Positions 1-64,000 of a DNA stretch of 64,000 nt are shown here, piece by piece. How positions within the stretch are numbered: position 1 is the first letter of the stretch; the number at the start of each line of letters is the position of its first letter. Both the position numbers and the translations under genes were made by a program. The notes beneath the pieces were generated by a model. That model made no database searches and was not told where the DNA came from. It saw nothing but the letters and a program-made list of their open reading frames with translations. This DNA is from Gelidibacter salicanalis (GTDB lineage: Bacteria > Bacteroidota > Bacteroidia > Flavobacteriales > Flavobacteriaceae): positions 62,001 to 126,000 of the forward strand of contig NZ_VORX01000009.1 of NCBI RefSeq assembly GCF_007997285.1. Direction: 5' to 3'.

Positions 1-315
1 TCCTTGCGAATAGTCTTTGGAAAAACCATAACCTGCCCAGAGCACGACTAATCTGGGGTCTTCCTCTAACATATCGCGCATGGAAGAGCCGCCTTGGTAA
101 GTGGTAACCGAAGTGTCAGCAGTTTGTAAATACGATTGGTATTCCCTTGGGTAGTTTTTGCCCCATTCAGCATTTCTTGGCTCATTTTCACCAATTAAAA
201 CGTTAGGCACATACTTGTATTTGGCCTCACTTTTTCGATTAATAATACTTGATGCCAGTAGTCCTAATAAAAAGACGACTATAATTGTGACGACGAAGAG
301 AACTTTATTTTTCAT
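1..315 (-). CDS. nrfA: Ammonia-forming cytochrome c nitrite reductase NrfA, N-terminal part (cut by window edge)
   Basis: Reading the minus strand from an ATG at 315 gives an open frame to base 1, about 105 residues. It has an N-terminal hydrophobic signal/anchor (about residues 4-23) followed by the NrfA-typical stretch NAEWGKNYPREYQSYLQ, TYQGGSSMRDML and DPRLVVLWAGYGF. NrfA is the periplasmic pentaheme enzyme that reduces nitrite to ammonium with six electrons. The heme-binding motifs lie downstream, outside the window. The gene starts 12 bases after the stop of nrfH, so the two form an operon. The match to the family N-terminus is strong; only the completeness is unknown. Confidence 0.9.
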   Translation of the reverse strand, partial: MKNKVLFVVTIIVVFLLGLLASSIINRKSEAKYKYVPNVLIGENEPRNAEWGKNYPREYQSYLQTADTSVTTYQGGSSMRDMLEEDPRLVVLWAGYGFSKDYSQG

Positions 316-327
316 AGTTGTTGCGGT

Positions 328-927
328 TTATTGTGCTTCAATTTCTTTGGCTAGCCATTCCGGGATTACCGTTTCATCCTGATCAGTTGGTAATGGGGCA
401 ATATTATACTTTACGGTTGACAAGCCGTGTATGCGACCATGCGGGACCTCTTTATGACAGGACCAACAGGCTCTGTCCGTTCGGTTTTCTTTATGGTTGT
501 CAATCCAACCATCATATTTTACTTCTGTAACCTGTTGTACGTGGCATCTGATACAATTGTTCTGAACAACTTCTTCTGAGGCTTCCCGCATAGTAATTAC
601 ATCAGGTTCAAGTCGGGCCGTAAAGACTGCCGAGTGGTATAAGCCGTCTTTAGCCTTAAAATAATAGGAATTAAACACATTGTCCTGAGGTACATGACAG
701 CCATTGCAAGACACCCATTCTCTGTGAGAGCTATGCATCCAACTATTATACACGGGCGTCATAACATGACAATTTACACAGGCTTGCGGATTATCTGATA
801 AATAAGATACTACTTCAGCTTCTCGTATTATAAAAAATCCCATACCAATAATAGCGGCAATCGCAAAAACGGCAAATGTGCGCCACGACGAGCCTTTTTC
901 TGGAAGTATTTTATAGTTAAACTTCAT
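328..927 (-). CDS. nrfH: NrfH, tetraheme cytochrome c quinol dehydrogenase subunit
   Basis: This 199-residue protein has one N-terminal membrane anchor (about residues 17-34) and four CxxCH heme motifs: C50-H54, C74-H78, C125-H129 and C154-H158. This is the NapC/NirT/NrfH layout at the length usual for NrfH. It takes electrons from menaquinol at the membrane and passes them to NrfA. It is the first gene of the nrfHA pair, with nrfA 12 bases downstream. The four heme motifs, the length and the nrfA partner make the assignment secure. Confidence 0.95.
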   Translation of the reverse strand: MKFNYKILPEKGSSWRTFAVFAIAAIIGMGFFIIREAEVVSYLSDNPQACVNCHVMTPVYNSWMHSSHREWVSCNGCHVPQDNVFNSYYFKAKDGLYHSAVFTARLEPDVITMREASEEVVQNNCIRCHVQQVTEVKYDGWIDNHKENRTDRACWSCHKEVPHGRIHGLSTVKYNIAPLPTDQDETVIPEWLAKEIEAQ

Positions 928-963
928 ATACCTTGTGAATTGTAGGTTAAAAATAGCACACAG

Positions 964-982
964 ATCAGTGATTAGAACTGAT
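964..982. promoter_or_regulatory. Possible operator: inverted repeat upstream of nrfH
   Basis: ATCAGT and ACTGAT are separated by 7 bases and lie about 37-55 bases upstream of the nrfH start. Position and symmetry fit a regulator site for the nrfHA operon. It is not a standard FNR box (TTGAT-N4-ATCAA), and a 6+6 match can arise by chance in AT-rich DNA. Confidence 0.25.
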
Positions 983-1479
983 AATTGTCATATTTTAATA
1001 AAAGATAAGGCTTTAAAAACTAATTCGTTGTGATGAATATTAAGAAATATTTAAGAGTCTCTACCCAGCGCCAATTATAAGGAGTTCTAAGTGTTTAAAA
1101 ATCAATGGGTATGGTGTGAAGGCCTTGGTGGGAACGGAGAATTGGAGCATTTTAAATGAACACCATGTCATCATTTAGAATGATTCTAAAATACGGAGTT
1201 CCGCAGAAAGGAAGCACTTTACGGTCTGCTTTTAGATTTTTAAAACCAATTTTAGAGCTACATACCTTGATTGAAAAACTTTTGTTAAACTTGAAATGAA
1301 GCTCTAAAGAAACTTCTATATTTCGGAGCCTTATGGCATTCGATGCTGAATATACTACCAATTCATAATAGCAGACATTCCTGATTCCGGACAACGTATT
1401 GGAACGCCTGAGCCCATGTTCACAATTTATTTTTGGATATATTTACAATTCGATAGTATTAACTAAAACTGAGACACTC
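983..1479. other. Intergenic region between divergent nrfH and pncB
   Basis: No convincing gene was found. An 80-codon minus-strand frame (1152-1394) resembles no family I know and has ordinary AT-rich composition, so I do not call it. A 9-bp inverted repeat (TTTAGAGCT at 1251, AGCTCTAAA at 1300) lies inside it with a 40-base loop. Promoters for both flanking genes must lie here, but no clear TAnnTTTG box stood out. Confidence 0.4.
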
Positions 1480-2877
1480 TTGAAGATTACAGCAGCTTAC
1501 ACCGATCTATATCAACTTACCATGGCCCAAGTGTATTTTAAAACCAAACCAGATGGGCGGGCAGTTTTCGATTATTATTACCGAAGCAATCCGTTTAATG
1601 GAGGCTACGTCATTTTTGCCGGATTGGAAAATGTACTTGATATTCTGGAAAATTTAAAGTTTGTTGACTCTGATCTGGAGTTTTTGGAACAACATGGTTT
1701 TGAGCAGGAATTTTTGGATTATTTAAAGGATTTTCGATTTCATGGCACGATCCGTTCCAGTCAAGAAGGGGATGTCGTATTTCCTAACCGACCAATACTA
1801 CAGGTGGAAGCAAATATTATAGAAGCCCAAGTTATTGAAACCATGCTTTTAAACCTTCTCAATTTCCAATCCCTGATCGCCACCAAGGCAAACAGAATCA
1901 GGCACAGTGCTAAAGACGCCACCTTATTAGATATGGGTCTAAGACGTGCGCACGCTACTGGGGGGTACTATGCTTCTAGAGCAGCAGTAATTGGTGGATT
2001 TGACGGGACCAGTAACGTAAAAGCCGCGGAAGATTTTAATATTACAGCTTCGGGTACAATGGCGCATTCCTTTATCCAAAGTTATGGTGACGAGTTGCAG
2101 GCCTTCCGAGACTTCGCTAAAGTGCGACCAAAAAATTGTGTCCTGCTTATTGATACCTATAATACACTGCGCAGTGGATTGCAGAATGCCATTACGGTGG
2201 CTAAAGAGATGGAGCAGGAGGGGGAACAACTGATGGGGGTACGTTTGGACAGTGGCGATTTGGCTTATTTGGCCAAACAAACCCGGAAAATTTTAGATGA
2301 TGCTAATTTGGGTTATGTGAAAATTGTGGCCTCTAATCAATTGGATGAATTTGTGATAAAAAGTTTAAAAGATCAAGGGGCGCCTATTGATATTTATGGC
2401 GTAGGCACCAATTTGGTCACAGGCAAACCTGACGCTGCCTTAGGCGGTGTATATAAATTGTCTGAATTTAATGACGATCCGCGGATAAAATTGTCCGAAA
2501 ATATTATAAAAGTGTCTTTGCCCTATAAAAAACAGGTGTATCGCATGTTGGATAAAGCCGGCATGTTTTACGGGGCTGATGCTGTGGCTATGTTTACTGA
2601 AGATACGATAGAACAAATGGAGCACCCGTTTGATGCTACAAAACATATGAGCTTAAAAGGTTTTGAGTATGAAGCCTTACTACAAGAGGTGATGACGGAT
2701 GGAAAGCGCATCAGCATGTCACGCACGGTGACTGAAATTGCCGCCTATTCTAAATCGCGTTTAGAGAAACTGCCTGAAGAATATAAACGATTTCAAAATC
2801 CGCATATTTATAAAATTGGGCTTACCCCACAACTGAAAAAAGAACGTGATATATTAGTCTTAAAACATAAATTCTAA
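1480..2877 (+). CDS. pncB: Nicotinate phosphoribosyltransferase
   Basis: Converts nicotinate and PRPP to nicotinate mononucleotide in the Preiss-Handler NAD salvage route (cytoplasm). The N-terminal motif AAYTDLYQLTMAQVYF, the block FNITASGTMAHSF with the phosphorylatable histidine, RLDSGDL, ASNQLDEF and GVGTNLVT are all typical. There is no ATG before the conserved N-terminus. The frame is open from a TTG at 1399, but the TTG at 1480 places the start just before LKITAAYTDLY as in relatives, so I chose it, giving 465 residues. pncA follows after 6 bases, so the two are very likely co-transcribed as a nicotinamide-to-NaMN salvage unit. Confidence 0.92.
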   Translation: MKITAAYTDLYQLTMAQVYFKTKPDGRAVFDYYYRSNPFNGGYVIFAGLENVLDILENLKFVDSDLEFLEQHGFEQEFLDYLKDFRFHGTIRSSQEGDVVFPNRPILQVEANIIEAQVIETMLLNLLNFQSLIATKANRIRHSAKDATLLDMGLRRAHATGGYYASRAAVIGGFDGTSNVKAAEDFNITASGTMAHSFIQSYGDELQAFRDFAKVRPKNCVLLIDTYNTLRSGLQNAITVAKEMEQEGEQLMGVRLDSGDLAYLAKQTRKILDDANLGYVKIVASNQLDEFVIKSLKDQGAPIDIYGVGTNLVTGKPDAALGGVYKLSEFNDDPRIKLSENIIKVSLPYKKQVYRMLDKAGMFYGADAVAMFTEDTIEQMEHPFDATKHMSLKGFEYEALLQEVMTDGKRISMSRTVTEIAAYSKSRLEKLPEEYKRFQNPHIYKIGLTPQLKKERDILVLKHKF

Positions 2878-2883
2878 ACACCG

Positions 2884-3492
2884 ATGAAAACCCTTCTCAT
2901 AATTGATGTGCAAAATGATTTTATGCCCAGTGGATCACTCCCAGTACCTGATGGCGATAAGATTGTTCCGATAATTAATGCCATGCAACCTAAGTTTGAT
3001 TTGGTGGTGGCTAGCCAAGATTGGCATCCGCAGGATCACATTAGTTTTGCTTCCAATCACCAAGGTAAAGCTATTTTTGATGAGATAGAACTCCATGGAA
3101 AACCACAAACTTTATGGCCTGATCACTGCGTACAGGGTACAAAAGGTGCTGATTTTCATCCAGATTTACATACTACCCAATGGGAAGCTATATTCCGTAA
3201 GGGTACCGATAGAGAAATTGACAGCTATAGTGGCTTTTATGACAATGGGCACCTTAAATCGACCGGATTAGCGGGTTATTTAAGAGAAAAAGGCGTATCA
3301 CAATTGTATTTGTGCGGACTTGCCGCAGATATTTGTGTGTACTTTTCCACGCATGATGCTTTTAAGGAAGGCTTTGCCTGCTTTTTTGTAGAAGATGCTT
3401 CCCAACCTTTGGATGTTGAAGGTTTTATAACCTTAAAAAAGAAGATGGACTATTTAGGAATTCAAATAATTTCTTCCGCAGATATTCAGTAA
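2884..3492 (+). CDS. pncA: Nicotinamidase (pyrazinamidase family)
   Basis: Hydrolyses nicotinamide to nicotinate and ammonia, feeding the product of the adjacent pncB. The 202-residue protein is an isochorismatase-fold hydrolase with the triad D8 (IIDVQNDF), K106 (FRKGTD) and C151 (GLAADICV), and the metal site D46/H48 (SQDWHP) and H81 (WPDHC). Length and spacing match E. coli PncA. It ends 21 bases before a terminator hairpin, so it is the last gene of the pncBA unit. Confidence 0.96.
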   Translation: MKTLLIIDVQNDFMPSGSLPVPDGDKIVPIINAMQPKFDLVVASQDWHPQDHISFASNHQGKAIFDEIELHGKPQTLWPDHCVQGTKGADFHPDLHTTQWEAIFRKGTDREIDSYSGFYDNGHLKSTGLAGYLREKGVSQLYLCGLAADICVYFSTHDAFKEGFACFFVEDASQPLDVEGFITLKKKMDYLGIQIISSADIQ

Positions 3493-3512
3493 TTATACTT
3501 TTATCTAAATAA

Positions 3513-3551
3513 GTAAAACCCCATACTGCCTTGTGCATTATGGGGTTTTAC
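3513..3551. terminator. Bidirectional terminator hairpin
   Basis: GTAAAACCCCAT (3513-3524) pairs with ATGGGGTTTTAC (3540-3551) around a 15-base loop. The A and T tracts at the two ends let it act on both strands, for the convergent pncA (+) and the cytochrome gene (-). Confidence 0.75.
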
Positions 3552-3579
3552 ATTCTTATTAGTAAAGGTGAAATTTCAG

Positions 3580-4611
3580 TTATTTAGACTTTTTAATGTC
3601 ATACTTCTCTTTATAGTAAGCTATAATCGGAGGGAAGGGACCAAATTTGTGTTGCTCCGCCGTAAAATTATCTTCCCATGGTCCGTAAGGTGTAGAGACC
3701 GGTTTTAATTTTAAATCCGGATAATCTTTATCCTTATTTGCCTTTTCTGGACGCTTAAAACTATTGATATAGCCAGCCACATGATAAGCTTCTTCATCTG
3801 TAAGCACAGGATTATCTCTAGTGGCTAATAAATAGGGCATATTCGCTTTGATAAATTGTGCTGCAGTCAGCACTCGGTTCATCCCCGCACCGTCATTAAA
3901 AGTATCATCACCCCATAGCGGTGGATACACATACCCATCCTTAAAATCTGCATGTTTCAAGCCTTGACCATCTTCTTGATGACATTCAATACAATGCGTT
4001 GTAAATATTTGTTGTCCTTTGCCCAAATCGACCGCCATATTTGGTGGCTCTAAATTAGTGTAGCCGGAAACGTTTTCAACTTCATCTTCCGGAATGCCTT
4101 CACTCAACCAATCCATATACGCGACCATAGCTTTCATTTCTCTGGAATCTATATCAAGTTTCTCACCGTTCATGCTGCGTTCCATACAGCCGTTTATCCG
4201 GTCTTGAATGCTTCCCATAGCATTGGAGCGCCCGCGAAACGAAGGATAACGCTGTGTAACACCAGCCCATGAACCAGAACCCGGCCGATTACCGGAATCC
4301 AAATGGCAACTTGTGCATTTCAGATTATTACCTGATAAACGCATTTGTGGGTTTTCTGCTTGTGGCCCCAAATATTTTTGGGTTTGGGTAAGTAAGTCGT
4401 AACCATACTTTACGTCAGGCATGATAAAGGCATTGGCCATATCTTCGTCAACGTTCCGAGGTTGCCAAATGGTTATGGTACGCTCTGACTTTTTAAGCGC
4501 TTCAGGGTGCTTTTGAAAATAATATAATCCAAGAAACACTACGGCCATTAAACCGATCAGTCCTGCAATGATTACCGCTACGCGTTTTGTTAATATTTTA
4601 TAGTTAAACAT
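3580..4611 (-). CDS. TsdA-like diheme cytochrome c (thiosulfate dehydrogenase / tetrathionate reductase family)
   Basis: The 343-residue protein has an N-terminal membrane anchor (about residues 11-31) and two CxxCH motifs (C99-H103 and C207-H211). Between them is RINGCMERSMNG. In the TsdA family the cysteine of this block (here C142) is the unusual axial ligand of heme 1. The second half has PPLWG, FNDGAGMNR and IKANMP, also typical of TsdA. TsdA enzymes interconvert thiosulfate and tetrathionate in the periplasm; direction and redox partner cannot be read from sequence. It has its own upstream gap and converges on pncBA. The family call is firm, the physiological reaction is inference. Confidence 0.8.
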   Translation of the reverse strand: MFNYKILTKRVAVIIAGLIGLMAVVFLGLYYFQKHPEALKKSERTITIWQPRNVDEDMANAFIMPDVKYGYDLLTQTQKYLGPQAENPQMRLSGNNLKCTSCHLDSGNRPGSGSWAGVTQRYPSFRGRSNAMGSIQDRINGCMERSMNGEKLDIDSREMKAMVAYMDWLSEGIPEDEVENVSGYTNLEPPNMAVDLGKGQQIFTTHCIECHQEDGQGLKHADFKDGYVYPPLWGDDTFNDGAGMNRVLTAAQFIKANMPYLLATRDNPVLTDEEAYHVAGYINSFKRPEKANKDKDYPDLKLKPVSTPYGPWEDNFTAEQHKFGPFPPIIAYYKEKYDIKKSK

Positions 4612-4734
4612 ATGATTGTGTGGTTTATTAATTTTAAAATTAAGAAATATATCACAGAAGTTTAACTCATTTAAGTTGAATGATAATGAGATTAAAATAC
4701 GACAACGTCCGGCAAGAAGGATTTGTACTATGAT

Positions 4735-7700
4735 TTAGTCAAAAGATGAATCACGCATGCGTTTCAATTTACGATTGCCCAATCTGAATTTGACCTTTAA
4801 CTTTTGCTTTCTAGCCTTTGCATTGTTTTGATCTTGTATAAATTGCAGATAAAATTTTGATCCTGCCTCTTCAAATGTGGTCTTTTCCGGAAAATTTAAC
4901 CCATCGTTACGTTTTAAATTTTTCCACGGTAAGGACAACCAAATATTAGTATAAGAATTCAGTTTTAAGCGGCCTTCAAAAAATAAGTGAATTGCTGAAG
5001 ATTGAATTTGGGTTCTAGGAATAATGATTTCGCCATTTTTAATTTCAAAAGTTTGGGCAATAGGCCTGAATCTTAGGTTTTTGAATCTTTCAGAACTCAG
5101 CAACGGAATACTTTCCATGAGCGGTTTATAATTATAGAGCAAAAGGCTGTCGATTTTCAGTTCGAGACGACCATTTAAGGAGTTCATATTAACGTGGCCT
5201 TCATTGTTAGCAGTGCCGTCAGCAATAAGTCGGTAATTGATGATGCCTCCAATCTGATCCGCTTCTCGCAAACCCTCATCCTTAAAATAGTCGAAGCGGG
5301 TCACCAGTTCGTGGAGGTCCATGTCCTGAACGTTCATGTCAATACGGACCGGAGTGTTCTCCCCGGCCATGATTCCAACATCCACGTTCAGGGCAATTTT
5401 ACCCCCATAAAAATCGAGTTGGGTATCCTTTAAACTAAAGTGTCCTTGGTTGTCAAATTCGAGTTGCGATTGATAATCCGTGATTCGGAATTCTTCGTGT
5501 TTTAAGGTGTCGACTTTAATGGCGATGCCTGGATAAAAAGAGCTATTGATTTTAGTCAACACTTCTTTCCATTTTTTAAGGTTTAAAGCTTTTTTTATGG
5601 TGTCTTTTTGAATTTTTGATTCAGAGCCTTCCAAAAACTCCTGAATGTTGGCAGTGTCCAGATAAGGTGCGTAAATAGAAAAGTCGGAATTGTGCTGGCG
5701 CTGTGTCGCGGAACCATTGATGAATTCTGAAAAATTATCAATTGCTCCCGAAAAAAACACGGAACTCTTGCCAGGGAGTTGGATATCCAACGTCTTTAAA
5801 GTGGCTAAATCATTGTGTATTTGCAAGTGCAGACTATCCACCGGAATTTGAAGATCAGCCGCTTTAAAATCGACTAAAGTTCCGCTGATTTTTAGATCAC
5901 CGGAAGCTTCAGAATTGAGCAGTTGTAAGTCTTTTGATTGTCCTTGGTAGTTCCCGTAAAATTCAAATTCGCCCGATTTAAACACAAAATTGGTAGTTTT
6001 AAGATAATCATTTAAATCTTCCGATTTGCCTTTCACTTGAACTGAAAAATCGAGATTAAAAGGATTATCATTCTTTAAGTTTATTTGACTGTTATGGGCG
6101 TTGATTTCACCTTGTACGTTGGCCGTAGTGGATTTGTATTTTAAATTGAGATGGTCCAATTTAAGAATGGAATCATTTTCAAAATACACTTGCGCAGCAA
6201 TCTTCTCCGTGATGAGATCTCTGAATTTTAGAGAATCAATAGCCAATTTAATTTCAGGATTGAATTTATTGACATCCTTAAAAATGGCGTGTAAGGCCCG
6301 TTTATTGGCAGATGATACAGTGTCTTCTGTGGTCAGGGAATTAATGGTTGATAAAAGTTGATCACCATCAAAAAATGGTGCGGAAATTTCTAAGAATATA
6401 GAACCTTCTTCTGTAATGTCATCCAACAGGAAATTAGGAAATTCCTTAATGTGTCCATTGAGTTGGATAGGCTGAAAATCGTCTATTTCTAAGTTAAACT
6501 GCTTTAAAACGATATCGGAACGGTCTACCAACAGCGCTAAAGAATCGATTACAATAGCCATATCGGCGGGTGGATAATGCAGTTTGGTATTGGTCAGTGT
6601 CAAGTCGCCTTGAGCATTTTGTAAAAGTTCACTAAAGGCACGAACATTGCCGTTCACCTTGCCATTAAACTGGTAACGTCCGGAGTCTATCCGGAACAAT
6701 TCGATATTAAACAACTCCTTAAACACCTCTAAAGACCCTTCGGAAGTGGCCTCCGCATTCATGAAAATAGCTTCCTTAAGGCGACTTTCTGGAGGATATA
6801 CCTTAACACTGCCTTTTAAATTCGTCACCGCGTCATCGTAATTAAAACTAAAATTGCGTAATACAATAGTTTCAGGATCGGCGAGTTGAATGTTCGATTT
6901 TACATCAGTGATCATCACCTCATTAAAGGTTAACGCTTTAATGTCTAATCTAAACTGTGGGTGGAATTGACTGTATACCGCCTCTAAGGTTTCGTGTAGG
7001 TTTTGTCTATCAGAATTTTTGGAATTGCTCTCAGGTACAAATTCCTGAGCCATTACGATCACTTCTGAAATGTTGAGGTTGTCTGAACTTAACACAATAT
7101 GACTCGTAGTGGGTGCAACGGGCGACTTTGACAAGAGTCCAGCGATGCTTTTTAAGGTGCCTCTAAAAACTAAATTTTCGCCGTTGGGCAAGTTAACGAT
7201 CAATTCACGTAAAATAGAATTCTCTTTTTGAAGATCTACTGAAATGGATTGGATAGGGAGTTGAAGACCATTCTTTTTGAGTACAACTCGGGTGTTTTGT
7301 AAATCAAAGCGTCCAGTAGCCTTGTTTAAAATTTGGTAAAGATTGGGAATATCGCCAGAGATGTTTGTCTGCAACTGAAAATTTCCACCAATAAAATCGA
7401 AATTATCGGTTTCTATAAGCTTGGCTAAGGTTTCGTTTTTACCATTTAAACTTACAGTGGCCTCTACGAAATTCGCTGCTTCGGGTGTGCTTTGATAATA
7501 GGAATTGACCGTGGTCATTTTAATATCTTCAAACTCCCCATTCAGCATATCAAAAGTCACTTTGATGTCTTGGGGCGATTTCTTCAAGCGCTTGATACTG
7601 TCTGTGCTGTAAATATCCGTAGTTAAAGTTCCGGCAAAGGCAGCATTTTTTAAATGAATTTTATCAAATATGATGATCTCATTATTGATGGTCGAAAAAT

Positions 7701-8697
7701 GGGCATTCACATCCGGATTGTTCCCGAAGGCAAATTTACCCGCGATTTTGATCTGACTTTCAAAAGGTTTTAAGATGTCATAATCGTTTAATTTAATGGC
7801 AATACTATCGCTCAATAAACGCTTAACGGTTTTAAAATCGGTAGCCTCATTTTTTAAATCAAATTCAAATCCATTGGACTCGGCAAGGTCGAAAAGGGCG
7901 GAAAGTTGAAAAATCTGATCATCAATATGCAATGGAAACCTAGGAATTTGAATGGCGTCTGTCTCGAATTCAATATTAAAATCAGGCTGGCCAAATACAC
8001 GGGCATTCTTTAAAAAACTGCCTTTTTTAGTGTTAAAACCCAGGTGATGGACGGTAATGTCCAGATCCTGATGGCCTTTTAATCGCAATTCATCTGCCTT
8101 AAAAGTAGTCTTTGAATGATGTATATGAAGGTCAAAATGTTTATTTAAAATCGTGTCTTTGCTCGTAAATCTGAAATTTTCCAAAACCAAGGTCGCACCT
8201 TGCTGATGTAACCACTTGGGGAGTTTAAAGCCTTGCTTGTCCTTTTGCTTGTTGCGTTTTAGAGCCTCATGGTAGGCCAGGGGGCGGGTAGAAATGACCT
8301 CTGAGGTGAAAATTGCATTTTTAATATTAATTTTTCTAAAAATAAAATCGCCTCTCAACAGGTTTCCCGCGCCAATGATTACTTTGGCTTCTTCAATAGC
8401 GAGGGTGGAGTAGTGATCTGTAATAGAATCATTATTGGTGTGCTGAATGTCTTTAAGCGTAAACCCCAGATTAGGAAACCCGCTAAGAAAACTCGCATTC
8501 ACTTCGCCAATAACCAAGGTGCCAGAGGTGTTGTTCGCGTACCACTCTTGCACCATATCGATCACGCTATCCCTATTAAACCATCCTACCGTAAAGAGCC
8601 CGATGGGGAACAGCACAATTACCGCAAGCACAATTAAGATGCGTCGCAACCAGGTTTTGGGCCGTTTAGTGCTAGGTTTAGGTTTTGGGGGTGTCAA
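4735..8697 (-). CDS. Large AsmA-family inner-membrane-anchored periplasmic protein
   Basis: This 1320-residue protein has a short basic N-terminus, one membrane segment (about residues 18-41) and then a very long beta-rich region built of repeated amphipathic strands. A C-terminal AsmA-like segment follows (about residues 1180-1270, with NGRLELKIDSLLLYNYKPLM). AsmA/TamB/YhdP relatives are thought to bridge the periplasm and help lipids reach the outer membrane. The start codon is TTG at 8697, as no ATG lies before the membrane segment. Stand-alone gene. Function beyond family membership is not established for this protein. Confidence 0.75.
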   Translation of the reverse strand: MTPPKPKPSTKRPKTWLRRILIVLAVIVLFPIGLFTVGWFNRDSVIDMVQEWYANNTSGTLVIGEVNASFLSGFPNLGFTLKDIQHTNNDSITDHYSTLAIEEAKVIIGAGNLLRGDFIFRKINIKNAIFTSEVISTRPLAYHEALKRNKQKDKQGFKLPKWLHQQGATLVLENFRFTSKDTILNKHFDLHIHHSKTTFKADELRLKGHQDLDITVHHLGFNTKKGSFLKNARVFGQPDFNIEFETDAIQIPRFPLHIDDQIFQLSALFDLAESNGFEFDLKNEATDFKTVKRLLSDSIAIKLNDYDILKPFESQIKIAGKFAFGNNPDVNAHFSTINNEIIIFDKIHLKNAAFAGTLTTDIYSTDSIKRLKKSPQDIKVTFDMLNGEFEDIKMTTVNSYYQSTPEAANFVEATVSLNGKNETLAKLIETDNFDFIGGNFQLQTNISGDIPNLYQILNKATGRFDLQNTRVVLKKNGLQLPIQSISVDLQKENSILRELIVNLPNGENLVFRGTLKSIAGLLSKSPVAPTTSHIVLSSDNLNISEVIVMAQEFVPESNSKNSDRQNLHETLEAVYSQFHPQFRLDIKALTFNEVMITDVKSNIQLADPETIVLRNFSFNYDDAVTNLKGSVKVYPPESRLKEAIFMNAEATSEGSLEVFKELFNIELFRIDSGRYQFNGKVNGNVRAFSELLQNAQGDLTLTNTKLHYPPADMAIVIDSLALLVDRSDIVLKQFNLEIDDFQPIQLNGHIKEFPNFLLDDITEEGSIFLEISAPFFDGDQLLSTINSLTTEDTVSSANKRALHAIFKDVNKFNPEIKLAIDSLKFRDLITEKIAAQVYFENDSILKLDHLNLKYKSTTANVQGEINAHNSQINLKNDNPFNLDFSVQVKGKSEDLNDYLKTTNFVFKSGEFEFYGNYQGQSKDLQLLNSEASGDLKISGTLVDFKAADLQIPVDSLHLQIHNDLATLKTLDIQLPGKSSVFFSGAIDNFSEFINGSATQRQHNSDFSIYAPYLDTANIQEFLEGSESKIQKDTIKKALNLKKWKEVLTKINSSFYPGIAIKVDTLKHEEFRITDYQSQLEFDNQGHFSLKDTQLDFYGGKIALNVDVGIMAGENTPVRIDMNVQDMDLHELVTRFDYFKDEGLREADQIGGIINYRLIADGTANNEGHVNMNSLNGRLELKIDSLLLYNYKPLMESIPLLSSERFKNLRFRPIAQTFEIKNGEIIIPRTQIQSSAIHLFFEGRLKLNSYTNIWLSLPWKNLKRNDGLNFPEKTTFEEAGSKFYLQFIQDQNNAKARKQKLKVKFRLGNRKLKRMRDSSFD

Positions 8698-8997
8698 TTT
8701 TGAAATTTATGGTAAAATAAGCAGAAAAATTGGCTTGGAAAACATTAGCAAGAAAATACTTTCGCGGTGGTAGAGAATAGAGGGGTGGTCGTTTTTAAAG
8801 CCCTTAGGTTTCAACTGATTGGTTTTGATCGAATGGTCTAAAGTAGATCTATAATTTTTCTAAACTAACCGTTTCGGCATGCATTGTGAGCTAAGACTTT
8901 TCAGCGCTGTTAACTTCAAACTAAAAATCTACAGAACTTAAACTTAGCAAATCAGGAATTATTTTATAATTTGCTGTCTTTTAAAAAATGAATTAAA
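8698..8997. other. Divergent intergenic region
   Basis: This 300-base spacer lies between the AsmA-type gene (-) and the NlpC/P60 gene (+). A TA-N3-TTTG sequence near 8965-8973 resembles a Bacteroidota -7 box with one extra base in the spacer. No other feature is seen. Confidence 0.35.
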
Positions 8998-10203
8998 ATG
9001 ATAAGAAAATTCTCCAAAATTGGTGTGTTGATGTTCGCATTAACGGTCGTTATGAGTTGTGCCACTAGGGTTGAACAACGAGTACCTTTATCCAAAGAAA
9101 TTGAAACTGTAAAAAACGAGTTTGCTCCGGATAAAAGAGTGGCGCTTTTTTCTGTGAATGCTGAGAAAAACGGAAAAACCTATGTTTTAAAAGGTGAAAG
9201 TAATTTACCAGATGCCGTTGCCGCCCTAAAACGTAATTTGACGGCAGCAAACATTTCCTATACAGACGAAATCCAAATGTTGCCCGCTTCCGATTTGGGC
9301 GGTAAGACTCTTGGTTTGGTGACCATTTCAGTAGCGAATTTAAGAAGTCGCCCTGCACATTCGGCAGAATTAGCTACTCAAGCAACTTTAGGGACGCCTG
9401 TAAACATCTTAAAAAAAGAAGATAGTTGGACCTTGATTCAAACGCCAGATAAATATTTGGCTTGGGTAGATAGTGGCGGTGTTCAAGACATCAATCAGAC
9501 GGAATTTGACCGATGGAAAACCACTACAAAACTCATCTATACCAATATAACTGGCAGTAGTTATTCTGAACCGTCTAGAAGTTCTCAAGTCGTTTCTGAT
9601 ATTGTTGCCGGAGGTATTTTTGAATTGGTAGATGAAACTGGCGACTTTTATAAAGTGGTGTATCCAGACCAACGATTTGCCTATATTAATAAACCAGAAG
9701 CTGAACTTTACGCATCTTGGTTAGCACGCACCAATCCATCCAACGAAAATTTGGTAGCCACTTCAAAACGCTTGATGGGCTTACCTTATTTATGGGGAGG
9801 TACCTCGCCTAAAGGTGTGGATTGTAGCGGATTCACAAAAACCATCTTCTTCTTAAATGGACTTATTTTACCTAGAGATGCCTCCCAGCAAATTCATACT
9901 GGCGATTTAATTGACGACCATCAGAATTTTGAAAACCTGCAACCTGGCGATTTGTTGTTTTTTGGAAAAAAAGCCACAGAAACGTCTTCTGAACGCGTGA
10001 TTCATGTAGGGATGTGGATTGGTAATAACGAGTTTATTCATTCTGCTGGACGAGTAAAAATTAATAGCGTGGATAAAAATGCCGCCAATTTTGATGCCTA
10101 TAACCTCAATAGATATTTGCGTACAAAACGTGTGGTGAATAGCGAGATCGGGGAGGTGATTGATTTGACCCAGACTAACGTTTTTGAAGCTGCTGCTCAG
10201 TAG
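8998..10203 (+). CDS. NlpC/P60 peptidoglycan hydrolase lipoprotein with SH3 domains
   Basis: The 401-residue protein starts with a lipoprotein signal peptide (lipobox VMSC, lipidated C21). It carries two bacterial SH3-like domains (about 105-165 and 178-235) and a C-terminal NlpC/P60 domain. The catalytic residues are C276 (GVDCSGF), H336 (VIHVGMW) and H348 (FIHSAG). Such enzymes cut the gamma-D-Glu to diamino-acid bond in peptidoglycan stem peptides. Here the enzyme would be anchored to the outer or inner membrane. It is a single gene, followed by an array of hairpin repeats and a terminator. Confidence 0.9.
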   Translation: MIRKFSKIGVLMFALTVVMSCATRVEQRVPLSKEIETVKNEFAPDKRVALFSVNAEKNGKTYVLKGESNLPDAVAALKRNLTAANISYTDEIQMLPASDLGGKTLGLVTISVANLRSRPAHSAELATQATLGTPVNILKKEDSWTLIQTPDKYLAWVDSGGVQDINQTEFDRWKTTTKLIYTNITGSSYSEPSRSSQVVSDIVAGGIFELVDETGDFYKVVYPDQRFAYINKPEAELYASWLARTNPSNENLVATSKRLMGLPYLWGGTSPKGVDCSGFTKTIFFLNGLILPRDASQQIHTGDLIDDHQNFENLQPGDLLFFGKKATETSSERVIHVGMWIGNNEFIHSAGRVKINSVDKNAANFDAYNLNRYLRTKRVVNSEIGEVIDLTQTNVFEAAAQ

Positions 10204-10217
10204 GTTTTAAGTATATT

Positions 10218-10484
10218 CTTGTTGGTGGAAAACACCAACAAGGGCGTCCGAACTTCAACAAGGACGTGGAAAACACCAACAAGCGCTTTGAATCTTGTTG
10301 GTGGAAAACACCAACAAGGGCGAAGTACCCCGACAAGGGCGGAGAGAACAGCCTTGAAGGTGAAAGACTTGTTGGTGGAAAACACCAACAAGGGCCTGAA
10401 AAAACTTGTTGGTGGAAAACACCAACAAGGGCTTGGAAAACATCCGTGAAGGTGAAAGACTTGTTGGTGGGAAACACCAACAAA
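10218..10484. repeat. Five-copy palindromic hairpin repeat
   Basis: CTTGTTGGTG and CACCAACAAG flank a GAAAA loop at 10218-10242, 10294-10318, 10368-10392 and 10405-10429. A fifth copy with two changes is at 10460-10484, and a half copy lies near 10266-10283. Each copy is usually followed by GGGC or a close variant. The DNA between copies is also partly repeated (GAAGGTGAAAGA precedes the third and fifth). Every copy would form a 10-bp hairpin with the same loop in RNA. Frames open through this region on both strands are by-products of the repeat. Confidence 0.9.
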
Positions 10485-10540
10485 GGCCTTTCGGAATTAA
10501 GAAAACAGGAAAGTTTAAAAGTCGGGACAGCTAGTAAACA

Positions 10541-10574
10541 AAAAATCCTGACTTCAAATGAGGTCAGGATTTTT
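10541..10574. terminator. Bidirectional terminator between the NlpC/P60 gene and secA
   Basis: AAAAATCCTGAC (10541-10552) pairs with GTCAGGATTTTT (10563-10574) around a 10-base loop, with A and T tracts on the two sides. It lies between convergent genes. Confidence 0.8.
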
Positions 10575-10607
10575 TTATTTTGGAATCTCCGCTTTCGCAG
10601 AAATTAA

Positions 10608-13600
10608 TTATCCTTCAGTAATAACCCAGTCGCCTTTCATTAATAAAGGTTCTGCTTGTTTGTACTTCAACGTTTTGTTTTCGCCACTCATCACATTCTT
10701 GATGGTCACTTTGTCATTACGACCAATCTTTGGCTTGTCGCGAACAATAGTTTCTACCACTTCTTGACGTTGTGGCGAGGTGTTGCCGGCCGCTCTGCTT
10801 TGCGCTGAACGTTCGTCCAAATTAGGGATTTCCTCTTTGGTGGTCTCTAATTTTTCTTTAGAACGTTTATCACGTGCTTCCTGAATGGTGTCTGTAGTTT
10901 CTGATGGCAATTCGCCTTTGAACAAGAATGAAATTACATCTTTATTCACTTGGTCAATCATCACTTTAAACAATTCAAACGCTTCAAACTTATAGATCAA
11001 TAACGGATCCTTTTGCTCGTGTACCGCCAACTGAACCGATTGTTTCAACTCGTCCATTTTACGTAAATGGGTTTTCCAAGCGTCATCAACAATGGCAAGG
11101 GTTATGTTTTTCTCAAAGTCATTGATCAATTGCTTCCCGTTGGTGGTGTAAGCTTTTTCAAGATCAGTAACCACCTGAATACTCTTCACACCATCCGTAA
11201 ACGGCACTACAATGCGCTTAAACTTATCGCGTTGGGTTTCGTAAACATTCTGAATCACAGGGAATGCCATGTCCGCATTACGCTGCATTTTATCTTTGTA
11301 GTGATTAAACGCGGCCTTGTAAATACGACCTGCAATGTCCTGTTCAGAGAGTTTACCAAATTCTGCCTCCGTAATTGGAGAACTCATGGAGAAATAACGG
11401 ATCAATTCAAACTCAAAATTCTTGAAATCGTTGGCCGCTTTGTTGGTTTGGGTGATGCCTTCTGAAGTATCAAAAATCATATTTGCCAAATCCACACGTA
11501 AACGTTCCCCATGTAATGCATGACGGCGACGCTTGTAAATAACTTCACGTTGTGCGTTCATCACATCATCATATTCCAGCAAACGCTTACGAACACCGAA
11601 GTTGTTTTCCTCAACTTTCTTCTGTGCACGTTCAATAGATTTAGAAATCATAGAGTGCTGAATCACTTCACCTTCCTCCAAGCCCATTCTGTCCATCATC
11701 TTGGCAATACGCTCACTACCAAAAAGACGCATAAGGTTATCCTCTAATGACACATAAAACTGTGAACTTCCTGGATCTCCCTGACGTCCGGCACGACCAC
11801 GTAACTGACGGTCAACACGTCTTGAATCATGGCGTTCTGTACCTACAATGGCCAAACCACCAGCTTTCTTAACCTCGTTGCTCAATTTGATATCCGTACC
11901 ACGACCCGCCATGTTGGTGGCAATGGTAACCTGACCTGGCTGTCCCGCTTCTGCGACAATATCAGCCTCTTTTTTATGCAGTTTTGCGTTCAGTACGTTA
12001 TGCGGCACTTTACGAAGCGTTAACATTTTACCCAACAACTCACTAATTTCAACAGAAGTGGTCCCGATCAACACCGGACGGCCTTCCTCAGAAAGTTTGG
12101 TCACTTCGTCAATCACCGCGTTATATTTTTCACGTTTAGTTTTGTACACTAAATCATCGCGGTCATCACGCGCAATTGGTCGGTTGGTTGGAATTTCAAC
12201 CACATCTAATTTATATATTTCCCAAAACTCCCCAGCTTCCGTAACCGCAGTACCGGTCATCCCCGCTAGTTTGCGGTACATCCTGAAGTAATTTTGGAGG
12301 GTTACCGTTGCAAAAGTTTGAGTGACCGCTTCAATTTTCACATTCTCTTTTGCTTCAATAGCCTGGTGCAACCCATCGCTATAACGACGGCCGTCCATGA
12401 TACGACCCGTTTGCTCATCAACGATCATTACTTTATTGTCAATGACCACATATTGAATATCTTTTTCAAATAGGGCATAAGCCTTTAATAATTGGCTTAA
12501 CGTATGGATGCGTTCTGACTTGATTCCGAAATCTCTGAACAACTCTTCTTTAGCATCCGCCTCTTCTTCCTTAGAAAGTTGTTGTGCTTCAATTTTTGAG
12601 ATTTCCATCCCAATTTCTGGCATCACAAAGAAGTTTGGATCATCATCACCTGATAGGAATTCTACACCTTTATCCGTTAATTCAACTTGATTATTTTTTT
12701 CGTCAATCACATAGTACAATTCCGCATCTACCTTAGGCATCTCGCGGTTGTTGTCCTGCATGTATTGATTTTCTGTTTTTTGAAGAAGTTGTTTGATGCC
12801 TTCCTCACTTAAAAACTTGATTAAGGCTTTGTTTTTAGGGATACCTCTATACACACGTAAGAGTTGAAAACCACCTTCTTTTGTATCGCCTTCCGCAATC
12901 AGCTTTTTAGCATCTGACAGCACGTGGGTCAGATACTGACGCTGTACTGCAGCAATACTATCCACTTTGGGTTTTAATTCTGTAAACTCATGACGATCGC
13001 CTTGAGGAACAGGTCCGGATATAATTAACGGGGTACGTGCATCATCCACCAACACGGAATCCACCTCATCCACAATTGCGAAATGGTGCGGCCGCTGTAC
13101 TAAATCGTCAGGTGAGTGCGCCATATTATCACGCAGGTAATCAAAACCGAATTCGTTATTGGTACCATACGTAATGTCGGCCAAATAAGCTTTTTTACGA
13201 GCAGCAGAATTAGGTTGATGGTAGTCAATACAATCCACGCTCATGCCGTGAAATTCGAACAATGGCGCCATCCAAGCGCTATCACGCTTTGCCAAGTAAT
13301 CATTCACAGTTACCAAGTGCACCCCATTACCAGCAAGGGCGTTAAGGTACATTGGAAGTGACGCTACAAGCGTTTTCCCTTCACCCGTATGCATCTCTGC
13401 AATTTTACCTTGGTGCAAAGCGACACCACCAATCAATTGCACATCATAATGAATCATGTCCCAAGTAATCGGTTTCCCGGCGGCATCCCAAGAATTTGCC
13501 CAAATAGCTTTGTCATCTTCTAGAGTGACATACGCTTTACTACCTGAGATCTCACGATCAAAAGTGCTGGCGGTAACGGTGATGGCCGTGTTGTGCACAA

Positions 13601-13967
13601 AGCGTTTGGCCGTTTCCTTAACCACACCAAAAGCTTCCGGAAGAATGTCGTTGAGTACTGCTTCTGTAGCTTTATAAATATCGTCTTTAATGCGGTCAAT
13701 TTCTTGATAGATATCTTCGCGTTCGTCAATATCTTCAGTGGCTTCAGCGTCTTTTTGAAGTTTATCAATGCTATCGTTAAAAGGCTGACGTGCTTCTGCT
13801 ATTTTGGTTCTGAAATAAGCCGTTTTCGCCCTCAATTCGTCGTGAGACAAGGCTTCTAATGCTTTTTCAAAGGTTTTGACTTGATCTACTATAGGCGTGA
13901 TGGCTTTGACATCCTGTTTGGATTTATCACCAACAAAAACCTTCAATACGGAATCTAAAAAACTCAT
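10608..13967 (-). CDS. secA: Preprotein translocase ATPase SecA
   Basis: SecA drives secretory proteins through SecYEG using ATP. The 1119-residue protein has Walker A MHTGEGKT (about residues 192-199), the DEAD-type Walker B VDEVDSVLVDDARTPL and the second-motor block TNMAGRGTDI. The length, about 200 residues over E. coli SecA, reflects insertions usual in Bacteroidota. The C-terminus ends WVITEG without the CxCxSGxxxx(C/H)C zinc/SecB-binding tail; this tail is missing in many SecA lineages. Monocistronic, with its own promoter candidate and a terminator. Confidence 0.98.
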   Translation of the reverse strand: MSFLDSVLKVFVGDKSKQDVKAITPIVDQVKTFEKALEALSHDELRAKTAYFRTKIAEARQPFNDSIDKLQKDAEATEDIDEREDIYQEIDRIKDDIYKATEAVLNDILPEAFGVVKETAKRFVHNTAITVTASTFDREISGSKAYVTLEDDKAIWANSWDAAGKPITWDMIHYDVQLIGGVALHQGKIAEMHTGEGKTLVASLPMYLNALAGNGVHLVTVNDYLAKRDSAWMAPLFEFHGMSVDCIDYHQPNSAARKKAYLADITYGTNNEFGFDYLRDNMAHSPDDLVQRPHHFAIVDEVDSVLVDDARTPLIISGPVPQGDRHEFTELKPKVDSIAAVQRQYLTHVLSDAKKLIAEGDTKEGGFQLLRVYRGIPKNKALIKFLSEEGIKQLLQKTENQYMQDNNREMPKVDAELYYVIDEKNNQVELTDKGVEFLSGDDDPNFFVMPEIGMEISKIEAQQLSKEEEADAKEELFRDFGIKSERIHTLSQLLKAYALFEKDIQYVVIDNKVMIVDEQTGRIMDGRRYSDGLHQAIEAKENVKIEAVTQTFATVTLQNYFRMYRKLAGMTGTAVTEAGEFWEIYKLDVVEIPTNRPIARDDRDDLVYKTKREKYNAVIDEVTKLSEEGRPVLIGTTSVEISELLGKMLTLRKVPHNVLNAKLHKKEADIVAEAGQPGQVTIATNMAGRGTDIKLSNEVKKAGGLAIVGTERHDSRRVDRQLRGRAGRQGDPGSSQFYVSLEDNLMRLFGSERIAKMMDRMGLEEGEVIQHSMISKSIERAQKKVEENNFGVRKRLLEYDDVMNAQREVIYKRRRHALHGERLRVDLANMIFDTSEGITQTNKAANDFKNFEFELIRYFSMSSPITEAEFGKLSEQDIAGRIYKAAFNHYKDKMQRNADMAFPVIQNVYETQRDKFKRIVVPFTDGVKSIQVVTDLEKAYTTNGKQLINDFEKNITLAIVDDAWKTHLRKMDELKQSVQLAVHEQKDPLLIYKFEAFELFKVMIDQVNKDVISFLFKGELPSETTDTIQEARDKRSKEKLETTKEEIPNLDERSAQSRAAGNTSPQRQEVVETIVRDKPKIGRNDKVTIKNVMSGENKTLKYKQAEPLLMKGDWVITEG

Positions 13968-14052
13968 ACGGTTTTAGTGTTTACACGCCGACGGGCGCCG
14001 TGTAGATTAATATAAATGTGTTTGTATACTTTTATTTGCTGTATAAGGCTCA

Positions 14053-14083
14053 CAAAGATACGGTTTGTGCTAGGCTTATTAAA
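14053..14083 (-). promoter_or_regulatory. Bacteroidota-type promoter candidate for secA
   Basis: Read on the minus strand, TTTA is followed after 19 bases by TATCTTTG, an exact TAnnTTTG -7 box; the -33 element has one mismatch to TTTG. The secA start is about 85 bases downstream. The leader includes a small hairpin (TACACG 13982-13987 with CGTGTA 13999-14004). Confidence 0.45.
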
Positions 14084-14094
14084 AAATAGCGCAC

Positions 14095-14121
14095 AAAAAA
14101 AGTCTCTTATGGAGACTTTTT
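14095..14121 (-). terminator. Terminator of the DUF2795-type gene
   Basis: AGTCTC and GAGACT flank a 5-base loop, with an A tract on one side and a T tract on the other, 20 bases after the stop of the small gene at 14142-14363. Confidence 0.65.
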
Positions 14122-14141
14122 AACTAATTTTTCTGATTTAT

Positions 14142-14363
14142 TTAATATTCGTCCTCGTTCCAGAGGTAGTCTTCATCGGTTGGATAATCTGACCAGATTT
14201 CTTCAATTGAGTCGTAAGAGTCACCTTCATCTTCAATTGCTTGTAAATTTTCCACCACTTCTAAAGGCGCACCAGTACGGATCGCGTAGTCAATTAATTC
14301 GTCTTTAGTGGCTGGCCAAGGCGCATCGCTTAAATAGGATGCTAATTCTAATGTCCAATACAT
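14142..14363 (-). CDS. Small DUF2795-type protein
   Basis: The 73-residue acidic protein begins MYWTLELASYLSDAPWPATKDELIDYAIRTG and ends in a strongly acidic tail. This is the pattern of the DUF2795 family, conserved next to housekeeping genes in Flavobacteriia. The fold is probably helical; no function is established. It is clearly a gene: a well-spaced promoter lies upstream (14387-14416) and a terminator downstream. Confidence 0.85.
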   Translation of the reverse strand: MYWTLELASYLSDAPWPATKDELIDYAIRTGAPLEVVENLQAIEDEGDSYDSIEEIWSDYPTDEDYLWNEDEY

Positions 14364-14386
14364 GTGTTATTCAATTTAAATTTTTG

Positions 14387-14416
14387 CAAAAATAATTTTT
14401 TTGTGGTAAGAAACAA
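14387..14416 (-). promoter_or_regulatory. Bacteroidota-type promoter for the DUF2795-type gene
   Basis: Read on the minus strand: TTG, then exactly 19 bases, then TATTTTTG, a full match to TAnnTTTG. The expected transcription start is about 15 bases before the ATG at 14363. This is one of the best promoter matches in the window. Confidence 0.6.
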
Positions 14417-14751
14417 GGAAAAAATGAATTATTTAATCATAATACAAAGAACGTCTCAATTTTACAGCATTTCTTAACTATCAATCATTGTGGTCCGATA
14501 AAGAATCAAGACCTCAGCGCTCTTAGAATAAAGAATAAAGATTTGCTTGCAATTAACTGACAAACAACGATCATTTAAATTAAAATTACACCACCGCTCT
14601 CGGTAATAATAGTTTCTAAAAAGCAAGGTCTCATTTCGGAAATCTTCTAATGTCGCTTGCTTAAAATGAGTTTGTTAAATTATTATTTATTTTTATCGGA
14701 CACTATGACTATCAATATATAATCAAAAAAAATGGGAAAGCCAAATTTAGC
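14417..14751. other. Intergenic region without recognised features
   Basis: AT-rich spacer between two minus-strand genes. I see no open frame, strong hairpin or repeat in it. Confidence 0.4.
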
Positions 14752-15327
14752 CTAGGATTCTTTCTGAGGAATCCATTGAATTTCTTCGGCATTCAAGTCA
14801 TGAGACAACTTCCGTGCCAACACAAATAGGTAGTCCGATAAACGGTTTAAATAGGTCAAGGCTTCCGGTTGAAATGGTTCTAAGTCATTCAGCGCTGACG
14901 CTAAACGTTCCGCTCTACGGCAGACGGTACGGGCTATATGACAGAATGACACCGTTTGATGGCCACCCGGCAATACAAAATGTGTCATTTCTGGCAAGGC
15001 GTTGTTCATGTTGTCAATTTCCTCTTCCAACCGCTTGATGTCGCCCACTGAAATTTTAGGGATATTTAAACGTTCCTTTCCGCTTTTGAGGATGGCTTTT
15101 GCCGGATCTGTCGCTAAAGTAGAGCCAACGGTAAACAAGCGGTCTTGAATGATCATCAGGATGTCTTTGTAGTGCTGATCAATGTTTTGGTCTCTGATTA
15201 AACCCAGATGGCTATTAAGTTCATCGACAGTTCCATAACTTTCAATCCGAATATGGTGTTTAGGGACTCTAGTGCCTCCAAAAAGGGCGGTGGTGCCTTT
15301 ATCACCGGTTTTGGTATAGATTTTCAT
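14752..15327 (-). CDS. PduO-type cob(I)alamin adenosyltransferase
   Basis: Transfers the adenosyl group of ATP to cob(I)alamin, giving coenzyme B12. The 191-residue protein starts with the ATP-binding motif MKIYTKTGDKGTTALFGG, followed by the helical bundle with GTVDELNSHLG, CRRAERLA and YLNRLSDYLFVLAR, all diagnostic of the PduO family. It is a single-domain form of standard length. No other cobalamin genes are nearby, so it most likely serves a B12-dependent enzyme such as methylmalonyl-CoA mutase encoded elsewhere (inference). Confidence 0.93.
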   Translation of the reverse strand: MKIYTKTGDKGTTALFGGTRVPKHHIRIESYGTVDELNSHLGLIRDQNIDQHYKDILMIIQDRLFTVGSTLATDPAKAILKSGKERLNIPKISVGDIKRLEEEIDNMNNALPEMTHFVLPGGHQTVSFCHIARTVCRRAERLASALNDLEPFQPEALTYLNRLSDYLFVLARKLSHDLNAEEIQWIPQKES

Positions 15328-15437
15328 ACTAGTTAATTTAAAGACGCAAAGCGCGTAGGGTGTGAATTACGAAGATACAATAGATTGAAAATATTTACCA
15401 CGAATGGCGGGATGAAATTTTTGAAAAGGCGGGGAGT

Positions 15438-15668
15438 GAGGTTGTAGGTGGTAGGTTTGAGGTTTTAAGTTTCAGGTTAGAGGTTTCAGGTTTGAGTTTT
15501 AAGAGAGGACTGGAACCTGCCAGCTGAAAACTGAATACTGCTAACTGAGGACTGCCAACTGAATACTGAAAACTGCCTACTGCCAACTGCCTACTGAATA
15601 CTGCCAACTGAAGACTGAAAACTGCCAACTGAATACTGCCAACTGAAGACTGAAAACTGCCCACTGAA
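15438..15668. repeat. Heptamer array 1 (33 consecutive 7-bp units)
   Basis: The stretch can be cut into 33 unbroken 7-base words. The first nine or so are of the type (T/G/C)AGGTTT, then the words change to xACTGyy (AACTGAA, GACTGCC, TACTGAA, AACTGCC) without losing phase. The last unit abuts the stop codon of the ABC ATPase gene at 15669. Bases 15328-15437 before it hold no recognised feature. The frame open on the minus strand here is a by-product of the repeat. Confidence 0.85.
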
Positions 15669-16352
15669 CTAATTCCTCAAATCACTTTCAATCACGCCAT
15701 CGCGTAAACGGATAATGCGGGAGGCGCGTGCGGCCACGTCTTCCTCGTGGGTTACGACAATAACCGTATTGCCCGCTTTGTGAATGTCATCAAACAGATG
15801 TAAAATCTCTAAAGAGGTTTTAGAATCTAAGTTTCCTGTCGGTTCATCGGCGAGAATGATGGAGGGTTTGTTCACCAAGGCGCGGCCTACCGCCACACGC
15901 TGACGTTGACCTCCTGATAGTTCGTTTGGCTTGTGATGCACACGATCGGCCAGGCCAACTTCGGTCAGGACTTGCGTTGCACGCGCCTCACGGTCAGCTT
16001 TAGAGGCGCCGGCGTAAATCATGGGTAAAGCAACATTGTCCAAAGCGGTAGTTCTAGGCAATAAATTAAAAGTTTGAAATACAAAACCGATTTCTTTATT
16101 TCTTATTTCTGCCAATTCATCATCACTGAGTTTGCTGACATCCTGATTGTTCAGGATATAGGTGCCTGAAGTAGGAGTGTCCAAACAGCCCAAAAGATTC
16201 ATCAGAGTCGATTTCCCAGAGCCTGAAGGTCCCATAATGGCCACATAATCGCCACGTTCAATATCTAAATCGATGTCTTTTAAAACATAGACTGTTTCTG
16301 AGCCTAATTGAAAGTTTCTGACGATATTTCTGATGTGAATGACGTTATCCAT
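15669..16352 (-). CDS. LolD/MacB-type ABC transporter ATP-binding protein
   Basis: The 227-residue ATPase has Walker [10 protein letters not shown] (41-49), signature LSGGQ (145-149) and Walker B IILADE (165-170) followed by PTGNLD, which is typical of the LolD/MacB/FtsE group. These act on substrates in the inner membrane or periplasm (lipoprotein release, efflux, cell division). No permease gene lies next to it, so its partner is encoded elsewhere and the substrate is unknown. A heptamer array touches its stop codon. Confidence 0.9.
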
Positions 16353-16449
16353 GTGGTGGTTTCCTGATTAAATGCTTATGACAATCGCGACGTTTGCAGC
16401 TGCAAAATAAATGATTTACGATTCATATGACGTGTAACGGCGTAAGATG

Positions 16450-17220
16450 TTACACTCTAATTTTAAAATGTTCTTTTAATTGTTCTTTTCTAAAAAAGAC
16501 CAAGCCCCAATTATAGGTATCCACCGTAACCGTGACTTTAGGGTGGTTTTTGATGATGGTCCAAGCTTCTGTCATGCCTTTAGACCAGTAAATATCGTCA
16601 AATATGAATACCGAATCATTGTGGGCGGTAGGTACTAACATCTCGAAATACTTTAGGGTAGCCTTTTTGGAATGGTGGCCATCGAAGAAAATTAAATCCC
16701 ATGCTGGCTGTGGCAAACGCTGAATACTATCTTCAAACTGACCTTGGATGCAGTCAATATTAGACAGCTTTTGGCTCGAGAAGTTTTGACTGGCGAACTT
16801 GGACAATTGTGGACAGCCTTCAATGCTGATGATGTTAGTGTTCGGATTGGCCAGCGCCATAGCTTGGGTGCCGATGCCGAGGTTGGTGCCTAATTCTAAA
16901 ATAGTTCTTGCTTTAAAATACCGGACCAAACGGTAAAGCAACTTAGCATTTTTAAGATTAGTGCCGGAAGTTTTTGCAATAGCATTGACCCGACGTGTAT
17001 TGGTTTTAAAAACTTTGGAGCCCGAGCCGAAATCGGTTATCTGAATTTGATCGGTATTTTTAAGCAGCGTGTTGCGGTAGGCTTCAATATTGCTATAGGC
17101 AGCATGCTGTGATGGGTCATAAAAACACTTTGTAATCAAATTGTACACAAAAGGCGAATGCACTCCGTGTTGGTTACTTGATTGTAAAAGGAATTTTAGA
17201 TACGCTTGCAGTTGGTGCAC
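16450..17220 (-). CDS. Class I SAM-dependent methyltransferase
   Basis: The 256-residue protein has glycine-rich SAM-binding motif I TILELGTNLGIG (about 106-117), an acidic residue at the end of strand 2 (NIISIEGCP), and WDLIFFDGHHSK as motif IV. The arrangement resembles small-molecule O-methyltransferases. The substrate is unknown. The start is GTG at 17220, and no in-frame ATG precedes the conserved N-terminus (HSPFVYNL). A heptamer array lies just upstream of its start. Confidence 0.8.
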   Translation of the reverse strand: MHQLQAYLKFLLQSSNQHGVHSPFVYNLITKCFYDPSQHAAYSNIEAYRNTLLKNTDQIQITDFGSGSKVFKTNTRRVNAIAKTSGTNLKNAKLLYRLVRYFKARTILELGTNLGIGTQAMALANPNTNIISIEGCPQLSKFASQNFSSQKLSNIDCIQGQFEDSIQRLPQPAWDLIFFDGHHSKKATLKYFEMLVPTAHNDSVFIFDDIYWSKGMTEAWTIIKNHPKVTVTVDTYNWGLVFFRKEQLKEHFKIRV

Positions 17221-17261
17221 GGTGAGTGTGTAAGGGGTTTTGTTTTTATAGTTGATTCCGT

Positions 17262-17373
17262 TTTCAGTTGGCAGTTTTCAGTTGGCAGTTCTCAGTTGGC
17301 AGTTGGCAGTTTTCAGTCTTCAGTCCTCAGTATCCAGTATTCGGTATTCAGTATTGAGTATTCAGTATTCAAA
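17262..17373. repeat. Heptamer array 2 (16 consecutive 7-bp units)
   Basis: Sixteen unbroken 7-base words of the type NNNCAGT: TTTCAGT, TGGCAGT, CTTCAGT, ATTCAGT and others. This is the reverse complement of the ACTG words of array 1. It runs directly into the longer tandem block that starts at 17374. Confidence 0.85.
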
Positions 17374-18070
17374 AAAACGCTGATGACGCTGAATTAATGG
17401 ATTGGCGCAGAATCTTCTTGATGTATATCTTCTGTCGTCCTGAATCTTGGCTCTTGGCACCAACGTCATGTCTCTCTATTCTATGTTCTCTTCTCTATTA
17501 TCTCAATTTTAAAAGAACGCTGAGGACACTGATTTTATGGATTGGCACAGACGTTTCATAGTCTGTCGTCCTGAATCTTGGCTCTAGTCTCCAGCTCTCA
17601 GTCTTCAGTTGGCAGTCTTCAGTTCTCAGTATTCAGTTTAAAGAACGCTGATGACATTGATTTTATGGATTGACGCCGATATTTTCTAATAAATATAAAG
17701 TTCAATTTTACAGTCCGTCGTCCTGAATCTTGGCTCTTGGCTCTCTTCTCTCTTTTCTATGTTCTCTTCTCTCTTGTGTAACCTTTGTTATTTGAAAAGA
17801 ACGCAGATAACGCTGAATTTACTGATTTACGCAGAATCTTATTAAGGTTTACAGTCTGTCGTCCTGTATCTTGGCTCTTGGCTCTTGGCTCTCTTCTCTC
17901 TTTTCTATGTTCTCTTCTCTCTTGTGTAACCTTTGTTATTTGAAAAGAACGCAGATAACGCTGATTTTACAGATTTACGCAGAATCTTAATAAGGTTTAT
18001 AGTCTGTTGTCCTGATTCTTGGCTCTTGGCTCCAACATTTTGCCTCTCTTTTCTATCTTCTATTTTCTCT
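17374..18070. repeat. Five imperfect tandem copies of a 130-155 bp intergenic unit
   Basis: Each unit starts with AAAGAACGC(T/A)GATGACGCTG or a close variant, with AACGC at about 17375, 17516, 17643, 17800 and 17948. Each continues with a (TTTA)CGCAGAATCTT-like part, then TCGTCCTGAATCTTGGCTC, then pyrimidine words (TCTCTTC, TCTATGT) in 7-base steps. The last two units are nearly identical. A run of eight heptamers (17586-17641) sits inside the second unit. No gene is seen here. Confidence 0.8.
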
Positions 18071-18100
18071 TCATCCTCTTCTCCACATCAATAATGACGT

Positions 18101-19960
18101 CTAAGACTCCAACTTCTCTGACAATTCAAACCAACGTGCTTCTTTAACCGCAATATCATCGATTATTTTTTGTAAATCATCTGACAGCTTATTAATCTTA
18201 TCTTGAGACAATGAGGGGTCGAGAAATTTGGCTTCAAAGGCTTTTTTATCCAATTCGAGTGCTCTTATTTTACTGTTCAAGGATTTCAGTTCCTTTTGTT
18301 CATTGTAGGATAATTTCTCCGCATTATTCTTTTTTTGGTCGGTAGGTGCCGCTTCAACCTTTACAGGTTCAACATAAGGGGTCGACGCTTCATAATCGCG
18401 GTAGTCAGAATAATTCCCAGGGAAATCTTCAACCTCACCATTCCCTCTAAATACAAATAAATGATCGACAATCTTGTCCATAAAGTACCTGTCGTGAGAC
18501 ACCACTAACAAACAGCCTGGGAAATCCAAGAGGAAATCTTCCAAGACATTTAAGGTGACAATATCTAAATCGTTGGTAGGCTCATCCAGAATTAGGAAGT
18601 TCGGATTCTGAATCAGTACCGTACATAAATACAAACGCTTTTGTTCACCACCACTCAATTTCTCTACAAAATCATACTGCTTTTTTCGATCAAACAAAAA
18701 CTTTTCCAGAAGTTGGGAGGCACTAATTTGACGTCCTTTGGTAAGCGGAATAAATTCCCCAAACTCTTTGATGACGTCAATGACTTTCTGGCCTTCCTTA
18801 ATTTTGATTCCGTTTTGGGTATAATATCCAAATTTTACGGTATCGCCAATAACCACCTTTCCAGAATCGGGCGTGATGGTTTGGGTCAGCATATTTAAAA
18901 AAGTCGATTTTCCGGTGCCGTTCTTACCGATAATGCCAATGCGTTCGCCTGTTTTAAACACATATTCAAATCCGTCTAAAATGACTTTGTCTTTAAACGA
19001 CTTGGATACTTTATGAAATTCTACAATTTTACTGCCCAAACGCGCCATGTTAATTTCTAACTGAATTTTGTGGTCGTTGCGGCGTTGGTTCGCTTTGGCT
19101 TTAATGTCTTGAAAATCGTCAATTCTCGATTTAGATTTTGTAGTTCGGGCTTTCGGTTGACGTCGCATCCAGTCCAATTCCTTTTTAAACAATTGTTTGG
19201 CTTTTCCGGTCTCTACCGTTTCATTTGTAATACGGGCTTCCTTTTGTTCTAGGTAATAGGAGTAATTTCCTTTATACGTAAAGAGTTTGCCGTGGTCCAG
19301 TTCGATGATTTCATTACACACACGCTCTAGGAAATACCTATCGTGCGTTACCATAAACAAGGTCATCTGTGCTTTGGCAAAGTACTGCTCCAACCATTCA
19401 ATCATCTCTAAATCGAGGTGGTTGGTAGGCTCATCCAAAACCAAAAGATCAGGATTATTGATAAGTGCTGTTGCTAAGGCTAAACGTTTTTTCTGACCTC
19501 CGGATAGGGTTTTGATTTTTTGAGTGAGGTCGTCCAACTTTAGCTGCGATAAAATTTGTTTAAATCGCAATTCAAATTCCCATGCATTATGACGGTCCAT
19601 CCCTTCAAATGCTTTTTGATAAGCATCAGCATCATCTAAATTTAATAGCGCCTTTTCATAACTCTCTATGACTTTTAAAATGGGTAAATCCGATTTAAAA
19701 ATGGTGTCTTCAATCGTAAGTTCATCTTCAAATTGAGGCGATTGTGATAAAAATGACAAGCGTAAGCCTTTTCTAATCACCACTTGGCCATTGTCAGGCT
19801 GGTCCAATCCCGCAAGAATATTAAGGATGGAGGTTTTGCCACTTCCATTTTTTGCCACAAAAGCAATTTTATCATCCTTATGGATGCTAAAGGAAAGGTC
19901 TTCAAATAGCGGAGCATCGCCATAAGTTTTTGAGATGGATTCAACAGTTAAATAATTCAA
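18101..19960 (-). CDS. ABC-F family ATPase (Uup-like)
   Basis: The 619-residue protein has two ABC domains in tandem and no membrane segments. Domain 1 has Walker A AKNGSGKTS and LSGGQKKR; domain 2 has GKNGTGKST and LSGGEQKR. Both have the LDEPTNxLD Walker B. A charged linker joins them, and a C-terminal coiled coil (about 540-619) is as in Uup. ABC-F proteins act on ribosomes or, for Uup, on branched DNA; sequence alone does not decide. The start appears to be TTG at 19960 (MNYLTVESISK). Confidence 0.92.
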   Translation of the reverse strand: MNYLTVESISKTYGDAPLFEDLSFSIHKDDKIAFVAKNGSGKTSILNILAGLDQPDNGQVVIRKGLRLSFLSQSPQFEDELTIEDTIFKSDLPILKVIESYEKALLNLDDADAYQKAFEGMDRHNAWEFELRFKQILSQLKLDDLTQKIKTLSGGQKKRLALATALINNPDLLVLDEPTNHLDLEMIEWLEQYFAKAQMTLFMVTHDRYFLERVCNEIIELDHGKLFTYKGNYSYYLEQKEARITNETVETGKAKQLFKKELDWMRRQPKARTTKSKSRIDDFQDIKAKANQRRNDHKIQLEINMARLGSKIVEFHKVSKSFKDKVILDGFEYVFKTGERIGIIGKNGTGKSTFLNMLTQTITPDSGKVVIGDTVKFGYYTQNGIKIKEGQKVIDVIKEFGEFIPLTKGRQISASQLLEKFLFDRKKQYDFVEKLSGGEQKRLYLCTVLIQNPNFLILDEPTNDLDIVTLNVLEDFLLDFPGCLLVVSHDRYFMDKIVDHLFVFRGNGEVEDFPGNYSDYRDYEASTPYVEPVKVEAAPTDQKKNNAEKLSYNEQKELKSLNSKIRALELDKKAFEAKFLDPSLSQDKINKLSDDLQKIIDDIAVKEARWFELSEKLES

Positions 19961-20067
19961 AGTCTAATTTTTTTACAAATAACGGGAATATGTACAAGAA
20001 TACTGCATAGGGGGTGAGGAATAAAGAATTGAGTGGGGTAAGATGGTGGTGGGTGTGCTCTGTGATT

Positions 20068-20886
20068 AGTATTTAGTATTTAGAATTAAGTATTAAGTAT
20101 TAAGAACAGAGAACAGAGAACAGAGAACAGAGAAAAAAGAATAGAGAAAAAAGAATAAAGAATCAAGAATCAGGACGGGAGACGGGAGTCGGAAGACTGA
20201 AGACGGGAAATTTTGAGCTTGTAACGTAGAGGTAGATTGAATACTGCCAACTGAAGACTGCCAACTGAATACTGCCAACTGAAGACTGAGAATAGAGAAA
20301 AAGAATCAAGAATCAAGAATCAGGACGGGAGAGGGAATACTGAAGACGGGAAATTTTGAACATGTCACATAGCACTGAAGATTGAAGACAGCCAACTGAA
20401 TACTGAATACTGAATACTGCCAACTGAAGACTGCCAACTGAGTACTGAGTACTGAAGACTGAGAATAGAGAAAAAGAATCAAGAATCAAGAATCAGGACG
20501 GGAGAGGGAAGACTGAAGACGGAAAATTTTGAACATGTCACATGGCACTGAAGATTAAAGACAGCCAACTGAAGACTGAAAACTGAATACTGAGAAATGA
20601 GAACAGAGAGAGAGAAAAAGAATCAAGAATCAAGAATCAGGACGAGAGACGGAAGACTGAAGACGGGAAATTTTGAACTTGTAACGTAGAACGGTAGATT
20701 GAATACTGCCAACTGAATACTGAATACTGAATACTGAATACTGAAGACTGCCAACTGAAGACTGCCAACTGAAGACTGCCAACTGAAGACTGCCAACTGA
20801 AGACTGCCAACTGTAGACTGAATACTGATTACTGAATACTGAATACTGAATACTGCCAACTGAATACTGAAAACTGAATACTGAGA
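20068..20886. repeat. Heptamer array 3 with a higher-order block repeated four times
   Basis: Bases 20068-20214 divide into 21 unbroken 7-base words (AGTATTT, AGAATTA, AGAACAG x4, AGAATCA x2, AGACGGG and others), and 20705-20886 into 26 unbroken ACTG words. Between them a block reading AGAATCAGGACGG, then GAAGACGGGAAATTTTGA, then a short non-heptamer part (GTAACGTAGA or GTCACATxGCA) recurs at about 20165, 20310, 20485 and 20635. Long minus-strand frames through it are by-products. The array fills the space between the ABC-F gene and the promoter of the polysaccharide locus. Confidence 0.85.
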
Positions 20887-20950
20887 AACGCTGAACAAGG
20901 AATATAGAGATTGAAGGCTGCAGGCGTTTGACCGAAAAAAAGAAGATTTG

Positions 20951-20981
20951 TTTTGATATTGTTAGTGATAACTTATATTTG
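20951..20981 (+). promoter_or_regulatory. Bacteroidota-type promoter of the wza operon
   Basis: TTTTG (20951-20955), 18 bases, then TATATTTG (20974-20981), a full match to TAnnTTTG. Transcription would start near 20988, 15 bases before the ATG at 21003. This also argues against an upstream in-frame start at 20928. It is the only strong promoter seen ahead of wza-wzc-tviBC. Confidence 0.65.
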
Positions 20982-21002
20982 TTGAAATACATAACGTTGT
21001 TT

Positions 21003-21794
21003 ATGAAACATAATTTAGTGGTTCTTGGAGGGCTTTTGATCCTCTTTTTAACATCCTGTATTCCGCATAAAGACATTGTGTATCTTCAGAATAAAAATAC
21101 TGCTACAGATAGCTTGCAGGTAATGATTGCGCAACAAACGCCGTATCGGGTTCAGATCAATGATATTTTAAACATTCGGATTAAAGTATTGGATCAGGAT
21201 AATGTGAGTATTTTTAATCCGATAGGGGAAGGAAATCTTAATGCAAGCGCGTCAGAACGGGCCTATTTTGATGGTTTTACGGTTGATAATCATGGGAAGA
21301 TCAGGGTGCCTGAGTTGGGCATGATTACGGTGCTGGGATATACCACAACGGAGATTGAGGAAGAGATTAAAGCACGACTATTAGAAGAACAATTTAAGGA
21401 AACGGCTAATATTTTTATAACCGTAAAATTATCAGGACTACGCTATACTGCCATGGGAGAAGTTGGGTCTCCGGGTTCCCAGATTCTATTTCAGGAGCGT
21501 GTGAACATCTTTCAAGCCGTAGCCAATGTTGGCGAAATCCCGGTTACTGGCGATCGAAAAGACGTAATGATAATTCGGCAATATCCACAAGGGCAGGAAA
21601 TTCATCACCTCGACCTTACAGATCTAAACGTAATGCAATCGCCTTATTACTACATTCAGCCCAATGATATGATTTATGTCAAACCCCTGAAGCAAAAAAC
21701 TTGGGGCACTGGAATTACAGGTAGGGAAACTTTAGGTACCTTTATTACGGTTTTAGGTTTGGTCACTACCACCATTTTACTAATTACAAGATAG
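21003..21794 (+). CDS. wza: Wza-type outer-membrane polysaccharide export lipoprotein
   Basis: The 263-residue protein begins with a lipoprotein signal peptide (lipobox LTSC, C19). A polysaccharide-export domain follows (about 45-145, with YRVQINDILNIRI and VPELGMITVLG), then one SLBB-type domain (about 150-235). It ends with a hydrophobic C-terminal helix, which in Wza forms the outer-membrane pore. It pairs with the co-polymerase wzc 9 bases downstream. I use the ATG at 21003 because the signal peptide starts there and the promoter lies between it and the earlier in-frame start. Confidence 0.93.
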   Translation: MKHNLVVLGGLLILFLTSCIPHKDIVYLQNKNTATDSLQVMIAQQTPYRVQINDILNIRIKVLDQDNVSIFNPIGEGNLNASASERAYFDGFTVDNHGKIRVPELGMITVLGYTTTEIEEEIKARLLEEQFKETANIFITVKLSGLRYTAMGEVGSPGSQILFQERVNIFQAVANVGEIPVTGDRKDVMIIRQYPQGQEIHHLDLTDLNVMQSPYYYIQPNDMIYVKPLKQKTWGTGITGRETLGTFITVLGLVTTTILLITR

Positions 21795-21803
21795 GCATAC
21801 CTT

Positions 21804-24287
21804 ATGGAAGACTACGAAAACGACTTTTCAGAACCAAGAGGTACTTATTTTGACTTTCGGGGCTATTTGTTTAAAGTGCTTAATCTTTGGAAGTTTGTCG
21901 TGCTCAGTGTGGCGTTCGCTTTAATCGTGGCTTATCTGATTAACGTTAGGAAGGAAAGTATCTATAAATTGAGTTCTCTGATTTCCGTAGAAAGTGATCA
22001 AAATCCGTTTTTTACCGCCAATACCAGCATCTCTTTTAACTGGGGTGGGGTTTCAGGGAAAGTAGGGAAAGTTCTCACGACGGTAAAAACCCGTACCCAC
22101 AATGAGCTTGTGGTAGATTCACTCCAATACTATGTTCAGTATTTGCAACAAGGCAAGTACCGGATGGAAGATATTTATAAAAATGCCCCATTTGTAGTGG
22201 CAATCGATAAAGCGAAAGGGCAAATCCTCAACAAACCTATTCAGATTAGAATTATAAGCGATTCTAAATTTCAGATGGTTATCGATTTTGAATCGAGCGG
22301 CTTTACGGTGCAGCGCTATACCGATAAGGATAAATTCCCTGCCAATTTTAAAGTAGGCGAGTTTTCAAAAACCTACAGTTTTGGAGAGCCCATCAATCTG
22401 CCATTCTTTAACGGGAAAATCACCCAGCGTCCGGGCGCGACTCTGGTGCCAGAGACGCATTTTTATGTGCGATTTCTTAATTTTGATGCTGTGGTCAGTC
22501 AATATCAAGGTGGGGTGATGATTGCGCCCTACTCCGGAAGTTCATCCTCCGTCCTGTCCTTGTCCCTGGCGGGAAGCAATAAGGCTAAAATCGTGGATTA
22601 TTTGAATGCTACCACCTCCATTTTAAGTAAGACAGAGCTTCAACGTAAAAATTTGTATGCTACCAATACCATCAAATTTATCGACAGCAGTTTAAATGCG
22701 GTTAATGACAATTTGAAGGATGTCACTGAAGAAATGAACAGCTTCCGAAAGCAAAACAAACTGTTTGATGTCACTGAAGAAATGGCCATTGTATCTGAAA
22801 AACTGAAAGCACTCGATTTAAACAGGGAAGAAGAACGCACCAAATTAAATTACCTCAATTCACTAGAAACCTATTTGCGTACCAAAACCGATTACACCAA
22901 AATTGCAGCGCCAACCTCAGTGGGCATCAATGAAGGTAATATTTTATCGAGTGTGGCAAAAATTACGGCGCTGGCCATTGAACGTCAAACCAAGGAATAT
23001 ACGGTTAAGGAAGGCAATCTTATTTTTAAGGATATCGACCGGCAGATTGATGCCGAAAAAAATGTGCTTCTGGAAACCGTCGGGAATACCAAGCGGACCA
23101 TAGGCCTCAATTTAAATAATATCAACAATAACATTGCCCGATTTGAAGGGCAATTAGGCAATTTACCGGAAGATCAGCAGGAATATTTAAAAATTCAACG
23201 CAAGATGGATATCAGCCAAGAGGCTTATAATATCTATTTGACCAAACGCGGTGAAGCGGCCATTGTAAAAGCAGCAAACGTGTCTGATATCAGTACGATT
23301 GATGAGGCTAAAGATATTGGTGGTGGGCGCATAGGTCCTAATAAGAACCTCAATTATATGATGGCCTTAATGCTGGGATTTTTTATCCCGATGTTTTTAA
23401 TTTTTGTCATTTTTCTTTTAGACAATACCATTCATGGGTCGGATGAGGTGGAACGTCTGTCTACAATTCCTATTATAGGACTTATTGGTAAATACAATTA
23501 TAAAAATAACTTGGTGGTTTTTGAAAAGCCCAAATCGGCTGTTTCAGAATCCTTTCGAGCCATCCGTTCCAGTTTGCAATTTATTTATAAGAAGCAAGAC
23601 AAGGAAGTGGGCAAAGGTAGGACCATCATGATCACCTCTTCGGTGAGTGGTGAAGGGAAAACTTTCTGTTCCATAAACATCGCCACGGCATATGCTTTAA
23701 CGGGCAAAAAAACCTTATTGTTGGGACTGGATTTGAGAAAACCCAAAATCTTTGGGGATTTCCAAATCACCAATGAAAAAGGCGTGGTGAATTATTTGAT
23801 TGGCGAAAGTTCATTTGATGAGGTTAAGTATACTTCCTTTATTGAGAATCTTGATGTGATTCCGTCAGGACCCGTGCCACCTAATCCCTCAGAATTATTA
23901 ATGGGGCATAGGCTAAAGGAGCTGATGGAATATGCGCGCCAACATTATGACATGATTGTGTTGGACACACCGCCCTTAGGATTGGTGACTGATGCCTTAG
24001 AGTTGACGCAATATGCGGATGCTACCTTGTTTATGGTGCGTTTAGACTATACTAAAAAAGGGATGTTGGCCTTAATTAATGCCAAGCATAAGATGGGAGA
24101 AGTTAAGAATATCAGTTTTGTCCTGAACTTCTACAAACATAAAACCAACCACAATTACGGTTATGGTTACGGCTACGGCTACGGTTATGGCTACGGCTAT
24201 GGGGTTTATGGCAATGCTTATCACGAGAGTAGCAGCAGACGCACCCTACTAAAACGCTTTAAGAAATTCATCCAAACCAATACTTAA
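21804..24287 (+). CDS. wzc: Wzc-type polysaccharide co-polymerase / tyrosine autokinase
   Basis: The 827-residue inner-membrane protein has a Wzz domain with membrane segments at about 28-46 and 515-535 and a coiled-coil-rich periplasmic part. A cytoplasmic BY-kinase domain follows (Walker A SGEGKT near 615, Walker A' LLGLDLRKP, Walker B MIVLDTPPLG). The tail has eight YG pairs in a row, forming the tyrosine cluster that is autophosphorylated in this family. It controls chain length and export together with Wza. The second gene of the wza operon. Confidence 0.95.
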   Translation: MEDYENDFSEPRGTYFDFRGYLFKVLNLWKFVVLSVAFALIVAYLINVRKESIYKLSSLISVESDQNPFFTANTSISFNWGGVSGKVGKVLTTVKTRTHNELVVDSLQYYVQYLQQGKYRMEDIYKNAPFVVAIDKAKGQILNKPIQIRIISDSKFQMVIDFESSGFTVQRYTDKDKFPANFKVGEFSKTYSFGEPINLPFFNGKITQRPGATLVPETHFYVRFLNFDAVVSQYQGGVMIAPYSGSSSSVLSLSLAGSNKAKIVDYLNATTSILSKTELQRKNLYATNTIKFIDSSLNAVNDNLKDVTEEMNSFRKQNKLFDVTEEMAIVSEKLKALDLNREEERTKLNYLNSLETYLRTKTDYTKIAAPTSVGINEGNILSSVAKITALAIERQTKEYTVKEGNLIFKDIDRQIDAEKNVLLETVGNTKRTIGLNLNNINNNIARFEGQLGNLPEDQQEYLKIQRKMDISQEAYNIYLTKRGEAAIVKAANVSDISTIDEAKDIGGGRIGPNKNLNYMMALMLGFFIPMFLIFVIFLLDNTIHGSDEVERLSTIPIIGLIGKYNYKNNLVVFEKPKSAVSESFRAIRSSLQFIYKKQDKEVGKGRTIMITSSVSGEGKTFCSINIATAYALTGKKTLLLGLDLRKPKIFGDFQITNEKGVVNYLIGESSFDEVKYTSFIENLDVIPSGPVPPNPSELLMGHRLKELMEYARQHYDMIVLDTPPLGLVTDALELTQYADATLFMVRLDYTKKGMLALINAKHKMGEVKNISFVLNFYKHKTNHNYGYGYGYGYGYGYGYGVYGNAYHESSSRRTLLKRFKKFIQTNT
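24156..24203 (+). repeat. In-frame hexanucleotide repeat encoding the Wzc YG tail
   Basis: Eight consecutive 6-base units (TACGGC, TATGGT, TACGGT and similar), each coding Tyr-Gly. Unit gain or loss keeps the frame and changes the number of phosphorylatable tyrosines. Confidence 0.85.
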
Positions 24288-24297
24288 GCATTCACTT

Positions 24298-24888
24298 TTG
24301 ATCAGCCGCCCCCAAGCACGTCTCAAGCGTGGTTTCGATATTCTTTTAGCTGTTTTATTAACACCAGTGCTCCTCCTGCCTATTTGCCTATTAATCGTGC
24401 TAGCCCGTTATGATACTGGCTTAAGCGGACTGTTTTTACAAACACGGATAGGACAGTGGGGCAAGCCATTTAAAATATACAAAATCAGGAGTTTGAGGCA
24501 GGGCGTCCACCGTTTAGGACATATGGATTATCATACGTCCGCCTTTGGGAGTTTTATACGCCGTTATAAATTGGACGAACTGCCACAGCTTTTTAATGTG
24601 CTGAAGGGGGAGATGAGTTTTGTGGGGCCACGACCGGATTTGCCCGGATTTGCAGACGTGCTGGAAGGTGAAGATCGGATCATCTTAGAGGTTAAGCCGG
24701 GCATCACAGGTTCTGCCACCCTTAAATATAAAAACGAAGAGCTGATTTTAGCCCAGCAGAGTAACCCAGAACATTACAATAGAACGGTTATATGGAAAGA
24801 TAAGGTTGAAATCAATAAAAGATACGTGAAAAATTATAGTTTTTCTTTAGATTTGCACATTCTTTTAAAATCACTAAAAAACTCATAA
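24298..24888 (+). CDS. Initiating sugar phosphotransferase (bacterial sugar transferase family)
   Basis: The 196-residue monotopic phosphoglycosyltransferase has one N-terminal hydrophobic segment (about 13-34) followed by the catalytic domain. Motifs include QTRIGQWGKPFKIYKIRSL, KLDELPQLFNVLKGEMSFVGPRPD and VKPGITG. Such enzymes move a sugar-1-phosphate from a UDP-sugar onto undecaprenyl phosphate, the first step of a repeat unit. Start is TTG at 24298, 10 bases after wzc. Its stop overlaps the tviB start by one base. A second, longer initiating transferase lies at the other end of the locus. Confidence 0.92.
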   Translation: MISRPQARLKRGFDILLAVLLTPVLLLPICLLIVLARYDTGLSGLFLQTRIGQWGKPFKIYKIRSLRQGVHRLGHMDYHTSAFGSFIRRYKLDELPQLFNVLKGEMSFVGPRPDLPGFADVLEGEDRIILEVKPGITGSATLKYKNEELILAQQSNPEHYNRTVIWKDKVEINKRYVKNYSFSLDLHILLKSLKNS

Positions 24889-26180
24889 TGACGACACAAA
24901 CAAAAATTACTGTGATTGGCTTAGGCTATGTAGGATTGCCTTTGGCAGTAGAATTTGCAAAAAAGTTTCTCGTAGTCGGTTTTGATATCAATCAAAAAAG
25001 AATTGATGAACTAAACCAAGGTATAGATAGAACATTAGAAGTAGAGAATGACCTGCTTCAATCCATATTGGTTAAAGAAACCTCTACACAAACCGGCTTA
25101 TTGGTCTCTAATAATTTAGCGGACATTGAAGATTCGGATTATTATATCGTCACTGTTCCCACGCCAACAGACGCTTTAAACAAGCCCATCTTTACGCCAT
25201 TGGTAAAAGCGAGTGAAACTATTGGCAAAGTATTAAAAAAAGGTGCTATCGTCATTTACGAATCAACGGTTTATCCAGGCGTTACTGAGGACATCTGCGT
25301 CCCTATTTTAGAGGAGGTTTCAGGACTTAAATTTAACGTCGATTTCTTCGCGGGTTATTCGCCAGAGCGCATCAATCCGGGAGATAAAGTGCATACTGTT
25401 ACTCAGATCCTAAAAGTAACTTCAGGTTCTACGCCAGAAATTGCCATAAAAGTTGATAATCTATATAAAACGATTATTACGGCTGGTACGCACATGGCAC
25501 CATCTATTAAGGTGGCGGAAGCCGCAAAAGTTATTGAAAATTCCCAACGTGATATTAATATTGCCTTTGTCAATGAATTGTCTAAAATCTTTAGACTGTT
25601 GGATATTGACACGAAAGCTGTTTTGGAAGCTGCAGGCACCAAATGGAACTTCATCAAAATGTCGCCAGGTTTAGTGGGTGGACATTGTATTGGGGTCGAT
25701 CCGTATTATCTAGCGCAAAAAGCTATTGAATCAGGTTATAATCCTGAAATTATATTGGCTGGCCGTAAGATGAATGACAGTATGGGTGGTTACGTCGCGC
25801 AGGAGACGGTTAAAATGATGATCAAAAAAGGGGCGCGTATTAAGGGGTCTAAAGTGTTAGTTTTAGGAATCACATTTAAGGAAAACTGTCCTGATATTAG
25901 AAACTCTAGAGTAATTGATATCGTCAAGGAATTTGAAAGTTATGATGTAGAGGTTGAGGTGTATGATCCTTGGGCTTCGGCAGAAGAAGTGATGCATGAA
26001 TATGGTGTAAATTTGATCTGTACAGATACCAAGTTGGCCTCTAAATATGAAGCCATTGTACTAGCCGTGTCTCACGACAAATTTTTGAATTTGGACATTC
26101 AAAACTTGAAGTCTGAAACTGGGGTTATTTTTGATGTGAAATCCTTATTACCAAAAGAATCCGTAGACGGCAGATTATAG
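24888..26180 (+). CDS. tviB: UDP-N-acetylhexosamine 6-dehydrogenase (TviB/WbpO type)
   Basis: The 430-residue nucleotide-sugar dehydrogenase has the NAD motif GLGYVGLPLA (11-20) and the catalytic cysteine C267 in GGHCIGVDPYY. The C-terminal UDP-binding domain has GITFKENCPDIRNS. The N-terminal pattern is close to TviB/WbpO, which oxidise UDP-GlcNAc or UDP-GalNAc to the uronic acid. The gene immediately downstream is a TviC/WbpP-type 4-epimerase, so the pair most likely makes UDP-GalNAcA. A WecC role (UDP-ManNAc dehydrogenase) is possible given wecB at 35 kb but less likely. Confidence 0.85.
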   Translation: MTTQTKITVIGLGYVGLPLAVEFAKKFLVVGFDINQKRIDELNQGIDRTLEVENDLLQSILVKETSTQTGLLVSNNLADIEDSDYYIVTVPTPTDALNKPIFTPLVKASETIGKVLKKGAIVIYESTVYPGVTEDICVPILEEVSGLKFNVDFFAGYSPERINPGDKVHTVTQILKVTSGSTPEIAIKVDNLYKTIITAGTHMAPSIKVAEAAKVIENSQRDINIAFVNELSKIFRLLDIDTKAVLEAAGTKWNFIKMSPGLVGGHCIGVDPYYLAQKAIESGYNPEIILAGRKMNDSMGGYVAQETVKMMIKKGARIKGSKVLVLGITFKENCPDIRNSRVIDIVKEFESYDVEVEVYDPWASAEEVMHEYGVNLICTDTKLASKYEAIVLAVSHDKFLNLDIQNLKSETGVIFDVKSLLPKESVDGRL

Positions 26181-27164
26181 ATGATGTACACGCACCCACA
26201 CCATACCGAAGATTTATCAGAATACAGCTTTTTAGTGACTGGAGGCGCAGGATTTATTGGATCTAATTTGGTTCAGTATTTACTGCAGCATGGCGCTAAA
26301 AAAGTCAGGGTCCTTGACAATTTTTCGAATGGGTACCGTGAAAATCTTCAGGAATTTAATGATCATCCCGCCTTTGAATTGGTGGAGGGCGATATCAGAG
26401 ACGTGGAAACCTGCCATCAGGCCGTAAAAGATATGGACTTCGTTTCACATCAAGCGGCATTAGGCTCGGTACCACGATCTATCAATGATCCGGCCACCAC
26501 CAACGACGTCAACGTCTCCGGTTTTTTAAATATGATGATTGCCGTAAAAGATAATCCAAAAGTGAAGCGTATGGTGTATGCGGCTTCCAGTTCTACTTAT
26601 GGTGATAGTCCTTCCTTGCCTAAAGTAGAAGACATCATTGGCAAGCCTTTATCGCCTTACGCGGTGACCAAATATGTCAACGAACTGTATGCTGATGTCT
26701 TTGGGAAGACTTACGGTACGGATGTGATTGGGTTTCGGTATTTTAACGTATTCGGACCCAAACAAAGTCCCAATGGGGCCTATGCCGCGGTGATTCCACT
26801 ATTTATGCAAGCCTTAAAAGACAATGTGGCACCACACATAAATGGTGATGGCGGACAGACGAGAGATTTCACCTTTATAGATAACGTTATTCAGGCCAAT
26901 ATCAAAGGCATGTTTGCGCCAAAGAATGCGGGTAATACGGTGTATAATGTGGCCTGTGGCGAGCGGATCGACATCAATTATTTATGGGATTCACTTAAAA
27001 CAGCTGCTCACTCTGAGCTCGAGCCAGAATACGGTCCAGAACGCCAAGGTGACGTCCGCGATTCTTTGGCGGATATTTCAAAAGCTCAAAATTTATTAGG
27101 CTACCAACCAAGGTATACGGTACGCGAAGGGTTAAAAATTACTTGGGACGCTTTTAATAAATAG
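26181..27164 (+). CDS. tviC: UDP-N-acetylhexosamine(uronate) 4-epimerase (TviC/WbpP type)
   Basis: The 327-residue extended SDR has the NAD motif TGGAGFIG (20-27), the catalytic serine region AASSSTYGD and YAVTK as the YxxxK dyad. The N-terminal extension before the Rossmann motif, and DNFSNGYRENL, fit the TviC/WbpP group, which interconverts GlcNAc(A) and GalNAc(A) nucleotides. It starts right after the tviB stop, so the genes are co-transcribed. The next gene is displaced by a repeat island, so the operon may end here. Confidence 0.85.
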   Translation: MMYTHPHHTEDLSEYSFLVTGGAGFIGSNLVQYLLQHGAKKVRVLDNFSNGYRENLQEFNDHPAFELVEGDIRDVETCHQAVKDMDFVSHQAALGSVPRSINDPATTNDVNVSGFLNMMIAVKDNPKVKRMVYAASSSTYGDSPSLPKVEDIIGKPLSPYAVTKYVNELYADVFGKTYGTDVIGFRYFNVFGPKQSPNGAYAAVIPLFMQALKDNVAPHINGDGGQTRDFTFIDNVIQANIKGMFAPKNAGNTVYNVACGERIDINYLWDSLKTAAHSELEPEYGPERQGDVRDSLADISKAQNLLGYQPRYTVREGLKITWDAFNK

Positions 27165-27265
27165 TGGCATTGCGAGGAGCACACGCCCTTCAGGCGTCAT
27201 TGCCAGGAGCACACACCCTTCAGGGGTCAATGCGAGAAGCGTAGCGACGCGGCAATCTCATCAAT
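27165..27265. repeat. CATTGCGAGG repeats upstream of the GIY-YIG gene
   Basis: Three units of about 30 bases: CATTGCGAGGAGCACACG, CATTGCCAGGAGCACACA and CAATGCGAGAAGCGTAGCG. The first two each carry a small hairpin (ACGCC-CTTCA-GGCGT type), and the last ends in GACGCGGCAATCTCA. They begin within 10 bases of the tviC stop and end about 25 bases before the GIY-YIG start. Confidence 0.9.
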
Positions 27266-27287
27266 TAATGCTATTATTCTATTCATT

Positions 27288-27605
27288 ATGAAACCTAGTT
27301 TCGTCTACATCCTCACCAATAAGAACCACACCACCTTATATATCGGGGTCACTTCAAATATTGTCAATCGTATTAGGCAACACAAAGATAAATACTATCC
27401 TAAATCATTTACCGCGCGTTATAATCTCGACAAATTGGTGTATTATGAAGCCTTCCAAATGATCGGCGATGCCATAGGACGGGAAAAACAATTAAAGGCA
27501 GGAAGCCGAGCAAAGAAGATAGCGTTGATTGATAGTATAAATCCAGAATGGGTTGATTTATATGATGTGGTTAGAGCTGAGTTTGGGGATGGTGAGTTAG
27601 AATAA
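27288..27605 (+). CDS. Single-domain GIY-YIG nuclease
   Basis: This 105-residue protein is almost only a GIY-YIG domain: the VYIL strand with Y7, LYIG with Y18-G20, R28, H32 and the metal-binding glutamate E66 in GREKQLK, followed by the NPEWVDLY tail. All catalytic positions are present, so it is probably an active DNA nuclease. Its target is unknown. It is flanked on both sides by the same palindromic repeat family in a polysaccharide locus, with no functional link to sugar genes. It may be linked to the repeats rather than to the operon (inference). Confidence 0.88.
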   Translation: MKPSFVYILTNKNHTTLYIGVTSNIVNRIRQHKDKYYPKSFTARYNLDKLVYYEAFQMIGDAIGREKQLKAGSRAKKIALIDSINPEWVDLYDVVRAEFGDGELE

Positions 27606-27618
27606 TTTCTCCATTCCA

Positions 27619-28085
27619 GGGTCATTGCGAGGAGCGCACCCCAACCCGAGCGTCATTGCGAGGGAGGTACGACCGCGGCAATCTCATGATTAGGAGCTCA
27701 CAACCTAAAGATTGCCACGTCGCTCCTCCGTCGCTCCTCGCAATGACGGTACATAGGCGTCGCTCCTCCGTCGCTCCTCGCAATGACGATACGTAGGCGT
27801 CGCTCCTCCGTCGCTCCTCGCAATGACGTGGTGCAGGGGTCATTGCGAGGAGCACACCCCAACCCGAGCGTCATTGCGAGGGAGGTACGACCGCGGCAAT
27901 CTCATGATTAGGAGCTCACAACCTAAAGATTGCCACATCGCTCCTCCGTCGCTCCTCGCAATGACGATACGTATGCGTCACTCCCCTGTCACTCCTCGCA
28001 CTGACGTAGTGTGAATGTTATCGCGAGGCGCGCACACCCATTCCGGTGTCATTGCGAGGAGCGCAGCGACGCGGCAATCTCAAAA
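27619..28085. repeat. CATTGCGAGG palindromic repeat island
   Basis: Two nearly identical units (27619-27748 and 27838-27966, about 130 bases) run from GTCATTGCGAGGAGC through GCGGCAATCTCATGATTAGG to AAGATTGCCAC and CTCCTCGCAATGAC. Each is therefore a long inverted repeat with an off-centre loop. Between them are two more CGTCGCTCCTCCGTCGCTCC arms (27750-27830), and a further unit ends at 28085 in GCGGCAATCTCA. Frames reading HCEERSD or SLRGA through it are by-products. The family is known from many bacterial genomes by such translated traces. Confidence 0.92.
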
Positions 28086-28429
28086 TCAATCCCAGAAGCT
28101 CTATACAGAGGGAAAGATCAAACTACTTATCCAAATCCAGACATCAAAACAAACATCAAGTGGCCTAACCAAACGGTTCAAAATTTCACCATGTAACCCA
28201 ACCGAAATATTGGTGTGGGATACAAAGGAAGATTTTAAAAAAACTTAACCCTTCACAATTTAATAGGGTCCTTAAAATTATTTTCGACGCTCTTAAACCC
28301 ATACTCCTCTTAATTTTTTTTATCTTCGCTCACTCTTGATACAAACAAAGAGATCACGGTATTTTGTTCTTCTAATTCACAACTTCTTTAGGGAATGTAA
28401 AGCCTTTGTATGAAGACTTAATTTATCTT
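28086..28429. other. Intergenic region before the SDR gene, with weak promoter candidate
   Basis: A frame running out of the repeats to 28248 (ending in ILVWDTKEDFKKT) could be a gene remnant, but I cannot assign it. TTG (28336-28338), 21 bases, TATTTTG (28360-28366) is a weak promoter candidate for the epimerase at 28430. Confidence 0.3.
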
Positions 28430-29350
28430 ATGACAACTATTTTAATTACAGGCGGAGCTGGCAATATCGGAAGTACTCTAACCTCCAGATTATCGGAATT
28501 AGAGCAGCATCATATTGTTGTGGTTGATAACCTGTCTACTGGACATCTGTCCAAACTTCCAAAAAGATCCAATATTTCCTTTATTAAGACCAATGTAAAC
28601 GTTTACGCGGATATTCAGGCAGTTTTCAAACGGTTTGAGTTTGATTATGTATTCCACTTTGCAGCGGTGGTCGGCGTTCAGCGGACTTTAGAAGATCCCA
28701 TTGCTGTGTTAGAGGATATCGAAGGAATTAAAAATGTGTTGACCCTATCAAATGAATCCCATGTTAAAAGGGTGTTTTACTCCAGTTCTTCAGAAGTGTA
28801 CGGAGAGCCTTTTGAAATTCCACAAAATGAAAATACAACGCCATTAAATTCGCGGTTGCCCTATGCCATTGTAAAAAATGTAGGTGAAGCCTTTTTTAGG
28901 ACTTATCAAAAAGAATATGGTTTGCCCTATACCATTTTTCGTTTCTTTAATACTTACGGACCACAGCAAAGTGAGGATTTTGTAATCCCTAAGTTTTTAA
29001 GGGCAGCTTTAAATAACCAGCCTATAAAGATCTATGGTGACGGGCTGCAGACCAGATCCTTCTGTTATATAAATGACACCATTGATACCTGTATTAAAAC
29101 CCTTCAGCAAGAAGGTGAAAATACGGTTATAAATGTAGGTAACGACAAAGAGATCAGTGTTTTGGAGCTCGCGCAGAAAATTATAGAAGTTACGGGATCC
29201 AAATCTCAAATTATACACTTACCAGCTTTGGCCGAAGGCGATATGCGCCGCAGGTGCCCGGATGTCACAAAAATGAAACTCGTGTTGAATAGGGAATTAA
29301 CGCCTTTAGATAAAGGTTTGCGTTTAATGGTCAATTTTTATAAGTCCTAA
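28430..29350 (+). CDS. NAD-dependent nucleotide-sugar epimerase/dehydratase (extended SDR)
   Basis: Residues TGGAGNIG near the N-terminus bind NAD; SSSSEVYG and YAIVK supply the catalytic serine and the YxxxK dyad. The protein is 306 residues when started at the ATG 28430, which sits directly before the Rossmann strand. The family includes UDP-glucose 4-epimerases and UDP-glucuronate decarboxylases. The exact reaction cannot be told from sequence, though GDGLQTRSFCYINDTI resembles the decarboxylase/epimerase group. It stands between the repeat island and the ABC exporter. Confidence 0.8.
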   Translation: MTTILITGGAGNIGSTLTSRLSELEQHHIVVVDNLSTGHLSKLPKRSNISFIKTNVNVYADIQAVFKRFEFDYVFHFAAVVGVQRTLEDPIAVLEDIEGIKNVLTLSNESHVKRVFYSSSSEVYGEPFEIPQNENTTPLNSRLPYAIVKNVGEAFFRTYQKEYGLPYTIFRFFNTYGPQQSEDFVIPKFLRAALNNQPIKIYGDGLQTRSFCYINDTIDTCIKTLQQEGENTVINVGNDKEISVLELAQKIIEVTGSKSQIIHLPALAEGDMRRRCPDVTKMKLVLNRELTPLDKGLRLMVNFYKS

Positions 29351-29413
29351 TCCGAATTTTGACTCTAACGCTATAATTTCTTTTATATTAGCTCCATAAA
29401 CCGTTTTCATTTT

Positions 29414-30274
29414 ATGATACCACAAGATCAATGGTTATATACCATTTCTTCTAAACATAAACTCATTGACCTTAATTTTAAGGAAATTTGGCGCTATAGA
29501 GATTTGCTGATTCTTTTTGTAAAAAGGGATATAGTTACGGTCTATAAGCAAACCATTTTAGGGCCTTTATGGTATATCATTCAGCCTTTGTTTACGGCAG
29601 TCATTTTCACCCTGATTTTCAATAACCTCGGACAGATTTCCACCAATGGTGTGCCACCGTTTTTATTTAACTTGGCAGGCATCACAGCATGGAACTATTT
29701 TAGGGAATGCCTCACCGGAACCTCCAGCACCTTTACCTCTAATCAGGGTATATTTGGGAAAGTGTATTTTCCAAGAGTCATTATGCCCTTGTCCGTGACC
29801 ATCTCCAACCTTTTAAAGTTTGGAATTCAGTTGGGTATTTTTATCGGGTTTTACATTTATTACGCTTTTCATGGGCAGACTTTTGGCTTTAACAGCCATA
29901 TTTTTTTACTCCCCGTGTACATTGTTATGATGGCTTTATTGGGCTTGGGCTTGGGCATGATCATTTCCTCCATGACCACCAAGTATAGAGATTTAACCGT
30001 ATTGGTGGGGTTTGGCGTGCAGTTATTGATGTACATATCAGCGGTTCCTTATCCGGTAAGTGAGGCAAAAGCCAAATTTCCGAGTACTGTAGCCCTCCTT
30101 GTCGAATACAATCCCTTGACCCAAATTATAGAAGGCTTTAGAGTGATGCTTTTGAATACGGGAGCGTTCAGTTGGTTTGGCTTTGGATATACTTTAGTGA
30201 TTAGCATCGTGTTGTTTTTAATAGGATTAGTTATATTTAACAAGACGGAGAAAACGTTTATAGACACGGTTTAG
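29414..30274 (+). CDS. wzm: ABC-2 type polysaccharide export permease (Wzm type)
   Basis: The 286-residue membrane protein has about six membrane segments and begins with the amphipathic stretch typical of Wzm/TagG (ELISSKHK-like start, FKEIWRYRDLLILFVKRDI). It moves lipid-linked glycan across the inner membrane with an ATPase partner. That partner (wzt) is 400 bases downstream, separated by a repeat island. An imperfect promoter (TTTTG, 22 bases, TATATTAG at 29384-29391) lies just upstream. Confidence 0.88.
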   Translation: MIPQDQWLYTISSKHKLIDLNFKEIWRYRDLLILFVKRDIVTVYKQTILGPLWYIIQPLFTAVIFTLIFNNLGQISTNGVPPFLFNLAGITAWNYFRECLTGTSSTFTSNQGIFGKVYFPRVIMPLSVTISNLLKFGIQLGIFIGFYIYYAFHGQTFGFNSHIFLLPVYIVMMALLGLGLGMIISSMTTKYRDLTVLVGFGVQLLMYISAVPYPVSEAKAKFPSTVALLVEYNPLTQIIEGFRVMLLNTGAFSWFGFGYTLVISIVLFLIGLVIFNKTEKTFIDTV

Positions 30275-30360
30275 AAGTTGAAATTGAAACTGAAGTTGAA
30301 AAATGATGAAATGGGAAAAGAAAAAAGAGAGAAGAGACATGAGACTAGAGATAAGAGAAT
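30275..30360. repeat. Short hexamer and heptamer word runs
   Basis: Directly after the wzm stop come GAAGTT/GAAATT/GAAACT hexamers, then 7-base words (GAGACAT, GAGACTA, GAGATAA, GAGAATA). They are shorter versions of the word arrays elsewhere in the window. Confidence 0.6.
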
Positions 30361-30394
30361 AGAGAAAATCGGGATAATCGAGTTGGTTTGTTAG

Positions 30395-30625
30395 TATGAC
30401 CCCACCCCGAGCGTCATTGCGAGTGAGGTACGACCCGACCCCGGCGTCATTGCGAGGGAGGTACAACCCAACCCGGCGTCATTGCGAGGGAGGTACGACC
30501 GAAGCAATCTCAAGGTTGGACAGTCCCAACCTAAAGATTGCCACGTCACTCCTAGGGTCGCTCCTCGCAATGACAATAACCATTGCCACGTGGTCCTACA
30601 GCGCTCCTCGCAATGACGGAACGGA
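30395..30625. repeat. CATTGCGAGG palindromic repeats between wzm and wzt
   Basis: Three direct GCGTCATTGCGAG(T/G)GAGGTAC units are followed by GAAGCAATCTCA, a small central hairpin (GGTTGG-ACAGT-CCCAACC), AAGATTGCCACGTCACTCC and two inverted CTCCTCGCAATGAC arms. The layout is the same as the 27.6-28.0 kb island, with a different centre. Confidence 0.92.
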
Positions 30626-30676
30626 TTGCCGAGCTACCCTCCCAATAACCGACTAAATAATAATATTAAAGATCTA

Positions 30677-31936
30677 ATGATCATACTAAAAGCCGAAAAT
30701 ATCAGCAAACAATACCGACTAGGCACCGTGGGAACGGGCACCATCAGTCATGATCTCAACCGGTGGTGGCATAAGGTACGTGGTAAGGAAGACCCCTTCT
30801 TAAAAGTGGGTGATTCCAATGACCGTAGCACCAAAGGCACTTCTGAATACGTTTGGGCGTTGCAGGACATCAACTTTGAAGTGCGACGTGGCGAAGTCTT
30901 GGGTATTATCGGTAAAAATGGGGCAGGAAAGTCCACCTTATTGAAAATTTTATCCCGTGTGACCAGCCCTACTACAGGTGAAATCAAAACCAAAGGTCGG
31001 ATTGCCTCACTATTGGAAGTGGGCACAGGGTTTCATCCAGAGATGACCGGCCGTGAAAATATATATCTGAATGGCGCTATCTTGGGGATGACCAAAAAAG
31101 AAATTCATTCCAAAATGGACGAAATCATTTCGTTTTCTGGTTGTGAGCGTTATATTGACACCCCAGTAAAACGCTACTCCTCGGGGATGACCGTGCGATT
31201 AGCTTTTGCCGTAGCCGCGCATTTAGAACCTGATATTTTGGTGATTGATGAAGTGTTGGCGGTTGGGGATGCCGAGTTTCAAAAAAAAGCCATTGGCAAA
31301 ATGCAGGATATTAGCCAAGGTGACGGGCGAACGGTGCTGTTTGTGAGTCATAATATGGCTGCGGTAAAGAGTTTATGTTCAAGAGCGATTGTATTAGAGC
31401 ACGGGAAAACGGTTTTTGAAGGAGCAACAGATAATGCTATAAGTTATTATTTAAATTCCAAAGAAGATATTTTTAATATAGCAAAAATAAGTGATCGTAA
31501 AGGATCTGGATTAGTTAAATTAATTGACGTTGCAATATACGGTAGCCAAAGAAATCGAAACCCACAATCTGGGTCCCCCTTTCATATCACCTTTACCTTA
31601 GAAAATCTGCATAAAAAATTAAATTCGCAATTGGATTTTGATTTACGTATTGATGATGGCATTGGACAGCGGATTGCGTGGATAAGTAATACTTTATTAA
31701 CAAACGACACTCAAGAAATTATTAATACGGTAACTTTTAAAGTTTCAAAATTGAATTTGAACAAAGGTGTTTATCATGTCACGACGCATATATCTATAGA
31801 TAAAGTAGTGGCTGATTGGATTCAAAATGCGTTTTCATTTGAGGTCATCGAGGGGGATTACCATGGATCAGGAAAATTGGTGCCTCAAAATCAAAGTAGA
31901 GTATTGTTAGATTTTGAAGTTGATTATAATTTATGA
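30677..31936 (+). CDS. wzt: ABC polysaccharide export ATPase with C-terminal carbohydrate-binding domain (Wzt type)
   Basis: The 419-residue protein starts at ATG 30677 (MIILKAENISKQY). Its nucleotide-binding domain has Walker A GKNGAGKST, signature RYSSGM and Walker B ILVIDEVLAVGD, typical of Wzt/TagH. A C-terminal beta-sandwich domain of about 150 residues (from about 270) resembles the Wzt_C module that in O-antigen systems recognises the chain terminus. It works with the permease at 29414. An in-frame start at 30626 would add residues encoded by repeat-derived DNA and is less likely. Confidence 0.9.
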   Translation: MIILKAENISKQYRLGTVGTGTISHDLNRWWHKVRGKEDPFLKVGDSNDRSTKGTSEYVWALQDINFEVRRGEVLGIIGKNGAGKSTLLKILSRVTSPTTGEIKTKGRIASLLEVGTGFHPEMTGRENIYLNGAILGMTKKEIHSKMDEIISFSGCERYIDTPVKRYSSGMTVRLAFAVAAHLEPDILVIDEVLAVGDAEFQKKAIGKMQDISQGDGRTVLFVSHNMAAVKSLCSRAIVLEHGKTVFEGATDNAISYYLNSKEDIFNIAKISDRKGSGLVKLIDVAIYGSQRNRNPQSGSPFHITFTLENLHKKLNSQLDFDLRIDDGIGQRIAWISNTLLTNDTQEIINTVTFKVSKLNLNKGVYHVTTHISIDKVVADWIQNAFSFEVIEGDYHGSGKLVPQNQSRVLLDFEVDYNL

Positions 31937-32655
31937 TAAAAAGAATAAAGGCATTAATTCAAGAGAATCGTATTTCGCATAAAAATACGCGCTTGTTGTT
32001 GCAAGAACAAAATTGGGCCCATGTATTTCATGACAGTATAAGAGGTGTTGATTATTTAGAAAACTTACCACTGAATATAGGCCGTTATGCAGGTGGGTAT
32101 GCGTTTTTTTACCTGTTACATCGTATTTTAAGAGATCATAAACCAAAGTCTATTTTAGAATTTGGTTTGGGTGAGTCGAGTAAATTTGTATCAACCTATA
32201 TTAATAATTATTTACCCCAAACAACTTATCTGATAATAGAACATAATCAGGAATGGTTAGATGTTTTTAATAGCCAATTTCAATTACCAGTTACAACGCA
32301 GGTGGCAATATGTCCGCTAATTTTGAAGGATGTTAAAGGTTATGAAAGTAATCATTATCAGAATTTAAAAACAGTCATATCGCAACCATATAATCTATAT
32401 ATTATTGATGGGCCTAATGGAAGTGAGCGATATTCACGGTATGATATCATAGAGACTATCTTACGGTTAGGAAAGTCCGATGATTTTATTATACTTCTGG
32501 ACGATTGTAACCGTAAAGGGGAGCAAGATACCTTAAAGGATATTTTGAAATATTTCAAAACAGAAAACATAAAAGTTCATTATGGCACTTATCAGGGTCA
32601 AAAAACCGTTGTTGTAATCGCAAGTGCAAAATATCAGTTTATCAATAGTATGTAG
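31933..32655 (+). CDS. Putative SAM-dependent methyltransferase-like protein
   Basis: The 240-residue protein has a Rossmann-type motif ILEFGLGESSKF (about 75-86) and later YNLYIIDGPNGSERYSR and IILLDDCNR, which fit a class I methyltransferase fold. It overlaps the wzt stop by four bases (ATGA), so it is translated with wzt. Chain-terminal methylation linked to a Wzt carbohydrate-binding domain is a known theme in ABC-exported O antigens, and this gene could play that role (inference). SAM-binding residues are only partly convincing. Confidence 0.6.
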   Translation: MIKRIKALIQENRISHKNTRLLLQEQNWAHVFHDSIRGVDYLENLPLNIGRYAGGYAFFYLLHRILRDHKPKSILEFGLGESSKFVSTYINNYLPQTTYLIIEHNQEWLDVFNSQFQLPVTTQVAICPLILKDVKGYESNHYQNLKTVISQPYNLYIIDGPNGSERYSRYDIIETILRLGKSDDFIILLDDCNRKGEQDTLKDILKYFKTENIKVHYGTYQGQKTVVVIASAKYQFINSM

Positions 32656-32702
32656 AGTAAGGAGTTGTAAAGGCAATTTTTATATATCAGCCAGCTTAAA
32701 TA

Positions 32703-33650
32703 ATGACAAATCAGGCTTTAGTCTCCATAATCATCCCCACCTTTAACCGCGCACACCTAATTGGTGAAACGCTTGATAGTGTATTGGCTCAAACCTATAC
32801 CAACTGGGAGTGTATCGTGGTGGATGACGGAAGTACCGATGGGACTTCTGCTCTTATGGAGACGTATTGTGCTAAAGACTTTAGATTTCAATACCATCAT
32901 CGACCAAAGAATAGGCCACAGGGTGGTAATGCCGCAAGAAATTATGGGTTTGAGTTGAGTAAGGGTGATTATGTGAATTGGTTTGATAGTGATGACCTAA
33001 TGGATTCAAACAAATTGCTAATTCAGGTAGAGGTTTTAGTTGAAAATCCTGATATTAAATTCTGTGTAAGTAACTGTGCTTTTTTTAATGAGAATTCTTT
33101 AAATGTTGAGTATAAATTAAATAAACCTTTGAATTCAAATGATGCATTTAATGATTTTGTTCAAGATAAGATTAAATTTTACACGCCATCTTTAATTGTC
33201 AAGAGGACTTACTTATCTGAATATAATTTAAAATTTGATGAAGCTTTATTTCGATATCAGGAATATGATTTTTTTTGTAAAATGCTTTATATTTCAAAGG
33301 ATTATATTTGCGTTAATCGCACTTTAACGAATATTCGTGTGCATGTAGAATCAATTAGTTTATCTGGCTATAATAGTTCCAAAACCAATTCTATCTTTAT
33401 GGCACATTTAAAGATTTTGGAAAATTACAAATCTAAACTTTCTAAGAAATCTAGAAATCATTGTATAAGGATGATTCAAATGACTTATTCTACTTTTTTG
33501 GTTCATAAAGATTTTGAGAATGCAAAAAGAATTAAAGAAATTGTTAATGTGAAAAATGATATATTTAGTCGGAATTTTGCATTAAAAGTAAATCTCAGTT
33601 TCTATAGCTACTGTTGGTTTGGAAGAGGTGAAAAATTATTGAAATCTTAA
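32703..33650 (+). CDS. Glycosyltransferase family 2
   Basis: The 315-residue GT-A enzyme has VSIIIPTFNRAHLI, VVDDGSTDGT (nucleotide binding) and WFDSDDLM, which supplies the DxD-type metal site. Cytoplasmic, it adds one sugar to the growing repeat unit; donor and acceptor are unknown. Its first third has noticeably higher GC than the AT-rich rest. It is followed two bases later by another GT2 gene. Confidence 0.88.
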   Translation: MTNQALVSIIIPTFNRAHLIGETLDSVLAQTYTNWECIVVDDGSTDGTSALMETYCAKDFRFQYHHRPKNRPQGGNAARNYGFELSKGDYVNWFDSDDLMDSNKLLIQVEVLVENPDIKFCVSNCAFFNENSLNVEYKLNKPLNSNDAFNDFVQDKIKFYTPSLIVKRTYLSEYNLKFDEALFRYQEYDFFCKMLYISKDYICVNRTLTNIRVHVESISLSGYNSSKTNSIFMAHLKILENYKSKLSKKSRNHCIRMIQMTYSTFLVHKDFENAKRIKEIVNVKNDIFSRNFALKVNLSFYSYCWFGRGEKLLKS

Positions 33651-33652
33651 TT

Positions 33653-34600
33653 ATGGATAATTCCGTATCGGTTATAATGCCTACGTTTAATAGAGCTCAT
33701 TTTATTCTTTATACTTTACAATCTTTTATGAATCAAAGTTTTAAGAATTGGGAAATCATTTTAATTGATGATGGTTCTACAGATAATACAAAACATATTA
33801 TTGAAAATATTAAGGATTACCGCATAAAGTATTTTATCCGTAGTAAAGAATATACGAAAGGCCCTTGTGGATGTAGGAATATGGGTATAGACAATGCCTT
33901 GCATGATTATATTTTGTTTTTTGATGATGATGATATAGCGCATCCAAAATTATTGGAATATTCCATGAACGCATTCGATCAGTATGAAGAAATAGATTTT
34001 TGCAATTATGGTAGATCGGTTTTTTATAATGACTCCGAATTACAGTTCAAATTGGATAATTCCTACAAGATAACTACAATTGCCGAAGAGGATTATTATA
34101 AAATTATAGCAAATATTCTTCCTTTTAATACATGTGCCGTTGTTTGGAAAAGAACAGCCATTGGAAGTGAGCGCTTTAATGAAACCTTAATTTATTCTGA
34201 TGAGTGGGAGTATTTTCAAAGGCTATTATCTAATGGATTGTCCGGTATTAAATTGGAGATGGACTTAATATTTGCGAGAAAACATAGTAATTCTAGCACT
34301 GCACGATTTCTAAATAAAGATTCAGTCTATTATAAATCTACAGTAAGGGCAAGAAAACTTGCTATTGTAAATCTTGGGGAAAAATTGCTTTTAAATAAGG
34401 ATTTATTTAAATACTTCTTGAACCAATCAATAATTTTGAAAGATAAGAGTATTCTAATGTTGACTATGGAATATTATAGAATGAAATCTTTTCAAACATT
34501 TTTTTATAGTATAGGTTATGATATTTATCCTATGTTAAAAGCTTATTATAAGATTAAATCGAAAATCGTTAGAAATTATAATAATAGCAGAATCATTTGA
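33653..34600 (+). CDS. Glycosyltransferase family 2
   Basis: The 315-residue GT-A enzyme has VSVIMPTFNRAHFI, LIDDGSTDNT and FFDDDDIA. It has the same length and layout as the gene before it, suggesting an old duplication, though the C-terminal parts differ. Very AT-rich coding sequence, like many glycosyltransferase genes in such loci. An insertion-sequence remnant lies just downstream. Confidence 0.88.
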   Translation: MDNSVSVIMPTFNRAHFILYTLQSFMNQSFKNWEIILIDDGSTDNTKHIIENIKDYRIKYFIRSKEYTKGPCGCRNMGIDNALHDYILFFDDDDIAHPKLLEYSMNAFDQYEEIDFCNYGRSVFYNDSELQFKLDNSYKITTIAEEDYYKIIANILPFNTCAVVWKRTAIGSERFNETLIYSDEWEYFQRLLSNGLSGIKLEMDLIFARKHSNSSTARFLNKDSVYYKSTVRARKLAIVNLGEKLLLNKDLFKYFLNQSIILKDKSILMLTMEYYRMKSFQTFFYSIGYDIYPMLKAYYKIKSKIVRNYNNSRII

Positions 34601-34725
34601 TGTTAAAGATAGCAGTGGGTCAAATGGACAGCTTACATTAATAAACAGTTTAAATGAATTTAAGGTTAAACTATTGATTTTGCATTTTACCGAAATACAT
34701 CCACATTGAGGTATGTCGTTAATAG

Positions 34726-34956
34726 TTGGAATACAGGTGGGATGAACTCTCTGTGATCATTGAATTTTCCAAAGAAATTAGCGCCATTTTTTACACAAGC
34801 AAACTTATTGGCAAAATCAGGAAATACATCAAGAAAAGGGCCGTTTTTCCCACGGATGAACCCATAATGAAATTAGTGTTTCAGGCGGTTAAAAAAAGCA
34901 CTAAAAAATGGACTATGTCAATCAGGAACTGGAGAATTATATTGAACCAGTTTTAG
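34726..34956 (+). pseudogene. IS256-family transposase remnant (C-terminal end)
   Basis: A 76-codon frame matches the C-terminal end of IS256-type (mutator-like) transposases. It has WDELS and an ISAIFYTSKLIGKIRK block corresponding to the IRRVIYTTNxIE region, then AVFPTDEPIMKLVF and KKWTMSIRNWRIILNQF. The first two thirds, including the catalytic DDE residues, are missing and no terminal repeats were seen. Bases 34601-34725 before it hold nothing I can assign. Confidence 0.75.
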
Positions 34957-34957
34957 C

Positions 34958-34965
34958 TATATTTG
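34958..34965 (+). promoter_or_regulatory. Possible -7 box at the end of the IS256 remnant, upstream of wecB
   Basis: TATATTTG is a full TAnnTTTG match 57 bases before the wecB start. No clear TTG lies 19 bases further upstream, so the promoter is uncertain. Confidence 0.3.
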
Positions 34966-35021
34966 TTTACAAGAATAAATTATAAATAGTTTAATCCTGA
35001 AATTATAAAGAAATTAGAATA

Positions 35022-36140
35022 GTGTCAAATGATTTAAGAATACTGGTCTGTTTTGGTACACGTCCTGAAGCTATCAAAATGGCTCCAGTATGTTATGCTT
35101 TGAAAAAGGAAGGTTTAGATTTTAAAGTTTGTGTTACGGCGCAACATCGGGAGATGTTAGATCAAGTATTACAATTTTTTGATATAATACCTGATTTTGA
35201 TTTAAACTTGATGCAAACTAATCAGAGTTTGAATCAACTCAGTGCTCGCATAATTATGGCAATGGATGCTGTTTTGAAACGAGAGCACTTTGATATGGTC
35301 TTAGTGCATGGAGATACAACTACTTCAGTCATGGTCGCGTTGTCGGCTTTCCAGAATGGTATAAAAGTAGGTCATGTTGAAGCAGGTTTGCGCACCTATA
35401 TTAAACAGGCGCCCTTTCCTGAAGAAATGAATAGGCAGTTAACAGGGAGACTCGCTGATTTTCATTTTGCGCCAACCCAAAGAGCTCAGCAAAATTTATT
35501 AAATGAACACATTCTGCCCTCACAAATATATCTTGTAGGAAATACCATTATAGATGCCTTACATATTGCTAAGAGTAAAATAGATAATGGATTTTTGACG
35601 CCTACAATACGTGTTTTGAAAGAAAAGCTAGATTTCAAAAAGAAAATTATTTTAGTTACTGGACATCGGCGAGAAAATTTTGGAAGCAAGTTCGATCATA
35701 TTTGTCAAGCACTTTTAAACCTTGCACAACGGGACGATGTTTGTTTGGTGTTCCCTGTTCATCTCAACCCTAAAGTTAGCAATCCTGCTTTTGCAGCATT
35801 AGGGGATCATCCTAATATTAAGCTTATAGAACCACTTGATTATGCCAGTATGGTCTGGTTGTTAAACCAAGCCGCTTTAGTAATTTCTGATTCAGGTGGT
35901 ATCCAAGAAGAAGCTCCAACGTTCAATGTGCCTGTATTGGTGACACGGGAGGTTACAGAGCGTCCAGAAGGACTTGATACAGGGTGTTCCATTTTGGTTG
36001 GTTCATCAGTTGAAAAAATAATAAACTATGCAAACATGTTTTTAGATGACACTAAAAAGAGAACCATATTAAAAAATCCATACGGTGATGGAACTGCTTC
36101 TGCTCAAATTGTTCAACGATTAAAAGCTTTAGTTAAATGA
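35022..36140 (+). CDS. wecB: UDP-N-acetylglucosamine 2-epimerase (non-hydrolysing)
   Basis: Interconverts UDP-GlcNAc and UDP-ManNAc. The 372-residue protein has VCFGTRPEAIKMAPV at the N-terminus, VHGDTTTS, GHVEAGLRT, PEEMNRQL, the TGHRREN block and SDSGGIQEEAP, all diagnostic of WecB/MnaA. The start is GTG at 35022. The next gene overlaps by four bases. It differs from the NeuC-type hydrolysing epimerase at 42.8 kb, so the locus makes both UDP-ManNAc and free ManNAc-type sugars. Confidence 0.95.
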   Translation: MSNDLRILVCFGTRPEAIKMAPVCYALKKEGLDFKVCVTAQHREMLDQVLQFFDIIPDFDLNLMQTNQSLNQLSARIIMAMDAVLKREHFDMVLVHGDTTTSVMVALSAFQNGIKVGHVEAGLRTYIKQAPFPEEMNRQLTGRLADFHFAPTQRAQQNLLNEHILPSQIYLVGNTIIDALHIAKSKIDNGFLTPTIRVLKEKLDFKKKIILVTGHRRENFGSKFDHICQALLNLAQRDDVCLVFPVHLNPKVSNPAFAALGDHPNIKLIEPLDYASMVWLLNQAALVISDSGGIQEEAPTFNVPVLVTREVTERPEGLDTGCSILVGSSVEKIINYANMFLDDTKKRTILKNPYGDGTASAQIVQRLKALVK

Positions 36141-37396
36141 GCACTAACAAACGTATTTTAATTGTAGCAGAATCCATCAATATTGATGACAGCAGTGGCA
36201 CCAAAGGACGCGTGGCCTTAATTAAAAGTTTAGCCAAAGCAGGTTATGCCTTAACCGTTTTGCATTTTACACAAAAGGAAATACAGCTTGAGGGAATAGA
36301 ATGCCTCGCGATTAATGAACGTAAAAATAATTTCATTTACCTGCTAAGTAGAGTCCATAGGTTATTAAACCGTTGGTTTAAGATTGATATTGGCGATGCT
36401 ATTGATAAGATGTTTGGTTTTTCGTTTGGTTTTTTTAATGACGCCAAGAGTATAGAAGATGCCGTTGATAAATACAATCATAATGAATATGACATGATTT
36501 GGACCTTAAGTAAAGGTAATAGTTATCGATCTCACAAGGCGGTTCTTGAATTGCCCCAATGGCACACAAAGTGGTATGCCTATGTTCATGATCCATTTCC
36601 GCAACAATTGTATCCACGACCTTATAATTATGTGCCACATGGGTATCGACAACAGCGCTTATTTTTTATGGAGGTCACCAAAAAAGCAAAACGCATCATA
36701 TTCCCTAGTCAATTGTTGAAGGAGTGGATGCAAAGCTATTATGGGTCTATTGAAGGTAAAAGTTTAATCATTCCGCATCAAATAACTACTAGCATTGAAA
36801 ATGTAGATGCGAAATTTCCAGATTATTTTAAGGTTGAAAAGTTTAATATACTTCATGCTGGCAACCTTTTAGATTTAAGAGATCCCAAGCCTATAGTTGA
36901 GGCTTATGCCTTGTTTTTAGAACAACACCCAGAAGCAATAGAAACATCTTCGCTTATTTTCTTAGGGAAACCATCCCAGTATGATGCTTATTTTATAAAA
37001 CAAAAAAACAGTCTGCCATCTTTATATAACAGTGAGGATTATGTTGCCTTTAATGCAGTTTATGCCATGCAACAAGTAGCTAGTGTTAATGTGATATTAG
37101 AAGCTAAATCTGAAATCAGTCCATTTTTACCTGGTAAGTTTCCGCACTGTGTGGCTGCCAATAGACCTATTATTTATATTGGACCCTATTATAGTGAAAC
37201 TAAAAGGTTATTAGGAAAAGAATACCCATATCAATTTGATTTTAATGAGATAGAGGAAATAGCAAAAGCAATGATAAGTTTATATCAGACATGGATGTCA
37301 GACCCTAAAAATCTTTTTTTAAATCGTCCTGACTTGAGTGACTTTTGTACTTATATCCATCTGAAAAGTGTTTTAAATAATGAAAAAGTTAGTTAG
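36137..37396 (+). CDS. GT-B glycosyltransferase
   Basis: The 419-residue protein has an N-terminal Rossmann half (RILIVAESINI with a glycine/serine-rich SSGTKGR loop) and a C-terminal half with FNILHAGNLLDLRDPKPIVEAY and SPFLPGKFPHCVAANRPII. It fits the GT4 superfamily, though the classic E-x7-E is not obvious. It overlaps wecB by four bases and the next GT2 gene by 17 bases, so it belongs to the same transcript. Sugar specificity unknown. Confidence 0.75.
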   Translation: MSTNKRILIVAESINIDDSSGTKGRVALIKSLAKAGYALTVLHFTQKEIQLEGIECLAINERKNNFIYLLSRVHRLLNRWFKIDIGDAIDKMFGFSFGFFNDAKSIEDAVDKYNHNEYDMIWTLSKGNSYRSHKAVLELPQWHTKWYAYVHDPFPQQLYPRPYNYVPHGYRQQRLFFMEVTKKAKRIIFPSQLLKEWMQSYYGSIEGKSLIIPHQITTSIENVDAKFPDYFKVEKFNILHAGNLLDLRDPKPIVEAYALFLEQHPEAIETSSLIFLGKPSQYDAYFIKQKNSLPSLYNSEDYVAFNAVYAMQQVASVNVILEAKSEISPFLPGKFPHCVAANRPIIYIGPYYSETKRLLGKEYPYQFDFNEIEEIAKAMISLYQTWMSDPKNLFLNRPDLSDFCTYIHLKSVLNNEKVS

Positions 37397-38375
37397 CATT
37401 ATTTTGCCAGTATTCAATGGTGAGCAATTTTTGGCGCAGTCTATTAATAGTTGCCTTGCCCAATCCTATAAAAATATTGAATTAATAATTGTAAATGATG
37501 CTTCTACTGATAGTAGTTACTCTATAATTGAAGGATTTGCTAATAAAGATAATAGGGTACGTGCAATTCACAATGCAACCAATAAAAAGTTGCCTGCAAG
37601 CTTGAATATAGGGCACAGGACTGCTCAAGGGACCCTTATGACATGGACCTCAGATGACAATGTTTATGCTCCAAATGCTATAGAAGAGATGGTGATTTCT
37701 ATAGAAAATAATAATGCAGACATTGTATATAGTAATTTATATCATATTGATGAGCATAATGATATTAAAGGAAAGTACATTTATTGTAAAACACGTACTA
37801 TCCTGTTGGATAATATCATCGGAGCTTGTTTCTTGTATAGAAAAGAAGTTTACGAAAATTTAGGAGGTTATGATGAACTACTTCACGGCATTGAAGATTA
37901 CGATTTTTGGTTGCAAGCATCAAGAAAATATGAGTTTAGTCATATAGATAAATTCTTATATTACTATCGAAAACACGGTAATAGTTTAAGTTCATCGATC
38001 GATGATCCATTAAGTGAATTAAGCAATAATTTCAAAGATCGACTTACCCAATCTTACAGGAAATATTTTTTGATAGAGAATAATATTGTACTTTCAGAAA
38101 TTGTCATGAAACTTCATTTAACACAAGAAATTAATGTCAGAGAATTCTTAAAACAAGACTTGTTTAATAAAATCTACGATTCTTTGCCTTTAGAAATTAA
38201 TCGCAAAATTTTAAAAAAACAAATTGATTTAAGATTACGTTATAATATCCAACGTTTTAAAAAAAATCAAAATATTTCAATGCTCTTTTATATCCTAATA
38301 AATAAACCAGAATTACTTCTCAAATATGAGAAAAAAAGATCAATTGACATAATTCTAAAATGTATTAGACCTTAA
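37380..38375 (+). CDS. Glycosyltransferase family 2
   Basis: The 331-residue GT-A enzyme has VSIILPVFNGEQFL, IVNDASTDSS, TWTSDDNVY as the DxD-like site and GIEDYDFWLQ as the acceptor-side acidic motif. It starts inside the end of the preceding gene. The 250-base spacer after it (38376-38627) holds no feature I can name, and may carry a promoter for the next pair. Confidence 0.88.
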   Translation: MKKLVSIILPVFNGEQFLAQSINSCLAQSYKNIELIIVNDASTDSSYSIIEGFANKDNRVRAIHNATNKKLPASLNIGHRTAQGTLMTWTSDDNVYAPNAIEEMVISIENNNADIVYSNLYHIDEHNDIKGKYIYCKTRTILLDNIIGACFLYRKEVYENLGGYDELLHGIEDYDFWLQASRKYEFSHIDKFLYYYRKHGNSLSSSIDDPLSELSNNFKDRLTQSYRKYFLIENNIVLSEIVMKLHLTQEINVREFLKQDLFNKIYDSLPLEINRKILKKQIDLRLRYNIQRFKKNQNISMLFYILINKPELLLKYEKKRSIDIILKCIRP

Positions 38376-38627
38376 TTTCTTTGACTTTTTAATTAGAGTT
38401 AATATAAGCATATACTTTCCAGCGATTCGCTAATGGGAATGGCTAAATTTGATCAATGTATGGTTTATAAAAACCACAATATCTGATTGTATTCTCTAAC
38501 TAATTTGAAACAATGATAACTTAAAGTATTGTTTGTTACATTAGGAGCTAAAATCAAATTATAACGAGAAAAAGTTATAATTTGCTAAAAATAGAAATTA
38601 AAAACAGAAAAAGTATCTTTATTTATT

Positions 38628-39737
38628 TTGACAAATAATATTCAGCTTCTTTATGCATACAGAAATCGTGACATTTCCCGCGTAAGATTGTCTTTAGAAT
38701 CTCTACGCTTACAGACCTATGAAAACTTTGAGGTTATTTTTGTAGATTATGGCAGTCAAGATAATTATTCTAAGGCTGTAGAAATTATCGTAAATGAGTT
38801 TGAATTCGCTAAATATTGGTATGTGGGACACCCTGGCTTGCTATGGAACAAGAGCAAAGCCTTGAATTTCGGTATAAAAAAAGCTCATAGCGAATTTATT
38901 ATTATAGCTGATGTTGATGTGTTATTTACAGAACACTTTTTAGAAACTGCTGTGAAATTATCACAATCAAACTCGTTTTCGCTCTTTAAAATTGGCTATC
39001 TGTCTAAGGAGGTAACAGAACAACAGCAACAACATCTAAATTTAAATCATATTCAAACAACCCATATTGGCGATACGTTTGGGATTGGTTTGTTTCCAAA
39101 ATTTGCTTTAGAAGCCATTGGTGGATTGGATGAGTTTTTTCACTTTTATGGTTCTGAAGATGAAGATCTAAATTCTAGAATATTAATGTCTGGTACGTTA
39201 CGGAATAACTGTGATGATCTCTTGCTCTACCATCAATGGCATGAACGATATCCTCAAAAAAGAAAGGAATCGCTTCAAATTCAACCCAGACTTACTAATG
39301 TGTTGCGGTTAAATCAGCGTCATTTTTTATGGAATGAATCTCAACAGATGCTGCACCCAAACCCTAAAACTTGGGGAAACTGTTTTACTAAATCAGATTT
39401 AAAAACCTTAGAGCAACCAGATGTTGTTATCCAGCTTGATAATATTTTGGCTCATCTAGAGCATTGTTTTGGTGAAGATCTAAAGAAACATCCCAAGAAG
39501 GTTGTTCAAGTTATTATAAGTGAAGCGGCCTATTATAATACCTTAAAATATAAAATTAAGCAAAGTTTGGGTAAACAGACACAACTTTATATGTCCATGA
39601 AAGCCGTAAATGATCTTATTTTAAAAAACATACTCTTTCAATATCGTGACAGGAATTATAATTATAGTATTTCGGACGATTTAAAACAGATCCGTTTTAC
39701 CATCGATTTTAAAACAGCTACTCATGGCAAGATCTAA
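38628..39737 (+). CDS. Glycosyltransferase family 2 with galactosyltransferase-like C-terminal motif
   Basis: The 369-residue GT-A enzyme has FEVIFVDYGSQDN, IADVDVLF (DxD) and FFHFYGSEDEDLNSR, the acidic motif of the chondroitin-synthase/GalNAc-transferase type. The start is TTG at 38628, as there is no ATG before the first conserved strand. It overlaps the pyruvyltransferase gene by 14 bases. Specificity is not assigned. Confidence 0.82.
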   Translation: MTNNIQLLYAYRNRDISRVRLSLESLRLQTYENFEVIFVDYGSQDNYSKAVEIIVNEFEFAKYWYVGHPGLLWNKSKALNFGIKKAHSEFIIIADVDVLFTEHFLETAVKLSQSNSFSLFKIGYLSKEVTEQQQQHLNLNHIQTTHIGDTFGIGLFPKFALEAIGGLDEFFHFYGSEDEDLNSRILMSGTLRNNCDDLLLYHQWHERYPQKRKESLQIQPRLTNVLRLNQRHFLWNESQQMLHPNPKTWGNCFTKSDLKTLEQPDVVIQLDNILAHLEHCFGEDLKKHPKKVVQVIISEAAYYNTLKYKIKQSLGKQTQLYMSMKAVNDLILKNILFQYRDRNYNYSISDDLKQIRFTIDFKTATHGKI

Positions 39738-40545
39738 ATCCATTCGTTTATTTTGGTGGAGCGAACCCTATTTAATGGGTAAAGCCAAAGAAAATTATGG
39801 CGATTTGATTGGTGCCTATTTAGCAACAAAAATATCCAATAGAAAGGTGGTTTGGGTACATCCCAAACATTGGCATATAAAAGATTATTTTCAGCCCATT
39901 TACGTAACAGCCGGGAGTGTCTTGGCACACGTCAATAAAAAATGCGTGGTTTGGGGTAGTGGTATTATCCAAAAAAAACAAGTGGTAAAAGCTGCATCAT
40001 TTTTAGCAGTAAGAGGTCCGCAAACCAGACAGAACCTTATAGCCCAAGGGCATGAAGTGCCCGAAGTTTATGGTGATCCTGCTATTTTAATGCCTATATA
40101 TTACCACCCTACTAAGGCTGATAAACGGTACCGTTTAGGTATTGTACCTCATTACAATGATTATAAGCAGGTTCATGAAATGTATCATGGTACAGCAGAT
40201 ATTCTAGTCATAGATTTAATGACCATGGATATTGAAGCCACCACGGATTTGTTCTTGCAATGCGAACATATCATTTCATCGTCTCTGCATGGGCTTATTA
40301 TTGCTCATGTCTATCAAATTCCAGCGGTTTGGGTAGAGTTTTCTGATAAGCTTTTCGGTGATGGGATTAAGTTTCAGGATTATTTTGAGTCGGTTGCTAT
40401 GGCGCCTTACAAACCAAATCAGTTGCAAAGGTTATTCGAATTGGATGTATTATTACAATTTTTTGATACTGAAAATAGTTTGCCCAAACCCTCTGCCGTA
40501 AAGAAATTACAAGAGGATTTAATGAGTGTTTGTCCATTTAAATAA
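39724..40545 (+). CDS. Polysaccharide pyruvyl transferase family protein
   Basis: The 273-residue protein has FWWSEPYLMGKAKENYGD near the N-terminus, the RGPQTRQNL block, YGDPAILMP and HIISSSLHGLIIAHVYQIPAVWV, which define the PS_pyruv_trans family. These enzymes transfer pyruvate from phosphoenolpyruvate to a sugar as a ketal, adding negative charge to the glycan. Translation is probably coupled to the upstream GT2 through a 14-base overlap, so the two likely act on the same residue. Confidence 0.85.
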   Translation: MARSKSIRLFWWSEPYLMGKAKENYGDLIGAYLATKISNRKVVWVHPKHWHIKDYFQPIYVTAGSVLAHVNKKCVVWGSGIIQKKQVVKAASFLAVRGPQTRQNLIAQGHEVPEVYGDPAILMPIYYHPTKADKRYRLGIVPHYNDYKQVHEMYHGTADILVIDLMTMDIEATTDLFLQCEHIISSSLHGLIIAHVYQIPAVWVEFSDKLFGDGIKFQDYFESVAMAPYKPNQLQRLFELDVLLQFFDTENSLPKPSAVKKLQEDLMSVCPFK

Positions 40546-40561
40546 AAATGAGTTGTAGGGT

Positions 40562-41698
40562 ATGAAAATTCTATTAGTGTCAATAAAATCCATTCATTTT
40601 AAACGTTGGACTGAACAATTGGAACATTCAGGACATGAGGTGTTTTATTTTGATATTAGTGGTAAAGTTGGAACTTATAATAATATGCCATGGCTAAGTC
40701 AAAAGAAAAGTTGGAAATACAGATGGGATTTTCCTGGACGCTATTATTTAAAAGAATATTTTCCCAAAACATATAATCTGATTAAGCCTCTTAATGAAAG
40801 ACATGTGGACAAAGTTTTTGAGGCATACTTAAAAGAGATAAATCCTGACGTGGTGCAAAGTTTTGTCTTATATCTATCTTGTACTCCCATACTAAGTATT
40901 ATGTGTAAATACAAAAACATTGCTTGGATATACTCTGCATGGGGAAATGATTTGTTTTATTATAAAAATATTGACTCTTATAAAAGAGACATCATGAGAG
41001 TGTTACCTGAAATTGACTATATGTTTGCTGATTGTCAACGTGATATTGGTATTGCGAAGGAATTGGGTTTTCAAGGTGAGGTTTTAGGTGTTTTTCCCGG
41101 TGGAGGTGGTTATAATTTAAGTGCATATAATCCATATGTAAAGTCATTACCAGAACGGAATATAATTCTAGTGAAAGGTTATGAACAACGCTTTGGTAAA
41201 GCCATTAAAGTAATAGAAGCCTTAATAGAAATTAAAGAAATATTGACTCCTTATAAAGTGGTCGTTTTTGGGGCAGATGATGAATTTTTTGATGCCTATA
41301 AATTATTTAAAGACAATGAGTTTATTGAAGTAAAGGGCGTTCTCAAACATTCTGAAGTTCTTAAGTTGATGGGAGAAAGCTTAATCTACATTGGAAATAG
41401 TTTTTCTGATGGAATGCCGAATACATTGTTGGAAGCTATTATTATGGGAGCTTTCCCTATACAATCTAACCCAGGTGGTGCTACAGCTGAAATTATAAAC
41501 CATGGGCAAAACGGATTACTCATTGAAGACTGTGAGGATGTTGAAATGATTAAAGCATTCTTAATAAAAGCACTTTCTGATGTTGAGCTCAGGGAAAATG
41601 CGTTTATAACCAATCAAAACGAATTAAAACCTCAATTGGAAATAGGTTTGATTACAAATCAGGTTCTTAAAGCTTATAATAGTATTCAGTACATTTGA
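40562..41698 (+). CDS. GT4-type glycosyltransferase
   Basis: The 378-residue GT-B enzyme has IYSAWGNDLFYY in the N-terminal half, and GNSFSDGMPNTLLEAIIMGAFPIQSNPGG in the C-terminal half; the latter is the E-x7-type nucleotide-sugar motif of GT4. Its donor and acceptor are unknown. A short spacer after it holds a promoter-like box for the neu genes. Confidence 0.87.
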   Translation: MKILLVSIKSIHFKRWTEQLEHSGHEVFYFDISGKVGTYNNMPWLSQKKSWKYRWDFPGRYYLKEYFPKTYNLIKPLNERHVDKVFEAYLKEINPDVVQSFVLYLSCTPILSIMCKYKNIAWIYSAWGNDLFYYKNIDSYKRDIMRVLPEIDYMFADCQRDIGIAKELGFQGEVLGVFPGGGGYNLSAYNPYVKSLPERNIILVKGYEQRFGKAIKVIEALIEIKEILTPYKVVVFGADDEFFDAYKLFKDNEFIEVKGVLKHSEVLKLMGESLIYIGNSFSDGMPNTLLEAIIMGAFPIQSNPGGATAEIINHGQNGLLIEDCEDVEMIKAFLIKALSDVELRENAFITNQNELKPQLEIGLITNQVLKAYNSIQYI

Positions 41699-41730
41699 AG
41701 CGTTGAAACGGCATGTATAATTAAGTTTTA

Positions 41731-41738
41731 TATATTTG
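41731..41738 (+). promoter_or_regulatory. Possible -7 box of an internal promoter for neuBCA
   Basis: TATATTTG fully matches TAnnTTTG, 22 bases before the neuB start. The nearest upstream TTG is 25 bases away, longer than usual. The 62-base spacer is one of the few gaps in this part of the locus. Confidence 0.35.
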
Positions 41739-41760
41739 ATTAAAGAAAATAGTCTATTTA

Positions 41761-42765
41761 ATGAATAATCTCTTCCTTATTGCCGAAATTGCCCAAGCCC
41801 ACGGCGGCAGTTTGCAAAAAGCCCATGACTATATTGATGCCGTTGCGACTACAGGCGTTGATGCCATTAAATTTCAAACTCATATTGCGGATGCTGAAAG
41901 CAGTATTCATGAGCCGTTTAGAGTCAAGTTTACTGAGGCCTATGCTACTCGGTTTGACTATTGGAAAGCGATGGAATTTACCATAGGGGAGTGGAAAGAA
42001 TTAAAGGAACACTGTGATGCGACTGGTTTGGAGTTTATGAGTTCGCCGTTTAGCAATGCCGCTGTTGATGTATTAGAAGAAGTAGGTGTTAAGCGTTATA
42101 AAATTGGATCAGGAGAAGTCAGCAATTTTTTATTGTTGGAAAAATTTTCCCAAACTAAAAAACCTGTTATTCTCTCTTCAGGGATGAGTTCTTATGACGA
42201 GTTGGATGCTGCGGTAGCCTTTTTAAAGGAAAGACATGTGGCCTATAGTATGATGCAGTGCACTACCGCATACCCCACAAGTGCTGAACAATTGGGTTTA
42301 AATGTTATACAAGAACTTAAGAACCGGTATCAGGTGCCTATTGGATTTTCTGATCATTCAGCTCAAATAAGTACCGGCGTGGCTGCCGTGGCAATGGGGG
42401 CTGAGTTTTTGGAATTTCATGTAATCTTGGATGCCAATGAGATGGGGCCAGATGCCAGTGCTTCACTTACCATAGCGCAAGCAAAACAACTCACTAATGA
42501 TGCACGCTATATTCATAAAAGCTTACAGCATCCTATAACAAAAACCGATACGCGTCCGTTTTCTGAACTCAAACAAATCTTTGAGAAATCCTTAGCAGTC
42601 AATAAAACCTTACCAAAAGGACATTATTTATCTTTTGCCGACTTAGAGGCTAAAAAGCCAAAAGGTTTTGGAATTGATGCTTGTGAATTTGAAAAGGTTA
42701 TAGGAAAGCAATTGAACAGGACATTGGCCGCATGGGAGTTCTTAAATACAAAAGATATCGATTAA
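41761..42765 (+). CDS. neuB: N-acetylneuraminate synthase family protein
   Basis: Condenses phosphoenolpyruvate with a ManNAc-type six-carbon sugar into a nonulosonic acid. The 334-residue protein has the TIM-barrel part with AEIAQAHGGS, KFQTHIA, KIGSGEVSN, TTAYPTS and GFSDHS, plus a C-terminal antifreeze-like/SAF domain (about 270-334). neuC follows directly and then neuA, so the three steps from UDP-GlcNAc to the CMP-sugar are together. Whether the product is Neu5Ac or a relative (e.g. legionaminic-type) cannot be told from sequence. Confidence 0.92.
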   Translation: MNNLFLIAEIAQAHGGSLQKAHDYIDAVATTGVDAIKFQTHIADAESSIHEPFRVKFTEAYATRFDYWKAMEFTIGEWKELKEHCDATGLEFMSSPFSNAAVDVLEEVGVKRYKIGSGEVSNFLLLEKFSQTKKPVILSSGMSSYDELDAAVAFLKERHVAYSMMQCTTAYPTSAEQLGLNVIQELKNRYQVPIGFSDHSAQISTGVAAVAMGAEFLEFHVILDANEMGPDASASLTIAQAKQLTNDARYIHKSLQHPITKTDTRPFSELKQIFEKSLAVNKTLPKGHYLSFADLEAKKPKGFGIDACEFEKVIGKQLNRTLAAWEFLNTKDID

Positions 42766-43926
42766 ATGGAAAGTATTAGAAACATATGTGTGGTGATTAC
42801 CGCCCGCCCGTCTTACAGTAGGGTGAAAACGGTGCTAACTGCTATAAATGAACACCCTAATTTACAGTTGCAACTGGTGGTGGCAGGATCAGCCTTATTG
42901 GACCGTTATGGCAATGCCGCCGATTATATAGAGCGCGACGGCTTTAAGATTGACGAACGTGTTTTTATGGTGCTAGAGGGCGAGAACAAGACCGCTATGG
43001 CCAAAACCACAGGTCTTGGAGTTATGGAACTTGCCAACGTCTTTTACAATTTAAAGCCCGATGCGGTGATTACGATTGCCGACCGTTTCGAAACCATTGC
43101 TACGTCTATTGCTGCGGCCTATCAAAATATTCCTTTGGTGCATTTACAGGGCGGTGAAGTTACCGGGAATATTGACGAAAAAGTGCGTCATGCCAATACC
43201 AAGTTGGCAGATATTCATTTTGTTGCTTCAGAAGATGCCAAGGCTCGGGTGATCAAGTTAGGAGAAGATGCTGATTTTGTTTTTAATACCGGCTGCCCAT
43301 CGATAGATATTGCCCAAGGCCTAACAGATCAAACGGAATTAGATTTTAATCCCATAGAGAAATATGGTGGGGTAGGTGGGTTGACGGAGATGCCTGAAAA
43401 TTATTTGGTAGTGCTGCAACACCCCGTCACCAATGAATATCATAAAGCGAAGTCTGACATTACCACAACCCTCCACGTGATTAACGAATTGGAGATCCCA
43501 ACGTTTTGGTTTTGGCCCAATGTAGATGCAGGATCTGATGGCACTTCCAACGGGATTCGTGCCTTTAGGGAGAAACACAATCCGAAGCATATTCGGTTTT
43601 TTAAGAATATGGACGCTATAGATTTTTTAAAATTGTTGCACCACAGCCAATGCTTAATCGGCAATAGCAGTGTGGGAATCAGGGAATGTTCTTTTTTAGG
43701 AATTCCTGTGGTGAATATAGGCACACGGCAAAACAGAAGACAACGCGGTCAAAATACAGTAGATGTGACCTATGATGGTAGTGCTATTAAAAATGCAATT
43801 TTAGAGCAATTGAAAACATCTAAACGTGAAGCCAGCACCATTTATGGCAATGGCAATAGTGGTAAAAAGATTGCTGATATTTTGGCGACCGTAGAATTGC
43901 GCTTTCATAAAACCATAATGTATTGA
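42766..43926 (+). CDS. neuC: Hydrolysing UDP-N-acetylglucosamine 2-epimerase
   Basis: Turns UDP-GlcNAc (or a derivative) into free ManNAc (or the derivative) and UDP, supplying the NeuB substrate. The 386-residue protein has ITARPSYSRVK, VVAGSALL, ADRFETIATS, LQGGEVTGNIDEKVRHA and GNSSVGIRE, the NeuC signature set. It starts immediately after neuB and overlaps neuA by four bases. GC content is visibly higher than in the flanking glycosyltransferase genes, which suggests the neu module moves as a unit. Confidence 0.93.
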   Translation: MESIRNICVVITARPSYSRVKTVLTAINEHPNLQLQLVVAGSALLDRYGNAADYIERDGFKIDERVFMVLEGENKTAMAKTTGLGVMELANVFYNLKPDAVITIADRFETIATSIAAAYQNIPLVHLQGGEVTGNIDEKVRHANTKLADIHFVASEDAKARVIKLGEDADFVFNTGCPSIDIAQGLTDQTELDFNPIEKYGGVGGLTEMPENYLVVLQHPVTNEYHKAKSDITTTLHVINELEIPTFWFWPNVDAGSDGTSNGIRAFREKHNPKHIRFFKNMDAIDFLKLLHHSQCLIGNSSVGIRECSFLGIPVVNIGTRQNRRQRGQNTVDVTYDGSAIKNAILEQLKTSKREASTIYGNGNSGKKIADILATVELRFHKTIMY

Positions 43927-44624
43927 TGAGAATATTGGGCATTATTCCGGCAAGAGGCGGTTCAAAAGGTATTCCTAAAAAAAATATTAAATTATTAGAA
44001 GGGAAACCGTTGTTGACATACACCGCTGAGGTTGCCTTACGCTCAAACCTGCTTTCAGAAGTCATAGTGTCCACGGACGATGATGAAATTATGTCCGTCG
44101 CCAAAAAACTAGGCATTAAAACACCTTTTAAAAGACCTGCGGAATTGGCCCAAGATGATACCCCAACGGTAGAGGTGATTCTTCATGCTTTAAATTGGTA
44201 TAAAAATCAGAATATTCATTTTGATGCGGTTTGTTTATTGCAAGTGACCTATCCCTTCAGAACCTTGGCGTTTTTAGATGCGGCTATTGACAAGTTTAGT
44301 TCCTCTAATTGTGATGCCTTAATCTCGGTTCAAAAGGTGCCACATGTTTATAATCCCCATTGGACTTTCGAAGCAAACGACAAAGGCTATTTGGATATAG
44401 CGACGGGTGAATCTAAAATTATTAGTAGACGACAAGAGTTGCCGGAGGCTTACCACCGGGACGGGGCTATTTACTTGACCACCACCAAAACGCTTCTGGA
44501 GCAGCGGTCTCTATATGGAAAAAGAGTGGGTTTTATAGAATCGCCCGCTGAAGGCTATGTTAATTTGGACAGCATGAACGACTGGAACAAAGCAATTGAC
44601 TTTATTAAGAAAAACAAAGTATAA
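43923..44624 (+). CDS. neuA: CMP-nonulosonic acid synthetase (acylneuraminate cytidylyltransferase)
   Basis: Activates the NeuB product with CTP. The 233-residue protein begins with IPARGGSKGIPKKNIK, the CTP-binding loop of the family, and has STDDDEI, LLQVTYPFR and YHRDGAIYLT. It completes the neuBCA set and overlaps the asparagine-synthase-like gene by one base. The sialic-acid-type transferase that uses the product is probably one of the unassigned GT-B proteins downstream. Confidence 0.93.
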   Translation: MMRILGIIPARGGSKGIPKKNIKLLEGKPLLTYTAEVALRSNLLSEVIVSTDDDEIMSVAKKLGIKTPFKRPAELAQDDTPTVEVILHALNWYKNQNIHFDAVCLLQVTYPFRTLAFLDAAIDKFSSSNCDALISVQKVPHVYNPHWTFEANDKGYLDIATGESKIISRRQELPEAYHRDGAIYLTTTKTLLEQRSLYGKRVGFIESPAEGYVNLDSMNDWNKAIDFIKKNKV

Positions 44625-46348
44625 TGTGCGGAATTGCAGGAATTATCGGAGATTATAAAAATTATGATTTCAATAGGATGTTATGGTGCCAAAATCACAG
44701 AGGACCAGATGCCACTCAGGTTTTCCAAGATAAGGATCTTGCAGTTTTAGGTCATAACAGATTGGCAATTATAGATCTTTCATTTGAAGCAAATCAACCT
44801 TTTTTGGATGGATCAAGTAGATATGTCATTGTGTTTAATGGTGAGATTTACAATTACATTGAATTGAAGTCAGAGTTAAAATCAGCATATAATTTTAAGA
44901 CGGAATCTGATACTGAGGTGTTGCTTGCAGCGTATATGGTGTATGGTAAAGAGTGTTTACATAAACTTAATGGAATGTTTGCCTTTGCTATTTGGGATTT
45001 ACAGAATCAACATCTTTTTGCCGCTAGGGATAGATTTGGCGTAAAACCTTTTTTTTATACAAATGTAAAAGGAGCATTCCTGTTTTCTAGCGAAATTAAA
45101 GCCATTCATAATAGCGGAACTCCCAAGGAACCCAACCAAAAAGTTTGGATCAATTATTTTTCTAGTGGTAGTTACGGTATGCCGAATGAAACATTTTGGG
45201 AAGAAGTACATCAATTGCCACCAGGACATTATTTAGAGTATCAAGGTGACACTACCTCAATAACAAAATGGTATGATTTTGTTTTGGCCGTCAAAAATCA
45301 ACCTCAAATAAATGATTATAACCAAGCCAAAGAGCATTATAAATCATTGCTGTTAGAAAGCATTAAACTCCGTTTTAGAGCAGATGTACCAATTGGAATT
45401 AATATCAGTGGCGGCTTAGATAGTTCTGCATTATTGGCTTTTGTAAACGTTTACACTTCCAATTCCTCACAAATTGAAGCTTTTACTTTTTACACGGGAA
45501 ATTCTGATTATGATGAATTGCCTTGGGTGGAAGACATGATCAAGCATTATCCAAATCCATTACATAAAGTGCTGCTGTCCTCAGTAGAGGTACCGGGTTT
45601 AATAGAAAAAATAAGTGAGCATCAGGATGAGCCTTTTGGAGGTATCCCAACCTTAGCCTATGCAAAATTATTTGAGTGTGCCTCAAAGAAAGGTATTAAA
45701 GTGCTTTTGGACGGACAGGGCATGGACGAACAACTCGCGGGATATGATTACTATACCAATAATGTTAAAAGTTCCATTCAAGGTGTTACAAAAAGCCCCT
45801 TTAGACCAGAAATATTAAAAGAGCATTTGTTGATCTACACTAAAACTATTGTTTATCCTACACCTTTTGACAATGCTGTTCAAAATTTGCAATACAGAGA
45901 TTTGTTCTATACAAAAATTCCTAGGGCATTACGTTTTAATGATAGGATTTCAATGGCGTTTTCAACAGAACTACGAGAGCCTTTTTTGGATTATAAGATG
46001 GTTGAATTTGCCTTTTCTTTACCAATAGAATACAAAATCAACAAGAATCAATCAAAAAAAATACTTCGTGATATTTTAAAGGATTATGTTCCTGATACTT
46101 TAGCCTATGCCCCTAAACGACCATTACAAACGCCACAAAGAGAATGGTTAGGACACGAACTCAAAGGTTATGTTGAATCGCATTTATTTCACATTAAGTC
46201 AGGACCGTTTAAGGACTGGTTTTGTGCTGATGCAATTGATAAGGTTTGGAATGACTACTGTAATGGTGATAACGAGTCTAGTTTTCATATCTGGCAGTTG
46301 GTAAATTTCTCAGTGATGATGACCCCTAAAGAAGCATATATAAGTTAG
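44624..46348 (+). CDS. Asparagine synthase-like glutamine amidotransferase
   Basis: The 574-residue protein has an Ntn-type glutaminase domain with C2 as nucleophile (MCGIAGI), HRGPDA and FNGEIYNY, then a synthetase domain with the PP-loop SGGLDSSA and GQGMDEQLAGYDYY. In polysaccharide loci such proteins (for example WbpS) are believed to turn the carboxyl of a hexuronic acid into an amide. With tviBC in the same locus, amidation of GalNAcA is a reasonable guess. A free-asparagine role is possible but less likely inside this operon. Confidence 0.88.
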   Translation: MCGIAGIIGDYKNYDFNRMLWCQNHRGPDATQVFQDKDLAVLGHNRLAIIDLSFEANQPFLDGSSRYVIVFNGEIYNYIELKSELKSAYNFKTESDTEVLLAAYMVYGKECLHKLNGMFAFAIWDLQNQHLFAARDRFGVKPFFYTNVKGAFLFSSEIKAIHNSGTPKEPNQKVWINYFSSGSYGMPNETFWEEVHQLPPGHYLEYQGDTTSITKWYDFVLAVKNQPQINDYNQAKEHYKSLLLESIKLRFRADVPIGINISGGLDSSALLAFVNVYTSNSSQIEAFTFYTGNSDYDELPWVEDMIKHYPNPLHKVLLSSVEVPGLIEKISEHQDEPFGGIPTLAYAKLFECASKKGIKVLLDGQGMDEQLAGYDYYTNNVKSSIQGVTKSPFRPEILKEHLLIYTKTIVYPTPFDNAVQNLQYRDLFYTKIPRALRFNDRISMAFSTELREPFLDYKMVEFAFSLPIEYKINKNQSKKILRDILKDYVPDTLAYAPKRPLQTPQREWLGHELKGYVESHLFHIKSGPFKDWFCADAIDKVWNDYCNGDNESSFHIWQLVNFSVMMTPKEAYIS

Positions 46349-46349
46349 A

Positions 46350-47753
46350 ATGCATAATAGAAAAGTGAAATTATTTATTTTAATTCCTGATGGTGTGAGC
46401 TTGCGTAACTTCGCCTATACCTCTTTTTATAAAATTGCCATTGACAGGGGGCATGAAGTTGTTTTTTGGAATAATACACCATTTGATTTGGAAGCATTTG
46501 GCTTTTCGCAAGAACGTATTATAAAACCAAAGTTACATTGGTTAACTACCATTTTGAAATCCGCAAGATTACGTGTGGAATTGGACTGTTTTGGGAAGCG
46601 TACACAAGATCCTGTTTATAAAAGTTATGTGTTTCCACTATCGCGTAGCGGTTGGAAAAACGGGTTAAAAGCCTTCTTGATTTCTTTGGCTGTATTTTTT
46701 TTAAATTCAGAAAAAGGATTGGCTTGGTTAAGAAAAATGATTCCTATCTTGGAACAGCGCACGGCTTATTATAAGGCCTGTAAAACGATATTAAAACAGC
46801 ACCAACCAGACCTAGTGTATTGTTGCAGTCAACGTTCAGTTATGGCTATAGCACCGTTACAGGCGGCTAAGAGTTTGGGCATACATACTGGTTGTTTTGT
46901 CTATTCATGGGATAATTTACCCAAAGCAACCTTAGATGTAACAGCTGATTATTATCATGTGTGGAGCAATCACATGAAACTAGAACTTTTGTTTTATTAT
47001 CCATTTGTGGAAAGCAACCAAGTTGTAGTTACAGGCACACCACAATTTGAACCCCATTATAATACTGATATATTACAAACAAAGGAGATGTTTTATCAAG
47101 AAAACAATTTAAACCTAGGAGTTACTTATTTGTGTTATAGTGGAGATGATGTCACCACCTCTCCAAAAGATCCGTTGTATCTTAGAGATGTCGCAAAAGC
47201 AATCCGGTATTTAAATACCAAAGGGCATACTTTGGGTTTAATCTTTAGACGTTGCCCTGTAGATTTTACGAATCGTTACGATGCGGTTATTGAAGCATAC
47301 AATGATGTAATTGTACCCATTCAACCGATTTGGAAAAAATTGGGCGGCGCATGGGACACAATTTTGCCCCTGCCAGAGGATGTGACCTTGTTAAGTAATT
47401 TGGCCTTACATACTGCAGCAGTTATTAACTTGGGATCTTCGATGGTATTTGATTTTGCCATCCATCAGAAACCTTGTTTGTATATGAATTATAATTATTT
47501 TAATGACGCGAATGTTCCTGAACAAGGGGTGTATGTTTATGATTATGTTCACTTTAGATCAAAACCTACGGATGCCGTTGTGATATGGTTGAATCATCCA
47601 AACGACATTGCGACGTCCATCGCAGCTCTTTTAGAACATCCTCATCCGACCGTAAGTGCCGCTAATTTATGGTATGAAAAGATCAATGAGCATCCAGCCA
47701 ATTTTGCCTCAACACGTATTTGGGACAGTATAGAAACTATTATTAAAATTTAA
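46350..47753 (+). CDS. Uncharacterised GT-B-like protein
   Basis: The 467-residue protein starts like a GT-B enzyme (KLFILIPDGVSLRNFAYTSF) and has DLVYCCSQRSVMAIAPLQAAK and VTGTPQFEPHYNTD. The C-terminal half has AAVINLGSSMVFDFAIHQKPCLYMNY, a pattern seen in CDP-glycerol-type and some sialyltransferase-like GT-B folds (SS, then a buried hydrophobic stretch). I do not recognise a named family. It lies next to neuBCA and the amidotransferase, so a nonulosonic-acid transferase is one possibility (inference). Confidence 0.6.
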   Translation: MHNRKVKLFILIPDGVSLRNFAYTSFYKIAIDRGHEVVFWNNTPFDLEAFGFSQERIIKPKLHWLTTILKSARLRVELDCFGKRTQDPVYKSYVFPLSRSGWKNGLKAFLISLAVFFLNSEKGLAWLRKMIPILEQRTAYYKACKTILKQHQPDLVYCCSQRSVMAIAPLQAAKSLGIHTGCFVYSWDNLPKATLDVTADYYHVWSNHMKLELLFYYPFVESNQVVVTGTPQFEPHYNTDILQTKEMFYQENNLNLGVTYLCYSGDDVTTSPKDPLYLRDVAKAIRYLNTKGHTLGLIFRRCPVDFTNRYDAVIEAYNDVIVPIQPIWKKLGGAWDTILPLPEDVTLLSNLALHTAAVINLGSSMVFDFAIHQKPCLYMNYNYFNDANVPEQGVYVYDYVHFRSKPTDAVVIWLNHPNDIATSIAALLEHPHPTVSAANLWYEKINEHPANFASTRIWDSIETIIKI

Positions 47754-47770
47754 TTGACTTAAACAGCACT

Positions 47771-48910
47771 ATGCATATTGCCTTTCTTACACCAGAATAT
47801 CCACACCCAACTTTCAATCGGACAGGGGGTTTGGGCACCAGCATTAAAAATCTGGCCCAAGGATTGGTTGCTCATGGGATTAAGGTAACTGTGTTTGTTG
47901 TAGGTCAACAAAATGATGCTGACTTTTTAGAAAAAGGTATAAGGGTAATAAGTATTTCTAAACAAAAACACTGGGCTTTCAATTGGTATTTAGAACGAAA
48001 GCGATTTCAGAAAATCATCCAAAAATACATTGATAAAAATTTCATAGATCTCATAGAGGTTCCAGATTGGACAGGTATTTCTGCTTTTATGGAATTCAAG
48101 ATACCGCTTGTTATTCGGCTTCATGGGAGTGATGGCTATTTTTGTCATTTGGAGGGCAGGAAACAAAAACCAAAACATCGTATTTTGGAAAAACGGGCCC
48201 TTAAGAGTGCTGATGCCATAGTTTCAGTAAGCAGGTTTACTGGGACACTTACCAAAGAAATTTTTGGATTAAATAAAGTAATTGCTACCATTCCCAATGG
48301 CATCAATACTGATGATTTTAAACCATTGGACCTTACGATCAATCATGGTCAACTATTGTATTTTGGAACCATTATTAGAAAAAAAGGGGTATTGGAGTTG
48401 GCTGAAATATTCAATAAGGTGGTTAAAAAAGTTCCAGAATGTACACTCTTGCTGGTTGGGAAAGATGCCATTGATGTTTTTGAAAAGGTTTCGACCCTAT
48501 CACTTTTTATGAGTTTGTTATCTGATGAAGCCAAAAAAAGAGTGCGACATTTGGAGGAAGTGCCGTATGCTGAGGTTCAAGAGTATATTGCAAGTTCTCA
48601 AGTAGTGGTATTGCCAAGTTTTGCTGAGGCCTTCCCCATGACGTGGCTGGAAACCTTGGCCATGGGAAAAGCACTCATAAGTTCGAACATAGGTTGGGCA
48701 AATGAGTTAATGATTGATGGTGTAACAGGATATTCAGTAGACCCTAAGGAGCATGAGTTGTATGCTGAAAAAATTAGTGAATTATTAAAAAATTCTAACT
48801 TATGCGAATCGTTTGGAAAAGCAGGACGACAGCATGTCATCAATAATTTTTCAACAACGATTATAGTACAACAGAATATAGAATTCTACAAAAGCATGAT
48901 CAACCTATGA
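47771..48910 (+). CDS. GT4 glycosyltransferase
   Basis: The 379-residue GT-B enzyme has the N-terminal acceptor loop GGLGTSIKNLAQGL, VSRFTG and PNGINTDDF. The C-terminal donor motif is SFAEAFPMTWLETLAMGKALIS (E-x7-E type). It is a retaining transferase of the GT4 family; the sugar is unknown. Its end overlaps the next GT2 gene by four bases. Confidence 0.9.
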   Translation: MHIAFLTPEYPHPTFNRTGGLGTSIKNLAQGLVAHGIKVTVFVVGQQNDADFLEKGIRVISISKQKHWAFNWYLERKRFQKIIQKYIDKNFIDLIEVPDWTGISAFMEFKIPLVIRLHGSDGYFCHLEGRKQKPKHRILEKRALKSADAIVSVSRFTGTLTKEIFGLNKVIATIPNGINTDDFKPLDLTINHGQLLYFGTIIRKKGVLELAEIFNKVVKKVPECTLLLVGKDAIDVFEKVSTLSLFMSLLSDEAKKRVRHLEEVPYAEVQEYIASSQVVVLPSFAEAFPMTWLETLAMGKALISSNIGWANELMIDGVTGYSVDPKEHELYAEKISELLKNSNLCESFGKAGRQHVINNFSTTIIVQQNIEFYKSMINL

Positions 48911-50427
48911 TTATTGTTTACCATGATAATAAGAAAGTGGATTCCATTTTTGATCATCAACGTCAAGAGAACATTTTGGTAAAAGAAAATCATATCTTGA
49001 AAACCTTGATGCATCTTTCGTCTAGACATAGCGACAGGATTTTGGTTTGGTGCAGGATAGAATGTAAAGCATTAGTAAATTATGAAGAAATTTCGGATAG
49101 CTTTAAAATAAAAAACACCATGATCTCCTACGGTAATGGATTTTATTTACCTGATGCTATTGGCTATGTTGAAAATTCCCCATTTATAAATGTCAATACT
49201 TCTGTAAAATATCCATCATGGCTAATGCATTCAGCTGTGGGAGCGATATTTGGATCCACGCTCTTAAAATTCAAGAATGTTAATTTCACGAGCGACTTTA
49301 ATTATGATCTAAATTCTATTGCGAAACTAGGGATGGCCAATGGCCTCTTTTGTTATTCTGAACCTAAATTGTTATGGAAGCCCATTGCGTTTACAGAAAA
49401 ACCAGCAGGACTGTTTGCCCTATTTCGTTTTGTTAAACAGCATTACAGAACCCGTTGGGTGTTGTTGCTCAGCTTGAATTTTTTGTGGCATGAACGGACG
49501 TTGACATTGCTGCCCCTTCTGTATAGCCTGTTTTGTAGAAATCGGAAGTTCGGAGGCAGTATTCTACTGGAAACATTAACGACAGGTGCAATAACCAGAT
49601 TACCATCTATTGACGTCATTATTCCTACTATTGGACGTGCCAACTATGTGCATGACGTTTTGAAAGATTTAGCTCAACAAACCCATCTGCCTCATCAAGT
49701 CATTATTGTGGAGCAAAATCTAGAAGAAGGCAGCAAAACCGCGTTAGACTTTATTTATTCCGAATCGTGGCCTTTTAAGATTGACCATCATTTTATACAC
49801 CAGACAGGGGCTTGTAATGCCCGGAATTTAGCGTTAAAACACGTGGTTTCCGACTATGTTTATTTAGCTGACGATGACAATAAATTTGGCGCACATATCA
49901 TTGAGCAAACACTAAATCAGATGCTTGCTTTTAATTTAGAAGTTGTTTCAATGTCTTATTTACAGAAAAATGAGGTGGAACATTTAAGGCAGCCTATGCA
50001 ATGGCCTACTTTTGGTGCAGGATGCAGTATTATGAAATCTTCTTATTTAGAAAGTGTTTCTTTTAATATGGCTCTGGAGTTTGGTTACGGTGAAGATGTC
50101 GATTTTGGGATGCAGTTAAGAAATAATGGTGCGGATATTATTTATTTACCGCATATACCAATTTTACATTTAAAAGCGCCCATAGGCGGATTTAGGAGCA
50201 CCTTTAAACAACCTTGGATAGATGATGCTGATCGGCCAAAACCAGCGCCTACAGTGATGCTTAACAATATAATGAATAAAACAAAATGGCAAATATTAGG
50301 TTATAAAACACAATTGTGCATTAATTATTACTTTGTTCAAGAGGTTAAAAACCCATTGCTTTATTTTAAGAAATTCAATAAGCAGTGGGACCGGAGTATC
50401 TATTGGGCAAATGTTTTAAATAAGTGA
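48907..50427 (+). CDS. Two-domain glycosyltransferase: unknown N-terminal domain plus family 2
   Basis: In this 506-residue protein the GT2 domain starts only at about residue 235 (DVIIPTIGRANYV, VIIVEQNLEEGS, LADDDNKF, YGEDVDFGMQL). The first 230 residues have no glycosyltransferase motif I recognise, although VWCRIECKALVNYE and the general layout suggest a second, divergent enzyme-like fold. The C-terminal 90 residues include a possible amphipathic stretch. The extra domain makes this protein longer than its GT2 neighbours. Confidence 0.75.
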   Translation: MIIVYHDNKKVDSIFDHQRQENILVKENHILKTLMHLSSRHSDRILVWCRIECKALVNYEEISDSFKIKNTMISYGNGFYLPDAIGYVENSPFINVNTSVKYPSWLMHSAVGAIFGSTLLKFKNVNFTSDFNYDLNSIAKLGMANGLFCYSEPKLLWKPIAFTEKPAGLFALFRFVKQHYRTRWVLLLSLNFLWHERTLTLLPLLYSLFCRNRKFGGSILLETLTTGAITRLPSIDVIIPTIGRANYVHDVLKDLAQQTHLPHQVIIVEQNLEEGSKTALDFIYSESWPFKIDHHFIHQTGACNARNLALKHVVSDYVYLADDDNKFGAHIIEQTLNQMLAFNLEVVSMSYLQKNEVEHLRQPMQWPTFGAGCSIMKSSYLESVSFNMALEFGYGEDVDFGMQLRNNGADIIYLPHIPILHLKAPIGGFRSTFKQPWIDDADRPKPAPTVMLNNIMNKTKWQILGYKTQLCINYYFVQEVKNPLLYFKKFNKQWDRSIYWANVLNK

Positions 50428-50428
50428 A

Positions 50429-51595
50429 ATGAATATAAGAGAAATTCAACTTTTAGAAGTGCTCAAAAAGGACAAAGTTCTTATTGTGTTTGTTTTATTA
50501 AGCCTTTTTTCTTTATTAAGGTCGCTGGTAGTCCCTTTATATGGCGATGAATTGACTTATGTTAAAATAGGAGAACATATTTTAGAAGGGAGATATTATC
50601 TATTTGAACACCCTTCAACAGTAACTCCAGTTTTACCTTTTATGGTTGCTCTTTTCTATACATTCGCTAACCCTGTATTGGGTTTTATCTTAATGAAGTG
50701 TACAAATATTTTATTGGCTTTTTTAGGCTTTCGATTTTTGTATCTTTTTTTAAAAGAACAAAATCTCAATATATCTATTGTTTTATCTATATTGCTTTTG
50801 ACCCTAACGAATACCCATAGCATTGCATGGTTTTCGAGTTTGTATCCAGAGTCCATATTGTTTTTTAGTTTTTGGGGATTCGTCTATTATTATTGTAAAG
50901 CCATTTCTGTGTCAAATTTTAAAAGGATGCTATTGTTCTTTCTTTTGCTGACCATGACACGTTATTTGTATACTGTATTGGGAGTCGCTGTAATTGTTTA
51001 TTATTACCGTTGCTTTAAATCGGATGATTTCACTAAGAACCATATAAAAAAGATTTTATTTTATAGTGTTATTTACGCCTTGCCAGTGCTATTTTGGTTT
51101 AAATATGTGTATTTGATTGAGCAAAATAATTTAAGTGAGATCAGTTATTTTGATCGGTTTAAAGAAGATTCAGGATTGATGACCAATATTTTATCTGGAT
51201 TAGGCTTGGAAAAACATCCAGAGGTGAGTAGGATTAATGGCATTCCTGCTTTTGTTTCTTTGTTTGTGCCTATTACGGGATTTCGACATTATCTGTCCAG
51301 TCTTATACTAATTGGATTATTTTTATTAGGTTATATAAAGACTCAAAAGCCAGAGGGAATAAAGTTTATGTTTTATGCGACCATTCTAGTAATGCTGGGG
51401 TTGGTTTTTGCAGGAACTGGTTTTAGTCGTTATTGGCTTGTCCTATTACCGTGTTTCTATTTAGGATACTACTATGTTTATAAAGATTTTAAATTTAATG
51501 ATGCCTGGTTTTTGAGAATTTCAAAAATTATTGCCATCGTTTATGTTATTAACGAAATACGATTAGATTATTTAATTATCGGGAAATATCTTTGA
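50429..51595 (+). CDS. GT-C type membrane glycosyltransferase (GT39/83-like)
   Basis: The 388-residue protein has about 9-10 membrane segments. The first periplasmic loop has PLYGDELTYVKIGEHIL, where D40-E41 fits the acidic catalytic motif of PMT/ArnT enzymes, which use a polyprenyl-phosphate sugar. A DPM1-like synthase and a GtrA-like protein follow, giving a complete module for making and using such a donor. The acceptor is unknown. Confidence 0.7.
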   Translation: MNIREIQLLEVLKKDKVLIVFVLLSLFSLLRSLVVPLYGDELTYVKIGEHILEGRYYLFEHPSTVTPVLPFMVALFYTFANPVLGFILMKCTNILLAFLGFRFLYLFLKEQNLNISIVLSILLLTLTNTHSIAWFSSLYPESILFFSFWGFVYYYCKAISVSNFKRMLLFFLLLTMTRYLYTVLGVAVIVYYYRCFKSDDFTKNHIKKILFYSVIYALPVLFWFKYVYLIEQNNLSEISYFDRFKEDSGLMTNILSGLGLEKHPEVSRINGIPAFVSLFVPITGFRHYLSSLILIGLFLLGYIKTQKPEGIKFMFYATILVMLGLVFAGTGFSRYWLVLLPCFYLGYYYVYKDFKFNDAWFLRISKIIAIVYVINEIRLDYLIIGKYL

Positions 51596-51651
51596 CTGTG
51601 TATTTTATTTTGATTCATTTACCTAATTTCAATTAACCAACCAATAATCCT

Positions 51652-52605
51652 ATGTCTCATTTATTAATATACATGCCTGCTTTAAATGAAGCAAAGACCA
51701 TTTATAATGTTCTAAGTTCCATTCCGAAAGAATTTTTTGGTTTTGATAAGATTAGTTTGTTAGTGGTTGATGACGGCAGTTCAGATCATACTGAACGAGA
51801 GGCGATGCGGGCAAATGCGACGGTTTTAAGTCATAAACATAATAAAGGCGTTGGAAGCGCATTTGTTACGGCCGTAGATTACGCATTAAAAACAAAGGCT
51901 GATATATTGGTCAGTATTGATGCTGACGGTCAATTTGATGTCAATCAAATTGCAGAAATGATTGCTCCAATAAATGAAAGTAAAGCCGATTTTTGTATCG
52001 GCAATAGGTTTCTTGATAGACGGCCAGAAAATATGCCTTTAATAAAATACTGGGGCAACAAGCAAGTAAATAAACTTGTTGGATTTATCTCAGAAGAAAA
52101 GATACAAGATGCGTCCTGTGGCTTCAGAGCTTATTCCAGAGAGGCATTAATGAACTTAAATTTACATGGTAGTTTTACTTATACCCATGAAGTAATTTTA
52201 GATTTATTAAATAAAGGTTATAGTGTAAGTCAGGTTCCAGTAAATGTCACCTATTTTGAGGATAGAGAATCAAGGGTAGCTAGTAATTTAATTAGTTATG
52301 CCGTTAAGACTTCTAAAATCAGTTTAAAATGTTTAAGAGACTATAAGCCTTTTTACTTTTTTGGGATTGTTGCGCTCGGTTTTTTTTTAGTCTCGTTTTT
52401 TTTAGGAGCTTTTGTAGCCGCTCATTGGATTTTTACGGAGAGTATTACACCCTATAAATCTTTTGGTATTATTAGTCTGATCTTGTTTTTGGTGTCGATC
52501 CTCTTTCTAGTATTGGCCCTTCTTGCGGATATGCTTGGACGAATAAGGCATAATCAGGAAAAAATATTAGCATTAATAAAGGGACAGACTTATGAAAAAG
52601 ATTGA
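51652..52605 (+). CDS. DPM1-like polyprenyl-phosphate glycosyltransferase
   Basis: The 317-residue GT2 enzyme has LLIYMPALNEAKTI, VVDDGSSDHT, SIDADGQFD and SCGFRAYS. Two C-terminal membrane segments (about 240-262 and 275-300) follow. This is the layout of dolichyl/undecaprenyl-phosphate glucosyl- or mannosyltransferases, which make the lipid-linked donor for GT-C enzymes. The next gene overlaps by 14 bases. Confidence 0.85.
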   Translation: MSHLLIYMPALNEAKTIYNVLSSIPKEFFGFDKISLLVVDDGSSDHTEREAMRANATVLSHKHNKGVGSAFVTAVDYALKTKADILVSIDADGQFDVNQIAEMIAPINESKADFCIGNRFLDRRPENMPLIKYWGNKQVNKLVGFISEEKIQDASCGFRAYSREALMNLNLHGSFTYTHEVILDLLNKGYSVSQVPVNVTYFEDRESRVASNLISYAVKTSKISLKCLRDYKPFYFFGIVALGFFLVSFFLGAFVAAHWIFTESITPYKSFGIISLILFLVSILFLVLALLADMLGRIRHNQEKILALIKGQTYEKD

Positions 52606-53224
52606 GATTTCAAAGCTAAAGGCTCGTCCGGAATTAGAAGATTTTTCTGGAAAATATGAAGACACAAGTTTTATTTCAGAATATTTGGTGAGTAACTATT
52701 TTAAATCCGTTAAAAAATTATTGTCTAAAACATATGAAGTTACTTACGCACACGAGATAGGTGCTGGTGAAGGAAGATCGACCATGCGTTTAGGGAAAAT
52801 GGTGCCAAATCTTACTGCATCAGAGTTTGTAGCACAACAAGTAGTATTGGCAAAGGTTAATAACCCTAATTTGAATGTTTTTCAGGAGAATGTGTACCAA
52901 CTAAAATATGAAAAAGATAGCGTAGATCTTGTATTCCTTTTAGAAGTGCTTGAACATTTAGACCATCCTGAAATAGCTTTAGAAGAATTGAAAAGAATTT
53001 CCAAGCGTTATTTGATTTTGGGTGTGCCTAGGGAGCCATTATGGCGTCTTTTGAACATGAGTAGGTTGAAGTATTTAAAAAATTTAGGCAATACGCCGGG
53101 ACATCTAAATCATTGGTCGAAGTCATCCTTAATTAAATTGATTGAAAATAAATTCGGAAAAGTCATTGCTGTTGAATCTCCTATTCCATGGACAATTGTT
53201 TTGGCAGAAAAACGTAAGATTTAA
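52592..53224 (+). CDS. Class I SAM-dependent methyltransferase
   Basis: The 210-residue protein has motif I HEIGAGEGRST, FQENVYQLKYEKDSVDLVFLLEVLEHL (post-motif and motif IV) and a GHLNHWSKSSL tail. It belongs to the Methyltransf_11-like group. It overlaps the DPM1-like gene by 14 bases and probably acts on the same lipid-linked sugar or glycan (inference). Substrate unknown. Confidence 0.82.
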   Translation: MKKIEISKLKARPELEDFSGKYEDTSFISEYLVSNYFKSVKKLLSKTYEVTYAHEIGAGEGRSTMRLGKMVPNLTASEFVAQQVVLAKVNNPNLNVFQENVYQLKYEKDSVDLVFLLEVLEHLDHPEIALEELKRISKRYLILGVPREPLWRLLNMSRLKYLKNLGNTPGHLNHWSKSSLIKLIENKFGKVIAVESPIPWTIVLAEKRKI

Positions 53225-53267
53225 TTATGGTAAAAAATCCCAGATTAAATTTTAAAATTTATTTTGA

Positions 53268-53666
53268 ATGGAGAAGATAAAGAGCATATTAATATCAGAA
53301 AACTATAAATTAGTAAAGAAATATACTGTACTAAGTGTTTTTGGTTATCTATATGTGTTTACAACACTTTATATTCTAGTTGATTTTTTTTCGATTAATA
53401 AAACGATATCATTTATTTTGTCATATGGATCGTGGTATATTGTGCTTTATGTACTGCAATTAAAGTACCTCTTCCAGACACATCACAATAAAAGAAAAAT
53501 GTTGAGATTTTACGCCTCATTATTGTTTTTTTATATATGGGCAAATTTATTTTATAATTTGGGCATTAAATATGAAATCCATTACCTTCTCTCAACACTA
53601 ATCACAATTATTATATTGTTGCCTCTAAGATTTGTGGTGTCGAAAATGTTTGTTTTTAAAGATTAA
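53268..53666 (+). CDS. GtrA-like membrane protein
   Basis: The 132-residue protein with four membrane segments has the GtrA layout: an N-terminal FGYLYVFTTLYILV helix, and a C-terminal LLPLRFVVSKMFVFKD that matches the family end motif (NFxxxRxxVF). GtrA proteins are proposed to flip undecaprenyl-phosphate-linked sugars. It completes the GT-C/DPM1 module. The 120-base spacer after it shows nothing notable. Confidence 0.8.
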   Translation: MEKIKSILISENYKLVKKYTVLSVFGYLYVFTTLYILVDFFSINKTISFILSYGSWYIVLYVLQLKYLFQTHHNKRKMLRFYASLLFFYIWANLFYNLGIKYEIHYLLSTLITIIILLPLRFVVSKMFVFKD

Positions 53667-53789
53667 AACACAACCAATTTAATGCTGGAAGATATAAATT
53701 TTCTGAAATTTCTTCAAAATTTATTTGATTATGTAAATTACCACTTGATAAATTGTTTTGAAGCTAATGCTAAAATATACTAACTTTAA

Positions 53790-54791
53790 ATGACCTTTAC
53801 ACTCATCATCTGCACCTATATGCGTCCGAATGCCTTGTTGGTTTTATTAAATTCAGTAGCCGTTCAAACCCTTTATCCCAATGAGATTCTAATTGTTGAC
53901 GGTTCGCTCAACAGTGAAACGGAACAAATTTTAAAAGAGCAGCCTTTTAAAAATTTAGTCTATCATAAAGTTGATGATCAGCATAGTGGCTTGACTAAAC
54001 AACGCAATTATGGCATTTCAAAAGTTAACCGACATTCACAAGTGATCTGCTTTTTAGATGACGACACCAAATTGAATGAAGCATATTTTCAAGAAGTGAT
54101 AACAGTGTTTGAGAAACACAATTCAGTCGTTGGAGTAGGAGGAGTGGCTACTAATGAAAATAGATGGCAAAAAGTCGAAAAGAATACATACTATTCAAAA
54201 TTTAAATATTATAAATTAGATGGCTATGTTGTAGAAGAAGGGCTTAGGAATCGTTTGAGAAACTATCTGTATCTTCAATCGGAGATGTTACCCAATCAAA
54301 TGCCAGAATTTTCGCATGGCAGAACATGTGGCTATCCTTTAAATAATAAAATATATGAAGTAGATTTATTGATTGGAATGTCTTTCAGTTTTAGGGCATC
54401 CGTTTTTAGATACATTCAGTTTTCCACTTATTTTGAGGGTTATGGCCTATATGAAGACGCTGATTTTTCAATCAGATCACAGAAGTATGGTAAAAATGTT
54501 ATTGTTACGTCTGCTACACTGGAACACTTTCACGATTCAGGCGGTCGTCCAAATATGTATAAATATGGGAAAATGGTTATCAGAAACGGCTGGTATGTAT
54601 GGCGGTTAAAACACCCTAATCCTCATTTAATAGCGAATCTTAAATGGCATTTAGTTCATTTTTTACTTTTTTCGATCCGTCTCATGAATGTTTTTACTAC
54701 AACAAAACGTTCTGAAGCATTAAATGATGCCGCAGGTCGCTTTGTGGGATGGTTAAGTTTAGTATTTAACAAACCAAAAGTGACTTTATGA
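53790..54791 (+). CDS. Glycosyltransferase family 2
   Basis: The 333-residue GT-A enzyme has LIICTYMRPNALLVLL, ILIVDGSLNSET, CFLDDDTKL and YGLYEDADFSIRS (acceptor-side ED motif). The substrate is unknown. It overlaps the following GT-B gene by four bases (ATGA), so they are translated together. Confidence 0.87.
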   Translation: MTFTLIICTYMRPNALLVLLNSVAVQTLYPNEILIVDGSLNSETEQILKEQPFKNLVYHKVDDQHSGLTKQRNYGISKVNRHSQVICFLDDDTKLNEAYFQEVITVFEKHNSVVGVGGVATNENRWQKVEKNTYYSKFKYYKLDGYVVEEGLRNRLRNYLYLQSEMLPNQMPEFSHGRTCGYPLNNKIYEVDLLIGMSFSFRASVFRYIQFSTYFEGYGLYEDADFSIRSQKYGKNVIVTSATLEHFHDSGGRPNMYKYGKMVIRNGWYVWRLKHPNPHLIANLKWHLVHFLLFSIRLMNVFTTTKRSEALNDAAGRFVGWLSLVFNKPKVTL

Positions 54792-55918
54792 AATTGGCGA
54801 TATTTACATTAGTGCAGCACAGTTGTAAAAAGCAACAGTATTATGGCTATGCACCATATGTTAATGAAATGAATCTTTGGGGCAATTACGTTGATGAGCT
54901 GATTGTTGTAGGTATTAAAAAACCAAGCAATAAAGTAGAGGGTATTGATACCGCTTATCACCATAAAAAACTAACATTTGTTCCGGTGCCTAATTTTAAT
55001 ATTTTGGGACTTGCGTCTGTTTTTAAAACACTTTTTAAGGTACCGTATATTTTTGTTAAATGTGTCCAAGTGATGCATCAAGCCGATCATATCCATTTAA
55101 GATGTCCTGCAAACGTGAGTCTCGTAGCCTGTTTTGCCCAAATCTTTTTTCCAAATAAAAAGAAATCTACCAAATATGCGGGTAATTGGGATCCGAAGAG
55201 CAATCAACCTTGGACCTACAGATTGCAGCAAGCCATCTTGCGCAACACTTTTTTGACTCGCAATATGCAAGTCTTGGTGTACGGCGAATGGCCAAATGAA
55301 ACGAAAAATATTCAGCCTTTTATCTCGGCGACGTATTATGAGGATGAGAAAATCCCCTTTAAGCCTAAGAATTATAAGCAAACTTTGAGTTTTGTGTTTG
55401 CTGGAGCTTTGGTGGTCGGTAAACGGCCTTTGTTGACCATTCAAATCATCGAGAGCTTGCATAAAAAAGGAATTTCCGTCATCTTGCATATGTACGGCGA
55501 CGGCCCTTTAATGCCGGAATTGCAAGACTATGTCAAGAAGAACAGCTTGGAGACTGTTGTTTTTCTTTACGGCAATCAGGATAAAAGTGTGGTTAAGGAC
55601 ACTTTAATGGACGCCCATTTTAATATTCTGCCCTCTAAAAGTGAGGGCTGGCCAAAGGCGGTTGCCGAAGGCATGTTCTTTGGATGTATCCCCATTGCAA
55701 CACCTGTTTCCTGCGTTGGCTGGATGCTCGGCGAAGGCACCCGAGGCATTTTAATCGCACCCGAAGTGGAAACGGCAGTTTCACAAATTGTGACTGCCTT
55801 ACATAGCGCTGACTTAAATAGGATGGCCCAAGAGGCTTTAACATGGTCACAACACTACACGTTTAATCGGTTGGAGGCTGATATAAAGAGGGTGTTAGAG
55901 GGAACTTATTCTTATTAG
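54788..55918 (+). CDS. GT4-type glycosyltransferase
   Basis: The 376-residue GT-B enzyme has HLRCPANVSLVA in the N-terminal half and PSKSEGWPKAVAEGMFFGCIPIATPVS in the donor domain, a GT4-type motif with E-x7-E spacing. The stop codon is followed within eight bases by heptamer array 4. Specificity unknown. Confidence 0.87.
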   Translation: MKLAIFTLVQHSCKKQQYYGYAPYVNEMNLWGNYVDELIVVGIKKPSNKVEGIDTAYHHKKLTFVPVPNFNILGLASVFKTLFKVPYIFVKCVQVMHQADHIHLRCPANVSLVACFAQIFFPNKKKSTKYAGNWDPKSNQPWTYRLQQAILRNTFLTRNMQVLVYGEWPNETKNIQPFISATYYEDEKIPFKPKNYKQTLSFVFAGALVVGKRPLLTIQIIESLHKKGISVILHMYGDGPLMPELQDYVKKNSLETVVFLYGNQDKSVVKDTLMDAHFNILPSKSEGWPKAVAEGMFFGCIPIATPVSCVGWMLGEGTRGILIAPEVETAVSQIVTALHSADLNRMAQEALTWSQHYTFNRLEADIKRVLEGTYSY

Positions 55919-55925
55919 TGGCAGG

Positions 55926-56114
55926 GGTCAATTGGCAGGGTTCAGTTGGCAGTTTTCAGTTGGCGGTTTTCAGTTGGCGGTTTTCAGTTGGCGGTTTTCA
56001 GTTGGCGGTTTTCAGTTGGCGGTTTTCAGTTGGCGGTTTTCAGTTGGCGGTTTTCAGTTGGCGGTTTTCAGTTGGCGGTTTTCAGTTGGCAGTTTTCAGT
56101 TGGCAGTATTCAGT
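55926..56114. repeat. Heptamer array 4 (27 units, mostly a 14-bp doublet)
   Basis: Twenty-seven unbroken 7-base words alternate TTTCAGT with TGGCGGT, or with TGGCAGT at the ends. The 14-bp doublet is nearly perfect through nine copies, so this array looks more recently expanded than the others. Two long + frames through it are by-products. Bases 56115-56280 after it hold no recognised gene or promoter. Confidence 0.9.
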
Positions 56115-56280
56115 TTTAGTGGGTGGTTGTGGTATGAATGAGATGAGGGAGAATTTGCTATATGGCTGCGTTCTTAACGGGGAGCGGGCAGGCTGGTAAT
56201 GATGATCTTAAAAATCTAATGGCGTGATGAGCAATCCAAAATAACCTTAGCTAATAATTAATACATTAAAGAATAGACCT

Positions 56281-57354
56281 ATGCGTGTTCTGCAATTAAT
56301 AGATAGTTTGGAAGCTGGAGGAGCGGAACGGATGGCGGTCAATATGGCCAATATGCTTTCTGAAACTGTTGAGCGCTCCTATATTTGTGCCACACGACAG
56401 GAAGGCTTATTGAAAGCGACTATAAAGCCTGAAGTGTCGTATGTGTTTTTAAATAAGCAGCGTGCATTGGATTGGGCTGCAATTTCCAAATTAAGGCGGT
56501 ATATCTTAGAGGAGAAAATTGACATTATCCACGCACATTCGACCTCCTTTTTTATGGCAATACTTATGAAATGGGTACTTCCAAAATTGAAAATTATTTG
56601 GCATGACCATTACGGCGACAGTGAAAATTTGAAAAATCGTAAATATGGTGTGCTAAAGTTCTGTTCTACCTACTTCTCCTTGATTATAAGTGTTAATACC
56701 GATTTGAAAAATTGGGCACACAGCCATTTGAATTGTAAAAAGGTAGTCTATTTGCCTAATTTTGTAGTTCAGGAAAAGGATCTGCATAAAGTAACGCAGC
56801 TAAAAGGCATTTCTGGGAAGCGGATTTTATGCTTGGCGAATTTGAGGGCTCAGAAAGATCATCATAATTTGTTAAAAGCTTTTAAATTGGTACATAAACA
56901 GTACCCTGAATGGACGTTGCATTGTGTGGGTCAGGATTTTAAGGATCGCTATTCAGATTCGGTTTATCAATTGGTAACAGCTTTGGATCTGGAGCAGCAG
57001 GTATATTTTTATGGCAGCTGCTCCGATACAAACGCTATTATTGGGCAGGCCGATATTGGAATCTTATCCTCTTCCTCAGAAGGTTTGCCATTAGCCCTAT
57101 TGGAATACGGTCAAGGGCAATTGCCCATTGTGGCTACCTCTGTAGGCAATTGTGTGAGCGTTATTCCTGAAGCATGCCGTGAGTTTCTGGTGCCGCCAAA
57201 CAACCCTGAACTTTTGGCGGAACAACTGATGGTTTTGATTTCTGATGGCATCTTGCGACAACACACTGGAGATTTGATTCATCAGCATGTCATGAAACAT
57301 TTCTCAGCTTTAACGGTAAAAGAGAAATTAATGTCGTTTTATACCGAACTCTAA
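56281..57354 (+). CDS. GT4 glycosyltransferase
   Basis: The 357-residue GT-B enzyme has LIDSLEAGGAERMAVNMANML, the GAERM acceptor loop of GT4, YLPNFV, and SSSSEGLPLALLEYGQGQLPIVAT as donor motif. The protein length is usual. It opens a short operon with the polymerase-like gene and another GT4 gene. Specificity unknown. Confidence 0.9.
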   Translation: MRVLQLIDSLEAGGAERMAVNMANMLSETVERSYICATRQEGLLKATIKPEVSYVFLNKQRALDWAAISKLRRYILEEKIDIIHAHSTSFFMAILMKWVLPKLKIIWHDHYGDSENLKNRKYGVLKFCSTYFSLIISVNTDLKNWAHSHLNCKKVVYLPNFVVQEKDLHKVTQLKGISGKRILCLANLRAQKDHHNLLKAFKLVHKQYPEWTLHCVGQDFKDRYSDSVYQLVTALDLEQQVYFYGSCSDTNAIIGQADIGILSSSSEGLPLALLEYGQGQLPIVATSVGNCVSVIPEACREFLVPPNNPELLAEQLMVLISDGILRQHTGDLIHQHVMKHFSALTVKEKLMSFYTEL

Positions 57355-57385
57355 AAAATTACACTATTTTGCATCCCCTTGATAC

Positions 57386-58786
57386 TTGAGTCCCATGAGC
57401 GCCAAACAACGCTACCGTTATCGCTTTACCAATGATGCTTACGTCGCATTGATTGTGCTGCATATTATTATGGGCATTTTCATCAATCTGCTCCCTGAGT
57501 TTTCCACATTGTATTTTGCTGTGGTCTGTGGGTTTTTTATATTCAAAATCATTGTAACGCCACAACGGGAAAAGGTAATTTGGGTACTATTCGGTGCATC
57601 CTATTTTGTAGCTGCTGAATCTCTGTTTAGAATGACAGGAGGTGGCCTGTTTTATGAATTCTCTAAGTATTTTGTGATACTATTAATGGGGATGGGGATG
57701 TTTTATGATGGCATTTCTGGTAAAGCGTATCCGTATTTTATCTATCTCATTTTATTAGTTCCGGCTGTAGTTGTGGCATCTACCACCTTAGGCTATGAGC
57801 TGAATTTTAGAACTAGTGTGGCCTTTGTGTTGAGCGGGCCAGTATGCCTAGGAGCTTCAGCATTGTACTGTTATAATAAAAAAGTCAGTAAAGAGGTGCT
57901 CCTGCAGATAGTAGCGTGTATGAGTTACCCTATTGTAACCATGACAACTCATTTGTTTCTATTTAACCCCAGCGTTAAAGAGGTGCTGACTTCTACAGGA
58001 TCAAATTTTGCCACATCAGGTGGTTTTGGTCCTAATCAAGTATCTACCTTACTAGGTCTAGGCATGTTTGCTTTAACAGTGCGGTTTTTTCTAAAATCGC
58101 GAACCTTATTTTTAAAGATTTTTAATATGTTGCTTTTGGCGGCGGTATCCTTTAGAGCTTTGGTAACCCTGAGTAGAGGAGGCGTTTTTGGAGCGTTAAT
58201 CATGATTGCAGCATTTTTAGTAATTATTTATGGGGTCTCTAAATACCGACAAAAACAACAAATTATGGTGTCCGTGTTTCTCCTTATTGTGATAGGGTTT
58301 ACAACTTGGACCATTAGTTTAAATCAATCGAGTGGTTTGGTGGGCAACCGTTATTCTAATGAGGATGCTTTGGGAAGGGAGAAAAAAGACATATCTACAG
58401 GCCGTTTGGAGTTGTTTGTACATGAGTTTGAAGGGTTTAAGGATAATCCTTTTTTAGGGGTTGGTGCCAGCGGTATGAAGCAGGCACGTTTAGAAGAAGA
58501 TGGCAATATTGTCGCTTCTCATAATGAAATTAGTCGCTTACTATCCGAGCATGGCCTATTAGGCGTATTAATTTTAGTTATTTTAATTTTTAAACCATTA
58601 GATATCAGGAGTACAAACCGTAATAATATCTTTTTTTATTCCTTTTTGGGATTTTGGTTCGCGACCATTAACCATTCCGCTATGCGGATTGCGGCGCCTG
58701 CTTTTTTATATGCGCTCGCACTTTTACATGTAACCAATGAAAAACCTCCTCTACGTCGGAAACCATCTCCAGAGCTCCCAGCGTAA
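57386..58786 (+). CDS. O-antigen polymerase/ligase-like membrane protein (Wzy/WaaL superfamily)
   Basis: The 466-residue protein has about 11-12 membrane segments and a large loop containing SRGGVFGAL and the Wzy_C-like region FLGVGASGMKQ then SHNEISRLLSEHGLLGVL, where the HNxxxxxxxExG pattern is typical of the superfamily. It would polymerise repeat units or ligate glycan in the periplasm. Sequence does not separate polymerase from ligase. The next gene starts 50 bases before its end. Confidence 0.82.
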   Translation: MSPMSAKQRYRYRFTNDAYVALIVLHIIMGIFINLLPEFSTLYFAVVCGFFIFKIIVTPQREKVIWVLFGASYFVAAESLFRMTGGGLFYEFSKYFVILLMGMGMFYDGISGKAYPYFIYLILLVPAVVVASTTLGYELNFRTSVAFVLSGPVCLGASALYCYNKKVSKEVLLQIVACMSYPIVTMTTHLFLFNPSVKEVLTSTGSNFATSGGFGPNQVSTLLGLGMFALTVRFFLKSRTLFLKIFNMLLLAAVSFRALVTLSRGGVFGALIMIAAFLVIIYGVSKYRQKQQIMVSVFLLIVIGFTTWTISLNQSSGLVGNRYSNEDALGREKKDISTGRLELFVHEFEGFKDNPFLGVGASGMKQARLEEDGNIVASHNEISRLLSEHGLLGVLILVILIFKPLDIRSTNRNNIFFYSFLGFWFATINHSAMRIAAPAFLYALALLHVTNEKPPLRRKPSPELPA

Positions 58787-59768
58787 CGCGAGTTACAGCA
58801 CTGTTTTAGGGCCTTTGTTAGCGAAAAGTGGTTATAAAATCCGTTATACCTCGCGTATAGACAATAAGGCGCTACGGCTTATGGATATGCTTTGGACGAC
58901 CTTAAGGACGAAGAACACAACAGATTTGGTGTTGATTGACACCTATAGCACCCAGAATTTTTATTATGCCGTAATGGTGAGTCAGCTGTGCCGACTCCTG
59001 AAGCTGCCCTATATCCCCATTCTTCACGGGGGCGATTTGCCCCATCGTTTAAAGAATTCGCCTAAATTGAGCAACCTGCTTTTTGAAAATGCGTTTGTGA
59101 ATGTCTCGCCATCACTGTACTTAAAGGCACATTTTAACCAGTATGGTTTCCAAAACGTGGTGCATATTCCAAACACTATTGCCCTGGCAAATTATCCCTT
59201 TGATAAAAAAACCTTTGATGCGCCCCGATTATTATGGGTGCGTTCCTTTTCCGAAATTTACAATCCTGAGTTGGCCATTCAGGTGCTCAATGAACTTAAG
59301 AATCGTGGGTATCCTGCCACGTTGTGTATGGTAGGCCCGGATACAGATGGGAGTTTGGCTAAAGTCAAAAAATTGGCCGATACCTTAAATGTTGAGGTTA
59401 TTTTCACGGGTAAACTTTTAAAATCTGATTGGATTTCGATATCCAAAGAATATAATGTATTTATTAATACTACCAATTACGATAATACGCCGGTGAGTGT
59501 CATTGAGGCCATGGCACTGGGACTTCCTGTGGTGTCCACAAATGTGGGTGGCATGCCCTATTTGATCAAAGACGGTGTCGAGGGGTTGTTAGTGTCTCCA
59601 AACGACAAAATAGCAATGGCAAATGCCATTTGCACAGTATTAGACGCCCCCTCTCGAACCGCAACGATGACCATAAACGCGAGACACAAAGTTGAGCAAT
59701 TTGATTGGGAGAAGGTGAGAGGGCTTTGGGAGGAGGTGTTGAGGATGAGAAAGGAGTACGGAAAATAG
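58737..59768 (+). CDS. GT4 glycosyltransferase
   Basis: The 343-residue GT-B enzyme has PILHGGDLPHRL, VSPSLYLKAHF, FINTTNYDNTPVSVIEAMALGLPVVSTNVGG and a C-terminal HKVEQFDWEKV helix, all standard for GT4. It starts at an ATG inside the last 50 bases of the polymerase-like gene, in another frame, so translation is probably coupled. Its stop runs directly into heptamer array 5. Confidence 0.9.
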   Translation: MKNLLYVGNHLQSSQRNASYSTVLGPLLAKSGYKIRYTSRIDNKALRLMDMLWTTLRTKNTTDLVLIDTYSTQNFYYAVMVSQLCRLLKLPYIPILHGGDLPHRLKNSPKLSNLLFENAFVNVSPSLYLKAHFNQYGFQNVVHIPNTIALANYPFDKKTFDAPRLLWVRSFSEIYNPELAIQVLNELKNRGYPATLCMVGPDTDGSLAKVKKLADTLNVEVIFTGKLLKSDWISISKEYNVFINTTNYDNTPVSVIEAMALGLPVVSTNVGGMPYLIKDGVEGLLVSPNDKIAMANAICTVLDAPSRTATMTINARHKVEQFDWEKVRGLWEEVLRMRKEYGK

Positions 59769-60013
59769 AGAAAAGAAAATAGAGAAGAGAAAATAGAGAA
59801 GAGTTGAGCGCGAAGGAAATTTTTCGGAAGTGGCTATGGTAAATGGCGCACTATATTTTAATACTGAATACTGAATACTGAATACTGAAAACTGAATACT
59901 GAATACTGAGGACTGAATACTGAATACTGAGGACTGAAAACTGAGGACTGAAAACTGAGGACTGAAAACTGAGGACTGAAAACTGAGGACTGAAAACTGA
60001 ACAGACAACAGAC
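59762..60013. repeat. Heptamer array 5 (22 unbroken units plus a purine-rich lead)
   Basis: Bases 59860-60013 divide into 22 unbroken 7-base words (AATACTG, AGGACTG, AAAACTG alternating, then AACAGAC twice). A shorter run of AGAAAAG/AAAATAG/AGAAGAG words lies at 59766-59800, starting at the stop codon of the GT4 gene. Confidence 0.85.
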
Positions 60014-60083
60014 CAAAATAACCTATCCAGAAACGTTTTGTGCTTGCTGAAATTTAATTAATTATCTAAAATCCGATAAAGTG

Positions 60084-60113
60084 TTGCATAATTGTCAAGA
60101 CTTATTATCTTCG
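60084..60113 (+). promoter_or_regulatory. Bacteroidota-type promoter of the second initiating transferase
   Basis: TTG (60084-60086), exactly 19 bases, then TATCTTCG (60106-60113), one mismatch to TAnnTTTG. The ATG at 60133 is 20 bases further, so this gene is probably transcribed on its own after array 5. Confidence 0.5.
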
Positions 60114-60132
60114 TTTGAAGATTACCTAATCC

Positions 60133-61524
60133 ATGCCGCATAAAACCATCCATTTTCAAGTGTCAGAGCGCAAACTCTTACTGAGAGGGGTAGATACTTT
60201 TATGATGCTCTTTGGATTGGAGGTGTTGTCTCTCTTATTTGACGCTGCATATCTCGATATTAGCTGGGAAAACAGTGTTGCAATTCTAATATTGCTGTTT
60301 TATTTTAGCGTGTTTGGAACTGTCTTTGAAATGTACGACTTAAAGAAATCGAGCCAGTTGGATGCGACCTTTAAAACGCTGGTATTTACAGTGTCTACAA
60401 CCGTATTATTTTACTTTCTTACTCCTTTTTTTACACCATTTTTACCAGAAAAACGACTGCAGATAGTCTATTTTTTCCTGACTATTGTGGTCGCTATTTT
60501 TATATGGCGGATAGCCTATGTCAAGTTGATGGCTTCACCAAGATTTTATAAAAAAGTCATATTGGTTGGTGAAGTGGCATTTTTGGACGATTTCGTTAAA
60601 GCGCTCCTTCAATCCGATCCCAATTATAAAATTATTGGCTTTATCAGTTGTGAATCATCTGGCATTAGCCTTGATAAAGCCCTCGGGATAAAAGAGTATC
60701 TGTCCCAAGACTTGGTGCAGGTCGTTGAGCGTGACAACATCTCTGAAGTTGTTGTGGCCAATTACAACTCTGGAATGATTAGCGCCAGCATTTATAGTGA
60801 TTTACTATTGCTCTTACAGGGGGGTTATGTCATTAGGGAATATACCCAGGTGTATGAAGAAATCACCCACCGGGTTCCTTTCCAGTTTGTAGGTAAGGAT
60901 TTTTACACGTATTTCCCTTTTAGTAGAAGTAATCAAAACACATTGTACCTCTTCTTTAATCGTGTTTTTGATGTACTATTTTCTATCGTTGGATTGTTTT
61001 TAGGAAGCCTCATGTTGCCTTTTATACTTATAGGTAATTTTATTGGTAATAGAGGGCCATTGATTTATAGTCAGCAACGCGTTGGGAAAGATGGTTCCGT
61101 TTTTAATATCATCAAATTAAGAACTATGATTGTAAACGCGGAAGAAGCGGAAGCGCGGTGGGCCCAAGAGAACGATGTGAGGATTACCAAATTTGGAAAA
61201 TTCTTGCGTGGAAGTCGGATTGATGAAATTCCCCAATTTTTAAATATCATTAAAGGCGATATGAGTGTCATTGGACCTCGTCCTGAGAGGCCATATTTTG
61301 TGAACAAACTCGCCCAAACTATTCCGTTTTATGAAACGAGACATATTGTGAAACCAGGCCTTACAGGTTGGGCGCAGGTGAAATCCAGGTATGGGGCCTC
61401 TGTTGATGATAGCATCGTTAAATTGCAATATGATCTTTATTATATTAAGCGTAGAAGTTTCTTTTTAGATCTTAATATTATGGTTAAAACCTTGAGTACG
61501 GTCTTGTTTTACAGAGGACAGTAG
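60133..61524 (+). CDS. Polyprenyl glycosylphosphotransferase (WbaP/WcaJ type)
   Basis: The 463-residue protein has an N-terminal bundle of four membrane helices (about 20-130), a Rossmann-like CoA-binding fold (about 135-260), a further membrane segment and the C-terminal catalytic domain. The catalytic domain has YSQQRVGKDGSVFNIIKLRTM, SRIDEIPQFLNIIKGDMSVIGPRPE and VKPGLTGWAQV. It starts repeat-unit synthesis by moving a sugar-1-phosphate onto undecaprenyl phosphate. It is the long form; the short form lies at 24.3 kb. It has its own promoter candidate. Confidence 0.94.
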   Translation: MPHKTIHFQVSERKLLLRGVDTFMMLFGLEVLSLLFDAAYLDISWENSVAILILLFYFSVFGTVFEMYDLKKSSQLDATFKTLVFTVSTTVLFYFLTPFFTPFLPEKRLQIVYFFLTIVVAIFIWRIAYVKLMASPRFYKKVILVGEVAFLDDFVKALLQSDPNYKIIGFISCESSGISLDKALGIKEYLSQDLVQVVERDNISEVVVANYNSGMISASIYSDLLLLLQGGYVIREYTQVYEEITHRVPFQFVGKDFYTYFPFSRSNQNTLYLFFNRVFDVLFSIVGLFLGSLMLPFILIGNFIGNRGPLIYSQQRVGKDGSVFNIIKLRTMIVNAEEAEARWAQENDVRITKFGKFLRGSRIDEIPQFLNIIKGDMSVIGPRPERPYFVNKLAQTIPFYETRHIVKPGLTGWAQVKSRYGASVDDSIVKLQYDLYYIKRRSFFLDLNIMVKTLSTVLFYRGQ

Positions 61525-61977
61525 AGGGAGGTGGGAATTGCGACCCGCCCGAACGTGGCTTTTCGGTACGGGTGGGTTGTTGAAATTGAAATTGAAATTG
61601 AAATTGAATATGAAGATGAAATTGAATTTGAAGATGAAATTGACGTCGTATTTGATTGTGCAATATTTTCGATGTCCCTAGTTGTTTTAATTGTTTTGCA
61701 GATTATGATGTGGCTTAATGGAAGTGAAAACTAATGCTAATTGTTGTTTGTATAGGATGTAAATTATATTAAACTGCAAACTCCAAACTCCAAACTCCTA
61801 GCACGAAAATGAATGTAATGGCTTGTACTTAGCTGGTGCAAAGAACAAAAAAGCATATTCTAATTTAGAATCTAATTATTCCGTTATGTAAAATTTTGAA
61901 TCTGTCATTTAGTTTTAATCTATACAGTTATTCTCTGTGAAAATGTCTATTTGTGCTTAAGTGTTTCTTAATTAATG
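61525..61977. other. Intergenic region with hairpin, GAAATT hexamer run and short heptamers
   Basis: ACCCGCCCG (61543-61551) can pair with CGGGTGGGT (61569-61577), a possible weak terminator. A run of GAAATT-type hexamers (about 61583-61643) follows; a 67-codon GTG-start frame through it (61531-61734) would encode a Glu/Ile-rich stretch and one hydrophobic helix, which I treat as doubtful. AAACTGC/AAACTCC heptamers occur at about 61772-61799. The rest is AT-rich and featureless. Confidence 0.5.
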
Positions 61978-63345
61978 TTATTGCCCCTTTTTTATAACGA
62001 TATAAACTTTGTTGAAGTTCAAAATTTCATAGGGAACGGAAATATTATAATTAACAAGTGTTTTACGAACTGCTTCTTCATTCGTATGACCATCAATATA
62101 AATTAAATTGCAATTATCCTGAATTTGAGGGCCGTTGGAGGAATAAGAATAGTTAGATCCTAAATAGTATGAAATAAACAGTGTCCTATCAAAAGAACCT
62201 TCGCTCAAAGCCCTTGTTGGCACTTTGCACTTTGATAAATTAAAATTACCTTCAATATACTTTGATGCATCTCTCCAATTTTGTTTTTTATAAGTGTAAT
62301 TTTTATATGATGAAATTGTTAATAATCCCATTAAATATAAAAGAATATACTGTTTCTTGTCATTATATAATTCATTAAAAATAAAAGATAAAAACAGGAG
62401 AATTAGAGGTATACATACGATTAAGTACCTTTCCGATATAAGAAATGTTTTTAAGCTAATGAAATAAGCTGTTAAAAACAACCATACAACTGGTAGTAAA
62501 ATTATCATATATGTTTTTATGATCTTTATAAAGTTAGGTATCGTAATTAAAAATGGAATAAATAAAAATATTAGAAATAATAAACCAAATTTATTGAAAG
62601 CCAAAAGAGTTGAGAAATTCAATATAATCCCAATAATATTATTCTTAAACCAGGAAACATCTTGAATGTGATTTACGAAATTGACGTAATAAAACTGAAA
62701 AAATAGCCAAAGAACAGCAGTGGCCCCAATAGCAAAAGAAATTAAAAAGATAGTTATCGTAGAGTTGAGCCTTTTTAATAATAATGAATATATAATTGCG
62801 ACTGAAGACAATGAAAATATTAATAGACTTCCAAAATGATGAGTATAACATATTAAAACTCCAGCAACAAAATAATAGACAGTCAATTTTTTTTTGATTT
62901 TTAAATTGTCTCTAATTTTTATAATAAAAACACAATAAATAACACTTACTATTGAAGCCAGCGCATAAAGTAAAGCATACATCCTTGCCTCTTGGGCAAA
63001 ATATAATACACCAGGAGTAAAAGCACATAACGTTAAAAATATAATTGCAATTCTTCTTGTGAAATATTTTATTACAAATAAATATGAAAAAATAAGACCA
63101 AACAAAGTGAACAGATAGCTTAAGAACCTAATTGAAATATCACTCGAACCAAATATTTTCCCCCAATAAAATAATAGAATATAGTATAATGGCGGATTCC
63201 CATCTTTTGAAATATAATCAGAAAACATTAACATTAGAGATTGTGTTTTTACAGCAGCTATTGCTGAAAAAATCTCGTCCAGCCATAATGATTCTCTACC
63301 AATATTAGGTATTACAATTAAGGAAGTAATAAATAGAATTATAGA
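61978..63345 (-). pseudogene. GT39/ArnT-like membrane glycosyltransferase gene, 5' end lost
   Basis: The minus-strand frame encodes a protein with many membrane segments. The annotatable ATG (63234) lies after the catalytic motif, but the frame continues upstream and reads IGRESLWLDEIFSAIAAVKTQS. LWLDE is the acidic catalytic motif of the first periplasmic loop in GT39-like enzymes. It then meets the edge of the IS1595-type element near 63345, with no start codon. So the first 10-20 residues are missing. The membrane part down to the stop at 61978 is intact, and expression would need a start supplied by the element. Confidence 0.75.
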
Positions 63346-64000
63346 GGTCAGTAGTTAGTTGCATATAATTTGATTGTGATATACTTTTTCCCTATTAACC
63401 ATCTTAGTTATTAGATTATTAAAGATTGTTGCCTTGCTCTGTGAACGGTTTATCCTAAAACAGAATTCATTAAAATATCTGTTTATGTTAAAATCGCTGA
63501 CCCAAGAATATGTTGTTCTAATCCATGATTTTACTTGATGAATCATTGTGTGCAACGCTTTAAAATTCAAGCCAGAGTTACTTTCAATCTGTGTTATATT
63601 ATATACTTTGGCAATGGGTCTATAACCTCGCCATTTATCAGTGGTTACTTTTGCATCTCGACTTATGTGGTTTATAAATATATACTGTAAGGATTGTGCT
63701 GAAAAATCTTCAATACGCATTGCATACATTCTTTTCACTTTGCCATCTTCTGTAAGCTCAACGGCTGTTATGGCTTTCTTTTTCTTGGTGTTGTAACTCC
63801 TACCAACTTTTTCCTTTTCTCGTCCGCCCAGTACAAATTCATCTACGTGGACATTTCCTTGCATTGGATTATTGCCGCTGGACTCCATAGCCTCTCTTAC
63901 CTTGTGCATCCACAATCGAGCTGTCTTTTCAGTCACACCATAACGAACTCCCATATAACTAGCAGAAAGACTCTTAGTACTTGTTCCCATTTCAAATGTG
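63346..64000 (-). mobile_element. IS1595-type insertion sequence (right part, continues beyond window)
   Basis: The element boundary is inferred from where homology to the GT39-like gene stops and from GGTCAGTAGTTAGTTGC at 63346-63362, which looks like a terminal repeat overlapping the transposase stop. The other end lies outside the window, so neither the inverted repeat nor a target duplication can be confirmed. Confidence 0.7.
63355..64000 (-). CDS. IS1595 (ISXO2-like) transposase, C-terminal part
   Basis: The frame stays open to the window edge, so the N-terminus (usually a zinc ribbon) is outside. The visible part has YGVTEKTARLWMHKVREAM, then VHVDEFVLGGREK with the first catalytic Asp, TTDKWRGYRP with the second, and a C-terminal segment with the conserved NINRYFNEFCFRINR. 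This is the DDE_Tnp_IS1595 domain. No stop or frameshift is visible, so it may be active. Confidence 0.9.
   Translation of the reverse strand, partial: TFEMGTSTKSLSASYMGVRYGVTEKTARLWMHKVREAMESSGNNPMQGNVHVDEFVLGGREKEKVGRSYNTKKKKAITAVELTEDGKVKRMYAMRIEDFSAQSLQYIFINHISRDAKVTTDKWRGYRPIAKVYNITQIESNSGLNFKALHTMIHQVKSWIRTTYSWVSDFNINRYFNEFCFRINRSQSKATIFNNLITKMVNREKVYHNQIICN

What the first reader, a model, noticed from the sequence alone, without database searches (positions are those of the whole stretch)
15438..60013. A family of strictly 7-bp-periodic, word-changing arrays fills intergenic spaces
Five large arrays (15438-15668, 17262-17373, 20068-20886, 55926-56114, 59860-60013) and short runs (17586-17641, 30320-30350, 59766-59800, 61772-61799) can be cut by eye into unbroken 7-base words. 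In array 1 the words change from xAGGTTT to xACTGyy with no loss of phase over 33 units; in array 3 they go AGTATTT, AGAATTA, AGAACAG, AGAATCA, AGACGGG over 21 units. So the period is kept while the word drifts or is exchanged, unlike normal microsatellites. Cyanobacterial STRR heptamers are the closest known thing I recall, but those have one consensus. Three heptamers equal 21 bp, two helical turns, so a role in DNA bending, in binding a phased protein, or in slippage/recombination is possible.
Basis: partly seen in the sequence, partly recalled or inferred. Interest (0 to 1): 0.7.

Follow-up and report, generated by a model that had tools for sequence, protein, structure and literature searches.

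The report
Seven-base repeats aimed at gene edges
Stretches of repeated seven-letter DNA words between genes, a repeat type already known in bacteria, often sit right up against gene ends in a fixed orientation in this bacterium, in relatives and in samples from distant phyla, so their placement does not look random.

Summary
The arrays are real and have period 7. In 400 kb of the same genome, lag 7 gives 20 segments, lags 14 and 21 give 19 each, and the other lags from 4 to 22 give 0-2. "Strictly unbroken" holds for array 1 but not for array 3.

The kind is known: heptamer repeats, including mixed-word arrays in related genera (PMC4679880, PMC4692102).

New here is a polarity rule. The core ACTG plus three variable bases occurs in 15 of 38 arrays of the sampled genome. 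The 3' end of the ACTG strand tends to abut a gene: a stop codon lies within 25 bases in 84 of 135 cases, against 13 of 121 at the 5' end. Within co-directional gene pairs, position depends on orientation (p = 3e-13). Neighbouring inverted pairs point outward, 26 to 0. Arrays with other words follow a matching rule: beside stop codons the strand pointing at the gene has C over G in 32 of 33 genus cases. A 119-stretch, many-phylum sample shows the same preferences.

Most likely these are locally born 7-nt slippage arrays whose growth or survival beside genes is strand-biased. The cause of that bias is not shown.

The parts
15439..15666 (+). Array 1: AGGTTTG-type words, then ACTGNNN words; the ACTG 3' end abuts the stop codon of an ABC transporter gene (15669-16352, minus)
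   Evidence: 2 bases between the last ACTG and the stop codon; the same block order by eye in 2 congeners
17256..17371 (-). Array 2: ACTGNNN words on the minus strand, pointing at the start of a methyltransferase gene (16450-17220, minus)
   Evidence: (45 bases)
17569..17643 (-). Short ACTGNNN run inside the same intergenic region
17713..17927 (-). Two segments of AGAGAAG/AGCCAAG-type words in a 148-bp tandem unit, in the intergenic region that ends at the stop of an ABC-F-like gene (18101)
20054..20210 (+). Array 3a: AGTATTT, AGAACAG, AGAATCA and AGACGGG word series
   Evidence: no array at the orthologous site in G013 and G244, a shorter AATAGAG/AATCAAG array in G299
20243..20884 (+). Array 3b: higher-order units with ACTGNNN blocks, phase shifts and non-periodic spacers; lies upstream of a polysaccharide-export gene
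30308..30368 (+). Purine-rich GAATAGA-type run downstream of the gene that ends at 30274
55943..56117 (-). Array 4: mostly alternating ACTGAAA/ACCGCCA; on the plus strand degenerate CAGT-like units begin directly after the stop codon of a glycosyltransferase gene (ends 55918)
59745..59803 (+). Array 5a: AAAATAG/AGAGAAG words that run over the TAG stop of a glycosyltransferase gene (ends 59768)
59858..60017 (+). Array 5b: ACTGNNN words pointing at the start of a sugar-transferase gene (60133); by eye part of one compound array with 5a in congeners
61771..61804 (+). Short AAACTCC run

Best explanation
The arrays are local heptamer repeats. They are born in place in non-coding DNA and gain and lose units in 7-base steps, presumably by replication slippage. 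Words drift by point mutation while the period is kept. SHOWN: 7-base copy-number differences at orthologous sites; presence and absence between congeners; a strong preference for non-coding DNA; edges that often coincide with the stop codon, less often lie near the start codon, of one neighbour; a preferred orientation (ACTG 3' end towards the gene; beside stop codons C-over-G on the strand that points at the gene); variation confined to 3 of 7 positions in most ACTG arrays tested. INFERRED: slippage is the source of the steps; arrays expand or survive until selection on a coding sequence stops them; and the process that makes or keeps them treats the two strands differently, which gives the polarity. 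The ACTG core is either favoured by that process or kept by selection. Which of these, and through which enzyme, is not shown.
For: Period specificity. Orthologous arrays at the same place with the same orientation but different copy number and words; for example, before the same start codon, 12 in-phase CACCNNN units of which 7 are CACCCAA in G000, 18 copies of CACCTAA in G013 and none in G244. Different words at different loci of one genome, for example (ACTGACT)n and (ACTGCTC)n in G205, which fits local birth rather than dispersal. Non-coding: 4559 of 4741 array bases. Stop codon within 25 bases of the ACTG 3' end: 13/18 own genome, 14/20 congeners, 10/15 family, 47/82 cross-phylum; of the 5' end: 1/16, 1/18, 1/17, 10/70 (pooled Fisher p 2e-18). 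Start codons: 26/90 against 4/86 (p 1e-5). Co-directional gene pairs: CAGT-sense arrays sit near the upstream stop (median relative position 0.08, n 64), ACTG-sense arrays nearer the downstream start (0.64, n 66), p 3e-13. Inverted pairs within 300 bases: 26 outward, 0 inward, 17 of them cross-phylum. Purine-rich non-ACTG arrays: 35/60 against 0/31 on the mirror side. C>G on the strand that points at a stop codon: 29 of 29 decided cases (n 30) and 32 of 33 in the genus; 47 of 60 decided (n 70) and 23 of 25 decided (n 26) cross-phylum. Single CAGT or ACTG motifs after 451 array-free stop codons are not enriched (47 and 39, expected 48.3 each), so the bias belongs to arrays and not to single motifs. 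Column test: 11 of 15 ACTG arrays have variation confined to 3 columns at p<0.05, against 5 of 23 other arrays.
Against: A directional growth front predicts a gradient of unit homogeneity along the array; none was found (3' half against 5' half more homogeneous: genus 18 to 13, p 0.47; family 1 to 3; cross-phylum 16 to 28, p 0.10). Plain slippage does not explain polarity or a 4+3 pattern. At start codons the C-over-G rule is not significant in any of four groups (2 to 7, 9 to 2, 18 to 9, 9 to 4). The rule has exceptions: cross-phylum, 13 of 70 stop-adjacent ACTG edges have CAGT pointing at the gene, and 7 of 11 divergent-pair or 12 of 47 convergent-pair arrays...: 12 of 47 convergent cases and 6 of 11 divergent cases go against it. 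Stop-codon register with the array is seen only where the detected array already covers the stop codon; where it begins downstream there is no excess (16 of 64 against 16.8 expected). With whole compound arrays instead of ACTG blocks the asymmetry is weaker: 91/124 against 38/109. The 5'-side extension of ACTG blocks by other words is clear only among congeners: 5'/3' extensions 15/11 own genome, 19/0 congeners, 7/4 family, 63/24 cross-phylum. Congener arrays are partly orthologous and several cross-phylum stretches come from one organism, so counts are not fully independent.
Confidence: 0.5

Rival explanations
1. Ordinary neutral heptamer slippage with no strand-biased step: the 7-base preference comes from the polymerase (the idea of Mrazek et al. 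2007, as cited in PMC4679880), and position is only where selection tolerates it.
For: 7-base steps and turnover; non-coding location; few arrays in divergent regions (1 of 75 divergent, 7 of 75 convergent, 20 of 317 co-directional intergenic regions hold an array).
Against: Tolerance alone is symmetric, but orientation predicts position within the same type of gene pair and inverted pairs are 26 outward to 0 inward. Uniform mutation does not confine variation to 3 columns.
Confidence: 0.18
2. Arrays are binding sites for a regulator that acts on RNA or DNA near gene ends, as PMC4679880 proposes for TAACTGA next to start codons.
For: Constant core with variable bases; core differs less than NNN between congeners (74/731 against 192/474 positions, flank 285/921, biased because any unit aligns with any other); arrays near start codons prefer ACTG in sense.
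Against: Next to stop codons the mRNA would read CAGU, not ACUG, so one RNA-binding protein does not easily explain both. Single motifs after stop codons are not enriched. The array-flanking genes examined (10 proteins of the window) are of several unrelated families. Arrays with other words obey a matching rule at stop codons.
Confidence: 0.14
3. Arrays are seeded at stop codons: the heptamer that contains the stop codon is duplicated, which leaves the protein unchanged, so words inherit T, A and G letters and become G-over-C on the sense strand.
For: TAG is over-represented at stop codons beside arrays: 20 of 32 in the own genome against 149 of 725 among all genes counted, p 1e-7 (duplicates removed); with congeners and family 40 of 75 against 241 of 1148. 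Units such as AGAATAG run over the stop codon. Non-ACTG stop-adjacent words hold a stop triplet in sense in 36 of 57 against 18 of 57 antisense. TAG in register with CAG in 24 of 71 cases at distance 0 or more.
Against: CAGT arrays hold a stop triplet no more often in sense than antisense (39 against 43 of 86). The register signal is absent when the detected array begins downstream of the stop codon, and the register counts are partly circular. Arrays next to start codons are not explained. The cross-phylum TAG excess is smaller (43 of 103 against 184 of 652, p 0.001).
Confidence: 0.14
4. A dispersed mobile or copied element that inserts at gene ends.
For: Similar word order (purine-rich, then AATCAAG, then ACTG) by eye at several non-orthologous loci; higher-order units of 148 and 173 bp.
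Against: Different loci of one genome carry different pure words; order at orthologous loci is explained by descent, with intermediate words such as GAATAAC, GAATACC, GAATACT. No search for a mobile gene family was made, so this is weakly tested.
Confidence: 0.04

Closest known systems
TAACTGA heptamer direct repeats of Beggiatoaceae, Cyanobacteria and some Bacteroidetes (PMC4679880; abstract and sections 3, 7, 8, 10, 24 read)
   Same: Same ACTG core and period; mixed-word intergenic arrays in Gramella and Aequorivita; indels mostly in 7-nt increments between two Cyanothece strains; in one Beggiatoaceae genome most sets are forward and close to a start codon
   Different: The paper fixes one word and reports a very limited phylogenetic distribution, with a start-codon function suggested. 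Here the core with free NNN is found in stretches from many phyla, and arrays abut stop codons in reverse orientation more often than start codons
GGGAATC and GGGGA(C/T)T heptamers of Xanthomonas and Nostoc (PMC4692102; passages and sections 10, 11, 16 read)
   Same: Heterogeneous heptamers with constant and variable positions; Xanthomonas repeats are almost exclusively nearer the 5' neighbour ORF (average 28 against 160 nt) and 70-75 convergent pairs are reported per genome, which matches the mirror rule for purine-rich words found here
   Different: Those are studied as G-quadruplex sequences of one word family; the sections read make no link to ACTG arrays or to a general polarity. The Nostoc repeats have few pairs
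Cyanobacterial STRR heptamers (Calothrix; mentioned in PMC4692102, original papers not read)
   Same: Tandem heptamers
   Different: Polarity not tested for them here as a class
Long simple sequence repeats of prokaryotes (Mrazek et al. 2007, known only as cited in PMC4679880 and PMC4692102)
   Same: [quoted passage not shown] slippage linked to a 7-nt polymerase contact
   Different: No strand polarity relative to genes is described in the passages seen

Membership tests
Heptanucleotide simple sequence repeats (long SSR, STRR type) | Tandem units of 7 bases, more than chance | tested here: met
Heptanucleotide simple sequence repeats (long SSR, STRR type) | Mainly non-coding | tested here: met
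   4559 of 4741 array bases outside predicted genes
Heptanucleotide simple sequence repeats (long SSR, STRR type) | Copy number changes in whole units between relatives | tested here: met
   (between species; strains not tested)
TAACTGA repeats (MacGregor 2015) | Exact word TAACTGA | tested here: not met
   in G000 the commonest NNN after ACTG are CCA, AAT, AAG, AAA, AGG, CCT; ATA (the TAACTGA word) is the commonest only in the cross-phylum set
TAACTGA repeats (MacGregor 2015) | Forward orientation just before a start codon | tested here: inconclusive
   26 of 90 within 25 bases on the 3' side against 4 of 86 on the 5' side, but in the own genome only 2 of 19, and stop-codon sites are commoner (84 of 135); start positions are predicted
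Phase-variation SSR | Unit number switches a reading frame or promoter of a surface gene | not tested
   Arrays lie almost wholly outside predicted genes; expression is not testable with these tools
G-quadruplex heptamers (GGGAATC type) | Four or more G-tracts | tested here: not met
   By eye on the words printed: no GGG in the ACTG units; short AGACGGG stretches only

The most novel reading that the evidence does not exclude
Heptamer arrays of many different words, in many bacterial phyla, follow one polarity rule set by gene boundaries and not by the words: ACTG points into genes, and after a stop codon the sense strand is G-over-C. This would mean that one widespread, strand-specific process makes or keeps period-7 arrays at gene edges and favours an ACTG core, and that the start-codon and G-quadruplex stories in print are two views of it.
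Probability: 0.4. Interest if true: 0.75.

Novelty: new variant of a known kind. Interest (0 to 1): 0.56.

Why it matters
Heptamer repeats have been described in scattered bacteria, and the two papers read here leave their role open. A preferred orientation towards genes, seen here with several words and in stretches from many phyla, turns the question into one that can be tested: reverse an array beside a gene and see whether it is unstable or harmful. It also argues against reading these arrays as featureless spacers or as small open reading frames. The ORF listed at 55918-56199, for example, lies on the stop-poor CAGT strand of array 4.

Tried and rejected
DNA bending by 21-bp phasing: lag 21 is no stronger than 7 or 14; no bending calculation was made. 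A-tract anchor at the array end: A-runs at the 3' against 5' flank 9 and 3 of 37 (own genome), 7 and 4 of 31, 6 and 4 of 33, but 9 and 9 of 147 cross-phylum, so dropped. One-ended growth: no homogeneity gradient. Functional single motif after stop codons: not enriched. Register with the stop codon looked strong but is limited to arrays whose detected stretch covers the stop codon, so it is not used as independent evidence. The TAG count did not remove duplicates between overlapping stretches; it was repeated with duplicates removed. Conservation of the core between congeners is reported with its alignment bias. The ORFs 15395-15664 and 55918-56199 are taken as artefacts of the stop-poor CAGT strand; this is a judgement, not a test. 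Rows dropped before counts: array stretches with runs of N; duplicate array sequences within a set; arrays inside predicted genes (5 ACTG and 2 purine, cross-phylum); arrays of ambiguous purine content (10 genus, 2 family, 22 cross-phylum; dropped uncounted), arrays without a predicted gene on both sides or with flanks summing to under 10 or over 1500 bases (188 of 256 blocks used). Start-codon positions come from the most upstream ATG of open frames and are less exact than stop codons. The start of the polysaccharide-export gene was set by hand and differs between calls (20928, 20981, 21003).
Full report
WHAT WAS CHECKED. The window is positions 62001-126000 of contig C24 of a 3.78 Mb genome (G000) in 24 contigs. 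A lag scan of 20 systematic 20-kb stretches of the same genome shows that the effect is specific to 7 and its multiples: 20 segments at lag 7, 19 at 14, 19 at 21, and 0-2 at the other lags from 4 to 22; the simulated control gives none at lag 7. The pattern (ACTGNNN)3ACTG has 316 places in the genome, against 3 for the reversed control. In the family sample it occurs in 114 of 299 genomes; period 8 with the same core occurs in 10 of 299. The reversed control is non-zero in 52 of the 299 genomes by my own reading of the table, so GTCA-type heptamers exist too, led by one genome (G084).

WHAT THE WORDS LOOK LIKE. In 924 kb of the genome, 38 arrays pass the threshold; 15 hold ACTGNNN units, read on one strand, and 23 do not. 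The others are mostly purine-rich on one strand (AGAATAG, AATCAAG, GGAGTTAG) or words such as CACCCAA. In ACTG arrays, variation is concentrated in three neighbouring columns (11 of 15 arrays at p<0.05; other arrays 5 of 23). Array 1 keeps phase through its change of word. Array 3 does not: it is built of higher-order units of 173 and 144 bases with spacers and phase shifts.

RELATIVES. Nine genomes of the genus, the own one included, were found. Eight relatives share the order of the four genes from the ABC transporter gene of array 1 to the polysaccharide-export gene; the gene on the other side of array 1 was found in four of the eight. Array 1 has the same two-block order, by eye, in G000, G013 and G244, with different words and copy numbers. 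Array 3 is absent from G013 and G244, whose intergenic regions are shorter; of four further relatives printed, G299 has a short array of related words there and G300, G302 and G303 show none by eye. At further loci, arrays are kept in place and orientation and differ by 7-base steps, while one (L103:12385-12493) is absent from both relatives compared. At the site of array 5 both congeners have a nearly continuous compound array that passes through intermediate words (GAATAAC, GAATACC, GAATACT) to ACTGAAT; in G000 the middle is no longer periodic. I take this as evidence that word change is drift inside one array.

POLARITY. In the genus sample other words were found only 5' of the ACTG block in 12 clusters, only 3' in none and on both sides in 3, with 3 clusters of both orientations and 9 without extension. 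A later count with whole stretches is weaker (5'/3' extensions 15/11, 19/0, 7/4 and 63/24). I then measured distances to predicted genes and repeated this with stop codons, which are exact. A stop codon facing the array lies within 25 bases of the ACTG 3' end in 84 of 135 cases and of the 5' end in 13 of 121 (p 2e-18). Start codons show the same side preference, 26 of 90 against 4 of 86. Purine-rich arrays without ACTG show the mirror image, 35 of 60 against 0 of 31. Context is controlled: within co-directional gene pairs CAGT-sense arrays lie at the upstream stop (median 0.08 of the way, n 64) and ACTG-sense arrays nearer the downstream start (0.64, n 66). In convergent pairs the ACTG 3' end is nearer in 35 of 47 (p 0.001), in divergent pairs in 5 of 11. 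Pairs of opposite arrays within 300 bases point outward 26 times and inward 0 times (3 own genome, 5 congeners, 1 family, 17 cross-phylum). It was selected for ACTG but not for position or orientation.

A SIMPLER FORM OF THE RULE. For arrays that abut a stop codon, the strand pointing at the gene has more C than G in 29 of 29 decided ACTG cases (n 30) and 32 of 33 other cases in the genus, and in 47 of 60 decided (n 70) and 23 of 25 decided (n 26) cross-phylum. At start codons this composition rule is not significant (2 to 7, 9 to 2, 18 to 9, 9 to 4), though ACTG rather than CAGT points at the gene (9 to 0 in the genus, 20 to 3 cross-phylum). The 40 bases after 451 array-free stop codons show neither motif enrichment nor G-over-C (C 0.161, G 0.153), so the rule belongs to arrays.

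MECHANISM. Local birth and 7-base slippage explain period, turnover, location and word drift. They do not explain polarity or the ACTG core. I tested three ideas. An advancing end should leave a gradient of unit similarity; there is none. Seeding at the stop codon is suggested by an excess of TAG stops beside arrays (own genome 20 of 32 against 149 of 725 among all genes counted, p 1e-7) and by units that run over the stop codon, but the register test fails for arrays that begin downstream of it. A regulator binding site is hard to square with opposite mRNA sequences at the two gene ends. I therefore commit to slippage arrays limited by genes plus a strand-biased step of unknown nature, at 0.5.

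COMPARISON WITH PRINT. PMC4679880 (abstract and sections 3, 7, 8, 10, 24 read; [quoted passage not shown] PMC4692102 (passages and sections 10, 11, 16) describes Xanthomonas GGGAATC repeats that are almost exclusively nearer the 5' neighbour ORF and form convergent pairs. Both fit the rule found here, but the sections read do not state it. Seven full-text searches listed no paper whose title or abstract start does; the library lacks most subscription journals. The kind is therefore known, and the general polarity is, as far as these searches show, new.

LIMITS. Gene calls are open frames, not annotation. Congener arrays overlap in ancestry. Own-genome sampling covers about a quarter of the genome, mostly two contigs. 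Strain-level variation, expression and protein binding were not testable. The family name of the organism comes from no call.

Noticed in passing
window 27166-28061 and 30446-30617: Sixteen copies (up to 1 mismatch; 0.01 expected) of a GTCATTGCGAGGAG repeat in both orientations in two clusters; the first flanks a small GIY-YIG nuclease gene (27288-27605).
   Followed up: partly
window 17376-17967: Five AACGCTGATGACGCTGATTT-like sequences (up to 3 mismatches; 0.01 expected), two of them in a 148-bp tandem unit beside array 2; similar sequences stand by eye in the same intergenic region of several congeners.
   Followed up: partly
window 61580-61643 and 30274-30301: Two hexamer arrays (TTGAAA/GAAATT type) downstream of genes, not far from the heptamer runs.
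   Followed up: no
L106:14880-15120 and congener loci L274, L275: A palindromic CCTGCCTCCGCAAAATGCTGCGGACGGGCAAG-like element interrupts the same CAGT array, twice in G000 and once in each of two congeners.
   Followed up: no
L033, L040, L045, L051: ACTG arrays directly before what looks by eye like a tRNA gene in four other family genomes, masked DNA nearby in two of them, so RNA genes may also be edges.
   Followed up: no
G084: One family genome has many GTCANNN places (132 and 31) but few ACTGNNN ones (0 and 19), so the preferred core can differ between species.
   Followed up: no
window 24156-24202: A coding repeat TACGGCTATGGC inside the large ORF 21804-24287 beside the polysaccharide-export gene.
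   Followed up: no
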